From Taxawa tesnikishii (nom. ined.) (lineage: Eukaryota > Ascomycota > Dothideomycetes > Dothideales): a stretch of DNA of 64,000 nt. Made by a program: the position numbers and the translations under genes. Shown piece after piece: positions 1 through 64,000 of the stretch (the stretch's first letter is position 1; every line of letters starts with the position of its first letter). The stretch spans positions 1,488,001 through 1,552,000 of the forward strand of contig JAPDRO010000003.1 in the NCBI GenBank assembly GCA_030247885.1, written 5' to 3'. Under the pieces are notes generated by a model. That model was not told the origin of the DNA. It did not search any database and saw nothing but the letters and a program-made list of their open reading frames with translations.

Positions 1-1856
1 CACATTCCACCAATTGATCGGTCGGCATCCTGAAATACGCTCGAGGAGCGTATTCTTGCGTAACCTCCGAGCAGCCGTTCTCTGTGTTCAAGTGCAGTGC
101 GCCAATAGCTCGAAAGGCGGACCCACAATAATCCCATGCTGACCCTTCTCTTCCACTGGCAAAGCTATACAGAGAAAGAAGTAGACGACTTTGTACGAGA
201 GGCAGACTGAAACGCCCGTGCTTCTCAGCAACGGCATGGAAAGCCATATCCGCGCAGCCTTGGGCAAATGGTGACTGCTGTCCATCTGTTATGAATACGG
301 AACCGAGTGCAATCATGGCGTAGAGAAGCATACGTTCGCTACCACTCTTCTTTTGGCATCTTCGTACCCAACGCATGAAATGGTCTCTGGGAAACATGCA
401 GTAGACAGTAGAGTTGACGTTGTCGAAAAAGGAGTTAAGGTATCGCAGCGTTTCCTCGGGTTCGACTTCATAGGGGTCAGAATCCCACTGCGAAGTCATG
501 ACTGATAGCGGACGCTGCGGCATGTCCATCATACGTGGCCTTTTCTCGTCGTCATCGGATTGGTTTGTGGCGCTATCAGCTGGTGACACCGGTGTTCGTG
601 ATCTGAGAGTGTGAGACGAATCTTGGGACGAAGAGTCGCGTGTCTTCGAAGGACTTGTGTTTGCTGGAAGGCAATGAGTTCGTGTAGACAAATTAGATCC
701 AACGGATCGTCTCCGTTTGGCTGTGGGCATCTCTACACAGTCGTTGTCACTCGACCTCGCAATCGTGTCAAATTGGGCACGGGAGGCCGACAGGTTAGGC
801 GTAGCGAGGGTTGCCCCGGCAGCTGTGTCGCCTTGGGATTGTTGAGCAGGGGGCTGCAGACTATTAGCTGACGAGGAAAGGGGTATGACCAGCCACCTTA
901 CCGGACACATTCCCGTTTCGCCTTCTCACATTGTACGCAGCTTGGATTGCCTGGTTCGCATTTGATCTTCTTCTCTCGGCAGCTCCTGGTAGGTGCATTA
1001 GTTGGTGAAGAGCTGATGAAGGTATCGCACCATGACTCACAGGCAAGCCTGTGCGAGACGCTTCCTGGCTTTGCCAGCTTTCGTGGTCCCCCAAAGTGGA
1101 TTGACTGGCTCTCCGTCGATAATGGTCGGACATGTACTTCCGTCCTGATATATGTAGACCAAGCCTTCCCCGGGAATTTCACGCTGACCAACACATTGCA
1201 GGCTGTGTGAAGCAGTTGTCGCGGCAGTACGCGACTGACTTACGCTCTGCCGCCTTTCCATGCCATGGCCGTTTACCATGGGAGGCCCAATTTGACATGA
1301 TGTGGTAGTCAAAGGACCGGCTCGATGTGTGGCCACGAATCGGTTATTCAGAGGGGCGGGACATCCAATCGTTGGTTCACCGGTGCTGGCGCCGGCGCAG
1401 ATAGGACAGAACCCGGGTGAGGATTAGTTGTCTGGACATGGAACGAATCGCTCGGATGGACATCGCTTTGTCGCTCTGGAAATGGAGGAGGGACATATGC
1501 GTGCCTAATCGGTGATGGTTGCGGCAATCTCACGGTTTGTGGGGAGCCGGGAAGCTGCTTGCGACTCGTGGACGACAATCCGGCCATGCGGGTGGTGGAG
1601 CAGGCGCAGCAGTCCATCCTCTACCGAACGGAGATCGGGCCTCTGTACGAGTAGTGGGACTCAACAACTCAGCTAAGCCCGGCAATGTCTGTCTTGGTGT
1701 TCCACGGTCGCTGTCGAACGATGCGGTTGATAGTTGTGGTGGAGGAGGCGCAGATTGGATGTTGGTCGGCTCTACAGGCCTAGGCGGCTCTGCTTGTGCT
1801 ACGTTTGATCCACTTGGTCTGGGGGAGGTTGTTGCATTCCATGGTGCTGCATCCAT
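1..1856 (-). CDS. Zn2Cys6 fungal transcription factor (3' part outside window)
   Basis: Likely nuclear DNA-binding regulator. The start is the ATG at 1856, followed by a long Pro/Ser-rich N-terminus. Next come a conserved stretch GEGLVYIYQDG...GEPVNPLWG and a basic lead-in KAGKARKRLAQ. The zinc cluster C-x2-C-x6-C-x6-C-x2-C-x6-C (ACLSCREKKIKC...CVQCEKAKREC) is split by an intron between its second and first cysteine pairs (about 1048 to 990). After an intron near 899-870 the frame stays open through an NLS-like KRRR stretch and the start of the fungal-specific TF domain (PF04082), with motifs such as YEVEPEETLRYLN and AWDYCGSAFRAIGALHLNTE. It exits at base 1. The N-terminal 170 residues change frame near 1600 and 1355. 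Either short introns or missing single bases explain this; the second fits one missing G/C. Targets are unknown. Confidence 0.9.
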
Positions 1857-4800
1857 GATCGCTCCTGATCGGCACTCTTATAATTGTGAGGGGCCGGATA
1901 CATAGTGCGGTGTAGGCGTAAACGGTCGAACACAGAAGCTTCGAGTGAGCCTGGCAGGTGAATGCGGACGCAAATTGCCGGAAGTTATTGGCTATTAATT
2001 GGACTTTGGAGGGGGCAAATTTGCAGTTTGACACGACCGGGATTAAGAGGTCCTGCGCGATTGCCTGCATAAGCATCGAATTTTGTTCCCGGTCCAGTAG
2101 GGCGAAGTGTAACGTTGACCCGTTAGTACGCAGGGTGAAGAAGTGCAAGCCGAAGGAGGGCTGTGCTATCGCCACGGCGGTTCCACAGACTGCAGTGCTG
2201 AATGGTGAGCCGCGACGAGTGACTGAGTGAGAGCTTGGCGGAAGACGTCAAGACAGCCAACCGATGCGCCAAAAGGGTCAATGTCGAGCAGCAGCAGGGG
2301 TCGTCATGTGAGGAAAACGTGAGTAGAGCAAAGTGCTTTTGCAGGAACGGCGGTGGATGATGAGGACGGGGCGACAATTCCGGGGAGATGTTCGTCGCTG
2401 TGTCGTCGATGCAGTGTAGTGCTTTCTGGGAAGAAAGCTGCGATCGACACGCCCTATAATAGCGGAGCACGGTGGACGCCGGAAGGAGTTCAGGATGATT
2501 GCGCAGGTGGGGAGCAGGGCAGCGTGCTTGTTTGGTGGCTTGTGTGCGCAGCAGCAGCAGGTAACTATCAATTCCCGGGCGGATGGGCACCGGTTGACCA
2601 ACAGCAGAGGGCAGAGGGCAGAGGGCAGATGCGGGTTGCGGTATTGTGCAAAGGGTGCCATCCGCATCCCAATCGCAAGGTTGCGCTGCTACTCGGACTG
2701 CAGCAGGATCGGCCGGCGCAGCTCTGGATCTGTCATGGAAACGCCAAGGCAAGGCAAGTCAGCCGTCTACCCACATAGCGCCGGCGCGCTTCTGCTGCCG
2801 GGCATAGCGGCGCCAACAGATCGTCTGTCCCCCAGACGCGTTATGCTTCAACTACAGGACGTCAACCCCGGGGAGCACCCGGGCCTGGCCCGAGGCGCCA
2901 CCTCGCACCGCGTCGCAGAGGTATGGCTCATGACGACTCTGCGCAGGTACCTGGCTTCCTACTCGGAAAAGTCCCGGCAGTCCCGGCCGCCTTTGCGCCA
3001 TGCCCAAGTGCACGACCGCCCGTGGCTAACAAACACTACAGTAGGTCGGGTCTGCTCAGGCCAGCAGGGACCCGGTAGAGCTGGAGCTAGGGTATGCGCA
3101 TACCGTGTGTACCCTTGCGAGTCTGATGCACTCTGTGTAGAGCAGAGTACCTACACAGCAGCCCCTCAGTGCATCATTTGTATACGTGTACGCAGCAACA
3201 ACTCGAGCGCTGCACCTCACGTCACGGCTCGGGTTCGCAGCTGTCGTGCACGCATCTTGCTTTGTGCGCATTGATCTATCTATCTAGCACGTCGCTCGCT
3301 ACCGTACGTGTGCTAAATTCTAGCGCCACGGCTCTGCAGGTCTCTGGCTCGGTTGCTACCCTTGCACAGAGCAAGGAGCGATGCTCCAAGACTCGAGCAA
3401 GGGTCGAGTCAGGGCACTCAAGTTACTTTCGGGTATGTCAATGCAGAACCAGCGAGACCGCCGAGATTATAGCGGCACAGTCGAAGTTGCGTATATACGA
3501 GGCAGGCTCATTGGGTCGCCAACGCAGGCCTATCGTGGAGCAGCATATCGTTTGAGGCTGCAGCTCGCCTATCGTAGCCAAGTCCGTTGCGGCATTATCT
3601 TGACAGGTTTGCAAAGCCATTAAACACCGTAGTGGGCGGCGTCTGGAATTGGTTCTAGGTACGGACATCCAATCCGATCGGAGCGTTCGCAAACAGTTAG
3701 AATGGAGTCCAAAGCGAGGCACTCTCTCTAGCGATTGCTCCAGCAGCGGAAAGGGAAAACATAGCCTGACTCGGACAGCGATCGGTTCTGCAGGCATGCC
3801 CATTGTCCGCCGGTCCGCCCCGTGACTGGTCACGCCACTTGCATTGGCCTGGTTGGTGTCTCGCTTCCGAAGGAGCCAACGCGAACACAAATCTCCAGCC
3901 CGTCGACCCAGTGTTGCACAGGCTAGAGTGTCGTGCGATGCGATGCGATGCGCTGCGATGAGCCTTGACACGTGCGTCCGAGTGCTGCTTGCCAGCTCTC
4001 AACCACATGTACCCAAGTACCGACAGGAGCCGTGACGGCAAAGAGAGATGCAGACGATTGGCGTACTAGGGCTTTGGGCTGGCCGCATTCGAAGAGGTGC
4101 AAACGAACATGTGTTCCGACGCAGCGGGTGGCCTAGCTCCACTGAAATCAATGGATCATCTAGCATTAGCACCGGGACGATCATTGATGCGTTTAATGTG
4201 TGGAGAACGGCGGCGCTATACCAGGTAGCGCAAAGTGCCAAGTCTTCGCTCCTTGCTCCCTGTCGGTTCCTATTCCGCAGTAACGCTACACCCCTGACAC
4301 GAAATTTCCCCACCAGTGTCCATCCATGTGTGAGTAGCCGCAGACGTGCTTGCTGGCCCTTCAGGAAGATACACGCGTTATCCAACCTACACGACACCCT
4401 TTGCCTTGCCGTCTCCATCAGCACTAGTCTACTGTTGCTGCTGCTCCTAGACGACCGACCAGACCTGAGCACAGCAGACGCACCGGAGAGGGCTGCGTCA
4501 TTCTACATGGTGTCGCAGCGATCAGCAGAGCGACACAGGGCGAACCGCGTCGGTTGAGGGCCTGGTTTGTCCCAAAGCGCCTCAAGGACACCTTGGAATG
4601 GCCATGGAGTATCAAATGTCTATTGCTAGGCCTCTTTCAGGTCTAAAAGCACCGGTCTCGCGACCTAACCCACTCGGTGAGCGAACTACGCGCACCGCAC
4701 CCTTTCGCAGTAGTCAAACGGACATCACGCAATCTAATGTTTTGACTCGGATAGTCTCCGCAGAGTGTTGTATAGCGTTGCATGTTAGGACCGAACAATG

Positions 4801-6850
4801 CGTCTGTCTGACCTTCCGCCTTACGTCAGCCCGCGTCCGACACGGGAAATGTGTGTCTCCCGTCTTCGCAAGATCTGGTCGGGGCAACCACACGTCCTAT
4901 CCGATACTACACCCCAGCGTCAGCTTCTTCGACGGACGCAACTTCGAGAACGCAACATACGCATGCTCACGCGTCTATAATTCTCGCCGCTTTGCACAAC
5001 TTGCGGCGACGCTGATTATCTGCTAGTCGTTTATCCTTACCTCTCCTTCGAGGTAGTCATCGCTCAATGTCAGCGTGTTTGACCACACCTGGTTAGTCAG
5101 AAGCGTTGGCGCGTACACACGAGATGTTTTCGGCATACTAGAAAGTAAGAATTTTAAACATGTACAGCTCTGATGTACAACCACGAGGCTGATGCTTACG
5201 ACGGAAGACAACATATCGCAGGAAATCTCTCAGACTCGGCTTCCGACAACGTGCGATAGCAAACGATCCTTGTTTAGTAGAGAGATGATGTGTTCGCGGG
5301 GCTCTGATGCGGCTCGACGGCAGGCACCGTTGGCCGAAGGGCCGTCGGCCGCGGCGACCGGCACAAGGTGACTAGCCTCAGAACACGCTGTCTGTAACAT
5401 AGCGTGCGTACCCTCGGGCTTTCTCCGAGCGGATCTGTTCACATTGAACGGGTTCTACATGCCCACTTTCGCTCACGACCCAACCTAGATGCTATGTACT
5501 ATGTCCTAGATGGATAAGGTAGGGCTTTTTGGAGATTAACTTCGGTATGGCACCTCGTGACTGTTCCTTTCCTGCTTTCTCTCTGAAAAAGACTTGATAC
5601 GCCGCCCAGCTGACAGCTACATACTCAAGCTCACCATCGTCGCTCCCGAGTTTGCGGAAACGTCGAGAGATGCCGGTGGCTGGCCTCAAACCTGTCCACT
5701 GGCAGCGTTCAGGAAGCTGAAGAGTTGTACCATCAAACCAAAGCGCCAACACCAATATCGCCACAATCCTCTGATTGCTGTATGGACTCTGTGCACCGAT
5801 TGCTAACGCTCTGCTCTACTTCACCACCTGAACTCTTGGCTCTCGAGCCGAGTCGCATAGCCTTTCAGACCTATCCTTTGGTCATCAGAAACAGCGATCG
5901 TCCAAGAAAATTCCGACAACCTTTCATCCCACGCAATAGTATCTATCCTAATTGACAAAAGAAGTGGGTTGAGGGACACAGATCACTACCGCATCGAAGC
6001 TGCGAGTAGTTAAGCTATTTACATTCTGGACAACAATATTAGCGATCTTCGGATGGGCATTATCTGTGGCCAGCCCCAAGACGATGGGTCGAAAAGTGTG
6101 TTGGTGCTTTCAGAACGGGTTTGCTCTTAACCACGTGTTACTTTTCATCATAAAGAAATCCGAAAAGCAGTATTACTCTCCCCTCTATTGTTCAGTTCCA
6201 CGCTCGGGCTAGCAGGACAAAGCCAATCGATCTTCAAGACGACTTGCAAATGCTTTCTTTTTCTGGTCTCGATCGTTACCGGATCTGGCATCTAGTGGTA
6301 CCAACTACGACACGCCTTGTCTCTTCTCAGCATGTGGTTCCTACGCGATCCGGACCAAGCGGATCGCTTTGCCGGGGAGTCGTCGTTCGAAGTAGCCTTG
6401 CGCGACGTCTTCTTAACGATGAGAGTAGACAACCAGCCTTGACTTGCCGGGTTGAGAGAGCAGCAGTCAGTCACCCGAGCAGCGGACTGACAAGGTGGGG
6501 AGCGCCATCGAGATGCATTCCACTCGTAATTCAATCCAAAGAGCAAGGCCAATCCGAGGCCTTGTTTCGCAAGAGGTGGAACATCTGTCCGAGTGGTTTG
6601 ATATTTTAAGCTTATGAAAGGAAGGAGATGTCAACCTTTCCGACGCTCGCTATGCTTTTTCAAAGGGTGTACAACGTCTCACTCTATGGCAGCCACAGAA
6701 TCCTACGCCAAGCCAATGGGACCGTTCATTGCCACCTTCTCGCTGTTCTAGAGTTTATAAGGGAGTCCGTATTGAGGTGAAAGAGTCATTACAGCCAACG
6801 TCCTTGAACGGATCAACAATTCATCACCATAACTCGCCGAAATTGGTTAG
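1857..6850. other. Gene-poor stretch, no supported gene
   Basis: Upstream region of the regulator plus about 4 kb without a convincing gene. Long open frames at 2123-2752 (-) and 2495-3274 (+) have biased, unpatterned composition and overlap each other, so I treat them as chance. Short imperfect repeats occur at about 2604-2628 (agaggg-c units) and 3935-3960 (gcgat units). A weak frame at 5594-5806 (+) reads a little like a fragment of a fungal hypothetical protein but matches no family I can name. Confidence 0.6.
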
Positions 6851-7140
6851 TTGAGCTTTGGTGAAACACATCGTGCCGTCAAGTATTTACTTAACAAGAT
6901 GCCGCAGTACAAAGAGTACCGATCTCCGCCGGGAGCGCGTTTGTCTTCTGACCCCCTTGTAATACATATGAACGCAGAGACTACTCTAGACCCGTGTACA
7001 GTTGATGCGAAACGGTGGCTTGGCCCGGAAAGAGCAAAATGTAAGAAACATCAGTTTGCGCTTGGGAGAAGTCATCGCCGATGTCTCGGCATGCATCTCG
7101 CCTAGGCGGAACTGTCTCTGGCAATTGTGTGAAAGCGACA
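6851..7140 (+). pseudogene. Cytochrome P450 C-terminal relic
   Basis: About 95 codons match the end of a fungal microsomal P450. They run from the meander (PPGARLSSDPLVIHMNAE, then DPCTVDAKRWLGPER) through the haem loop to the L-helix. The haem signature F-x-x-G-x-R-x-C-x-G appears as LGRSHRRCLG. The cysteine ligand and Arg remain, but Phe is Leu and the first Gly is Ser. A stop follows GMHLA, and the next codons AELSLAIV are still recognisable as the helix after the haem loop. No N-terminal two thirds, membrane anchor or I-helix is visible upstream. This is a decayed fragment, not a working gene. Membership of the fungal O-methylsterigmatocystin/trichodiene-oxygenase-like group is only an impression. 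Confidence 0.75.
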
Positions 7141-8560
7141 AAGCATGAGATGAGTTTGCACATTATAGACGAGCGGGGCGTGAAACACCAGCATAACTTC
7201 CAGGTCCGCCGTCCGTGAATAGACATCAAAGGGTAATGTGAAGCTCTGTGGTCCAATGAACGAATTAGTTGCCTTGAGATCTGCCAAGGTAAAGAGAGAT
7301 GATGTTTGTGTTAGAGGGAGCTCCAACTGATGCGTCGTCTATGAACACAACATTGCAATACGATACATAGTCTGAGTCTCCGGACATCCCACGTGATTGT
7401 GGTTGTCTGGGCAACCGCAGTCGCATGCGCAGATGAGAGCAGCGCTGAAGCTGAGACTCGATGGTCGCCAAACAACGAGTACTGATAATCAGGGAGAGGA
7501 CAATCCCATTTTCTGATCTACGATTGCTACTGCAGGCACATGGACCCAATGTCGGACTGTTTCCGTAATACTTCTTCACTCATCTCTCGGGTTTGCGCAT
7601 CTCTTCCGTCCTACTTCCTGATCTCTGTGTCATCTTCACCTTTCGACAGGGGCACCCCGAGGTATCGACTGCGCGTACTCACAGCGGACTCTGGTGTGTT
7701 GCTGAACCTGTTCGTGATTTTCTGAGGCTATCGATACATATTGGAAGGCGGAGGTAAGTCAAGAACAAGAGGCGCTCTGGTACGTTCTTATCTGGCGAAC
7801 TGCTTGCCGCTCACATCTGGCACTATGCTAGGTTCGGGACTAGTATCGTCAGATGCGATGTGCTCGTTTCCACCACCGTTACGTCTACGATGAGAGTCCC
7901 ATCCATGGTTGATCGGGTTGATGACTTCGTTTGTACAGTTCGTCGAGTACGCTGTATGAACTGCAGCGTTTGCGATCCATATATACTCGACAGAGACCTT
8001 GATACAGCCAATCCGTGCGGTCTAACAGACCTGTTCTGAGAGTGACGGGCTTTCCTTAAGACAAGCTGTTCTTATTGGCCAAATTCAAAAGAAATTGGAG
8101 AAAGAGAGACCACCAGAACTCGGAATTGTTAGCAAAATCTAGTAGCTACGACCTATCACAAGTCAAAAAACAAAAGATACAACTAGAGAATGAGAATGAC
8201 AAGAACAGAAACAAGGACGCAGAAAAGGGCGGGGGACTGGAAGTAGTGAGGGCACAAGGAAGTTAATGAGAAAGGAGATCCAGCCTTCAGGCTAGATATG
8301 ATTCCTTGAGCATGTGAAGGGAGATTCTCATCTTCGATAGGAGTAAGCCGGCTGCAGCTGGTGTATTACCATGGTATCTGTTCATCGTAACTCCAACCGT
8401 AACGGAGGTATTCGAGACCTCGGGTATCAGACCAGTCCTCATTTCTTCATTCCGCCTCCTCTTTCATGTCCTTGCTCCCTGCAGCTGTCCCTCAACGGGG
8501 CGCCAATGTTTTTACTCTCTCTTATGACCTCCTCTTGAACCTCCTCTTGAACCTCCTATA
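7141..8560. other. Intergenic, no supported gene
   Basis: I see no conserved protein pattern here. Short frames at 7265-7579 (-) and 8075-8266 (+) are low-complexity or unpatterned. A small CCTCTTGAA duplication lies near 8530-8552, at the 3' end of the neighbouring deaminase relic. Confidence 0.6.
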
Positions 8561-8564
8561 CCGG

Positions 8565-9047
8565 ACCCCAAACCTCAATCTCCTTCTGCCCTACTCCGAA
8601 TACCGTCCGACATGGCAAGTTCATGGTTGGGTTCTCTCCAATTCCCTTCCCCGTCAACTTCTTCAGCGCCTCTTCACTGGCCGCATAGGCCACCCTTCCG
8701 ATATTCGTCCAGTAGATTGTACCTGCGCACATCGTGCACGGTTCTCATGTGCTGTACAAGGTACACTGCCACAGATAGTCATGGTCGTAGTGGATGGCGG
8801 CCGACCGAGCGATGCTAGATTCGGCATGCGAGATCGAGAAGTGGGTTAGCAGGATCGTGCTGTTGTCCGGCGCAACCAGAATGGCGGCAAAGGGTCGTTT
8901 TGATTGTGTCAAGGCGACTCTCTGTACTGAGAGGCAGGCACGGAGGTTTGCGGCGAGGTGGGATGCAGAAGGAGGTGGAGAACGTTGGGGGAAAAGTGTG
9001 CCAGACATGATCGATGAAACTGTATGTTGAGATTGGAACAATTGCAT
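8565..9047 (-). pseudogene. Decayed nucleoside/cytosine deaminase-family gene
   Basis: The minus strand encodes a CMP/dCMP-type zinc deaminase fold. Visible parts are KRPFAAILVAPDNS (beta strands), HAE (zinc His and proton-shuttle Glu, near 8826), TLYST.EPCTMCAG (the PCxxC zinc pair, near 8720), and then TIYWTNIGRVAYAAS, LPCRTVFGVGQKEIEVWGPV. A TGA sits in the residue just before EPC, and a TAG follows WGPV, earlier than the acidic tail usual for this family. Both are consistent with C:G to T:A changes (for example TGG to TGA). All catalytic residues are intact, which suggests recent decay. In life it would deaminate a free base or nucleoside such as guanine or cytosine. The start codon is uncertain. 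Confidence 0.75.
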
Positions 9048-9409
9048 GGATCGGTATGGTAGTGAAAGCTCTAAAAGCCTGGAACAGTTGTTGATTCAAC
9101 CTACATGCTTTATTGGGTTTGCAGGAGATAGCGCTTCGACCTGCCTGTTCTGGTGTAACGCATCTGATGATTGAGCAGAAGAGTACCTGGCGCAGCGTTG
9201 TGACTGTGAGCTGGTTAGACGAGACACATGAGTCCAGTGAGCGTTAGCAATAGCGGAAAGATTTTCGAGAAGGATCAATTGGAAAGAATTCTTGATAGCT
9301 TTCTCTGCTGTAGTAACGGTATATTACAGAAATAAACGAAGCTCCGGCTAGACGAACGACGTCCATATGCAGAGTTGACAGATATCGTACAATGTTACCC
9401 TCGAGGCAT

Positions 9410-10649
9410 CTAATCAGAGATGCAGCCGTTCCAGGCTCCAAGGACTTGTTCGGCATAAGTGTTCGGCTTGGGAGCTGCGCCATTGTCGAGCGCATCCGCC
9501 AGTTCAGAAAGCCGAGCCTCGTACTCCTGAACGATGCTTTGCGCTTGCTGCGAGTTAGGCATGTTCCTGCCCAGGATTGCTTTTGCGAGACGGAGACCGT
9601 GCCATACGGGCAACTTTGTGAGCATCTCTGTTTGCGGACCTCTCTGCGAGACGTCTTGTTGGACAGGCTGCTGCGAATGTCAGTGTATCGACATGGCGAA
9701 GGAGGATTTTGTGAGGCAATGAATCGGACTTACTGGTTGATAATTCTCAAAGCAGGACATCAACCTTTCAGCGTATTTCATTACGCTTCCGTCCGTATCC
9801 TTCTTATCTTGGTACTTCCACGCGTTTACAGCGGCCAGTTCCAGGTAGACTCCAATCACTGCAGGGTCTGTCCTTGGATCGTTTGGCAAGACGGTCCTTC
9901 CAGTGCCGTGTTGCGCTTGCTCCAGCAGTTGCGCAACATTGTTAGCGTACTGCAAGGCTTTCTTCAAATGCTCCTGATCCCAGCTCTCGGTTTGCGCCTC
10001 TTGATGCAGACCCCAAATGACAAGTCTAAGGATTCTCTCGTTCCTCAATGACAGGCCGGTTGCGTTGGCCTTCTGCAAACAGGCCAGGACAGTTCTCAAC
10101 TGACCGGCCTGAATTGCCTTCCTGACGGTCTTCTCCAGAAACGATGTCTTTACTGCTGCTTTCGCCTTATGCAAACCCTCCAAGATTGCGGGCAACTGCT
10201 TCCAGTCCTCAGGGGCTTGCATCAAATCAACGGTCTGCTGTAGCAGCGGGACCCTAGCAGGGATATCTCGTGTCCGGTCAATATGCTCTAGTGGAATCTC
10301 TTCTTCTCCTAGAGTGGCATATGAAGGGGTGTTCTCCAGTTCGGTCTTGAATTTGTCTTTGAAGATCAGGTTCCGTTGTCGCTTGTTGAGGTATGCCGGG
10401 ACGAAATGCTTGCTGCGGAGTGTTGAAAGGGCATGATCGAGTTCGGGAGAGGAAGTGTCGGTGAAGACGGGGAGACTGCCTAGAACAGAGTTTAGCAACG
10501 GAAGACGGGTGACGTGAAGACGTGCAGGTCGTACCATGCTTCTGACGCGTTGGACTGGAGGAAAAGGGCTGTCTCTGAAGCTGGCGTCTGGAGGCCGAGA
10601 TGGCAGCTCGTTGCGCTCGAAGCGCACATGTCCGACACAGATCTGCCAT
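9410..10649 (-). CDS. Conserved fungal protein with mitochondrial presequence, function unknown
   Basis: Three exons (10649-10535, 10479-9734, 9670-9410) give about 373 residues and join in phase with GT..AG introns of 55 and 63 bases. I chose the ATG at 10649 because it yields a typical matrix-targeting leader, MADLCRTCALRAQRAAISAS, rich in Arg/Ser/Ala with no acidic residue after position 3. The body contains LNKRQRNLIFKDKFK and IPLEHIDRTRDIP, followed by a helical region that could form repeats. I do not recognise a named family. It is divergently paired with bL19m, so a role in mitochondrial gene expression is a reasonable guess. The 500-base space between them is full of short tandem repeats. 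Confidence 0.8.
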
Positions 10650-10699
10650 TGTCGGTGTCGACGCAGGCAAAAGAGCGAACGAATGAACGCGACCAGAAA

Positions 10700-10975
10700 T
10701 CGTGTTGTGCCGTGCTGTGTTGTGCTATGCTGGGCTGTGCTGTGCTGTGCTGTGCTGGGTTGTGCTATTCTACCGAGAGTTTCCAAGTGCAAGGTGCAAG
10801 TGCAAGTGCAAGTGCAAGCGCAAGTGCAGACGGGAAGAAGCTGTATACATGTAGTGTATATATTATAACAAACGCCAAGGCCGGGTGGTGCATGCCTTCT
10901 ATCCGTGTTTGCGGACGACTCTACAGAACCTCCGAGGCCAGCACAAGCGCAAGCACAAGCAGAAGCAGAAGCACC
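10700..10975. repeat. Microsatellite tract in divergent promoter
   Basis: Between the two mitochondrial-type genes lie back-to-back imperfect tandem repeats: TGTGC units (about 10703-10765), CAAGTG units (about 10786-10832) and CAAGC/CAGAAG units (about 10940-10972). They create long low-complexity open frames on both strands that should not be taken as coding. Variation in repeat number could change spacing between the two start regions. Confidence 0.85.
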
Positions 10976-11043
10976 ACTGCCAGCTGCTCTCACGCCTTTC
11001 ATCACGCCCTTTATCACGCCCACCGTCTACATCGAGCGCAGTG

Positions 11044-11780
11044 ATGCGGCCTCTGGCAGGCCTGAAGACGGCAGTGCGCCAACTGCGAGCGGACAAGCAG
11101 GTCCAGGTCCAGGTCCAGCGACGACTGTATGCCACTGCGCAGACCGGGAATACAGTTCCCGTTGCAGACTTCCACCCTGGCTCCATCATGCGAGGAAACA
11201 GTATGCCCAACGCCTCTGAACGACAGCACTCTTGCTAACACCAGCAGACAAACCGAGCAACATGAAGAAAATCAAAATCTTCCCTTCGCCCAAGGCTGCC
11301 CGCACCATCTGTCCGGACCCCGTAGCCGCCGTAACCAGCTCGCAACTTGCCCTTCTGGATCCTACCGGCGCACGCACCCGTCTCTTCGACAAAGCCAACA
11401 TCGAGCGCGCTCAAGTCGGAGATATCCTCCTGGTCCGCATGAAAAACGGCGATCCGTTCGCCGGAGTGTGTCTCAACGTTCGTCGCAGCGGCATCGACAC
11501 GGCCGTTCTGCTACGGAACCAACTGACGCGTGTCGGAGTGGAGATGTGGTACAAAATCTACAGTCCGAATGTGGAGGGTATTGAAGTCGTGCAACGGAAA
11601 GAGAAGAGGGCGAAGAGGGCGCGCTTGTACTACATGCGCCAGCCCAAGCACGACGTTGGATCCGTGGAGAACATCGTACGCCAGTACCAGAGGCAGAGGG
11701 CCATGCTCAGAAGTTCCGAGGTCAAGAGTCGGGACGCGAACTCAGCGAAGAAGAAGAACAACAAGAAGGGAAGAAATTGA
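11044..11780 (+). CDS. IMG1: Mitochondrial large-subunit ribosomal protein bL19m
   Basis: Two exons (11044-11200, 11248-11780) give 229 residues. The protein is a structural part of the mitoribosome large subunit. The N-terminus MRPLAGLKTAVRQLRADK is Arg-rich and followed by RRLYATAQ, a typical import leader. The bL19 core is clear: GDILLVRMKNGDPFAGVCL, the signature RRSGIDTAVLLRNQ, then GVEMWYKIYSPNVEGIEVV and a basic RRAKR-type stretch ending ARLYYMRQPK. A fungal C-terminal extension is Lys-rich (KKKNNKKGRN). The 47-base intron sits right after the leader. Expression is probably coupled with the divergent mitochondrial gene upstream. Confidence 0.93.
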
Positions 11781-12875
11781 AGGAATGTATTATACTTGCA
11801 TTGGGCGGAGTTTGGGTGGGCAAAGGCTTGTAAAGTCATCCAGCGATGCATTGACGGGTAAAGGTTTGAATGCGTTCGGCTTTTCTTGCAGACTCTCTGT
11901 TTTGATGTCTGACTTGTCCTTCTCCCTTTGGCGCCATACTGAACACAAATCTCTTCTCGTAACCGGCAGCGAATAATCCAAGTGAAGCGCCTAAGCTCAT
12001 TCACTTACAACCGGGCAAACCCTCCACAATGGAACCGTGTAATTACGCTGCCTCCTGGAGGAGTCATGCCTCAACCTGCTCAGAAACCCACGCCTGTTTC
12101 TTCTTCTCTCTATACACTCTTCTCCAAGTTCAGGATCTCTCGGCGTCGGACGACTACCATCTGCGGGATACTGCGGCTGATGAGGCGCACCTCCTATGCC
12201 TCTTTCCATAAGGGTGGGTAAGCTTCTATCGCTGAAAAGCGTCTCGCCGTTCAGATTCACACCCTGTGCACGCCTGCTGATCCAGACAATGAACACAACC
12301 AGATCAACACGCTTGCTATTGCAACCACGAGCCATGTGCCGAGCGTGATTCAGAGAGCAACGATAGTGTCCTTGGTTGTCCACATAATCGCACAAAGATA
12401 GGTTTTTGCATGCTTGAAAATCGGAGGAAGGGAAAAGACATGTTCTCGGAGCCGTAAGGTCAAAGACTTGCTATTATAGGGATAACATCCTACTTACCAA
12501 TGCGCAGTACGTGGCGCAGAGGCGTTTGTTCACGTACGCTGTTTTCCCGAGACGGTTTCCCATCTCCGATATGGAGTTTGTCCACCACCACTTTGTCAAT
12601 CATGGAGCGGATGTGGGCAGCGGTCGGGCAGCGTATAGCTCGCAGACTATTGCACAGAACTAGTGGGCAGCATGAAGGGACAGATGCATATTGGCAATAG
12701 TGCAGACGTGAAGAAGTTCTCTTAAAGCGGTTGACCGCCATTGCAGCCCAGCGGAGCAACTCTTTATGCATAGCAATGTTTCGGCTAATCAGCCTCAAGC
12801 CTCGTACTATCCAACAGCAAACTCTGTGTGCATTCGCGGCCCGCATAGTCGCTTCGATGACAGCTAGCCGACGCA
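11781..12875. other. Intergenic between convergent genes
   Basis: 3' flanks of bL19m and of the sugar transporter. The minus frame at 11997-12395 has a short hydrophobic run followed by ISRRAQG and a Pro-rich tail, faintly like a small single-pass membrane protein. It lacks a matching first exon, and I do not call it. Confidence 0.55.
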
Positions 12876-14735
12876 TCACGAACCCGTGGCAGCAGTCACC
12901 TGAACGGTTGCCGCAGCCTTCTCGTCTAGCACCCCATCCTCCTCAAAACTAGTTCTATCCTTTCCGTCACCCGGGGTTGCGGTGCCTAGACCTGTGCATT
13001 TGTAGCCGCGGAACTTGCGCGCGGGCAGGCGTTGCTCGAACTACGGGCCTGCGTGTCAGCAGTGCTTCGTGTTGCTGGGGTGCGGACAGGATGCGAAAGA
13101 AGGAAGGGATCGGCAAGGAAGGAAAGACAAGCGGGGAAAGAGGGCTTACCATCTCATTTATCTCTTCCAATGTCCGTCCCTTGGTTTCCGGCAGAAATAG
13201 GAAGACCCAGAGGGAGGTAACGATGCATGAGGGAAACCAAATATAGCCATACTTCGGACTGTGATGGCGTTGTCAGTGATCTTACTCTGCAAATGCATAC
13301 ACGAGTACAACGACTTACCCCCAACCAAGCGAATCCGGATTGATAAAGTATGGAGCCGTGAACGTCGCCAACCAAGCGCCCAAGAAGCCAAGGGCAGCCG
13401 CAAGTCCAAAGGTATACGACCGCAATCGCTGACTTGGTATTTCGCCACCTGCTAGCCATGCGTAGCTGGCGACCGCGCCGTTGTACGTAACCAGATACAT
13501 CGTGCTCAGACCGACAATGGCGCGGCCTGTGGCTTTCGTACGTGACTGCTTGTCGTACACAAGCGCGACGGCAAGTTGTGCGATGCCGCAGATGGCCATG
13601 CCACAGGTCAGGAATACGCGCCGTCGTCCGTAGCGCACAATGATGCAGCTGTTGAGTAAGATGACAGTGCAACCAGCAGCGGACTGGATCACGGAGTACA
13701 TGAACGGTTTGTCGGTGCCTGACATCTGGAGGAAGTAGGTTTTGTATGCTGCAGCGATGTTAACAGAGGCCTAAGCAGGAGGGCCGATGGACGTACCAAT
13801 CATGAACATGGCCCCTGACGCGGCTTGACAGCTGACAGAAGCTACGGAGAGGAAGGTTCGACGCCTGTCGACGGGATTGTTGAACAGCTGCATGATCGAG
13901 GCTCCTTTCGCGTGGCGTTGCTCGATCTCTAGTGCTGCCTGGATCTCCGCCAGCTCGGTCTCGACGGCATCAGGATTGGGTCGAAGCCAGAGAAGGGATT
14001 TGCGAGCATCCTCCGCTCTGTTCTGGAGAAGGAGCCATCTTGGTGTCTCCGGAATGAATATCATGCAAATGCTCATGAAAAATGGTAGAATGTAGATGAC
14101 GCCAAGCGGGATGAGATATGCATTTCGGCCTGCAATAGGAGCGGTTTGATTGTCAACTACGGTTCCGATCAAGGTTCCCTGCGACGCAATGGCATTAGTC
14201 TCGCTTCCTCTCAGCAGCTAGGGAGAAGGGGGTGGACCACATACAAAGCTGGTGAAGAACTGGAACCCGGATATGAACAGCCCACGGTACCTTGCAGGAC
14301 TGCATTCTTGAAGATACAGTTGGGAGTGAGTCATGAACCATCCATTGGCACATCCGATGAAGAAGCGTCCAACATAAAGAGCCCCGATATGCGTAGTAGT
14401 CATCATTATTATGTTCGACACACAGCAAGCGACTGCTGCGATCCAGAGGCAATGTCGGCGGCCCAGTTTGGTAGCGGCAAGACCAGCACAGGCGCTGGTG
14501 ATGAAGGCACCCAACGTCATAAGAGAAGAGATCAACTGCTGTCGGGTTGGATCTATGTTCCAACCGCTAGGAACGTGTGGTGCTCGATGGCCAAAGACTT
14601 GCAAGAACCCGACCATGGCTTGCAAGCCTCCGATTAGACCAAAGTCCAGGCCGTACTGGAACGGAGACATCATGATAATTGAACATGCCAAAAACACCTC
14701 CAGTTTTCGCGGATGGTCGTATTAGATTGCGACAT
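12876..14735 (-). CDS. MFS sugar transporter
   Basis: Five exons (14735-14245, 14178-13797, 13748-13319, 13258-13150, 13040-12876) give about 525 residues. The protein is a 12-helix plasma-membrane permease of the sugar porter family. Signatures seen are FQYGLDFGLIGG in helix 1, LGRRHCLW after helix 2, GRFFIGCANGW, PETPRWLL before the central loop, RYGRRRVFL after helix 8, and PETKGRTLEEI closing helix 12. The tail FEQRLPARKFRGYKC is typical of fungal members. The first 12 residues (MSQSNTTIRENW) are out of frame with the rest. One extra G at the GG near 14697-14698 gives ENWRVFLACSIIMM. An alternative is a separate upstream first exon using the CTAATAC...GAG acceptor there. The substrate (hexose, disaccharide or galacturonate) cannot be told. 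Confidence 0.9.
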
Positions 14736-15340
14736 GATGAATTGAGTACGAGACAAGACGAAAATCCCTACTTCTGGAAGACTGGGTTGTAGGAGTTGAC
14801 CACAGGTGTAGACCTCAGCATCTAAATAGGGTGGATCCCACAAAAATGCCAAACTGCACGTCAAGCACATGTCGGAGAACTTGCGGGTGCGGGGCCCCAT
14901 ACCCCATGTGCCCAGGGAGGAATCTCATGGAGCGCCCAGAGGAAGGATCACCGCCAAGGCTAAAAGACGGTATAGAGGCTTGGCTGGGACTGCGATGTTG
15001 AGAAATCGGCAAATCATGCGTGGGGCCATGGAAGAACTGCCGTGGGGAAAGATTCCCCCAGTCGACCTCTGAGTGGAGGGAGACAGTTGAACTGGCTTTG
15101 GAAACCAGGATTGAAACGGCTGCCCAACACAGGTGCCATTCTTGAGTGACCAACTCGAGTGCGAGGAAAGATTGAGGCATACGTACCAAACGCTATCAGT
15201 GTAGCGACATGAGGATCCAAAACGTCCAAGTGCCATCTCTTTCACACCTTCTGGAGTGTTGAAGCTGGCAGACGTCGTAGAGGTGAAGAAGGTAAGGATA
15301 ACCCGCAGAACTTGTCAATTGTGGGCCACGGCCATCTTGC
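14736..15340. other. Upstream region of transporter
   Basis: Spacer between the transporter and the pectate lyase relic. Overlapping minus-strand frames at 14815-15245 have no recognisable pattern. This segment may hold eroded 5' parts of the lyase on the plus strand. Confidence 0.5.
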
Positions 15341-15960
15341 TCGACAGCACGCCGCGTTCTGCCATGAGCGAGGGTCTCGAGGACTTTGATGGAACACTTG
15401 ATGAATGGGTCCGAAAGTCGAGCAGAACACTCAAGAATGTCACCGTTGGCAAGAACCAGTATGAGGGTGTTCACTCTATAGGTCCTTGCGTGATCCAGAA
15501 CGTATGGTGGGAAGATGTCTGCCAAGGGAACGGCCACCAAGCGTTGATGTTTGCTTCGACCGACTGGGCCGATTGGGCCGACTAGAGGAGTATGGGCTCT
15601 TCTCGCAGACAGAAAGTAACGAATCCAGTGTCGAGTACCGGGTTGATCTACTTCCATGTAGACGGAAATGTGGCCTGCCGATACCACTCTGCACTACGGA
15701 CTGAAAGCCGTATACACTCCCCATCCCTTGTACTTTGATCATGACTGGCCGCTTGAGAAGTTCGATGCTACCTTCAATGGCGGGCGGTATGGGTCAAGTG
15801 GCGGCAATAAATCCTCAAGTTTCAGGGGAGAGGTGGAGCACAATCATCGGGGAAGTTCGTGGTATTGCAACTCACGTTTTGCGCGCAAATTGTGGAAGGT
15901 GTGGTTTTGTCTGGAAGAGAGTGGACGGACGACTACAGAGGAGACGAGCCGGATGTGCTT
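15341..15960 (+). pseudogene. Decayed pectate lyase, polysaccharide lyase family 3
   Basis: The diagnostic core of PL3 lies at about 15421-15530: [18 protein letters not shown] followed by [12 protein letters not shown]. It matches the family pattern [35 protein letters not shown] just upstream resembles the start of the domain. Further on, VEHN and RANCGRCGF resemble the VQHN and R.CGNC stretches, but they lie in other frames and behind about 200 unrelated-looking bases. The histidine-to-serine step after EGVH removes a normally conserved cysteine. No signal peptide or full frame is present. In life it would cleave polygalacturonate outside the cell. It sits tail-to-head beside a sugar transporter. 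Confidence 0.65.
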
Positions 15961-16698
15961 TAAGATCGCTCCTGTTGCACCCGATCGAGCACTTAGACTT
16001 CATCTGTTAGACCTACATGGAGATAAGAGAAGTTCTCCATGCAGCCTCGAGGAGACGGAGGCAGACAGTTGTGGGCTCAAGCAACAACTAAGGCGGGATT
16101 GTCTGAGGCACGATGTACTTACATCCCAACCAAGCGAGGTTTTCCTAGATCTCGGAACTTCTTTTCTTCAAAGTCCTGGGTGATTGTGGGTGTTGGTTGT
16201 CAGATGAGGGCCCTCTCTGATGATCAACCAAAGCTGACACTGCCAATGGGACACTCCAGGTGTACTCTTGGGAGCGAAGACACAGAGTAGCAAGTCGTTC
16301 GAAGAAGTGTATGTAACCCTGAATATGAAACGCACCGAGTCATCGACTGACAATAATGCGCGATTAACGACGGGATCGTTGGTCTCGAAACCTTGAGCGC
16401 CTTGAAATGCTCGACAGAATGCCGAGCCACAAGACTCCACTGCTGTATCATGCACAGTCCTAACAGTGGGTGTAGGCTCCTCTGAAAAAGGAGAAAGGAA
16501 GCAGGGAAAGCCGCGCGAAGATTTGATAGAAACCACATCACTAAGCGATCTGTTTGATTGGCGCATCAAGCGAGCCAGCAACTGCCGCGGCTATGACCGA
16601 ACATCCGACCTCCATGCATCCGCCGTCTATACCTTTACCTTTACCGTCGTCTCGTTGCTGCTGCGTTTGACGTTTCCGTATCAATAACCACCGCCACA
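15961..16698. other. SDHC promoter region
   Basis: No gene seen. The last 100 bases before the SDHC start are pyrimidine-rich (a tacctttacctttacc run at about 16629), typical of fungal core promoters. Confidence 0.5.
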
Positions 16699-17374
16699 AT
16701 GCTCGCCCAGAGAATCGCTCAGCAGTCGATGCGCGGGGGTGAGTCGCCTCACTGATAACTGGAGACGAACAACCTGAAATAGCTGACCCGTACAGTCGCC
16801 CGCAGCGCCTTCACCTTGCAGGCTCCGGCCGCCATCACAGCGAGCGCTCTGGCTCAGCAGCGGAGGTATGGACCGATCCGTCTCTTCATCAGCAACAAAT
16901 GTCGCAAGTAGCCGCTGACAATGGTCCTGCAGGCTCGCCGCAACTCAGACCATATCCGATGCCGAAGCCTCGAACCAGATCCTGGCCAAGCAACGTCTGA
17001 ACCGTCCCGTTTCCCCTCACCTCTCCATCTACCGTCCCCAGATCACCTGGTACGGCTCTGCCCTTAACCGTATCACCGGTTCCATCCTCTCCGGCGGCTT
17101 CTACATCTTCGGCGCCGCATACCTTGTCGCTCCGGCCCTGGGTTGGCACCTCGAGAGTGCTTCCATGGCCGCTGCCTTTGCATCCTGGCCAGTCGCTTTG
17201 AAGGTCTTCGCCAAGATGTTCGCTGCCTTCCCATTCACATTCCACAGCTTCAACGGCATCAGGCATCTGGTGTGGGACACTGCTTCGGCCTTGAACAACA
17301 AGCAAGTCCAGGTGACGGGATGGACTGTCGTGGGACTCAGTGTCGTCAGCAGTCTGGTTCTGGCTTTCATGTAA
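16699..17374 (+). CDS. SDH3: Succinate dehydrogenase cytochrome b subunit (SDHC)
   Basis: Three exons (16699-16738, 16796-16865, 16933-17374) give 183 residues. The protein is an inner-membrane anchor of respiratory complex II that helps bind haem b and ubiquinone. After an Arg/Ser/Ala import leader comes the family signature RPVSPHLSIYRPQITW. Three membrane helices follow, and the haem-ligand region is HSFNGIRHLVWD. The Ser and the downstream region of SPHLSIYRPQ line the quinone pocket, which is the target of carboxamide fungicides; no resistance claim is made here. Two tiny 5' exons split the leader, a usual arrangement in filamentous ascomycetes. Confidence 0.95.
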
Positions 17375-17720
17375 AAAGAGCACAATTCAATTGAAGTATT
17401 CACACGATGATCATGCCTTTTGAGGGGCACGGTCTGGGTCACGGCTGTACATATTAGGAGCACGAGCACGTACAACGCAGGGTCGTTACATTCGAAGTTT
17501 TTTTATGCAGCGAGAGCTAACCAACAGTCTCAAAGTATTGCAGAAGGAGATGTTAGATGAGTGTGATTGAACCGTTCTACAGATATGCTCAAGATGTGCC
17601 AATGCCTTGAACCATTGTGCAGTTGCAGTAGGCAATACATCCAGATGGGATTTGAGTATAGTTGTATGGAGAATGGTACTATTTGTGTTTGAAGCTGGTG
17701 CAAAATGCACGTGCAGTGCT
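17375..17720. other. Convergent 3' flanks
   Basis: Space between SDHC and farnesyl-diphosphate synthase, which are transcribed toward each other. No gene is seen. It must hold both 3' ends. Confidence 0.6.
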
Positions 17721-18837
17721 TTATTTGCTCCTCTTGTAGATCTTGCGTAAGAACTCCTCAAACACCTCCTTCTTCAAGCCCTCGCTCTCGTCAACGGCAT
17801 CAATCATCTTCCTGATCTCGCCAACCTTGTCTTCCTCGTACTCATGGTACACCTGGTCCAGCTTCAGCTCGTCGAAAACAGTCTTGACCTTAGCCTCCTT
17901 ATCCTTGTCTTTCCGGCCGTAGTTCTCCTCCAGCACTGCTCTTTGCTCCTTGTCCGCCCTCTTGAGAGCCTGGTTGACCAACCAACTGCACTTGTTGTCC
18001 TGTATGTCCGTGCCAATCTTGCCTAGCACCTTGGGGTCTGCGAAGTTGTCAAGGTAGTCGTCCTGCACCTGGAAGTACTCGCCCATGGGTATCAGGATGT
18101 CGTGTGCCTGCTTCAGGTTCTTCTCCGTAGCCCGCTCGCAGAAGTGCAGCGCGAGGGCAACGGGTAGGTAGAAAGAGTAGTAGGCGGTCTTGTAAATGAC
18201 GATAAATGTATACTTCTCCAGGCTGAAATTGTTCAGATCGACGGCGTCCTCCGGAGCGGTCAACAGGTCGCAGGCCTGTCCGAGCTCGGTCTGGAAGGTT
18301 ACTTCATGGAAGAGTTCCACAAGGTCGACGTAGTTCTTCTCCTTCTTGAAGTATTTCTTGAGCAAGATGAAGATGCTGCTTTCCAGCATGAAGGCATCGT
18401 TGATGGCGATCATGCCGACATTGGGCATCAGATACCAGCATGGAGAACCGCGGCGAGTCTTGGAGGAGTCCATGATATCATCCGAAACCAAGAAGAAAGC
18501 TTGCAGGAGCTCAATCATCCATCCCAGCGTTGCAGAGCGGAAGTACTCCTCTTTGCTGAGGGAGCGATTCAGGAGAAGGGAAGTAGTGTCGACGACGGAC
18601 ATGCCGCGGTTGCACTTTCCTCCGACTGTGTTGTGGTTCAGCGACTGTGGACATGGAGGTTAGTATGCGGCTGGGCAAAGGCGCAAGAAGACGGCCTTGA
18701 TGCGCAGGGATGGTCAAGGAGTACCTGCTGATACCACTTGAGGGCCTGGTCCGGGAGATTGTACTGTCTGCAGTGCTCCGAAAGGTCCTGCACCAGCTGT
18801 GGGAAGACACTCTCAAACTCCCCAGAGTGGTGGGCAT
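17721..18837 (-). CDS. ERG20: Farnesyl-diphosphate synthase
   Basis: Two exons (18837-18725, 18644-17721) give about 345 residues, the normal family length. The enzyme condenses isopentenyl diphosphate with dimethylallyl and geranyl diphosphate for sterols, quinones, haem A and prenylation. The first Asp-rich motif is [20 protein letters not shown], with the chain-length-setting aromatic region just before it. The second is [12 protein letters not shown], and the C-terminus RKIYKRSK is typical. The first codons MPTTLG are out of frame with [13 protein letters not shown]. One more G in the GGGG of the coding strand (18820-18823) gives [14 protein letters not shown], exactly where family members start. 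I consider this a base-call problem because the gene is essential. Confidence 0.93.
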
Positions 18838-19606
18838 GGCTGCTGGCCTGGGTCCTCGTGAGTCGAAAGCGGTGCGCTTGTGGAGGGGTCGTCCGGAGGT
18901 GAAGCAGCGTAGGGGTTGTGCAATGACCGGACGGCGCACGAGAAGACGCAGGGGTCGGTGTGGAGTCTGGAAGATGGGGCGACGTGAGCGATAGCGCTCA
19001 ATGGCACGCCGAAGTCGTTCGTGGTGAAGTGGTACGAGTAGAGAAGGCGGTACGCACCAGAACCAGATAGAGCCAGAATCAGAATCATGCGATTGACTGG
19101 CTGGACCCTGCAGATTGCCGACGCAGTTGGTATCAATAGACCGCCGTATTGCGGCATCGTTACATGTAAGGGGCTACTCGAGTACGAGGATTACAGGGCT
19201 TTCCCAGTGCCCCGCGGCGGCCGTCCCTGTCCCGTCCCTGATTGACATTTACCGACACCCAAAACGCTCTGGGAAGGTACGACGGGGCTTGGCAGCAAAC
19301 GCGCGCGCTCTACATCTACTCGTGTACAGCTACACTAACTACACGTGCAACACCAACACCGACTGCGCACGTGTCATCCGGCCGCGGCTTTTCCTCTGTA
19401 GTCTCTCTCGGCGCAGATAGATACTTGCGCGTGCGGACATGATCCAAAACCGTTCTCTCTACAATCGCAATACACGAAAGCCTGCGTGCAGTAGATGGGC
19501 GGAAGAAGCACTACGACCACCAACTTCGAAACGATCCCTGGCCGGTAGGCACTGGCAGTGAGTTGCATGGTGCAACAACCACACCCTCCCGAAAACGAAC
19601 GTCAGC
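18838..19606. other. Divergent promoter, FPPS and CDC23
   Basis: Head-to-head upstream regions of two essential genes. Open frames here (for example 18813-19157 on minus) have no family pattern. No RNA gene or clear binding site is recognised. Confidence 0.5.
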
Positions 19607-21654
19607 ATGTCTGGACTGCCTCAAGAAGAGATCACGCAGCTACAGAACCACCTGCAGCAGGCTGTTGTAGCATGCAACGACCGCTGCCTGTACAACTCCG
19701 CAAAGTGGTATGTCGCCCGAGTCCTGATCAAAACCTAAACACATCTGACAGATTGTGGCGTCAAGGGCGGCAGAGTTGCTCAATTCCTTCTCCGACGCAG
19801 CCTTGGATCTCAACCCCGAGTCAGACACGGATGTAGAATCGTCCGTGGATGAGGACACCGAACCGCAGCTGCCTCCACTCAGCGGAGCGTTTTCAGATGA
19901 TCCTCGAGAAGCTCGCCTGGAGAAGCGTGAATTGCCCAGATTCCTGATGGCAAAGTCCTGCTTTGACTGCCGGGAGTATGATCGCTGCGCCGCGATTCTG
20001 CTACCGAGTCTTCTCCCCAGGAACCAATCATTCGGAGAACGCCAAACCCGGAACAGTCGAACAGCTCGCGAAAGTCGACCGGTGGTGCGAGTGTTGCAGA
20101 TTCACATAGACCGTCCCTCAGGGGCCGAAATCCACGTTCAAGCCAAAAGCACTCTTCCTCGCTCTCTACAGCAAGTACATCGCGGGTGAGAAGCGCAAGG
20201 ATGAGGACAGCGAGATGGTCCTTGGCCCTCTGGACGGACCCATCACACTGAACAAGGAACTCAACACCATCTCCGCAATCCTGAACGACTACTTTGAAGA
20301 ACGAGGCGGCATAAACGGCACACAGCCTTCGCAAGGGTTTCTTGAATACCTCTATGGAATTATCCTCATGAAGAACAAGAACGACATCCACGCAAAACAA
20401 TGGCTTCTTAGGAGCGTGAATCTGTATTGCTACAACTGGGGCGCTTGGCAAGAACTGGCAGGCCTGATCGGATCTCTCGAGGAGCTGACCCAGATCTCTC
20501 AACAACTTCCGCGGAACATTATGGCTTTCATGTTCCACATCCATTGCAGCCAGGAACTTTACCAGAACACCGAGCAGATTCACAACACCATATCACAAAT
20601 GGTCACCATCTTTCCGTATTCCGCGTTTCTGCAAACGCAACGCGCACTGCTACACTACCACGCCAAAGACTTCGATGAGGCCGACCGTCTCTTCACGCAC
20701 ATCCTGTCCTCTTATCCCTACCGCCTCGATTCTCTTGACACGTACTCCAACATTCTCTACGTCATGGACGCTCGACCTAAACTCGCCTACCTTGCCTCTG
20801 TAGCGTCCGCCACTGACAAATTCCGCCCTGAGACCTGCTGTATTGTAGGAAATTACTACTCGCTCTCTTCCGCCCATGAGAAGGCAGTCATCTACTTCCG
20901 CCGTGCTTTGGCCCTAGACCGCCACTTTCTCTCGGCATGGACACTCATGGGGCACGAATACATTGAACTCAAGAACACACAAGCTGCCATTGAAAGCTAC
21001 AGGCGTGCGATCGATGCCAACCGCAAAGACTATCGAGCTTGGTACGGTTTGGGTCAAGGTTATGAGATTATGGACATGCACTCGTATGCAATATTCTACT
21101 ACCAGCGTGCCGCGGCCCTTCAATCATGGGATCCCAAGATGTGGATGGCTGTCGCTAATGCCTTCGCTCACTGCGGCAAACTGACGAACGCAATACGTGC
21201 ATACAAGCGCGCATTACAAGCCGGCAGCTACATCGACCCTGGTGGCAGCTTCGCATCATCCTCAGCGGATCCTTTGGCAAACTCTGTTGGTGGCGCTTTG
21301 GACCCGGAGATACTTTACCAGATCGCGTTGTTGTATGAACGTGACAACAACATCCAGGAAGCCGCTGCATATATGGACCTCACCCTAGCACAAGAGGAAG
21401 GCCCAGACGAGGAAGACTTGCCGCCCGGTGCTCGGGTAAGTGGAGGCGTGGGTGTGACACAAACCACGAGCAAAGCAAGGATGTGGCTGGCCAAATGGTG
21501 TTTCCACGAGCGTCAATGGCAGCGCGCGGCCGAGCTCGCGAACGAGTTGTGTCAGGATGGTGTTGAGGTGGAGGAGGCGAAGGCCTTGATTCGAGACGTT
21601 CGCGCCAGGCTGGGTGCGGAGACGAATCTGATAGGACAAGAGCACGTTGCTTGA
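19607..21654 (+). CDS. CDC23: Anaphase-promoting complex subunit 8 (Cdc23)
   Basis: Two exons (19607-19707, 19766-21654) give about 663 residues. This TPR scaffold of the APC/C ubiquitin ligase drives mitotic exit. The intron joins SAKW to AAELLNSF. PRFLMAKSCFDCREYDRC marks the N-terminal domain. An acidic/Ser-rich linker and then ALFLALYSKYIAGEKRK lead into tandem TPRs, with classic forms such as AWTLMGHEYIELKNTQAAIE and AWYGLGQGYEIMDMHSYAI. Two single-base shortfalls break the frame: one near 19994 (GCCGCGATT, needs one more G) and one in GGGG at 20121-20124. With both, the linker reads AADSATESSPQEP and SLRGPKSTFKPKALF. Without them the frame closes, which is implausible for an essential gene. 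Confidence 0.92.
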
Positions 21655-22028
21655 TGTTGTTGGTGAAATGACCCGTTGCTGCAAGACCTATACTTACGAA
21701 GGAATGAGTGATGGCCAAGCTGAAGATGTACCAAATACAGTTCGGGAACAGCAAGGTATCCGCTAGGATTGATCCCTCCATTGATCGCAGCTATCGACCC
21801 ATGGCACCACACCAGCATGAACAGCAAAGCCACAACAGCGGTTTTCTTACCTAAGCGTCCAGAGCATTGTACGATGTTCGTGTGACGATAAGCAAACGGA
21901 ACTGTCATCCTGAGCGATGGCAAAGCTCGGACGATGGGAAGGGATCTAAACCGTAACAAAATTTACGAATACTGACTGCAAGGGTATAACAACAGCTGTT
22001 GCGCACAAATGCTTCATCCAGCACAGAC
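21655..22028. other. Convergent 3' flanks
   Basis: Space between CDC23 and the DUF1295 gene. Minus-strand frames here are read-through past the true stop of the DUF1295 gene at 22029. No gene seen. Confidence 0.6.
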
Positions 22029-22936
22029 TCAATAAACATATGGCAGAAGCTTCCATGGGGTGCGTGCCTTGTACTGCTCCCATTGCTCGCCATACTGTGG
22101 ACAGGATTAGCAAAACACTGATAGAAATAGCGAAGTTGCAAACGTACCCTGTCCTCGCAGTATTGACTGAGCACAGGGATGGCGCGATGACTGAAGTCCC
22201 AGAAGAAGAAAGCACCAATGGCGGCGCCCCAAACCCAGCCGCCAGCAGCGAGCGAGTAGCCGCACCTCCACAATGTGTAGCCGCCGTAGTTGATGTGTCT
22301 TGCCAAGCTGAACAGTCCGCCGCGGTATACCTTGCCCTTGTTGGCTGGATCTGCCTTGAAGTTCTTCCTCTGCCACTCAGAGATGCTTTCGGTGAGAATG
22401 CCGATGGTGTAGAGGCCTGCGCCAACAAGAAGAGGTATCTGCGGGAAGTGCTCGCCATTGACCGATGCAGAGGTGGCCTGGCAAACGAAGAGCAGCGAGT
22501 TCATAGAGTTGAAGGCGGTGTTGAATGCCGACACCATGAGCGCAGCAGAGGGTGGGAAGGTTTCGTGTGAGATGCCGACGAGCCAGTAGTTCTGCTTGAC
22601 TGCGCTACCTGCTGCCATGGCAAGCAAGATCAAGCGATACGGCGATAGATCCAGACGGTCGATGAAGGTGCCGGTAAGCAGTGGAGGGCCATGAGCGAGC
22701 GTCTGTCCGCCCAGCTTGCGGATCAAGGCAGACCCTACGCCTTGGGCCAGGATGGCATATTGAAAAAACGGGTCGAGGCTGCGGAGACCCAGGAAGAGTC
22801 CTTTGAACTACGACTCAGATCCGCCGTGCTTGCGTATACAAGTACTTACGGATTGCTTACCTGTGCCGAGAGGACTGGGCTCCTTGACACCCCGCCTGAT
22901 GTTGTCGTACTTGCGCGCCGTGTCGTCGTAAGGCAT
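22029..22936 (-). CDS. DUF1295 / steroid 5-alpha-reductase-like membrane protein
   Basis: Three exons (22936-22861, 22800-22148, 22094-22029) give 264 residues. Multi-pass membrane protein of the PF06966 group. The N-terminal half is hydrophobic (FFQYAILAQGVGSALIRKLGG). The C-terminal part has the group's conserved signature: ERKNFKADPANKGK-like (here WQRKNFKADPANKGK), then GLFSLARHINYGGYTLWR, and a final WEQYKARTPWKLLPYVY, which is the usual end of this fold. Related enzymes reduce or methylate lipids using a cofactor bound between the last helices. The actual substrate of this fungal branch is unknown. The last exon is only 66 bases. Confidence 0.88.
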
Positions 22937-23236
22937 GGCGGACGGCGGCTTTGTCGATGGGCGGTAGGGGTAGGGCGACTAGAGACGCACAATGGGAGAA
23001 CCTTTGTACAGCTGCTGCTACGTGCCAACTCCAAGGACTAAGCGAGTTCCTCGGCCACACAGTACGAGCGGGCAGGCCCGGCGATTGTCAGGTCAGGTAG
23101 GTACTATACCTATACCTACTGTCACTGTTAGGCGAAGTGAAGTTCCGCAGTCGTGATCAGGCCTTGGCACTAAGCATCACGTGAAGGCCACCCAGACAGC
23201 TTCCTGTTCTATCTCGGCACATTTCGGTCCTCTCCA
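22937..23236. other. Divergent promoter
   Basis: About 300 bases shared by the DUF1295 gene and the Mmc1-like gene. It contains a short tacctatacctac repeat at about 23098-23118. No gene. Confidence 0.5.
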
Positions 23237-25617
23237 ATGCCTCCACGAGTGCCGCTGGCACTCAAGACTCGGCCGACCGCACCAGCGGGCACTTCGTCAC
23301 CGGACGTCTTCTTCTGTCCGTTATGCTCTTTGTGGCGGCTCACTCGCCCGTCCGCGCGCAGCAGGCCTTTCGCGCGTCTTCATTCTACCCGCCTACTTCC
23401 TAGCAGCTCCATACAAGCCAGTACCCGCATCAGCGCCTCTCCCCGACGCCTGCTGTCCTCCGCGCCCTCCGATCGGACACTTCGACCTCTACCTCCTGCC
23501 CACCAACACCTCCAAGCCTCGAGTCTAGCCTCCAATACTGCGATCAACCCACCCCTCCACATCCCACCGCCGTACCATGCACTACATGCTTCATTGGAGC
23601 GGTTACAGCACTCTGCCGGAGATTATGTCAATCAGAGTCGGTTACAGCTCGCTTTGAGGGGACTCGAAACGCAAAAGCCGACGATAAGGGTCGGTCTGCT
23701 CGGATTGGGAAGAGGAGGGGAAGATGCAGCGAGAAGGTTGGCGAGGGTGTTACTGGCAGATCCGCTAGGAGTTGAGGAGGCGTGGGAGAGGAAGTTGGCG
23801 GGCATGGGCCATGGAAGCGGAAAGGCTCTTCTTCTAAGGTACGTCCGTTAATAGTGACTAGAGGCAAAAGAATGTGTCCAGCATTGTTGATGTGCTGCGT
23901 GGTGTCATTCGGGTACTCTGAGAAGCAGAATGTTGACATGTACAGATACGGCGCCGAGGACGACCTACCGCCGCAAAACCCTCTGCTGGAGACCATGTAC
24001 ATACCCTCGAGGATACTGGGCCGTAACAACCTGGAGATTCTGATCACCTCGCTAAACTCGAGCTCCGGACCCCACGGAGAAGCGGATCCTGCTGGTTTGT
24101 TGGAGGCAGTCCTTGTACCGCCCCTACAAACGCCGATTGGTTTTACTGGAAGAGCCGGCTTCGTGCGTAACCCTGTACACAAAGCTCTGATCGTAGGGGA
24201 CGGCATCGAAGGCAGTCTGGAGTTTGGCAGGTTCGAGGGGTTACTTAACGGTACACTGCAGGGATCGGAAGTGGAAGACGATTTGGGCCAAGTTATCAAA
24301 GCGGCAATCAACATACCACGGGATCCTACTCGGACGTTGCAACAGATCGCCCAGTATGGTGGCGTTGCGGCCGTGGACATTGAACAAGCCAGCGCAGGAC
24401 TCGAATTGTTCCGGAAAGATATTACTAACGGCCCGGAATTCAACGCCAAGTGGCAAGTGAGCAACGTCCAGGGTCTCACTTCGTGGCTTACGGCGGGTTC
24501 GCAAGCGTCTTTTATGGATACAGCATCGATATCTCAGTCCCTGCACCCAGCAATCTCCGCGCATGTCACGTCTATTCTCCGGTCTGCAAGCACTGCTATT
24601 GCCCAATCAGAAATCGTAGCTCGGGATTCCGTGAACTCTGCCACGATTCCGGACACAACCCGGACCTACCTTCAGGCTGCCATCACCAACTGGTCTCAAC
24701 ACGCACATACTGACTTACAGTTTTCTCTCGCACGAGCCACCTCCTCCCGCGCATGGCGTCGCACTTCTTGGAACCGGCTTCTCTGGCGCGCCGACGACGT
24801 GGGCGTCGCTGCCGAGGAAGTCCTGCGCTCGTATTGGCTGCTCGACGCAGAAATGGGCCTCGCGTTTCTTTCAGGCCGTGTGGAAGAGGCGGGATTCTTT
24901 CGCAATACGGGCGGGTTGAACAACTTTAACCCCGACTGGGTGCTAAGCCAGAGCGATCGCGTGCTCGGTGAGGATGGAAAGCCAGTGGCGTCAGAACGCT
25001 CCTATCTCGCTGGACCTGGCAAAACAGCAGCCGATGAAGAAGTCAAGGAAGCGAGGAAAGGAAGGCACTGGTTCTTCGGAAACTGGCTTGAGAAAGTGCC
25101 ACGAGAGCCCACGGCTCCGGAACTGTTCAGAGCGGACCGCATGTTGAACAGAGTGCAACAGGAAGGCGGTGTTGATCTTCGACACTCCCGTCCCTGGCCG
25201 CTTGCCATTCACTATACAAGACAGAAGCTCCTTTACACGCTTGTCCCCACGCTGCAAAGGCGTGCACAGTCATTAGTACTTCAAAGCTTCTCCACCGTCG
25301 GTGCTACTAGCGCACTTGGTGCCTGGATCTTCGTCGTCACAGGCGGCATCGGCATCTATGAAGCCGGTGCTGTAGCTGCTCTCGGTTTGGTATGGAGTTT
25401 GAGAAGACTACAGAGAAAATGGGAAGAAGCAAGAAACGTCTGGGAAGGAGAGGTCAGAGAGAGTGGTCGTGTGGTGTTGAGTGATGTCGAAGCCACTCTG
25501 AGGGTCGTCATCGCTGGAAACGAGAGACCGGTTTTGAGAACGGAGGACGTTGTGGCATGGCGCAAGGCGAGAGACGCGGTCCAGCAGGTCGGTGAAGAAT
25601 TGGGGAAGTTGAAGTGA
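23237..25617 (+). CDS. Mmc1-like fungal mitochondrial protein (GTPase-fold, dynamin-related)
   Basis: Two exons (23237-23838, 23946-25617) give 757 residues. The first 95 residues are Arg/Ser/Pro-rich with RPFARLHSTRLL, fitting a mitochondrial leader. A nucleotide-binding-like strand IRVGLLGLGRGGEDAARRLARVLLADP follows at about 155, then a large alpha-helical body. Near residue 660 a hydrophobic pair of segments (TSALGAWIFVVTGGIGIY and AGAVAALGLVWSL) is followed by a basic LRRLQRKWEEAR tail. This layout matches the fungal Mmc1 proteins, described as mitochondrial inner-membrane dynamin-like factors. I make that link from memory of the domain layout, so the name is tentative. The loop GLGRGGED is not a canonical P-loop, so GTP hydrolysis is doubtful. 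Confidence 0.8.
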
Positions 25618-26761
25618 ACAAAATTTCGGTCAAATGGGGAAGCTAAAAGAAATACAAGGTCCGCCAAGATCCTTTGCTGAAGGCAGAAGATAGGGAACAT
25701 CATTTTGGGTCACTCAGAACACACTGAGCCTCTATACCATGGGAACGACGAAACCACGCTGAGAACTTTCACTCTCGAACAATGGTCTTAGGTGCTTCGG
25801 CGGGTGCCGAGCCAGTGATCACGGTGGCTCTGGTTGGTATGCGTTCAGTGATCCAGGGCGCTGATTCCTGTCCACCAGCTGTACAATAAAGCAAACCCAC
25901 ATGTGTCACTGCTCATGAAGTCTGTTGCGTCCAAATAGACGGCCTATCTGTTCTCGAGTTTGAAGCCTTCCACACATCAACGTCTCGGGCTCCAAGGAAG
26001 TTTGCATGACGGATGGTATCAGCTCCCGTTCGCTTTGCTCTTCATCGAATTGGTCGAGTTACGGGTGCCTGCGTGATACACTAGTATCCACTGAGTGGCC
26101 GATCGAGCGGACCCGTTAAACTTTGGCTCTCCACTTCTTTGCGTTGTACCATGGAACGCTATTGCCCTAAAAGCTCGCAGGGTCGGCCTTTCAATCACCG
26201 CCGTAACAATTCGGGATTGGTGGAGGATAGAATCAGAGTTGGACATCATTTCTCCAGTGATCATGAGGGTAGCACAGCTCCGACCCTTTCACATACGTGG
26301 CGAAAATGGTGAATGTGACAGACAAAAGATCTTTCTTCATGGGTGCAAGGTATATAAATTCCGTTGGAGGTGCGCCTTCTTATTCTGCTTCTTCTTTTTC
26401 TCCTTCTTCTTTTGCTTTTTCCAACGTTTTAGATAGCAAGACCTTGAGCCTTATCAAAGCCGGACTGGAAGGGGCGGAGAGGTTTACGTGATAGCATCCC
26501 TTGTAGAGGATTGACATCTCGATCATCCGCATTGAGAAATAACGACAAAAGCGAAAAGCCCACCTTTGGGCTCAAGGAACCCCGGTGGAAAACAGATCGC
26601 TCGACGAACAGATCGCTCGACGAACAGCGCTCTCAGCTACACATGAACTTTGCAGACGTTTTCTCGTTCAAAGCCTTTTCTCCCTTGGCACAGGTTATCC
26701 CCGTTTTAGCCCAACAGTGTCAATCCGCACCGAGCCGCAACCGGAAGGTACTTTCGATCAA
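25618..26761. other. Intergenic, no supported gene
   Basis: No conserved protein is visible. A CTTCTTTTTCTCC pyrimidine tract lies at about 26385-26425, some 340 bases upstream of the next coding start, and could be part of its promoter. Confidence 0.55.
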
Positions 26762-27545
26762 ATGCACAACAACAACACCGTCGCGATTCAACCAGAAAAC
26801 TATCCGGAAGGGTTCGAAAGTAAGTAGCGCAGACAGGTGGTTAATCTCACACTTTATACTGGTGCACCAAATACCAACTTACTATCGCACAGACATATCA
26901 TCGTCATCCAGTCATAATCACCCACCGAGAGTCAGTAGCTCATCGACCGTCGACAACCAACCGAGAGTCGAGATTACCGCAAAATTGCTGTCAGGCACCG
27001 TTGAAGAACAGATTCAGCGCGACCAAGAACCGTTCCAGATCCCGCACCGCACACTGCGTTTCACCGCTCGTCTGCTCATATCCCGTGAGGCAGTCAGATT
27101 CCACCAATGGCTCAAGAACATCGGCGAGGAAAACGCGAAGCTCGTACGGCACATCAGCTTCATTGTCGAAACATCCCGCTTCTGGAACCACAACCTGGAG
27201 CTCAGCACGTCGGGCACCCGTATACATATCAACTTCTTCTTCGATCAAGTCGACATCAAGTACGACGTGGAACCCGACCCGAGGATATACTCTATCCTGG
27301 CACCACATGCTGTGCAGGAGCTGCTCACATTCAGCCACAACCGATGCAAAATGACTATCGAACCGATGCAAGCAACCTTCCGGAATCGAGGGAACAGGAT
27401 CTGCTCATACGACCTTAGCGCGATCGTAAAGGGATTGGTGCCCTACCTGGCCGGACTCGACAAGTGGCCTCTAAGCTCCGGATATTTCCAACCAAGAGAC
27501 CCATCTGGAAGAGGTTTCGCCCTCTTCAGGCCGACGGGGACATGA
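26762..27545 (+). CDS. Hypothetical fungal protein
   Basis: Two exons (26762-26819, 26893-27545) give 236 residues. The intron has a strong GTAAGT donor, an ACTTACTATC branch region and a CACAG acceptor. The N-terminus is Asn/Ser-rich and probably disordered. The body has alternating strands and helices, with FHQWLKNIGEENAKLVRHISFI and HAVQELLTFSHNRCKM. This style (an Ile/Leu-rich region after a W-x-x-x-I-G motif) is common in large lineage-expanded families of fungal hypotheticals with an N-terminal F-box-like module, but no F-box is seen here. The start could instead lie upstream at 26585 in the same frame. Function unknown. Confidence 0.65.
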
Positions 27546-27913
27546 AACTGCGGATTTCGGGAGTACAAGGTGGTTTTGGGAGAGGGGAGGGTATCGTTCG
27601 CTTCTCGGGGGTTTCAGGATAGCATGTTCTTCGGCGTTCCGTTGACGCATCAGCCCTCTGCTGGTCTTGAGGGGGCAGCCGCATGAAACACGATCCAGAG
27701 GAACAAAAACAACTCAGTGAAAGCCTCAGTACTGGAGATCATCATTTCGATGACACGTAGGCCAGATTCCGAGAAACAAGCAGGGCGGGTGTCAACTCAG
27801 CAAGCAAGTGTCCACTCCGCGCATTACGTTACAATTCGACACTTTCATCCTACTTCCAGCTCCACAGCGGTAGATTGCCCATCGCCGGCTGCCAGCAGTA
27901 TCAACATTCGACG
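27546..27913. other. Convergent 3' flanks
   Basis: Space between the hypothetical protein and the GST-like gene. No gene seen. Confidence 0.6.
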
Positions 27914-28928
27914 CTATAGTTTCGCGCCAGACAGACGCTCTGCATACGGCCACTTCTCATAATCGGGGAAGAAGCGGTCGTGGATGCGCCCAGCATAATC
28001 CATGAGCGCTGGGAACGACAGCAGTAACAGCCGCGTTCCGGGCGTGCTATGGCACAGGTATGGATCAGCTTCCAGGATTTGCTCATGATGTCTGACCGAC
28101 TTCCTGCTCGGACGAGAACCCACGATCAGATAAGGAGTGACGTACCTCGCAGCAACCAGCCCACTTGCGACAAAGCTAAAAGCGTCACATCGGCCTCCGT
28201 CGGTTCTTCACCGCCCAGACACCAGAATGGCTCCCGACCCATCGCCACTTCACTGTTGCCCTCCTGGTTCACCGTGCTGGACTGTGCATACGCGCGTACA
28301 CCGGACAACATATCGTTCAAGCTACTCCAGATCTCGGTCCGGAACGCATCGATCTCGGCATCCGTATACCGCCCTGCTCCCTGCCCGTACAATGTTCGCT
28401 TCACTTTCCGGTGCACGCTCTGTCCGATTAGGATACGCATAGGGAACGGTACGGAGGCCAAGGCTTTGTCACGTTGGACGTAATAGTTATCGAGCCAGCA
28501 TTCGCGCATCTTACCGCAGCATCAACGAATCTGCCATGATGACGTTGAACGAAGAAGGCAACAGTACGTACGTGGTAGAAGTACAGCTTATCCTCCAGCA
28601 GCGCACGGATGGCGAGATCGCGCGTCTTTTCTGCCGATGTCAAGCCTCCGTTGAGGTCATCCAGCGCACTCGACTCGATGAGGTGTTTTGTGATTAAGGT
28701 CGAGTCGCCGAGCATTGTAGGGCCGGCACCCGTATCTGCGGCCAACTCGACGTACGGTATCTTGCCCTTTGGTCCCAGCCATGGATTGCCGGCGCCGATG
28801 CGGTAGGGAATCCCGGCCAACCGCAGCCTGAATTCGAGCTTGGTCACAAAGGGGGACCAGACGTAGTGTCCAGGATCATCGGAGCCACGAAAGATGATAG
28901 AGACTGGTGGCGTAACTTTTGTGGACAT
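27914..28928 (-). CDS. GST-like protein, failed-axon-connections/metaxin type
   Basis: Three exons (28928-28572, 28509-28146, 28068-27914) join in phase to 291 residues. An alternative in-frame ATG at 28940 or about 28982 would add a few residues. The N-terminal thioredoxin-like half has SPFVTKLEFRLRLAGIPY and GPKGKIPYVEL followed by GDSTLI. It corresponds to the region where the GST fold binds glutathione, but with the FAX/GST_N_4 pattern. The C-terminal helical half has LGGEEPTEADVTLLALSQ and ends HDRFFPDYEKWPYAERL. Fungal relatives are of unknown role, and some are annotated as detoxification enzymes. The third-exon acceptor at GGAAG/CTG was chosen because it keeps the conserved DPYL...FPDYEKW frame. 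Confidence 0.85.
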
Positions 28929-30999
28929 GGACGTATCCATCTTCTTCAGGTAAACGGAAGGTACAGAAACCATCGAATCCATGCTAGATGAAGGACTGCA
29001 AGCGAACGCGCGAACTCCAGCTCGTGTGTGCTGGGCGCCATGGAGGTTTTGTTGACTCGACTTAGAAGATGCAGGAAGAGCGCAAAACAAGCAGTAGATA
29101 CACAACTTGTCAGCCGCAGCGGCGACCGCAGCTGCTGACGCTCTGGCCCTAGAATCACTGCCTATCACAGAGCAACACAACGAGGCTGCATGCCACCTTG
29201 CCGCCTATCCGCCATGGTCTGGTCAGCTCGGCGAACGATTAAGCCGCCAAGAAGCGCTAGCGGAGTAGTAATGCCCCAAGCATCTTTCTAAGGCTGCCTG
29301 CCGTCGATATTGTGGGTGGTTGATACGAGGCAGAGGCGCATATCAGGAGCTGTAGAGCATGACTGACATACGGGGGTTTGAGAGGAGTTGGCCAGCCAAG
29401 CTTTCAGAGGTTACCGAAACGGGTAACCAGCTAGGTCATTCTGGGTCCACAGCCCCCGCACTCGGAAGCATATCGTGATGCCAGTGCGGGTACTGCGATG
29501 ACAGCGTCGATCCTGTATAGACTCGCTGTATTCATTCATTCATTCCCTTGCACCGAACAGATGCAGATCGACGTTTTGGTGGACAATGTCCAATTGCACA
29601 TGTTGATCCACTTCGGTTGACCAAAAAGGGAGAGAGACCATCAGATCGCTTATGTCCTCAGTCGCCGGACGCTTGACTTTTCGAGTGTTCACGGGCCACC
29701 ACGACGGGACTTGATAGGTACTGACAACCATCTGGTTCTTGCTGTTGGCAAACGAACATGCCCTTAGGGGTCTTTGCCGCAGATAGGACGACCAACTTCA
29801 CAAACTTCACTCTACGACAGGCGAGTCAGTGTATTTGCGCTGTTGCTACGACAACAGATGTCATGTGATTGTGTCCCACTTCGTAGCTGCTTTGTTGTCC
29901 AAACGACACCCCACGGTGCGTGTACGAGAAGCAGGAAGGGTAACCCATGTCCGGTGCGACAGGTCCGGATACAGACGACACCAATCCGATTTCTACGAGC
30001 CCGTGACTCCCATCCGTCTCCCTTTCCCTTCTCCGTCCTGTCTTGCGATGTGCGCGTCCCTTCAGCTTCCCGAAAGGGCCCCGTCAGTGACTCGGCAATG
30101 GGTGTAGATGTATGAAGTTCTGGAAAAGCGCACACCAATAGGCGAGGTGAGTGTTCAGGTACGGAATTTGGAGTCTGGAGGATCAGTAACAACAGGCACG
30201 ATGTGTAGACCGGACGTCATTGCATGGGAGGAGAGAAAATGCAGGAAGCCAGGGAAAACATAGGAAAGAGACACGAGGCGGCCGACTCGGCTAGGCTCGG
30301 CAGGCAGCAACACACGGGTTGGGGATAACTATCTAGAGGTTCCTGAGCTTCGTCACGCGCCCTGTGTATCTCTGCGGCCTGCCATCATCCGTCGTCTACA
30401 CTCCCCTTGACCACTTCGACCCCGAAGCTCCTCTCTCAGTGGTCAAGACAGTCGCATGGTCTCCCTGATGTCGTGCGGCAATACTGCGGATTGCTGGGCC
30501 GCGGAAACAGTCGACTCTCCTCTACTTCGTCTGCGCACACCCAATCTCTAGTCTCCCCTGCTCACTCAGGACTGCCAAGAGAAAACGTAGACTTCATCTT
30601 TGATCTCGAACCAACCCCTAGCCTTTCCAGAAAGCACAATGACTATCAAGGGGCCACAAGAAACCAGGGGCACAGTGGAAGAGTATCGTACATCATATTC
30701 CGTGATATCGTTACATAACTGCTTTCGTCTAACCCCGTGCCTCATATACCACTCCTACTCTCCCTCACGTGGTGGTGCCGGAAGCTGGCCTCGTCACCAG
30801 CTTTGATACGTTCGATCCTCAGTCGACTGGACCGGCCCATGAAGAACCACTTGTGTTAGGATGCCTGAAATGCTTCGTCGGTGGTCGATGATGACAGGGA
30901 TCTCGGGCGTTCCATAAACCGTCTTCGTCTCAACGGCTTGCTGTGGGCGTACGGCATACGGAGAGAGAATAGGCATATTTCGTTGCAGATATGGAGCGC
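28929..30999. other. Intergenic, no supported gene
   Basis: Two kilobases upstream of the GST-like gene and downstream of the 7TM gene. Short frames (for example 29812-30192 minus, 30407-30718 plus) carry no recognisable pattern. Confidence 0.55.
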
Positions 31000-32375
31000 T
31001 CACTTTCGTTCCGACGACTCCGGGTCGTACTTGTACGGCGGCAGCTGAGCCTCGAGGTCGTCCATCTGGATTACGCTGACAGTGTAGCTTTTGTCAACCA
31101 TGATGGCGCTGTCTTCCTGCTTATTCAAGCCCTCGGTCGATGTGGCCGAGTCCAGTCTGTAACCCCTGGTGGCACCGAAGCTGAACAGCTCGCTGTCAAT
31201 CGTAGAGAGACGGTTCATAACCTTGTCGGTCATGCTTTGCTGCATCCGCCCAACCGAGAATTGGTTAGGAGCATTGTCAGACCCACGGCGGTCGGTGTCA
31301 CCTGGACTGCTGTTTTGAGAGCCGCGCGAGTTCTTGACCTTCTCACGGACAGAGGAGAGGCCAGAAGAGACGATGGGAACCAGTGTACCGACGACGAGAG
31401 TCTTAATGGAGGGCGCACATGCGATGAAGATCGCAACGTGGTTCTCGATGGCGGACCACAGGAGGATGCTCTCAAGATGATCTACTGACGAGTTAGCTGC
31501 GGGATCATCGGTGACTGGACAACGAGACTTACAAGAAATGTCACCATCGGAATTGGCGAACTTGATGAGAGCGAGTAATCTGAAGATGCTTGTAGCAACG
31601 ACACTTTGTCCTTGTCAGGATTTGCGGCGTTTAGGGAGTGTCGTCGTGGGAACTTACAGTGCACCCAGAGCGAAAAGCAGGTTAAGCACGATACGTTGCG
31701 GGCGGCGGAGTTGCAGGTTCCACGTGAAAACGATTGGCATGGCGTACATGATGGCGTCGTTTGCAATCATAATGCATGCATTGGCGTAGAAGAAGGAGAT
31801 GATGTCAATGCAGTGTCCCGGTTTGTAGAAGTTCCAGATCTTGTCGAGGGGCTGGCATTGAAACACGATGACCAGGATGCTGCTGATACCGAAGCCCAAG
31901 GCGATAACCATCATTGTCCAGATCGCATACAGATTTTTCCGCTCGAAGGTCGTCCGGAGGTAAAAGAGTAACAGTCCAAACTTGACAAACATGTTGCAAG
32001 CAAAGTAGAACGCCATGATGGCGGGGTACATCTGAAGGGTAGCAGTCAGGAGGGTGATCTACGGAGCGGTTTGCGTTATTCCTTCCGCACCTTGAGGAAG
32101 ACCCGTAAGCTTGTGTCGGTAAGGTCTGTAATATGCGAACCGAGGCCGTAATAGGAGGCGATGCCTTGCAGGATAGACATGATGACACCGCAGATCGTTG
32201 CGAGCAGCAGCATCACGCTCTGCGCATCAAACCTCTTTTCCTTGGAGCCTGGCCTGTAGAATCGAGTCGCGAAGGAAACGATGCTGGTCACAGCCAGCAG
32301 AGAGTTGACCACAATGACCAGATCAGTCGGCGCCTTGTTGCCGAGCGACATTTCTTCGACACCACGAGCGACCAT
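31000..32375 (-). CDS. Rhodopsin-type seven-helix membrane protein (fungal SAT4/PTH11-like)
   Basis: Four exons (32375-32091, 32031-31658, 31603-31533, 31484-31000) give about 404 residues; a second ATG at 32351 would give 396. Seven hydrophobic segments are visible. The fungal rhodopsin-domain hallmarks are KFGLLLFYLRTTF after helix 3, FQCQPLDKIWN with the conserved Cys, GHCIDIISFFYANACIMIANDAIM, then PIVFTWNLQLRRPQR and IENHVAIFIACAPSIKTL. A long hydrophilic Ser-rich cytoplasmic tail follows (YKYDPESSERK end). There is no CFEM domain at the N-terminus, so it is not a classical PTH11. Such proteins are plasma-membrane candidates for sensing; no ligand is known. Confidence 0.9.
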
Positions 32376-35163
32376 GGTTTCTGTGAGTTGCCGTTCTGTG
32401 CGGAAAGTATCGAGGATGGCCAGCACTCAAAGCAAAGACGTACGAGTAGGTTAGACACGCTGATGAATATCGCAAAGAACAAGGGGAGAGCGTTTGGGCA
32501 GATGGCCGTTATGAAGCATTTCACAGGCCTGGTGTCGACCCCTCCAAGGGCCCTTCCCCACTAATGGTATCCACAGTTGACAATAGGGGAGACGAGGAAC
32601 TAGGTGGAAAAGAAACACGCTACCTAGTTCCCAGGGAACAGGTTCGGGAGGATAGATACGTACCTATAGTACCGCGCGACACCTAACGCAATGCCAATTG
32701 TTGACCAACTTGCACGGCCGCTTAGCATAGCCCTCTGGAAGCGGCGGTTGTATGCAGGTGGGAAAGCTTACTGTTTGCGCCATCACCATTACTATCACCA
32801 CAGACCGGGGTCTTTTCGAGATTTCCTTTCGTGGATGGTGTGGCGACAGGTGTGCTGCTGCAGGAGCAGATGCGAAAGGCTTTGCGATTGTGATTGATGG
32901 CCAGGCGATCGAGCACAGCTTTGCCGTCCACATCTCATACCATGTTCATCTCACCAACCGACTCGTTGTGCCGAACAGCCACAAGCGTAGACGTACGCGG
33001 CCATAAACTTCGACAAGAAAAGGGGCTGATCTCATCGAGCGCCTGACTGTGGAGTGGCTGGACCTACACCACCTTCCCTTACAGGAATGACAGCTGCAGG
33101 GGAATCCGCTAACCACGTCCGAGGTTGTCAAACGACGCTATCAACGTCCATTAGATGTCAAGTCGGTACCACTCGCACTAGCGCGCGCGCGACGGGAGCG
33201 GGAGCGGCGCGAGCAAGACAGGGAGGGGAGGATCAGGGTGACCCCAAAGGAAACCAGATCAGAGTTTATTTGTTGCTGTTCGTTGGTCCCGGGGAAGCTG
33301 AAGCGATCTTGAAGACGGAATGCGCGGAGGGCTCGGATCCCCACACCTCGGGGCGACCCATAGCTTGCCCGTTTACCGGGGCGCTCTGGGCCCTCCCCAC
33401 TTCCCAAAGATTCTCCCCTCAACAGCAATGAAAAGCGAGCGCCCTGCTCTTTTCGTCGGTGCGCTGCAGATATCCATATATCCTGCATCCAACGTTGCTC
33501 GCTTCGACTGTCCGTCGCCGATCGTTCATACACCGCCTCTATAACTGCCCTTTACCTCGCCGTGTCCGATGACGCTAGCTCGCGAAACGGGCTCACGATC
33601 GCTGACGGACGACCGTATTGGTGTACGCAGTCGGGCCATCAGCAACCCGACTCGAAATCCTGCATGCGAGTGGATATGTCTAACTACCTCGCGCTGATGT
33701 CTGGACCAAACACGAGATCATTCGAAACCTAATTACCGATCGGTACTATTGCCGGTATCTCGAGGGCCTCAATCCTTCCTTTATTGCCACAACTCTGGTA
33801 TGGTTCTCCTTTGAAACGCAGCAAAGCAATGCTTTTTGTCCCAGAAGGACGATCTACTGTCTGGAAGCTTTAGCAGCTGTCTTCCTCGACGAACGACAAT
33901 GCTTCCCTTGAGGCGACCAATGTCACGAAGTGGGCTGATGAATACGCATAAGTGACCGTAAATCTTGTCGAAAGCAATGGAGAAGTGACCGAAGGAACAT
34001 GGAAGAGAACCATACGGGCGGGAAAAAAGGAAAAAATAGTGGGAAAAAATACTGAGGGGAAAAAACAGCGGAAAGTAGCTGGTGAATCGGAAATCCAGTA
34101 TACACGTAGAAATGTTTCTACAGCTGCCTGTCGCCGGTTCTAACCGCCTCTCACCTGAACATCGTTAGAGCAAAGGCTCGGTGTCTCAACATGGCATGAT
34201 AGCCCCCGAGCCTTCCCGACTATAAGTATTGCAGCTTAGACCCCGTCTAACATCTAGTATGGAAGCCGATGTCTACCTAAGCAAACTTACTCGGCGCCAG
34301 TTTACGAAGAAGTGATGAGAGTTGAGAAGCTAAAGCGAGCAAAGAGAGTGATCAAGGAGAGATGGCAGAGGTACAAGAGAAGACGGCAGAGGTACGGCAC
34401 AGCGAGGAGGTGATTCAAAATTGTACGGAAAGATTGCGATGCAAAGTTTGGATCACTATTGGACGTGATTCTTGGGAATGGCACTCGCCTGTCGGGTGCA
34501 GTTGATTGAAGGGCAGCAACTTTGGAACAGCTTCCCTGCGTGCTCGGCAAACAACTGCATTACTTGACAGACTGTTATTGAAAGGCATTAAAAACCTCAC
34601 TGCACCTCCAAAGATATCGCGTCCAAATACAGGGTGTGCCATGCTTGCCTTGGGCGGATAGCGGCAGCTCCCAAGGCATAAAGAACGTAGCATTGCGTAA
34701 CTCGTGATGCTTGCGTAACTCGTAGTGCTTGCGTGAGGCCGCGGCGGCGTTGTAATAGCAGCCACTCGGGCAGTTAAATTACCCATTGGGAACACTGCTC
34801 TTGTCGTCCTCGCGCGGATCCTGAACACGTAGGCCACCTCTCCGCTAGTGAGTCCACCAAACGAATCACAGCTTTGTAAAGATGATGCCACCAAACTTTG
34901 GGAAATTCGGCCTCGAAGGAAATCTGACGCGCACAGCTTGGGTTAAACTACAGGGCTGTCAGTATCAATGACAAAGGCATGAACCCTGAAAGGTGAACAA
35001 ACCTTTCTGGCTACAGTGCCCTTTCCTCCACCCGCTATTGAAACCTCAACTGCTTACAGAGAATGCAGTGCATACACCGCTATTCAATTTCGTCGTTCTG
35101 ATTCTTCTCCGATGATTGCTACCTCGTTGCCTCTGAGGCAATCCATGGTTTAGTATCCCTCAC
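32376..35163. other. Intergenic, no supported gene
   Basis: About 2.8 kb. The open frames at 33141-33533 and 34415-34894 (minus) are compositionally odd and lack family patterns. A GCGCGCGCG run followed by GGGAGC units lies near 33181-33205. No transposon ends, RNA gene or conserved protein were recognised. Confidence 0.55.
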
Positions 35164-36468
35164 CTAAGTCAGAAGGTCGGCAACGTTCATAGGCATCTCA
35201 TCGATCTGGGTAGAGTAGTACACTGCAACGCTGTTAGCACCTGCCCATGGAAAAATGCGTCGAACACATACACTCGATATCCCGGAGGATTCTGACGTCT
35301 TCGCTTGTGACGAAGTTGATGGCGACACCCTTTCTTCCGAAACGACCACTTCGACCAATACGGTGGATATAGTTCTCACGGTTGGTGGGTAGGTCGTAGT
35401 TGATGACAAGCGAGACTTGCTGAACGTCGATACCACGAGCCCAAACGTCGGTCGAGATGAGGACACGAGAGTTGCCCTGGCGGAAGTCTTGCATGATACT
35501 GTCACGCTCCTTCTGGGGCATTTCGCCGTGCATGCTGGATACTGTGAAGTTGGCTTCGCGCATCTTATCAGTAAGCCAGTCGACCTTCCGGCGGGTGTTG
35601 CAGAAGATCACGGCCTGCGTGATGGTCAAGGTATCGTAGAGGTCGCAAAGGGTATCGAACTTCCACTCTTCTTTCTCAACAGCGATGAAGTATTGTTTGA
35701 TGCCTTCCAGGGTCAACTCGTCACGCTTGACCAGAACGCGGACGGGGTCAGTCATGAATTTCGTCGTCATGTCCAGGACGTCATAGGGGAGAGTGGCGGA
35801 AACGACAACGACCTGTGTAGCGGGAGGGAGGTAGCGGTAGACGTCGTAGATTTGCTCCCGAAAGCCCCTGTTGAGAAGTTCATCGGCTTCGTCCAGGACG
35901 AGCATCTTGATGTGACGGGTGCGCAGGTTGCGGCGGCGGATCATGTCTGCAACACGGCCGGGGGTACCAGAGACGATGTGCTGACCATAATCAAGCTTGC
36001 GGATATCTTCGCCGACATTGGTACCACCGATACAGGCGTGGCATTGTACGTTCATGTAGTCGCCGAGAGCCATGACGACCGACTGGATCTGGGTTGCGAG
36101 TTCGCGGGTCGGAGAGAGAACGAGAGCTAGGCGCAGCGTCAGCTCAGATGCGCCTCGCTGTTGGACTGTGTCAGGCGCCTACCTTGTGTCTCGCGCACAG
36201 CGGTATCAATGACCTGAAGTATGCTGATGCTGAAAGTAGCTGTCTTACCAGTACCAGATTGCGCCTGAGCGATCGTGTCACGACCCTTGCAAATCTGGAC
36301 GATAGCACGCGACTGAACAGCCGAAGGCGACTCGTATCCGTAGGCGTAGATTCCACGCAGAAGGTTTTCCTTGAGGTGCATGGCCTCGAACGTCGGCGCG
36401 ACGGTGACCTCTTTGGACGTCGCAAACTCCATGCGCTCCTCAGCCTTCCTGTCGATCCCCTCCGCCAT
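35164..36468 (-). CDS. FAL1: DEAD-box RNA helicase eIF4A-III / Fal1
   Basis: Three exons (36468-36183, 36126-35272, 35222-35164) give 399 residues. The helicase acts in the exon-junction complex and in pre-18S rRNA processing. The Q motif region is [26 protein letters not shown]. Motif I is AQSGTGKT, motif Ia PTRELA, motif II DEAD, motif III SAT, motif [12 protein letters not shown] and motif [15 protein letters not shown]. The ending [17 protein letters not shown] and the leader [19 protein letters not shown] distinguish it from translation factor eIF4A. It shares a 600-base promoter with the splicing factor gene PRP9. Confidence 0.95.
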
Positions 36469-37071
36469 GTTGGGCAGTGTCTGTCGCGGGAATTTCTGGT
36501 GTTGTTCTCCTGCTGTTCTGTTAGAATAGTGTGTTGCACAGATGGGAAGGACGGTAAAGCAGTCAATCAGTGGGTTTATGATGGCGATTGTGAACGAAGA
36601 CCTCCGCGAAAGGCCTCTTTCTCCGCAAGATCGCGTCTCTTCTTGCCGAGTTTGGCGAGCCTTTGCCGAGATGGTTGCTTGATGGGCTTGATGGGGGAGG
36701 AGCGATGAATGCCCTTGCCGAGACTTGCCGAGTACTGCCGAGCTCTGCCAAGCTCTGCCGAGTTCTTGCCTGTTTGCATGATCTCTGAAGCTTTGGGGAG
36801 AGTCCGTCCACCTTTCACTGGAGCAAGAGGAACCGAAACCATCGACCCGCTTCGAAGCTTTTCGACTGGATTGCAGACGCTCTGCTCTGCTCTGCTCTGC
36901 TCTGCTCTGCTCTGCTTCCGAAAGCCTTCAGCGCGAAACGCCTCCCGCCGACAGTTGCGGAAGGTTGCACCTGCTTTCGCGTGTCTGGCGGCAAGAGTCA
37001 ACCGTCGCCTTGACGTGTGAAGAGCGCTTGCTCGTTCGGCGGACGCACAATATCACCAAGACTTCGCCATC
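36469..37071. other. Divergent promoter of FAL1 and PRP9 with pentamer repeat
   Basis: Shared upstream region of two RNA-processing genes. It contains a run of about seven CTCTG/CTCTG-type pentamers at 36877-36914 and looser GCCGAG repeats at about 36715-36765. No gene: open frames on both strands come from the repeats. Confidence 0.6.
36877..36914. repeat. (TCTGC)n pentanucleotide microsatellite
   Basis: Consecutive TCTGC units between FAL1 and PRP9. The unit length is not a multiple of three and the tract lies outside coding sequence. Confidence 0.9.
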
Positions 37072-38615
37072 ATGTTGTTCGAAGACTTGCGCACAATCCA
37101 CGAGGATCTGGAGAGATTGGAACAAGGTATTGCGGACCGCATACTGGAAGATCCCCGCAGCGTGAGTACCTCACGCACCTACTCTCCGAAATCTTGTTAA
37201 CCTTTACAGCTTCGGGATAGGCTCGCGCGCGACCATCAGATTGCCGGATTTCTGGATCGGATAGAGACACAATCGAAACGTGGCCTCGAACTATACGCAG
37301 ATCCGGATGGCGCGCGCTTGCGCGAAGTCCAAGCCATATCAACTGGCGACCCGTTTGACGAATTCTACAAGCAACTGGGCGGCATCAAAGACTTTCACAA
37401 GCGGTATCCGAATGAGCCTGTTGAGAACCTCGAACGCGCATACAAGCGGCGAGCGGTTGGCGAAGACGTGCCTGTTCCTTCGGAAGTCGACAACATGTTC
37501 TCCGGCGAGGAAGCTTTTGGTCGCTTCTTCGATTTGACGGCATCGCACGAAGACTTCGTCAACCTTCCCGGCACGAAAAGGCGCATCACCTACCTACAGT
37601 ACCTGGATAGCTTTGATGACTTCTCAACCATCTCCAGGAAGGACAAGATGCGGGATCAGTACTTCCAGTACGTTGGTGCTCTGGCTTCATACTTGGAGAG
37701 CTTCATGCGAAGAACGAAACCGTTGGAGGATCTGGACAAGGTCTTTGCGAGCTTCGACCGCGAATTCGATAAGGGCTGGGAGGAAGATAAGGTACAGGGG
37801 TGGGAGAAGGAGACGCAAGGCACCACGAAGAACGGACCTGTCACAGAAGGCACAGGAGAAGGAATCTGGTGCGCGGACTGTGAGAAGGAATTCATGAAAG
37901 ATACAGTCTACAAGGCGCATCTGACGGGAAAGAAGCACATCAAAAACGCAGAAGCGCGGCAAGCGCGAGGGGGACAACAAACGGAGACGCAGGCGCGAAA
38001 CCAGCCGTCAACGCTGTTCATCGCCTCAAGGAACGCGCCGTTGCTGAACGCGAATACCGCGTTCGCAAACTGGCTGCTGCCATGTCCACCGAGCGCGCCG
38101 ACACCCGCGTGAACGTGGAGCGCAGGTCTCATCTGACGGACAAGGAACGTCAGCAAGAACTCCAAGCACTTTACGCGCAATCGACCGAGCCTGCAGGGAC
38201 GGTCGAGAACGACGACGAAGACGAAGGAGACGACAAAATTTACAACCCACTCAAACTACCGCTCGCTTGGGACGGCAAGCCAATTCCTTTCTGGCTGTAC
38301 AAGCTGCATGGACTGGGCGTCGAGTTCCCCTGCGAGATCTGCGGAAACTTCGTCTACATGGGCAGGCGAGCTTTCGACAAGCACTTCAGCGAAGCAAGAC
38401 ACCTGTATGGGCTCAAGTGCCTAGGCATCACCAACTCGAGCTTATTCAGAGAGATCACTGGTATCGAAGAGGCAAAGGCTCTGTGGGACAAGATTCAGAA
38501 GGACAAGAAGAAGGAGACTGCGGCGAACGATCAGGTTGTGCAGATGGAGGACAAGGAGGGTAACGTCATGCCGGAGAAGGTGTACAACGATCTGATGAAG
38601 CAAGGTTTGCTGTAA
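37072..38615 (+). CDS. PRP9: Splicing factor SF3a subunit 3 (SF3a60/Prp9)
   Basis: Exons 37072-37161 and 37210-38615 give about 498 residues. The protein is part of the U2 snRNP SF3a complex, needed for branch-site recognition. The N-terminus MLFEDLRTIHEDLERLE and the SF3a60-binding region LREVQAISTGDPFDEFYKQL are typical. A matrin-type C2H2 finger follows: WCADCEKEFMKDTVYKAHLTGKKH. The C-terminal finger region is PFWLYKLHGLGVEFPCEICG to HFSEARHLYGLKCLGI. Between the fingers the frame is lost in a run of five Gs (37969-37973). A sixth G would continue into KPAVNAVHRLKERAVAEREY, the conserved linker. No usable GT donor exists there, so an intron does not explain the break. Confidence 0.93.
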
Positions 38616-39856
38616 ACGTACAGGAGGTACGGCTTGGGTCGTCTCGAAGTCGGCCCCCGCAGAAGCGGGAGTTCTTTCGCGGCTGATGTTGAAGACGAGG
38701 TGTGCTTCTGGACGGTGACGTATCCCTACGCTATATCGGCTGCATACGCCCACACGAGGTCCGGGCTACCCCATGCGTTCAAACGCTCAAGAGGACTTCG
38801 TTGTAGCCTCATTGTGAGCGAGATCGGACCGAACCAACAGATTGTGTGGTATCTCGAGCGTTCGTACATGCGTGCAGGCTAGCAAACAAGCCAGGGCAAT
38901 GGCAAGCAAACGACAACTACTACATTACGAGTATCGTTGAGCGCAGATAGCAGACGGAAAGCGTCCAAGTATCCTCGGCAAATGCAAGTCAAGCCACGAG
39001 TCTGGTGCACGGGTTGCGCGTGCAGTGCTGATGCGAACTTGGACAAGGTCTCGAGTCGCGCAATGCCATCGAACGTAGTGTAGAGTGTAGTGAGCGCACA
39101 GCCGCCGTATCACCCGCAAGAAGCCCCAAACCCAGACCCGGACCCAGACTCCAGACCTGCAGATCAGCCTCCATATCCTGCACCGCCACCGGTGGTCGCC
39201 ACAGTCTCAGCCACGACCCTGTCGATCATCCATCTCAACTCGATGCAGCGTCCAGCTTCCATCCAATAGCGTCTGCGCTGCACTCTCCAGGTCGCTCCAG
39301 GTTCATATGGTTTGCATGCAAGACACGCAACTCTGACTCCTTGGTTCCTCCTTCTGCTCGGACTACGCCGTGCTTCCTCGCTTGTTTGCCTCGTGTTTCC
39401 CTAGCTTCTACCTGGTGCGGTTCGGCTGCCGATGCAGTAGTCGACAGTCGAGACGAGAGTCTACGAGTATTGGGTGCTTCTCATAGGATGCATGCTGGCA
39501 TGCTTCGCAATAAGAATGGTTTGGTCCCTTGTCGTTCTCGCTCCCCGTCCTGGGTGGCGCATACTAGCACGTTCGGGAGTTGCCATGGTCTGCCCTTGTA
39601 TCCTATTGGATACTCTTTCTATGCATGTTTGATGTCTTCGAAGAAGCTATGTATCTCTGTACTCTCTTATCTCGATCGTGAGTCTGCCTTGACACCTCCT
39701 TGGTCAATCGCTTTCTGTCAAACAACCCAGGACGCATCATATGCGCACGCATCTTCCTCATACTCATCTTTTCTGTTTTGCGTAGTCTCATCGAACAGTC
39801 GGTATCTAAAATCCCACCATCAGCCAGAAGAGATCTCTACAACGACGGTGTGATGC
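38616..39856. other. Intergenic, no supported gene
   Basis: 3' flank of PRP9 and upstream region of the epoxide-hydrolase-like gene. The 170-codon frame at 39341-39853 is cysteine/serine-rich without a family pattern and runs into the next gene's leader. I reject it. Confidence 0.55.
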
Positions 39857-41411
39857 ATGGCGAGTAGTAAGCGCAACCAACAGCATGAGCCGGCCGTCGA
39901 ACCCTACCACATGCATGTAAGGACGATATCAGTTGAAACACACTCCGCTTTCTGACCGTATAACACAGGTATCTCAACGCTACCTTGATTTGACTCAACA
40001 GAAGCTGCAGCTTGCTCGTCTGCCCCGAGAGCCACCAGCATTCACACAGGGATATGGCGTCAGAAGAGCTGAGCTGGAGCCGCTGCTGGACTTTTGGTAG
40101 GAGTCTCCTTGATCCGTTGCAGCACCGTTCCCAGGCGCAAAAGCTGCAAGATCCCCTGACGTCTGTCTACAGGCTTGAGTCCTACGATTGCCGCGCGCAG
40201 GAAGAGATGTACAACAACAGGCTCCCACAATACCGGACGAACATCACCTACATTCAAAAACCGCACCACGAAGCAACCAGCCTCAGGGTCCACTTTGTAC
40301 ATCGGAAATCGACGTTTGCAAACGCCGTCCCGTTGCTCGTCTGCCACGACTGGGGAAGCAGCTTCATTGAAGTCTCGAAGATGATCGACACTTTGTGCGA
40401 ACCGATATCCACACCACCCTTAGGCAACGTGGATGTGCAGGCGTTCCACGTGGTCTGCCCAAGCATTCCCGGCTTCGGATTTAGCGATGCCAGTCCCAAC
40501 GAGGCCTTCGGGCTGCAAGGTACCGCCGAGGTTTTCCGCTTGTTGATGGAGAGGCTGGGATACGAACGATTTCTGCTGCATGGTTCCGGCTGGTATGTGC
40601 TTGTGGGAAATGCCCTCGAAGCACCCAATCGCTAACCACAGCATCAAGGGGCTTCAAGATCGCTCGATCGATGGCGTTACACAATCCGCAGAGCTGCATT
40701 GCTGTCCATGCCGCGAATGCAGACCATCCTCGACCACAGTTTCGACCCTCACCTGTGAGTTGGCTGAAATACCACATCGCTCGTTTGACGGGGGCCAGAG
40801 TAGCATACCTCAGTTTCGGCTATGTACCTTCGGACTTCGCTGCTACACCAACCAACACTAGTTCACACAGTCCGCTTCACGATGGGTTCCAAGACTGGCT
40901 CTCCAGCCACGTTAATCGCCCACAGACGATCTCTTATGGACTTGCAGACTCCCCAACCGGACTCCTTTCCTTTTTCCTCGACTTCATCAAACCACCATCA
41001 CTCGATATTCCGGAGTTTGGAGTAGCTACCCCTCCCGTATGGTCCCCTCCCGACATTATAACATGGGTCATGCTCTACTGGCTCCCAGGGCCGGAGGCGG
41101 CTCTTCGCTGGCTCCGCAATGCCGCACAAGCAACTAGTCCCGCAGGGTCTTCCTGGTATAGCTATAGCAGCGTCCCGCTAGGCATTAGCTGCTTTAAGCC
41201 CAGGGCAAGCGAGGGAACTGTACCGCCGATATGGGCTGCGGCGTATCAAAACTCAGTATGGTTGAGGAGACATGAAAGGAGTGCGCGATGGCCGGCGTGG
41301 GAAGCGCCGCAGGAACTGGTGCTGGATTTGAGGGACTTTGCGGGAGAGTTGAAGGCGGTGGGAATCTGGAACACCAGGAACGATGGTGACGAGGTTGACA
41401 GCGCTGGTTGA
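39857..41411 (+). CDS. Epoxide-hydrolase-like alpha/beta hydrolase with altered catalytic residues
   Basis: Four exons (39857-39916, 39969-40096, 40173-40592, 40649-41411) join in phase to 456 residues. The epoxide hydrolase N-terminal domain (PF06441) shows as YHMHVSQRYLDLTQQKLQLARLP, LEPLLDFWLESYDCRAQEE and LPQYRTNI. The alpha/beta hydrolase core follows: VHFVHRKS, VVCPSIPGFGFSDA, and GWGFKIARSMALHNPQSC. The usual HGWPGS oxyanion loop reads HDWGSS. The nucleophile elbow G-x-D-W-G reads GSGWG, with Gly where Asp should be. The usual GGHFAA-E near the C-terminus reads SARWPAWE. It is structurally complete but probably not a normal epoxide hydrolase. Confidence 0.85.
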
Positions 41412-41971
41412 CAATGAATGGCTGGACGGAGGCGGCTGTGCTCAAGAGGCCGTTGGCTCAAGGTCCACGTGTCAGGTTGCCTCTAAGAAAGCAGGTCTGT
41501 AGGCATTGGCGGTTCTTGGTGCACCATGAGCTGGTTTCGGATTATATGCTGTTGAGTCCATGAGATGAGTATTCAATAGGCGGACTAATCGGCACACTGT
41601 AGAGAGGAGAATCGAGTTGTAGCACGATCATTTTATGATTACCGTCAAGGATGAAAAATGTGACATGTCTCAAACCAAAACATCTATCAAGGTCTCTGTA
41701 CTAAGGCGAGCACTGAATCTATATGCTAGCGGCAGAGAGATCTCATGAAAACCAGGGTCGCATTCACGGGCCGAAATGGGAGACGGCCCTCCGTGTGCTA
41801 TCCACTACAAGAAACGCAAAAGGTTGCCTTCGAAACAACGGAAAAAACGTACTCCAACTACATGCGCTTCCCTGTCATGGTATATCATATCCTAACCAGT
41901 CTTCCGAACCACAGAAACGCCAAATCACCGTTGTGTCCATCCATCGTACATCCATGACAACATCTCGTTCC
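41412..41971. other. Convergent 3' flanks
   Basis: Space between the epoxide-hydrolase-like gene and MCM5. No gene; open frames on plus here are the antisense of MCM5 or unpatterned. Confidence 0.6.
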
Positions 41972-44266
41972 CTATTCACCGCTCCTGAACACAACACTAC
42001 CGCCTCTCTGCATCATAATACTCTCCCTTCTCTGAAGCGCCCAGATGGCTCGGTTCAGACTCTGCTCGCTGAAACCCTTCCTCTCCACAAACTCCCTCCT
42101 CAAAGTCGCAAGACTGCACCTACTGCCAGGTGGCAGCCTTCTCCTCAGCTGTTCTTCGACCTTGCTGATCTCGTCCATCAGCTCCCTGTTGCCTGCTACT
42201 CCACCACCAGCATCACCACCCTGACTTAGCACTGCGTCCATAGTAGAACCTAGGAACAACCTGATGGCCTCGTCGACATGTTCCTCGGTCGCAATCGGGC
42301 TCAGCGAGAGTTTCGCCAGTGCCTCTGTGATACGAACAAGCGATTCCAACTGTCTGACTGTGATTGGGATCGAGCTCCTGACGTTGGCGGCCTGCTCAGA
42401 GGCTGCAACCTGCCGCCTGATGCTGACGAAGTGACTGGAAAGCTTTTCTGCTGCCTCTGCGCTGAGACGCGGAGCACACCTTGTCTTGCAGTACGAGATG
42501 TATCGCTTCATCTTTTCGACCGGGATTGATGCATGCGTCGTATCTTGTTGTAGCCCTGGCCCGCCCATGTGGATGCCCATAACGTGCTTTGCAATACGCT
42601 CGTCACGGCTGCGGTCATGCTCATCTTTGACGATGAAGATCAGATCGAACCTGGACAAGATCGTGGTTTGAAAGTCAATGTTCTCTCCAGGAGTCTTCAG
42701 GTCATCGTACCGACCAAAGATAGGGTTGGCAGCGGCCAACACCGATGTTCGCGAATTAAGAATGGTCGTAATACCGGCTTTTGCAATCGAGATTGTTTGC
42801 TGCTCCATAGCTTCGTGGATGGCAACTCGGTCTTCGTCCCGCATCTTATCGAACTCATCGATACAGACAACCCCTCCGTCAGCAAGCACCATAGCACCAC
42901 CTTCCAGATAGAATTCGCGCGATTGAGCGTCCCGCTGCACGGAAGCGGTCAAGCCGGCGGCCGAGGAACCTTTACCGGAGGTGTAGATTGCGATGGGTGC
43001 GGCCTTCTCGACAAACTTGAGAAGTTGCGATTTTGCAGTACCAGGATCTCCGAGCAAGAGGACGTTGATGTCACCACGAAGTTTCATGCCATCGGGGAGA
43101 ATCTTCTTGCTGCCGCCCATCAAGAGACAGGTGATGGCCTTCTTGATGTCCGTGTTGCCGTAAATGGAGGGCGCAATGCACTCTGCGAAGCGTTCGTACA
43201 GGTCAGGACGTCGGCTCATTTCTAGGAAATCCTGCTCTTCTTCTTCGCTGAAAATGGCGCCTCCCTTTGCTGTGTGATCAACATCTGTTTGTATGCCTAC
43301 GGCACGGAGATACGGATTCCTGATGGCGACAGCATTCTGTTGGCCTTTTGATTTAGACTGGTAGATGGAAAAGACGCCCATGACTGTACATCTCGAACCA
43401 GGCACGACACGGTTGGTCAAGTATCGGTCGGCTGATATCAGGATATGTCTTGGAAGTTCTCCCACTGGCACGTCGTCTGGTGCTTCCTGCAACTTGATGA
43501 CTTGCTGATCGATGAATTGACATTTCTCGTGCACAACAAAGTATGGATCGAGCGGACACTGTTTCGACTCTCCCGGTAGTGCATTGCGTGCGCATGTCCG
43601 TGGAAGAGAAACACCAGTGAACCCGCCTGTTACGGGGATGTCTTGGGTATGTTGACAATTCCGGCACTGAATGTGGAGGGCAGTGGCTTTGGAGGAGAGG
43701 GTGGAGGCGCCGATGACGATACCGGGTATCCTGACAAGGTGGGAGACGTGGGTCGCTGTCAGGCCGCGGATCAAAGTCTGGGTTACGGAGGAGTGAAGGA
43801 GAAGTTGGTGTTCCGGAATGATGACCTCTTTGTCTTTTGGGTAGACGATTCTCCGAGTGCATGTCTTGAGTGCCGCCTCAAACTGCAAGGCCAGCATTAG
43901 CGAAGTTGTAACACATGTGCCAGTCGTAGTCCTACAATAGGTATCATCTCTCCGGGCTCGTTGTTCAGACGATGGGCTAGTTCTTCGTTGTATGCGATAA
44001 GGTGGACTATGTCAACATCGCAGTAATACTGTTTCGAGAGTACGTTCGCCCGAATCTGATCTCTTTTTGATACGTCAGCGACGCATCCTATACACAAGGC
44101 AAGGTTCGTACCTGTATACGAAAACGTTGTCTAAATGGAAGTCCATGATGAACTCGACCAGCTGATTCTTTGCGAGACTGAGAGAGTCATCGCCGTAGTT
44201 GCTCGCAACCCTGTCGCTCGATGGTTGCCCCAACGGTATGGCAGTGTATACGGCTCGTTGATCCAT
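41972..44266 (-). CDS. MCM5: DNA replication licensing factor Mcm5
   Basis: Three exons (44266-44112, 44062-43936, about 43882-41972) give roughly 730 residues. Subunit of the MCM2-7 replicative helicase. The N-terminus has [22 protein letters not shown], then the MCM OB/zinc region with C-x2-C...C...C ([21 protein letters not shown]). Walker A is GDPGTAKS near residue 370, Walker [10 protein letters not shown], sensor 1 [11 protein letters not shown], and the arginine finger SRFDLIF. The C-terminal winged-helix region [29 protein letters not shown] is complete. It lies head-to-head with VPS54. Confidence 0.96.
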
Positions 44267-44632
44267 GGTGCATGGGTGTGTGTGTGTGTGTGTCTTGAAC
44301 AGTGAGGGAGAGAGGGTGTATTATGTAGACTACAAGTAGAGAGCAAGCGGAGGGACAAACACAGGAGAAAACGTGTCTGACACGCGCGAAGTCGACGCGC
44401 TAAGAGATAAGGTTAAAGTGGTTGCATAAGGAAAGCTGTACCGCGGCCGGGTCATGCCGCGCTGGTTCTAATGAGCGTAATCTCCAGGTGGTCCACGAAC
44501 ACCACCAGGTGCATGCATACATACGACTGACGCGCTGTACGAACATGATGACAATACCACTGCGCATACCTTAGTCAACTGATCCATCGCCCATGCATTC
44601 GCCAGCCTTCCCGGAACTGCTCCGACCGTACA
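44267..44632. promoter_or_regulatory. Divergent promoter, MCM5 and VPS54
   Basis: A (GT)n tract lies at about 44277-44293, immediately 5' of the MCM5 start. Further up, two ACGCG-type cores occur close together (GACACGCGCG and GACGCGCT, about 44382-44402), with another GACGCGCT near 44528. ACGCG resembles the MCB element that drives G1/S expression of MCM genes in yeasts. I infer, without proof, the same role here. Confidence 0.4.
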
Positions 44633-47600
44633 ATGTCCCACCCGCACCCCAGAAGATCTGTGGATAGCTTCGACCCGATACTCTCTCCAACCACTAGGCC
44701 TGCCTCCGCTTACCCCTTCCCGCAGTATGACCCGTCAAACAGGCCAACAGCCGGAAGCCGCTATCAGCCGCGGCGAGGCTCCAACGCGAGCGCAATCTCG
44801 GTCAATTCAATAGGTGGCTCCCTGGACACTTCTTCGGGTGATAGCACGGTGAGAGGAGCAGGTCAGAATGGTATGGCACACTCGCGGGGATGCAGCATGT
44901 GAAGATTGTTTGTAGCTTGGGCTGATGTGATATTGTAGCAATCTCGACCCTTCTACAACCCCCAATCATCCGGACGGGTCTCCTTCCCCAGCCCTCCTCC
45001 TTGGCTTCGTCTGCTACCTTCCGGCCACCTACTACCAGAGATATCCCGCCTGTGACCCTGATAAACATCCCTCATGTGGAGCCTTCAGCCTTCCAAAATT
45101 ACCTCTCCCGGATCGGTCCATTATTCGAGACGTTTCAGAGAGTACGCGCCGAGAACCAGGCTGCCTCTTCCCAGATCTTCCAGAAAGACAAAGATGCGAA
45201 AAAGAATGACGAGCTGGCAGGCATCATAGATAGTACTGGTCCAAGAAGCCCAGCTCTTGCACGGCAGAACTCCGCCGCCAGTCTGCTTTCCCCGATCGAA
45301 TCACCACAACCAAGGCGTAGATCGAGTGGTTACGCGCGACGAAGAGCCAATGAACCCACACCCTTGTCTACCATACCCAATGTGTATTTCGAAGAAAACT
45401 TCCAGCTGGAAAACCCGCGTACGTTCGACGTGGTCAGTGAACGAGCCGAAATCGTGAGGCCTCCGCCAGGATCTGCTGAAGAGAAGAATGCAAGCAACGG
45501 CGCTGCTCTCCCGCCAAGGAAGGCACTAGCCACCAACGCAATCTTGCAGGAGAAACTATCATGGTACATGGATACTGTGGAAGTACATCTTATCAGCTCC
45601 ATTTCCTCGGCTTCTGCGAGTTTCTTCGCCGCTCTGGGATCGCTAAAGGAATTACAGTCCGAGGCCGAAGATTCTGTTGAAAAGATCAAGAAATTGAGAG
45701 CGGACTTGGCCAAACTTGACGAGGACATGGCAATAGACGGGCTTAAGGTTGCAAATATGCGGAGAAGAAGGAAAACGTACGAAAGCTCGGTCAGGCCACT
45801 CGGCAGGTGCAGCGCATTGTAGATGAAGTAAAGCGTTGCGAAGAACTAGTGGATTACGGAGAATACGATACAGCGGCGGACAAGATGCATGAAGTGGATC
45901 GACTAATAGCTGGCGAACAAGATTCTGTACCGCCCGACATCAGTCTGCAAGATGGAAAAGCACAAGAGGAAGACCAACTAATAGATTTGCGGGGACTCAA
46001 AGCTCTGCAAGGGTTGTCAGACGGAATCCGGTTGTTGCAATTCAGAATTGGCAAAGGTTATGAAGTACGCTTCCTGGAGGCTCTGTTGTCTGATCTGCGC
46101 AACCATGTCGACAGGGTTCCTGTGAGAGACACGTTGAGGAGGTGGGCAAACGCCTCGCAGCGAGCCCGTGGTGACCAGAATAGGATCCAGGTCGGACCAC
46201 CAGCTTATCTCGAGACAAACGAGCAGCTGCGGAAAGACTTGCTTGTGAGCTTGGATGGGTTGAGCAAATCTGGCCAAACCGCGCAGGCCACAGCAGCATT
46301 CCGGGAGGCGATCATGAAGGAGATGAAGTCGCTCATACGCAGACATCTGCCCAGCTCCAGCGATGACGACGCTGAGTCGGTTACTTCGGTTTCCACACGT
46401 GGAGGAAAGCAGCTTAGCCAGCAGGAAAAGTCAGCAATCCTCGCTAGAAATCTGCGAGCGCTTGATGATGATGCTGCGGAGGAGTTGCTCATAAACCTGT
46501 ATACCGGCACAAGCGAAGCTTTGCGCAGGCTCGGAGTGCAGGTCAAGGTTCTCCTGGATGTTACGAGCGGTTTCAGCAGCGGCACAACATCGCCTCCACG
46601 AAGTCCAGGTTTCCAGTCCATAGAAGGGCAACTGAAAAGTACAAACGGCCGGACCAGTCATTTGCAGGAGGAGCTGACCCAAGCGCTGGATATGTCAAGT
46701 CTCCTCGGCCAAGCAGTTGATACAGCCCAAACTCAGATCTCCCGCATACTCAAGGTTAGGACGGAGCAGAGCAACCGCTTGCCTCTGGAACGCTTCCTGC
46801 GTTATTTCACGCTCAATCGGATGTTCGCCGATGAATGTGAGGCAGTCTCTGGCCGGTCGGGCTCTGTATTGAAAAACATTGTCAACACGCAGATAAATGC
46901 GTTCGTTCATACTCTTGGAGATACGGAGAACCAGCGTGTTGCACAACAGCTCGACACCGACCAATGGGAAGCCAAGGACTTTACCGAAGAAGATCAAGCT
47001 GTGTTATCCCGTATCCTCCAAAGCATGACTTCTGATCCCGCCGTTTGGACAAAGGCGACACATGTATGGGAACCCATCTCTTCATCTAGTTCGGAACCAA
47101 AGCCGCCTGAAGCAAATGGTGCTACCAATGGTACCACTGCTCCCGCGAGCAAGCCCACCACCCGCCCAGCCTACATAGATGAAACCCGCTACATCCTCGT
47201 GGCCTCTGCAATCTCCATCCTGCGCCCCATCGACACTTTCCTTGCGCTCGTCGCCAGCATTCCCAGCATCGCACCCACTGCCGTCCAGGCCCTCGCTGAC
47301 GTTCTTCGCACTTTCAACTCCCGCTCATGCCAGCTCATCCTCGGTGCCGGTGCAACTCGCAGCGCAGGCCTGAAGAACATTACAACTAAACACCTAGCAC
47401 TAGCCTCGCAGGCCCTCAGTTTCGTCATCGCACTGATACCCTACCTGCGCGAAGGTGTGCGTCGCCATCTCGGCGGCGGCAATCAGGCGGCAGGCCAAGT
47501 GCTACAGGATTTCGACAAGGTGAAGCGGCTGTGTCAGGATCATCAAGTCGGCATCCATGACAAGCTGGTCGAGATCATGACTAGTCGAGCGAACGCTCAT

Positions 47601-48092
47601 GTCACAGCTATGAAGAAGATTAGCTTTGATGATCGCGCGGCTAGTACAAGAGAGGGAGTCAGTCCCTATATGGAGACCTTGACGAAGGAGACGGGAACAC
47701 TGTATAGAGTGCTTGGGCGGCATCTGAACGAGGGCGAGGTCATTGGGATTATGGCGGGAGTGGCAGCTGCGTACAAAGACGTCTGGGCGAAGGCATTCGC
47801 TGAGGTGGAAGTCTTTACGAAAGAGGGGAAGGACAGGTATGTTTGCGTTTGATTTTGGCGGACAAGCGCAGATGAGCTGATCACTCATTGTAGGTTGGTG
47901 CGTGATGCCGAGCTCTTCGATTCAAGACTGAGCAAGATTGACGGGTTTGGCGACATTGGTCGCTCGGTGCTGGGTACAGCCAAGGCGAAGGCGATCTCCA
48001 ATGCGGCTGCTGGGAAGGCAAAAGAACTCCAGAAGGAGGCTGACAAGGCAACTGAACCCGCACTCCAGGCAGCGGACGAGAAGAAAGGATAG
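44633..48092 (+). CDS. VPS54: GARP complex subunit Vps54
   Basis: Exons 44633-44870, 44939-47836 and 47894-48092 give about 1111 residues. GARP tethers endosome-derived vesicles at the trans-Golgi. A Ser/Pro-rich head is followed by the Vps54 N-terminal core RDIPPVTLINIPHVEP, the helical region LQEKLSWYMDTVEVHLI and SLKELQSEAEDSVEKIKKL, then long helices. The C-terminal Vps54-like domain (PF07928) runs from KTHLALASQALSFVIALIP-like residues to LTKETGTLYRVLGRHL and VWAKAFAEVEVF. At the GG of 45770-45771 the frame is lost. One more G restores ENVRKLGQATRQVQRIVDEV, the family's continuous coiled region. No intron fits that spot. Confidence 0.9.
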
Positions 48093-49750
48093 ACGATGCG
48101 CCAATGAGCTGCTCTTGTATGAGGTTTTGGTGTTGGAGCGCTGTCGTTGATGCATGAGCGACGGCGTTACGGAGGTATGTTGGTATCATGGTATTGTGAA
48201 GCCATCCATCTTGATCCCAGGATCTATGATACAACCTCATCTCGGATGCTGGGCGTTACCACCAAACGGTGAAGGCAGGTTGGATGTTTGGTGACGGGAC
48301 CACAGTGTATCTCAGACATGACTGCCACGGTGTTATACCCTGTACTCATTCAGCCACAAGAGATGGAAGTGTCTTGGAATCCCCACAAGGTTCAGGGATC
48401 TCCTTTCAGGGCGATATTTGCGGTAATGGCAGAAGCTTTGTCACAACGCCACAGTCCTTCTTCGGAGCCGGTACACAGGCCAGAATGTCCAGCTCTCACC
48501 GTCGGGTTGGCGTGACCTGAAGCGTTCGTTACGCACGTGGAGATGTTTGCGGCTGTCGAAGAAGCCTGAGTAGACGTGACCCGACAAGCCAGCGACAGGG
48601 TATAAACGTTAGGCATCGCGCCATCTGATCTCCAAGAGGGTCTTTGCGCGAGCCACGCATATCAGGACACTCTCTTGGGAGCGTTTTTGGTGGACAACAT
48701 GAATCGGTTCAAGAATCGCACAGCAACAACCGAGGATTTGATCGCCTCCGTGATAAACACTCTCTGGACAGTTTTCGACGTCAACCCAAAGTCCTTCGGA
48801 GATTACCTGAATCGGTCAGAATATCATCGAAGGTGGTATGAAGACCGACCTCCGGATAGCTGGGTTCCTAACGGCATACCCAAACGCTACTGTTCTCTGA
48901 GATGGTGGCGACCTATGCGCCGTTTACCCTTCGGGACTCCCTTGAGTGAGGCACGATGGGCAAGTTCGGCGTCCTTGAAAGAGGCCAAAGAACGGACAAC
49001 ACTCGAAGGACCAATAGACCCGTATCCCATGCCTATCATGAATACTATCGCGCTGGTACCCGATATCTTTCGTCGAGAATGGATTTTGTCCGATCCAAAC
49101 AGTAAAGAGACCGAATCAAGCTTGGTCTGCCGAGCAGAAGGAGTCAGACTCTGCTCTGACACGTGTCGCCATTGTCGTTTCTGTACGTGTGCTTGTTTCA
49201 CTGGGGCTCTCTGTACTCAACGCCACCATGCTTGATCCTAAGTCTCCATAAAGCCTTGCTGGACCACAGCATCAGCCGGTTGAATAGACTACTGCACCCT
49301 GCATCCTCAAGAAAGGACGGCTTCGAGTGATCTACGGTATCAAGCTCCGGAGTCTCCGTGGAAGCATGTGCGTTAGGCGCTGATCAGAACTTTGCATACA
49401 AGATGGCAATGTATGAACTGACTGAAACGTAGTCCTTGTACTCGCTAATCCGTTGCTTTATGTGAGGCATACAGTTCAAAGAAACTCAGTCGGGCCTCCC
49501 ATTGTCGAGGATGAGTGGCTCCGTCTGCGAGCACACCAGATCTCCGTGGCGACCACCATCGCTGTTGAATGGCTTCCCCAAACACCTTTCAAATCGACGA
49601 GCTTGGAAATATCTCAGCAAGACACGTGCCACCCGGGAGAAGCTCCTATCATGGATTGAAACGTCTTGCAACCTAACGGGTCAGAGTTGAAAACTGGGCG
49701 TCCCCGCCGTCTTGTTAGAGATAGTACAGCTTGACATCAAGCATCTCCTA
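48093..49750. other. Gene-poor stretch with one unexplained frame
   Basis: 1.65 kb downstream of VPS54. A plus-strand open frame at 48675-49235 (186 codons, starting MGAFLVDNMNRFKNRTATTE) has protein-like composition in its first 70 residues and decays into a Cys-rich end. I cannot assign it to a family, and it may be a relic. Nothing else is supported. Confidence 0.5.
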
Positions 49751-50440
49751 CTAAATCACAGCATCGACAAGGATGCGTTCAGGGTCCCTAGGATCGGCTA
49801 GAGCCAGACCCTCTGTCGGGGTCGTCATACCACCGTCTTTGCGCTTGTCGATCTCGGCTTCTTGGCCATGGATGATGTGAGAGTCTATAGAGATGGGGCT
49901 GCGCAAGTCGAACACCTTCTCGATGCCGAGCTTGGTGAGCTCGTCTTTGCCTCGGAATGTCATGCTAGACAGATCTCCGCTCCGGAAGACAAGGCCGCGA
50001 TGGACTTTTCTGTTTGTGCCTGCGGTGTATCCTCCTAGGTCGCGGAACATGCGAACGCCATCGACAAGCACAAAAGGTGGGGTAGGATAGATTGGAGTAT
50101 TGTTCATATTGCCCGACATGCTTGTTCCAGTGTTCCCTGGTTCTTTTCTGTAGATGATGATGGGCGGACGCTCTGTGGTGTCTATGGTGGCGAACTTGTT
50201 GTCCCACGGTAAGAACATTTTCCCCTGATGTCGACGCTACGACTGTTTCCCCGTTCCAGCGCGCGTAGCACCGCCAGACCCATGGTTCCCAGCTCGCGTA
50301 GAGGCTTATGCGCGTTTTGGCGCGTTCCGACATCGACTTCGGCTAAACCTTTGAGCCCTACAAGCTTGTAAGAATCGATCAGGGTTTCAATCTCAATGCC
50401 GTATCCGACAGGAAAGGAGAGCTGCTCAAGCAACTCTCAA
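49751..50440 (-). pseudogene. Relic: glucosyl-3-phosphoglycerate synthase tail joined to tyrosine-phosphatase-like head
   Basis: From 50440 the minus strand reads ELLEQLSFPVGYGIEIETL, VDVGTRQNAHKPLREL and MGLAVLRALERG. These are hallmarks of the C-terminal part of GpgS-type family 81/2 glycosyltransferases. TIDTTERPPIIIYRKE matches the GpgS end. The frame then continues without a stop into VLVDGVRMFRDLGGY, HRGLVFRSGDLSSMT and KLGIEKVFDLRSPISID, the N-terminal half of a Y_phosphatase3-type phosphatase. It stops at ILVDAVI, before the catalytic HC-x5-R loop. The glycosyltransferase lacks its catalytic N-terminal two thirds; a stop lies right upstream of ELLEQL. One G short in GGGG (50222-50225) separates the two readings of the GpgS tail. 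Both enzymes are therefore incomplete. Confidence 0.7.
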
Positions 50441-50786
50441 CGTGCGGGGCTTGAGTCGTAGCAGCTGTGCTATGGTGTTGCTGCCTTGATGCCTGTCTTT
50501 GTGAGCTTCTTTCCATTCACCAGTGTTCACATGCCAATCGCATCAGCGCTAGCTCAAACTGACGTTTCGGAGATTTGGGGCACGCAAAGCAGTCCTTATA
50601 AGTTTTCGCAGTGGGGTGAAGCATAAGTTCATCTGGCTTTGACAGGTGCCAACGCTATCTGAGGAATCTAGGGGTTTGGGCGGTCTCGCTTCCGCTGGCA
50701 GGTGCTCTCCATCGTGCCTAGCACCGTTCAGCAGACCACCGATGCTGTGACAACAGAAATTGCATTCACGTGTGTGTTGCTCCCAA
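50441..50786. other. Intergenic
   Basis: Between the relic and the acyl-CoA dehydrogenase stop. No gene seen. Missing upstream parts of the glycosyltransferase are not recognisable here. Confidence 0.55.
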
Positions 50787-52287
50787 TCACGCTTCATCCG
50801 TGCTTCGGCGCACCCCGTTCGTCGCACCATCGATGGAAGGTACATCACCAGGCGTCGAGGGTCCGTAAGTAGCAGCCCAAGGCTGATACCCGTCTTGCAG
50901 GAATACCTTCTCGATCTGACGACGCCGTATGCCTACGTTGCCACCATCAAACAGCGGCAAACATACAGCGTCGTTCAGCAGCCGTGCGAATGGCTGGTCT
51001 TTTGCATACGAGGTCCTGACAGGGTCAGCCAACGACGCTTTGCCCAGTACTCTGCATGGAGATGAATAGGGGAGAACCGGAACCTACATTCCCACCGCCT
51101 TCATAGCATCCACACAACTCTTGACTGCGTTCTCCGAAGCAAAGATCTTGGCCTCAAGGGCCAACTCGAGCCGGGAAGAACAATCGCCCGGTCCGTTTTC
51201 GAGACAATGCAGCGCCTTCCAAGTCAGGAGGCGTGAGGTCTCAATGCGCATCTTGATGTCAATCAGCAGGTCGGCAACACTCTGCCTCTCAAGTATCGGC
51301 ACCGAACCGCCTCTGTTGTCAGTCTTGGCAAATTTCATGGCCGCTTCGAAAGCACTGCGCATGATGCTGACTGCCATGGCACCCACAATGGCAGCAGATG
51401 CGGCAAACGTTTGTTGGATCAGTTGAGCTCCAGCATCCGGTGCAGCTAGAACGTTCTCTGCTGGAACACGCAAGTTGGTGAAGCGGCTGTGCGGCCCCGA
51501 AGCTGCAGTGTGCCCAGCAAGTTCCGGGTCAGCCAGAACACGGTAGGCATCAGGCGGATTAGCAGCGAGAACCTCGGTGGTCACCATGAGCACCACAATA
51601 GAGTCCGCAGGATTGGTCGAAGGGTCCTGTGGGCTGCCATCGGGAGAGACACGGCAAGCGACACACTGCAGATTGGCGCCTTTGCCGTCCCAGCCGCCGC
51701 TGTTCGTCGTCCACAGCTTTTGGGATGAGTCAGCAACTCTGTACAAGTGCGTCACTGGGGATAGTAAGCGTGGTAGAGGGGTCAACCTTCTCGCCGTCGA
51801 TGATCCAGCTGTTACCCTCCTGTCTGGCCGTCGTTTGAAGACCCTTCCCTCCCTTCTCCAACCAATTGGCTGTTCCTTGAGGCTCCGAATGGACCAGGCT
51901 TGCCAACGGTTCGCCCTCGCCGGATAGGAATGGCTTCAGGAAGCGCTCATGCTGCTCTTTGGTGCCGCCTAGGATCAACGGTGTAAGACCCAGTCCGGTG
52001 CCCAAGATGGTCAGCGCAGCACTAGGGTCGACGTGGTAGATCTCTTCGACAAGGACAGCGGCATCGATCAGTGGACCAGCCAAGCCCCCAAGAGCCACTG
52101 GTATTTGACCCTTGATTAACCCTGCTTTGGTCGCTTGACTGTAGAGGGGTCGCAGAGAATTGAACCGTTTCGCTTGAGTGGGATACTGTTCGTACGTTGC
52201 TCGGGCGCCTGCAAGAACAGATGTTGCGAACATGTTCGCTGCATGGCGCAGCTGTTGTTGCTGTTCAGTGAGGGTAAAGTCAAGCAT
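50787..52287 (-). CDS. Acyl-CoA dehydrogenase family flavoprotein
   Basis: Three exons (52287-51787, 51716-51088, 51015-50787) join in phase to 452 residues. Fold: N-terminal helical domain (MLDFTLTEQQQQLRHAANMF), then the middle beta domain with LTILGTGLGLTPLILGG, ASLVHSEPQGTANWL and WIIDGEKLWTTNSGGWDGKG, where flavin and substrate bind. The C-terminal helical domain follows, with ERQSVADLLIDIKMRIETSRLL and GNVGIRRRQIEKVFLQDGYQPW. The acceptor AAAAG/CTG was chosen because it restores EKLWTTNSGG. Fungal members of this branch are not typical beta-oxidation enzymes; some act on nicotinate or small cyclic acyl groups. The usual catalytic Glu is not evident, so the substrate is open. Confidence 0.87.
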
Positions 52288-52954
52288 CGTTGTAGGTTTG
52301 GTTCAGATGATAAGGAAAGGTGGACAAGAGTACAACAGATTAAGTGAAAGGCAACGGAGCCACGCTCGTTGATGTATTCGAAGGATAGTGTGCCCTAGGT
52401 TCCTTCGATGGATGGCCTGATGACTTGGTAGCACGGCTCGACGCGTCTTCGTGAAGACAATCCCGAGTCTCTCGCGCACAAGCCGCAGAAGGCCAGCATT
52501 GTGGCAGGGAGATGTCGTGTAGGCATGAGCTGCAGTGTACCACGAGTAAACCCCTTGGCGAACGAGAGGAGAGTTGGCTCAGAGGACAATGGAGAAGGGC
52601 GAGAGGCGAGAGGCGAGAGGCGAGAGGCACGATGAAATGGGACAAGGGATTCGAGGGAAACGCGGTGATCAAGCCAAGCTTCGGGGTCGTGCCGATCTTT
52701 TGCGGGGACCATTGCCATCCCACATCCATCTTACTCCGTCCCCCTAAGCTATAAACAATTGTTGTATGATCGAGGGTATAACTACAGCGAGGAAGCAAAA
52801 GCAGGGCACTGTGTTTCCGTGCAGACGGTTGTTTCCGTTAGCGAAGATGACTCGACAATCTAGGCTCTCCACGCACTATGGCTCGATCCGATGGACTCCG
52901 CACATTAAGCTGGTATAGACACTTGTGCCGTGACCAATCGCAAATGCTCCTGCA
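52288..52954. other. Intergenic between acyl-CoA dehydrogenase promoter and alcohol oxidase 3' end
   Basis: Contains a short perfect GAGAGGC tandem repeat at about 52602-52630. The minus-strand frames here are low-complexity reflections of it. Confidence 0.55.
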
Positions 52955-55457
52955 CTACAGCTTTGCTCGTTCTTGCGCGATAGTCTCAGAAGTCAGGTCC
53001 TTCGCCAGCATTTTAGCCAATCCGTAAGCGATCCCCATTCCAGTAATCATTGGATTGACGCCGCTCGCCGAAGGGAAGACGCTCGTATCCATAATGTACA
53101 AGTCCTTCGTGCCCCAGACCTGGCCTGACGGACTCACAGCGCTCGTTCTTGGACTCGCACCCATGCGTGCAGTGCCCATCTGATGCGCCGAAGCGAACGA
53201 GGTGAAGGCGGGCAGCGTAGGCGTCGTCTTCCGCCGGAGTGTCTCGATCCAATCCTGCAGTCCTTTGTTATTGACGCCCTCGTCTGACCTTTCTGTCTGA
53301 CCTTTCCGCTCAAATCTCTCTATTCCCTGGATTGGCACAAAAAGTTCTCTTGCGCCTTCAACATGCATGATTTTTGCCAGAGTCTCGATCCCCTGCGCTA
53401 TCCTTCTCTGGTCCCTCTTATCAACTTTATATGCCACTCTGATCTTTCCTTCTTTGTCACCGTAGACCCTGCCCTCGCCTTCATCTCTCGCAAGACTGAT
53501 GTATCCTGTCATCCGGCCCATCTTGGCGCAGAAAGCCTTCCATTCTAGCCCGCCTCTCCAGCCGCCAGGCAAAGCGCCAAATATGGGCAGGAAGAGCCCC
53601 GGTATCATGGTCGTAGCCTCCAGTTTCACACCATGCCCACGTTGGTCCAGATTCTCAAGATCGTTGACCACGGCTGTAAGAATGGCACCTTCCCAAGGCC
53701 TGACCTGCTCGTCAAAGGCAGCGGCAAGCCAGCTGACAGGGTGCAGGCGGAGGTGACGACCGATGTGCGGGTTCTGGAGGTGGCTACGTTGCAGGATGCG
53801 AGGTGTGGATAGCGCACCAGCGGCTATTATGACGGTTTTCCGGGCCTTGATGGTGAGAGGGCGGGTATAGCAATCAGTACCAGATAAACCAGATGAGGAA
53901 TCTCGCGAGGTCCAGAACCCAGTAACTCCGATTGCCACGGGATTGCCGCCATTTGACGACTCAGAAGAAAAGAGGATCCGCGTACAGTTGAACCCTTCGA
54001 TAAACTTTGCACCCGCGTTCGCAGCATCGGGGAGGAACGTCTCCGTCGGTCCCTTCTTACCGCAGCTCCCGCATCCAAGGGTGCAGTAGCCGCAATTGTG
54101 CGCCTTGCCGCCTGTGTTTTGCGGTACTGTTTTGGCGTTCATGCCCAGCTTCCGCGCACCCTCAAGGAGCTTCGAGTTTGAGAAGTTGTGTACGACAGAC
54201 GCAGTCCCTACTCCCATGCGCTCACAGACCGCATCCATGTCCGCTTGAAACTTTGCGCTAGTGAAGTAGGGAAGGTTGTGCGGCGACTGCGCCCATTGGG
54301 AGCGTACAAAGCCCTGCAACTGCAACGACGCGCTCCAGTTTACAGTTCCGCCACCGCCCCAGCAGGAGCCGGAGAGTATGGTCATGCTCCCGTCTTCGGA
54401 TCGGATGAGGCCCCGTTGGTGAAGAGGTGCGCAGCAGCGGATGCTTCATCCATGGGCAGGTGTTGAGGTGGCCAGTAGTATGATTTGTCGGCCACTATAA
54501 CGTCAAGGCCAGCGTTCGACAGGACGGATGCAGCGACGGCACCGCAACAACCGCTTCCCACAACAACCACATCGGTCTCAACAACTTCCGGTTCCCCTAT
54601 GGGGGCTTCTGAGGAGCGAGGAGGAAACTGCAAAAATGCAAAGGGAAATCCTTCCCCGAAAGTGTGGTTGATAGGCGTACGAGGATAGCTGAGAAGTCGG
54701 CCTAGGGATGGTGAAGCCCGGGCCCAATAGACTATCGACATGCCCGCAAGGTCACGGAAGAGTTGACGAAATAGGGAAGGCGTGCTGTGGACCAAGAGAG
54801 AAGCACCTTCTCCCGAGTTGGTACATCGAGATCATACAATGGCGTAGAACGACCAGTCAGCAGCAAAGCGGCTCGTGAGCTATGACCAGATATCAGTCTT
54901 CCTTGCTTTAAAAGCAGAACCAGTGCGGCGTGGTCAAATTCTGCAGCCCCATGGTACGTCATGAGAAGGCATTGGTCAGATACTGCGGTACAGCGTTCTG
55001 GTTTTATGCAGGCTTTTGGACGATACCCAACTCGATCTCGACGTTTTTTCCAAGGAACAACACGAAAGGAACGTATCTTACTTGAGAGCGTTGAGTATGA
55101 ACAACAAGCCTCTTTTTTGATCGTTGCTGAGTTGAAAGGCCAAAAGCCTCTGCATTGACTCCTTGAAAGCAGCAGTGGCGGTGGGGTCTCATCCAAATAC
55201 TCGGCTACAAGCGCCTCGTCGTTTACAGCATTGCCCGTACTGTCTCTGATGGTCCCCATGGCTGATTCGTAGGAAGTCGGTGAGAGCGCATGGGAGAGCG
55301 GTGACAGCGCCCTGTTGATAGGCGCGATGGACGGAACAAAGGTCTCGGCAATAGCAGCGAGAAGCCTCCATTGGCCTTCCGTTAGCACATCTGCGTCCGG
55401 TACAGGAGGCAGAGGACTGGGGGTCTGGTGAATCTCTTGTTCGCGCGGAGACAACAT
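52955..55457 (-). CDS. FAO1: Long-chain fatty alcohol oxidase (GMC flavoprotein)
   Basis: Two exons (55457-55082, 54879-52955) separated by a 202-base intron; about 767 residues once the frame is whole. The enzyme oxidises fatty alcohols to aldehydes in the omega-oxidation pathway, usually in peroxisomal or ER membranes. FAD site VVVVGSGCCGAVAASVLSNAG, flavin loop GSCWGGGGTVNWSASL, Cys-rich CGYCTLGCGSCGKKG, and the C-terminal GMC end SAHQMGTARMG...DTSVFPSASGVNPM all match the family. Three single-base shortfalls split the coding strand: CCCC at 55183-55186, CCC at 54774-54776 and GGGG at 54411-54414. Each is cured by one more C or G, giving ETPTATAAFKES, RLPLFRQLFRDL and NGGLIRSEDGSM. Confidence 0.92.
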
Positions 55458-57847
55458 TGTCGGGGATCAGGTCCGGTCCGAGCTAGAGAGACAGCAACGA
55501 CGAGAACCGGTGATTGTATGAAACAGCACGAACGGCAACGGTTATTTCAACGCATGACAGCTTTTGACGTGAAAACAGAAAGCAGCACAGCCGATGCGGT
55601 TGCTGTGGTGAAACGAATCTATCGACAGATGAAGAGGGAAACAGCAACAAGAAGCGTTTCCTTATCCTGGTCCTGGTGTATGGCACGACGTTGTCTACGA
55701 GCCTTCCGGGTTACGTGAGACGGAGAGCAGCATGTTCCGTGAGACGGAAAGCAACATGCCACGTGACGAGCCTCGGCTGTCGCGAGTTCGGGTCCGCGGC
55801 TGTCGCAGAGCACGAGTGCGGACGCAAGCAAGAGCGCGCGCGACCCTGGAAAGCGAGTGCGGACAGCGGGCGCGAGGAGCGGGTCAGGGCAAAAAACAGT
55901 GGGAAGGGTGAGTTTCCGTTCCGGATTGAGTTTCGGTTGAATGAACCCTTTGCTTTTTGACATGTGTCGGTTATTTTGCGGTAGTTTGCTTTGTTTTTTG
56001 GATCAACTATGGACTGTCTCCGTCATGAACCGTGAGCTTCTGGTGCCAGATGGCACAGGTCGTTGGGCCGTACAGGCCACTCGTCCAGACCCCGACACAC
56101 AATCTATGTGTAAAGCATCCGAAGGAAGACCGATGGAGAGCGCGACCCTTGGCACTCCGCCGACGGGTCGTTCCCCAGCCTTCTTCTCTCGGAGAGTTGG
56201 GAAAGGGCAGAGCCGTTGCTGCTCGGCTTTCGTTGCGCGATGCGCACAGTCTTCGTGGTGAGGGTTGATCTCTGCGAGTGCATCTCCGCCATCTGGACAC
56301 GCTCGGGATGGTCCGACATTGGACGTGAGCATCGCAATCGCAATACTCGACGTATCAAAGGGAAACGCGCTTGCGAGAGGTGTGCGTGAAAATATCTTGA
56401 ATATGCTCAAGAATCAAGAATGCCATGACCGCAGCTTTGTCTGAGAGGCTCGAGCGATCTGTCGCAGTTACTCGTTCTGGTCGCGTGCCTCAGCTTAGAG
56501 AGCCCCCAGTAGATGCAAAGCAAAGACTTCAACGACGCACGCTTTGTTATGCAATGCAATGCAATGCAATGCAATGGAACGCAATGACACGCAGCGGCGC
56601 ACCCCAAGCTCGAGCCCCAAGCCCTCCAAGCCCTCTAAGCGCAAGATCGCACCCTCCACTCATTGGCCGCTGGCTCTTTCTACCAATCACGACGCGTATT
56701 TCCTTATCTATGCGCTATACCTTTTTGAGATGGCGAATCCTGTGAGATGATGAGTTTCTGGGAACTGGAACGACTGATCGACGAGAAAAACCACTTCTAC
56801 CGCGAACCCAGTTGAAGGGGTAACCAGCAGCGCAGCCATCGACATGTGCGTTCGTCGCCGAGCGTGTGCGGGCGGATGGCGACGGCAGAAGCACCACATC
56901 AGCGCAAGACGGCGGCGGCGCTGAAGACAGGGACGGAGAGCGCGCAACGTGAGCCTGAGCCTGAGCCTGAGCCTAAGCCGGAGCCGAACTGTCGCATGCG
57001 CACTTAGCACAAGCGCGCAAATAGAGGAACCCTGAGTGGCTCAAACTTTGGATCCACATACGCCGTTAGGTATCCGAGCACTCTTGGCCGCTGTAAAGCT
57101 TACATTCAGAATGAGGCCATGGAGAATGCCCACGCGCGCGCGCAACATGTATAACCCGCCAGCGCCCGCCCGCCCGCCCAACGTGTCTGTACGACCAGTC
57201 CGTACACAAGTACACACTCCCATATGACTTTCCTTGCCCTTTCCATACCACCACGGTGTATAGTGACTCGGCCAACGAGCACCTCCTGATCTCCCCATCT
57301 CCACATCTTCCCTTGCAGGAACTCGTCGCACTCCAACTTCGGTACCGACCTTGGTCGCTGATAAGCAAAAGCGTCAGTGTTGGAACGACAGCCACCTTAT
57401 CAGCAGCTCTCTCTCGCCCTCCCATCACTCTCGCACTCTCCCACCAATCGCGACCGTCCCCCTGTCCGACCACGAGTCGTAACCTCGTCTCCTTGCATCT
57501 CGTTGCAGACCGCCTTCTGCGATATCATTTTGGAAACGTCGAGGGTGAAGGAACACGCACGCTCATAAGAATAATACAAGAGGAGGGAACTCTTTCACGC
57601 TCACCTCTGTCGCATCGTATCGCATCGCATCGCATCGCTCGAGCGTTCACTCGAACCTTCACTCGACTGCCCCACTTCCTCACACGACACGAACTCCTCG
57701 ACAACACAAACACCGCTTCCTCTCCAGCGCCTGCCTGCCAATGATAGTTCCGTAGTTCTCACCCCGAGACCGCGTGACCTACCTTTCCGCTGCCAGCCAT
57801 CTCCCAACGATCCACACATCCACACCCACACCCACCAACCCTTCGAC
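55458..57847. other. Gene-poor stretch with tandem repeats
   Basis: No conserved protein is visible on either strand. It holds several microsatellites: GCAAT pentamers (about 56551-56578), GCCTGA hexamers (about 56950-56985), GCGCGCGCG then CCCGC units (about 57130-57180) and CGCAT pentamers (about 57608-57638). The last 250 bases form a pyrimidine-rich leader for the FYVE gene. Confidence 0.6.
56551..56578. repeat. (GCAAT)n pentanucleotide microsatellite
   Basis: Five to six consecutive GCAAT units, followed by two degenerate copies. Noncoding. Confidence 0.9.
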
Positions 57848-59178
57848 ATGGCCACAATGGCGCAGCAGCCTGCGAACTTGGTCTCGCCTACCGCGTCGTA
57901 CTACCAACAGCCCTCGTATGCGCAGGGTCAGTTCACTCCTTCTGCGGGCACCACGCCACCCTCGAACACCGTCTCGCCCACAAACCAGATCTCTCACCTT
58001 CACACACGCCAGCTGCACCAGCCGCGCCAGCCCATGTACATCCCCGCGGCTCTTCGTCAGACTGAGTTGCCCTCCCGTCACCGACGTCCCGATACGCCTC
58101 CACGCAGTGCAAACAGTAGCCTGGACAGCACACACAAGTTCCCCGTCGTCGGACCCAGTCTGCCTGTCAGCCCGGTGGATGAGGACGGTCCGGGAAGCTT
58201 TGCCGGAATAAACAGGTTCCTCTCCGAGGAGCTCAATGAGGAGGCATTTGGTTCAGTTACCGGTCCGCCAACGAAGAATCACTGGAAGGTGAGTGATATA
58301 TCCCTGCTCTTTCCAGTTCCTGCTCTGCTCTGCTCTGTCCTGTCCTGTCCTGCCCGCTTGATCCGGATACGGTGCCTTGCTCTTTTCCTTTGTGCGTGTA
58401 ATTGTTCCGAGGCCGAGTCTGGTTGTCCAAGGGAACGGTGACATCAAGTGCATATCGAAGTGCGAATGCAAGCACGCTACGAAAAGTCGCAAGAATTACC
58501 TTGGGCGCGAAGCTGCTTTTAGCGCTTGCGACCCATTGTGGTGTTCTTGCTTTGCGTGCTGCTTGCACCATCGGCGCGGCAGCACGCCATTTTCATCAAG
58601 GTTGTGCAACGCCCGACGAGAATGGCTCGCAACACTGGCGAAACTCTCTCACGGCACGCGACATTTTTAACCTCCTGATCAGCCCCATTCCGACACCCCG
58701 GCTCTTTTTGTGGATCCTGTTTCATGTTTTCTTAATTGGGGTTTTATACATTTGTACGTTTGGACCCGCACTGACACGCCAATCACAGCCGGACTCCTTT
58801 ACCAACGCCTGCACATCTCCAGGCTGTGCGTGCGTCTTCTCCATGTGGAATCGTCGCCATCACTGTCGCCGTTGTGGTGGCATCTTCTGTGGCAGCCATA
58901 CTTCTCGTGAAGTCCGTCTCGACCAGCACGCCCGCTTCCACCCACAAGGCACTTTCAATCGTGCTTGCGACGGATGCTACGAGACCTACCGTGAGTGGAA
59001 GCGTGCACGCAGCAGTCGTCAAAACAGCGTCGGCAGCGGAAGCAGCGAGGGCACCCAAGCAACCGCTACGCCTGTCGTCGGCGTTCCTGGTGCACGAGAG
59101 GTGAACACGAGCCAAGAACAGAAGGTCGGCAGTGTCGCCCAGAGCGTTCCCCGCGACTGGTCATGGAGCACCTTCTGA
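57848..59178 (+). CDS. FYVE zinc-finger protein
   Basis: Two exons (57848-58288, 58789-59178) give 276 residues. The first 147 are Pro/Ser/Gln-rich and probably disordered, with MYIPAALRQTELPSRHRRPDTP and RFLSEELNEEAFG as the most protein-like parts. The second exon encodes a FYVE domain: C-x-x-x-x-C with CTSPGCACVFSMWNRRHHCRRCGGIFCGSH and later NRACDGCY. The basic R(R/K)HHCR patch, which binds phosphatidylinositol-3-phosphate on endosomes, is intact as RRHHCRRCGG. The W-x-x-D element is missing or degenerate (CVFSMW). The 500-base intron is about ten times longer than its neighbours. A tail with EQKVGSVAQSVPRDWSWSTF follows. Confidence 0.88.
58289..58788 (+). other. Unusually long intron of the FYVE gene
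   Basis: 500 bases between GTGAGT and CACAG. Other introns in the window are mostly 45-75 bases. It begins with TCTGC/TCCTG tandem units (about 58320-58360). A plus-strand frame spans it but shows no protein pattern, so it could hold regulatory sequence or an alternative start. Confidence 0.7.
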
Positions 59179-60663
59179 AAGAGCCCACCAACGCCTTGGC
59201 GCTTCAAGGGAGGGATATCTGCCATGGTCGAGGACGCCAGTTCCGACAATGCTATCGCCCTCGGGAAGAACCCGGACTGTCAACAAACGACCCCAGTTTG
59301 CTCAAGATACCATCATGGCCATCACGGGAATCCTCAATCGGGCTCCCGGAACTATGACCTACTGCTGAACTACTACACGGTATTCCACCCTGTCGCAAGA
59401 CCTTCGCATACCTTTACATAATATGGCAATGATGTCAGCCACGGGCGACTTCACAAGTCTCGTGTCCTCTCTTACTGCCTCCTAACACATCAACAACCAT
59501 GAATTACACCACTTTACGGCCGCCACACACGACATGTGTTGAGTTCTAGCGTTCAAGCGTTCGTTTCAGCTCGACCAACCCTAATACGTCATTCCTCAGA
59601 CCTACTCCGCGGCTCTGATCGATTCGAAAGCGTCCAAGCGAGCGTCTGAACAGATGAGCTTCTTCGAAAGGATACCCGCCTCATTGCGGCAATGTTTTAC
59701 TGGAACTTTTATGGTGGTTTTTCTCACTCAGGCGTTCTGGTTGATGGTGGGGGAGAAGATGCGGCGGGGAACTGAAGGGCTGGTTGTAGCTTGATTCCAC
59801 TGAACTTTTTTCTGTCGAAAATACCCCGGGTCGTTGCATGTGCTTGCGAAATGCAGGTGCTGTTCGTCCTGAAGTTCATCTACATGCAAGATGCCTACCG
59901 TGCCAGCTGATGCTCATACACTCCTATATCCCGCGATCCCATCACGTGAATCAACGAACCCACTCACACTAAATGTATGCCCTCTTCCGATCCAAGGATG
60001 ATGACGGCTTTCAAGCATCCTTGTGCACACCACGTGCTTCAAGTATTACTTTCACATTTACATATTATCTGGCATCTCGTCTTCTAAGACAAATACCACC
60101 ATGTCATTGATACCTGTAGAACCCAAAACATTGTGAAGCCTTTCCCTGTGCCAAACAACCGATGTCCGGTAATGAAAACAGCAGGGCCCTGTCGCCCATC
60201 CAGTTCGTCTTGGAAAAAAGAAAAGCCATTTTGCCACTTTCCATAAAAATCCCAGCAAAGGAGTGCTCCAGCTTGCCGACCGAAACCAATTTATCGCCTC
60301 TTGCCGCTCGTGTCGATCAACAATGACACGCCATTACCGGTAAGAAAAACGACCAAAGCCCGAACAATGCTGAACGAAGGTGAGAAAGGACTCGCCAGAA
60401 GACGGGGTCTGAGCCTCCAAGGAGACCCAGCGCTAAGAGCTGGGACGTAAAGCGCGAGCAACGAGCACACTAGTGCAAAGGACGGGAGGTTCCAGTGGGC
60501 CTGCCACTTTACCAACTGTGTGAGAGAACACTTGCACTCGAGAAGCGTGATGGCGAGCTCAAGTCATCTGAACTGCAAGATTGGGCCTGACGGGCGACAC
60601 CCGTCAACCCCACCGGACAGCGGCCGTAACGTCAAGTTGTAACGATGATGAAGAAGAGGCATG
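59179..60663. other. Convergent 3' flanks
   Basis: Between the FYVE gene and the second Zn2Cys6 gene. No supported coding region or RNA gene. It must hold both 3' ends. Confidence 0.55.
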
Positions 60664-62316
60664 TCAAAACGAGCGAGCTTGCACAGAGTCGCGGTGTGCC
60701 ACTTGCCACGCCTGTTGCTGCTGCTGCTGCTGCTGCTGGAACGTCTCTCTTCTTATCGCCTCGAAACTAGGCACATGCTGTGGCTGTGGCTGTGGCTGAT
60801 GCAGAGGAATATATCGCTGTCCGTTCGTGAGCGTGTCCTCACCGCTGCCTTCGAGTACCGAACTGTGCCTGCTGGTGCTCCAGCCATACCGTGATGTAGA
60901 GTTGTGACGCATCGCTGGGTTGTCTTCTGCGGCTGTGGTGGGAAGCGAAGACGATTGATAGCGCATGCTGGCCGGCATGACCGTGGTAGTGACCGCGGGC
61001 AATGGCGCCCCGCTGTAGGCGCTGTTCTTGACGTCTGGAGAGATGTCAGGCGTGTTCGGGGAAGGGAATATGTAGCCAAGGACGCCTGTGTCTGCTGGTG
61101 TGGAGACGGGCGAGGAGCTGTCCGAGCGGCGGGACATGGGCGGCAACGTCGCGCTAACGGTGGCGAGGTCAAGCATTTTACCGGTCGGCGGTAGGGTGTC
61201 GTGACTCTGAGTCATACCGTCCTTGGAGACCGCAGTGGATAGTTGAAGAGAAGGAAGACCGCGTATGTCGAACGAGTCCGCAGAGGAGGGCGCACCGAGT
61301 GGGTTGGATGGCGCGCCTGTAGGCACGGGAAGACGACGCTCAGATTGGGATGGTAAGGACAGATGCAAGCTAGTCATGTTGAGGGGTGAAAGGCCCTCGG
61401 TAACACTTGCGGAGAAACGGTGCGATACGGAATCCTGGTAAGGAGTTTGGCCGCTGCTATAGCCACCAAGAACCGGTTGCTCCTGGCTGTAGAGCTTCGT
61501 TGGAACAGACAGCGTCCGCTGGGCAACAACGTTCGAGGGTCTGGTATGGCTCGGGTAGCTGTAGCCTGAGAGCGGTACATCCTGTACTTGTGTCTGCATG
61601 GAAAGGGCTGTCGTGACCGGCGTGTTATAGACGTCGGCACGAGGATCTTGAGCATATTGCGCAATAGTCGTCGATGGATAGGCGGATCGATTGTAATAAG
61701 CGGAGCTGACTTGTCCGTTGGTTGGCGAAAAGGATCCGTAGCCCATATTCTGGCTCGTCCCTGGCAGTGCTCCAGGTGTATCCACACCCATCTGAGGATT
61801 GGAGTACAGCTGCGATCCGAAGTAGTCAAGTGTCTTGAGCTGGCATACTTGCGAGTTAACCTGTACGCTCTAGCATCAGCGTCATTAGGCGGGTTGGTTG
61901 ATCTGGCATGGTCTCACTCTATCAAAGGTGCACTGTGATAAGTCTGCTCCCGAAGTCTTGCACGCGTTGCAGCCAGAACCATCACCCGGATCTCCTGAAC
62001 ATTTAATCTTACGCTTGCGGCACCTGGCACACTAGCAAGACGTGTGTCAGATTTGGTCGGACAGTCACCAGGCAAAAATGGTCTGTGTACTTACCGCTAC
62101 TGGGCTGCGTCTTCTCTCATTCTTGTTGTCCTGACGCTGAAGCTCGCTCCTCTGCGCCAAGAAGTTTCCGTCCGGAGGAAGAGCCGGCCTTTCCGTGTAG
62201 GGCCCGTAATACGCAGGACGCTCATAGACAGGGTAAGAGGTCATCGAGCGTTCTGCCTGACGATGGTCGTAGTTGAAGTCGTGATCGTGGTTGTTGTAAT
62301 GGTATTGTGTAATCAT
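60664..62316 (-). CDS. Zn2Cys6 transcription factor with poly-Q tail
   Basis: Three exons (62316-62095, 62031-61918, 61860-60664) give 510 residues. The N-terminus is rich in His/Asn/Asp/Tyr (MITQYHYNNHDHDFNYDHRQ). The zinc cluster is CARCRKRKIKCSGDPGDGSGCNACKTSGADLSQC: six Cys with an unusually long middle loop containing GDGSG. The intron after SPVA lies one residue before the first Cys. The rest is Ser/Pro/Thr-rich with no PF04082 domain, ending in (PQ)n and an eight-to-nine Gln run (60710-60745). It is likely a nuclear regulator; targets unknown. The 5' exon start at 62316 is the first ATG after an in-frame AAG, and an upstream start is possible. Confidence 0.9.
60710..60745 (-). repeat. 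(CAG)n tract encoding poly-Q
   Basis: Tandem CTG on the plus strand, which is CAG in the coding sense. It gives about eight to nine glutamines near the C-terminus of the regulator. Such tracts often vary in length between strains. Confidence 0.9.
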
Positions 62317-64000
62317 CTTGAGGACCTTTCTACCCACGAACTATCGTCAGCAATACCGACAGCAGGCTCTCAAATACGTAATATAGCTCACCTTGTAACT
62401 GGTTGTTCTAACGCAGGCCTTGAGTAGAAGCCTTGTCTAACGAGACGAGATCGAACCAAACTTCGCGAGCCGAAACGATGTTTGAGCAAGCAACCGCCGA
62501 ATAGTGAAACAGGTTGACCAAACTTGAAGTCACAAGATTCTCCAAATGTACCACCCCTGCTTTCCTTTTGAGGATGAGATGGCTGTCGTCGTCCAAGAAC
62601 CTAAGGCCAGAAGATTGAAGCAAGAAAGACACTGACAGGGCATCTAACAGATGTAGCCTCAGAGAGACAAACAGACAGGTCACCTTGGCTTGGGAAGGAG
62701 CCAGGTCTGTTGGTCATGGCTGCGGATACTGCGGATGGCTGCATGGTAGTGCAACAGCACCTTGGCTCGCGCTCCAGAGCCAGCAGGATTGGCCAAAGCA
62801 GTACGTCCTGTCATTCTTGGTAAAGACGCGTGAAACGTAGTGCAGCAAGCTTGCTATTCCTTGTGCATACTGTCAGTCTCTGCTTTCGTGCTCCATCAAA
62901 TGCGTTGTTTTGGCCGCGGTCCTCTGTAGTTGCCGTCATCAAGTTCTTGGACTTTGAGTCTCAGCTCATGGGTCAGTCATCTCAAAACAGCCGAGATCAC
63001 GGATAGCGGATTGTTGGGGCCTGGCCTGACGCAAACGAGGAGAGACCGGGGATTGACCAGACAAATTTCGGGAAAGCTTGAAGGTGTTTGCTCTTACGTT
63101 TTTGGACAGTCATTGGCCAGGACGTGCTGGCGGACGCAGGTCGCTTGAAAGGATATCGGAGTGAGCAAAGATCAGAAGCTACTGACCGGATGAGCCGCTC
63201 TGACACGCTCAAGGAATACATAGGTAGAAAAGCAGCAGCACGACCGGTCATAAATGGAAATGTTCGTTCTTAGCGTGCAGACGGCAGACCCGGAGAAAAT
63301 CTGGATCTTGACGAAATGGTTGGAGGCTGTATGTTTGACGCGCCAGCCTACATGGGCTTGTAGCATAGCGGTATTGGATCTAAACACACGCAAATTCCTG
63401 GTACCGGGTAAATTAGTGCGGTATACTTGCCATCTTGCAAAATGCGCAATGGCCTAAAGTCTCCCGGACAGATCAACTGTTTCTCCATGTTAGGATACTG
63501 CGGCACCTACTATCTTTGGCCCTTCAAGGTGCAGCCTTACGGTCTTGTGATGTTGAAAGGTGTCGGAGGATGCAGAGCGTTTCTTCTACCAACACACTCC
63601 GTGGCTGACTGTGAGCCATTGGACAGATCGTCTTTGCGCATTCTGCTCCAAGCAAACACAATCAATCCGATCGTGTTACATATCCACCTATGCTGGGTGC
63701 ATGCAGACGAGACTTGTATCACGCGTCCTGACATTAGCTCTGAGTGTCTGGAGTTGCCGTTCAGTGGTTGAGGCTGAATCGCAGGAGCGAATCAAGTATG
63801 GCCTTGACGAGACATCCTTGTCGAGATGAGAGACAATGCCTCGACGGATTCATACCGCGTACCCCCGCTAGTCATTGCCTGCATGCTACCCCTGTAGTTG
63901 AGGGCTCGACTAAAAGACCCGGTTGGCCCTTGATCGGTTCTTCATCTGCTTCGAAGACTGTCCTGGGTTCCGACAACTGCCCATGCCATGACGGTTGGAT
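62317..64000. other. Upstream region, no supported gene
   Basis: 1.7 kb at the right edge. Open frames such as 63427-63771 (+) and 62997-63251 (-) have no family pattern. The upstream part of the Zn2Cys6 leader may contain a 5' UTR intron. Confidence 0.5.

Follow-up and report, generated by a model that had tools for sequence, protein, structure and literature searches.

Introduction

Programmed -1 ribosomal frameshifting takes place at slip heptamers that follow the XXXYYYZ rule, and mitochondria of Physarum carry out insertional RNA editing; we know of no insertional RNA editing in fungal nuclear genes. Broken frames can also arise in sequencing: according to the portion of PMC8486125 available to us, nanopore base calling tends to underestimate homopolymer length, deletions dominate its errors, and C/G runs are read less well than A/T runs. 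In a bacterial test, as given in the accessible part of the report (PMC6591954), only errors at Dcm sites were commoner in the consensus than run-length errors. For nanopore-only assemblies of a fungus, the excerpted text of PMC7500977 describes most of 305 conserved genes as broken before polishing and about one fifth as broken after long-read polishing, which brought more insertions than deletions; in the same excerpt the breaks were repaired by short reads.

Here we studied a 64,000-nucleotide stretch of DNA (the window; contig C23, 1488001-1552000), part of a 29,367,862-base (29.37 Mb), 34-contig fungal assembly, for which a preliminary description had reported conserved genes that change frame through one missing base, always G or C and never A or T, and had preferred the reading that the assembly under-calls G/C runs. 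The gene content of the window is fungal (Cdc23, Prp9, Vps54, FPPS, and others; matches to Pfam and solved structures), and the few and long contigs suggest that long reads lie behind the assembly. We are confident that the frame breaks are an assembly fault, in which some homopolymer runs are one base short in the consensus, and are not new biology. The window resembles nanopore-type homopolymer errors in its single-base shortfalls at runs and in that the frames of conserved genes are broken genome-wide; it differs from the nanopore-only fungal assemblies in that, in the accessible part of PMC7500977, insertions were more numerous, whereas shortfalls prevail here, on a platform that is presumed.

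Results

Frame changes in conserved genes of the window

At each of the nine main sites we read the surrounding frames, and the pieces were searched against Pfam and solved structures. The features concerned, together with one gene near a site that had been listed as a possible case, are:

14221 to 14924, minus strand: start of an MFS sugar-transporter gene; frame change reported at 14697-14698; downstream part from Pfam, upstream part by eye
18641 to 18997, minus strand: N-terminal exon of farnesyl diphosphate synthase (FPPS); frame change reported at 18820-18823; start by eye
19562 to 21651, plus strand: Cdc23/APC8 gene, spread over three frames, with a net shift of two frames between 20013 and 20140; from the ANAPC8 profile and frame scores of the middle linker
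19708 to 19765, plus strand: Cdc23 intron 1, ordinary; read from the sequence, flanked by profile positions 24 and 25
37201 to 38612, plus strand: Prp9/SF3A3 gene, whose frame changes in a five-G run at about 37969-37973; both halves match solved Prp9/SF3A3
44926 to 47849, plus strand: Vps54 gene; frame change at about 45770; Pfam matches in two frames, also a coding-model call
49754 to 50236, minus strand: Y_phosphatase3 gene near 50222-50225; its own open frame carries the domain at residues 58-118
52958 to 55466, minus strand: GMC/long-chain alcohol oxidase gene with three reported frame changes (54411, 54774, and 55183); from Pfam

At seven of the nine main sites (MFS, FPPS, Prp9, Vps54, and three in the oxidase), the downstream frame is that expected from one missing base, and the pair in Cdc23 could be recovered only as a net change of two frames. 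The predicted frame join in Prp9 is firm: the two frames correspond to adjoining parts of yeast Prp9, the first running to residue 311 and the second from residue 308, and human SF3A3 is matched by both halves too (solved structures). An intron-fit scan, which covered Prp9 and Vps54, found no GT-AG intron of at least 38 nt that fits the Prp9 break in the 150 nt scanned (37930-38079). The predicted oxidase join at 54411 is also firm, with the Rossmann fold in one frame and a match to the GMC profile, starting at its position 9, in the following frame (52958-54445: GMC_oxred_N and GMC_oxred_C; 54385-54831: FAD-binding motif). The oxidase joins at 54774 and 55183 are N-terminal, lie upstream, and were made by eye; the piece at 54735-55466 gave no Pfam match. 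The putative Vps54 join is of moderate strength, with a weak match to Vps54_N in the first frame (E 0.0076) and a match to Vps54 in the second (E 5.6e-50); six non-consensus introns found in the scan would also fit this break, which adjoins an A/T run of 4.

One ANAPC8 profile extends over the three frames of Cdc23 (positions 1-24, 25-100, and 101-267 on pieces 19562-19735, 19749-20186, and 20110-21651, respectively), making the predicted join firm. The first frame change is due to the ordinary intron at 19708-19765; an extra break suspected at this intron was rejected, its boundaries yielding the expected protein unchanged when read by eye. The second is a net change of two frames across the linker, between profile positions 100 and 101, and is what either two single losses or a single extra base would produce. 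Frame scores from the coding model slightly preferred the middle frame of the linker (-1.5 vs. -3.8 and -3.1), and since this preference is slight, two separate sites as reported before (near 19994 and at 20121-20124) would be a plausible reading.

The MFS and FPPS joins are N-terminal and were made by eye. In the downstream MFS frame (14221-14721), the match to Sugar_tr begins at profile position 2; the start region upstream was read by eye, and an A/T run of 5 adjoins the site. The FPPS N-terminal exon had no Pfam match, and its best PDB match was an FPPS at a weak E of 0.095. Two more places had been listed as possible cases. The one at 50222-50225 was rejected as a needed join, the Y_phosphatase3 domain being reached in its own frame, where it starts at residue 58; the coding model nonetheless placed a shift near 50222 when the penalty was -10 or laxer. 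At the other, around position 1355, no conserved anchor was seen by eye.

Frame breaks elsewhere in the genome

The frame breaks are not local: genes for CCT-epsilon, an Hsp70, and a GH3 enzyme outside the window show the same shortfall. In CCT-epsilon (contig C1, about 528262) and Hsp70 (contig C3, about 494624), successive matches to the chaperonin and Hsp70 profiles overlap by 4 nt while the profile positions run on without a gap; the CCT-epsilon break lies in a glycine-rich stretch and adjoins a four-G run. In the GH3 enzyme (locus L037), the C-terminal domain and the Fn3-like domain are in successive frames. A transporter at L037 was joined near 1670 by eye, its upstream piece being without a Pfam match. 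These four and the nine sites of the window make up the 13 kept sites, of which eight have matches on both sides (Cdc23 [two], Prp9, oxidase 54411, Vps54 [weakly], CCT-epsilon, Hsp70, and GH3) and five are by-eye joins (MFS, FPPS, oxidase 54774 and 55183, and the L037 transporter). Family searches for Sugar_tr, tRNA-synt_2, and Aldedh listed the best 9, 12, and 14 matches, respectively, and no rate is drawn from them. A class II tRNA synthetase on contig C1 is split into two frames 17 nt apart.

Some or all of the breaks could be misread introns or alternative starts. Two suspects did turn out to be introns (Cdc23 intron 1 and an extra-base call at 51737, described below), Vps54 could accommodate the non-consensus introns mentioned above, and the FPPS and MFS breaks lie at gene starts; against this, no intron fits Prp9 in the stretch scanned, and the overlapping, continuous matches in CCT-epsilon and Hsp70 leave no room for one. 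We hold this account to be very unlikely. True decay of the genes into pseudogenes, of which frameshifts are typical, has a similarly slim chance: the affected genes are single-copy-type core genes of unrelated functions, and outside the shift their frames stay open for hundreds of codons (514 in Cdc23, 701 in Vps54, and 496 in the oxidase). Among the affected core genes, FPPS, Cdc23, and Prp9 are essential in other fungi. Most likely, the broken genes themselves are intact in the organism.

Direction and frequency of the shifts

When Cdc23 was left aside, 11 of 11 kept sites were one base short (sign test, 0.001); with Cdc23 counted as one opposite event, the figure was 11 of 12 (sign test, 0.006). 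We trained a coding model on the genome itself and applied it to 57 nuclear pieces totalling 274,291 bases; with the shift penalty at -10, it placed 12 missing-base shifts and 3 extra-base ones. Among the 12 are calls in L036 (3), L041, L002, and L044, which lack homology on both sides, and the window site at 50222; these are outside the 13 kept sites. As to the extra-base calls, the one at 51737 was rejected as a real shift and is better read by eye as an intron, with a non-consensus donor, between two matched acyl-CoA dehydrogenase halves; the others are in L033, inside a poly-A stretch, and in L044. Spike-ins put the recall of the model at 97/148 for deletions and 69/146 for insertions, and after correction for recall the 12 of 15 calls in one direction gave p 0.07; because recall was unequal, this imbalance is weak on its own. 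Over the first 208 kb, missing-base vs. extra-base calls numbered 0 and 0 at a penalty of -14, 7 and 1 at -12, 10 and 2 at -10, 12 and 5 at -8, and 15 and 9 at -7. Single-base shifts that are mostly losses agree with what is expected of long-read homopolymer error. Given 12 calls in 104,952 coding-called bases and a recall of about 66%, coding sequence likely contains about one break every 6 kb.

The prevailing direction is also the one that -1 slippage would mend, and most sites show the same change of frame as -1 programmed ribosomal frameshifting; the DNA would then be correct, with ribosomes slipping back one base in many genes to give full proteins. A canonical heptamer, GGGAAAA, is present in frame near 50222, yet this is an unsupported site and the only one of the 14 scanned with a canonical heptamer. 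Unlike in programmed frameshifting, canonical slip heptamers are absent within about 24 nt of all 13 kept sites, and the genes are unrelated housekeeping genes. Any XXXYYYZ heptamer was absent at 12 of the 13, the L037 site near 1670 alone having (non-canonical) ones. Slippage had already been treated as an unlikely alternative, and the missing heptamers uphold that judgement; it also leaves unexplained the scarcity of G/C runs outside coding calls and a tRNA shortfall, both presented below. We give slippage practically no chance.

Homopolymer context of the shifts

A run of at least 4 identical bases was found within 8 nt at 10 of the 13 kept sites, compared to 11.1% of 20,000 random coding positions, and a G/C run of at least 4 at 7 of the 13, compared to 6.1%; the positions of these sites were set by hand (by the earlier reader or the analyst), in many cases directly on the run, a choice biased towards runs. 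For the 12 positions set by the model, 6 had any run of at least 4 within 8 nt (11.8% expected; p 0.001). Within that distance, 3 had G/C runs (6.0% expected) and 4 had A/T runs (5.9% expected); within 25 nt, the numbers were 3 and 8, respectively. Thus, model-set positions are enriched at runs, with A/T as frequent as G/C, confirming the link to homopolymers and not a strict link to G/C. What stands of the claim of "always G/C, never A/T" is that long G/C runs are scarce (see below); the MFS and Vps54 sites adjoin A/T runs, and the model-set shifts divide into 4 A/T and 3 G/C. In nanopore-type errors C/G is read worse (available part of PMC8486125); here long G/C runs are scarce and A/T runs are not, yet the model-set shifts show no such lean.

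Run-length signal in untranslated DNA

In the sampled nuclear DNA we counted 8 G/C runs of at least 6, where third-, second-, and first-order models predict 31.5, 39.3, and 79.7, respectively. For A/T runs of this length, the count was 62 and the corresponding predictions were 68.5, 64.7, and 74.8. DNA not called as coding (169,339 bases) held 7 G/C and 56 A/T runs of at least 6. In 49 kb of E. coli DNA, there were 7 G/C runs (expected: 5.2 third-order; 13.6 first-order). Since real genomes, too, are poorer in G/C runs beyond three bases (PMC8486125, in the part available) and the control is E. coli and not a fungus, the scarcity supports an artefact without proving it.

Untranslated DNA is affected as well, as seen in this scarcity, in a twin of tRNA-Met, and in repeat copies on contig C25. 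Mitochondrial tRNA-Met is 73 nt long on contig C26, which we take from nad5 and cob to be the fungal mitochondrion, and 72 nt on C28, where the copy is one T-loop base short; C26 and C28 differ in 24 substitution columns in 5,975, so the tRNA-Met difference could be real variation. Inverted copies within C25 show 9 differences over 1,679 columns, all of one run-length base (8 A/T and 1 G/C), with no substitution. In three further copy pairs we found 8 events in 2,992 columns (4 run-length and 4 substitutions), 10 events in 1,688 columns (7 indels and 3 substitution columns), and 13 events in 6,002 columns (4 indels and 9 substitution columns). The differences between organellar repeat copies are chiefly in A/T run length.

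Insertional editing, as in mitochondria of Physarum, would supply single missing bases in RNA and would cover the shortfalls in coding genes and in a tRNA alike, the DNA being correct. In contrast to that system, the homopolymer context and the run-length differences from copy to copy point to sequencing, and editing leaves both unexplained; we consider it exceedingly improbable. Editing, decay, and misread introns each explain fewer facts than an assembly fault, which belongs to a class that explains the context, the spread through the genome, and the signal outside genes. The fault would be of the kind produced by nanopore-type long reads without accurate short-read polishing, a platform that we infer: the consensus would count some homopolymer runs one base short, breaking frames in the assembled sequence, and the raw reads would be expected to contain the longer runs. 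An assembly fault, as had been preferred before, fits best (genome-wide occurrence, unrelated genes, and homopolymers), and the restriction to G/C is unsupported; the corrected description is that homopolymer runs are called one base short and that long G/C runs are especially scarce. Our result is a warning about the assembly rather than a discovery, and until it has been polished with accurate reads, start positions, gene models, and counts of pseudogenes based on it would be unreliable. Should the short runs be real, with RNA-level or ribosomal correction of single missing bases yielding many core proteins, gene expression of a major and novel kind would be at work; we put hardly any credence in this reading.

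Searches for structured RNAs found no Rfam match or tRNA gene in the window and no Rfam match in seven nuclear loci. Dispersed 5S rRNA gave 47 matches, of which 44 span 120 nt, one 119, one 122, and one 99; with 3 of 47 off 120 nt, these copies speak neither for nor against the error rate. The 30 5S copies that were retrieved all have 120-nt spans.

Candidate slip sequence and interrupted matches

Three places, one in the window and two on other contigs of the assembly:

Window 50180-50299, minus strand: in-frame GGGAAAA heptamer, 5' of the Y_phosphatase3 gene
Contig C1, 283232-284205: class II tRNA synthetase match, split over two frames
Contig C24, 236726-237289 (locus L005): polyprenyl synthetase match

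The GGGAAAA heptamer is a canonical -1 slip sequence, and a shift within the same minus-strand interval was also called by the coding model trained on this genome, but homology required no frame shift there. On C1, the two frames of the synthetase match are separated by 17 nt, a gap that an ordinary intron would not fit. The polyprenyl synthetase match on C24 contains ten stop codons and is possibly a decayed copy or an intron-containing one.

Mitochondrial contigs, an apparently organellar contig and 5S rRNA genes

Contigs C26 and C28, 7001-13000 (loci L068 and L069): mitochondrial
Contig C25, 80,121 bases (loci L070-L074): AT-rich, about 28% GC

Over these intervals C26 and C28 share 13 tRNA genes in identical order, and each carries a full-length SSU rRNA match. 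The differences between them are substitutions, which occur in clusters, and five indels. The pair may represent two mitochondrial types or an assembly duplicate. C25 consists of inverted copies nested within one another, in which the tRNA genes are mirrored, and it gave a weak NUMOD1 match below the cut-off; it looks organellar and palindromic.

The 5S rRNA genes are dispersed over the genome (47 matches at 47 places, loci L006-L035 among them), and the 30 examined, as read on either strand, comprised 24 distinct sequences.
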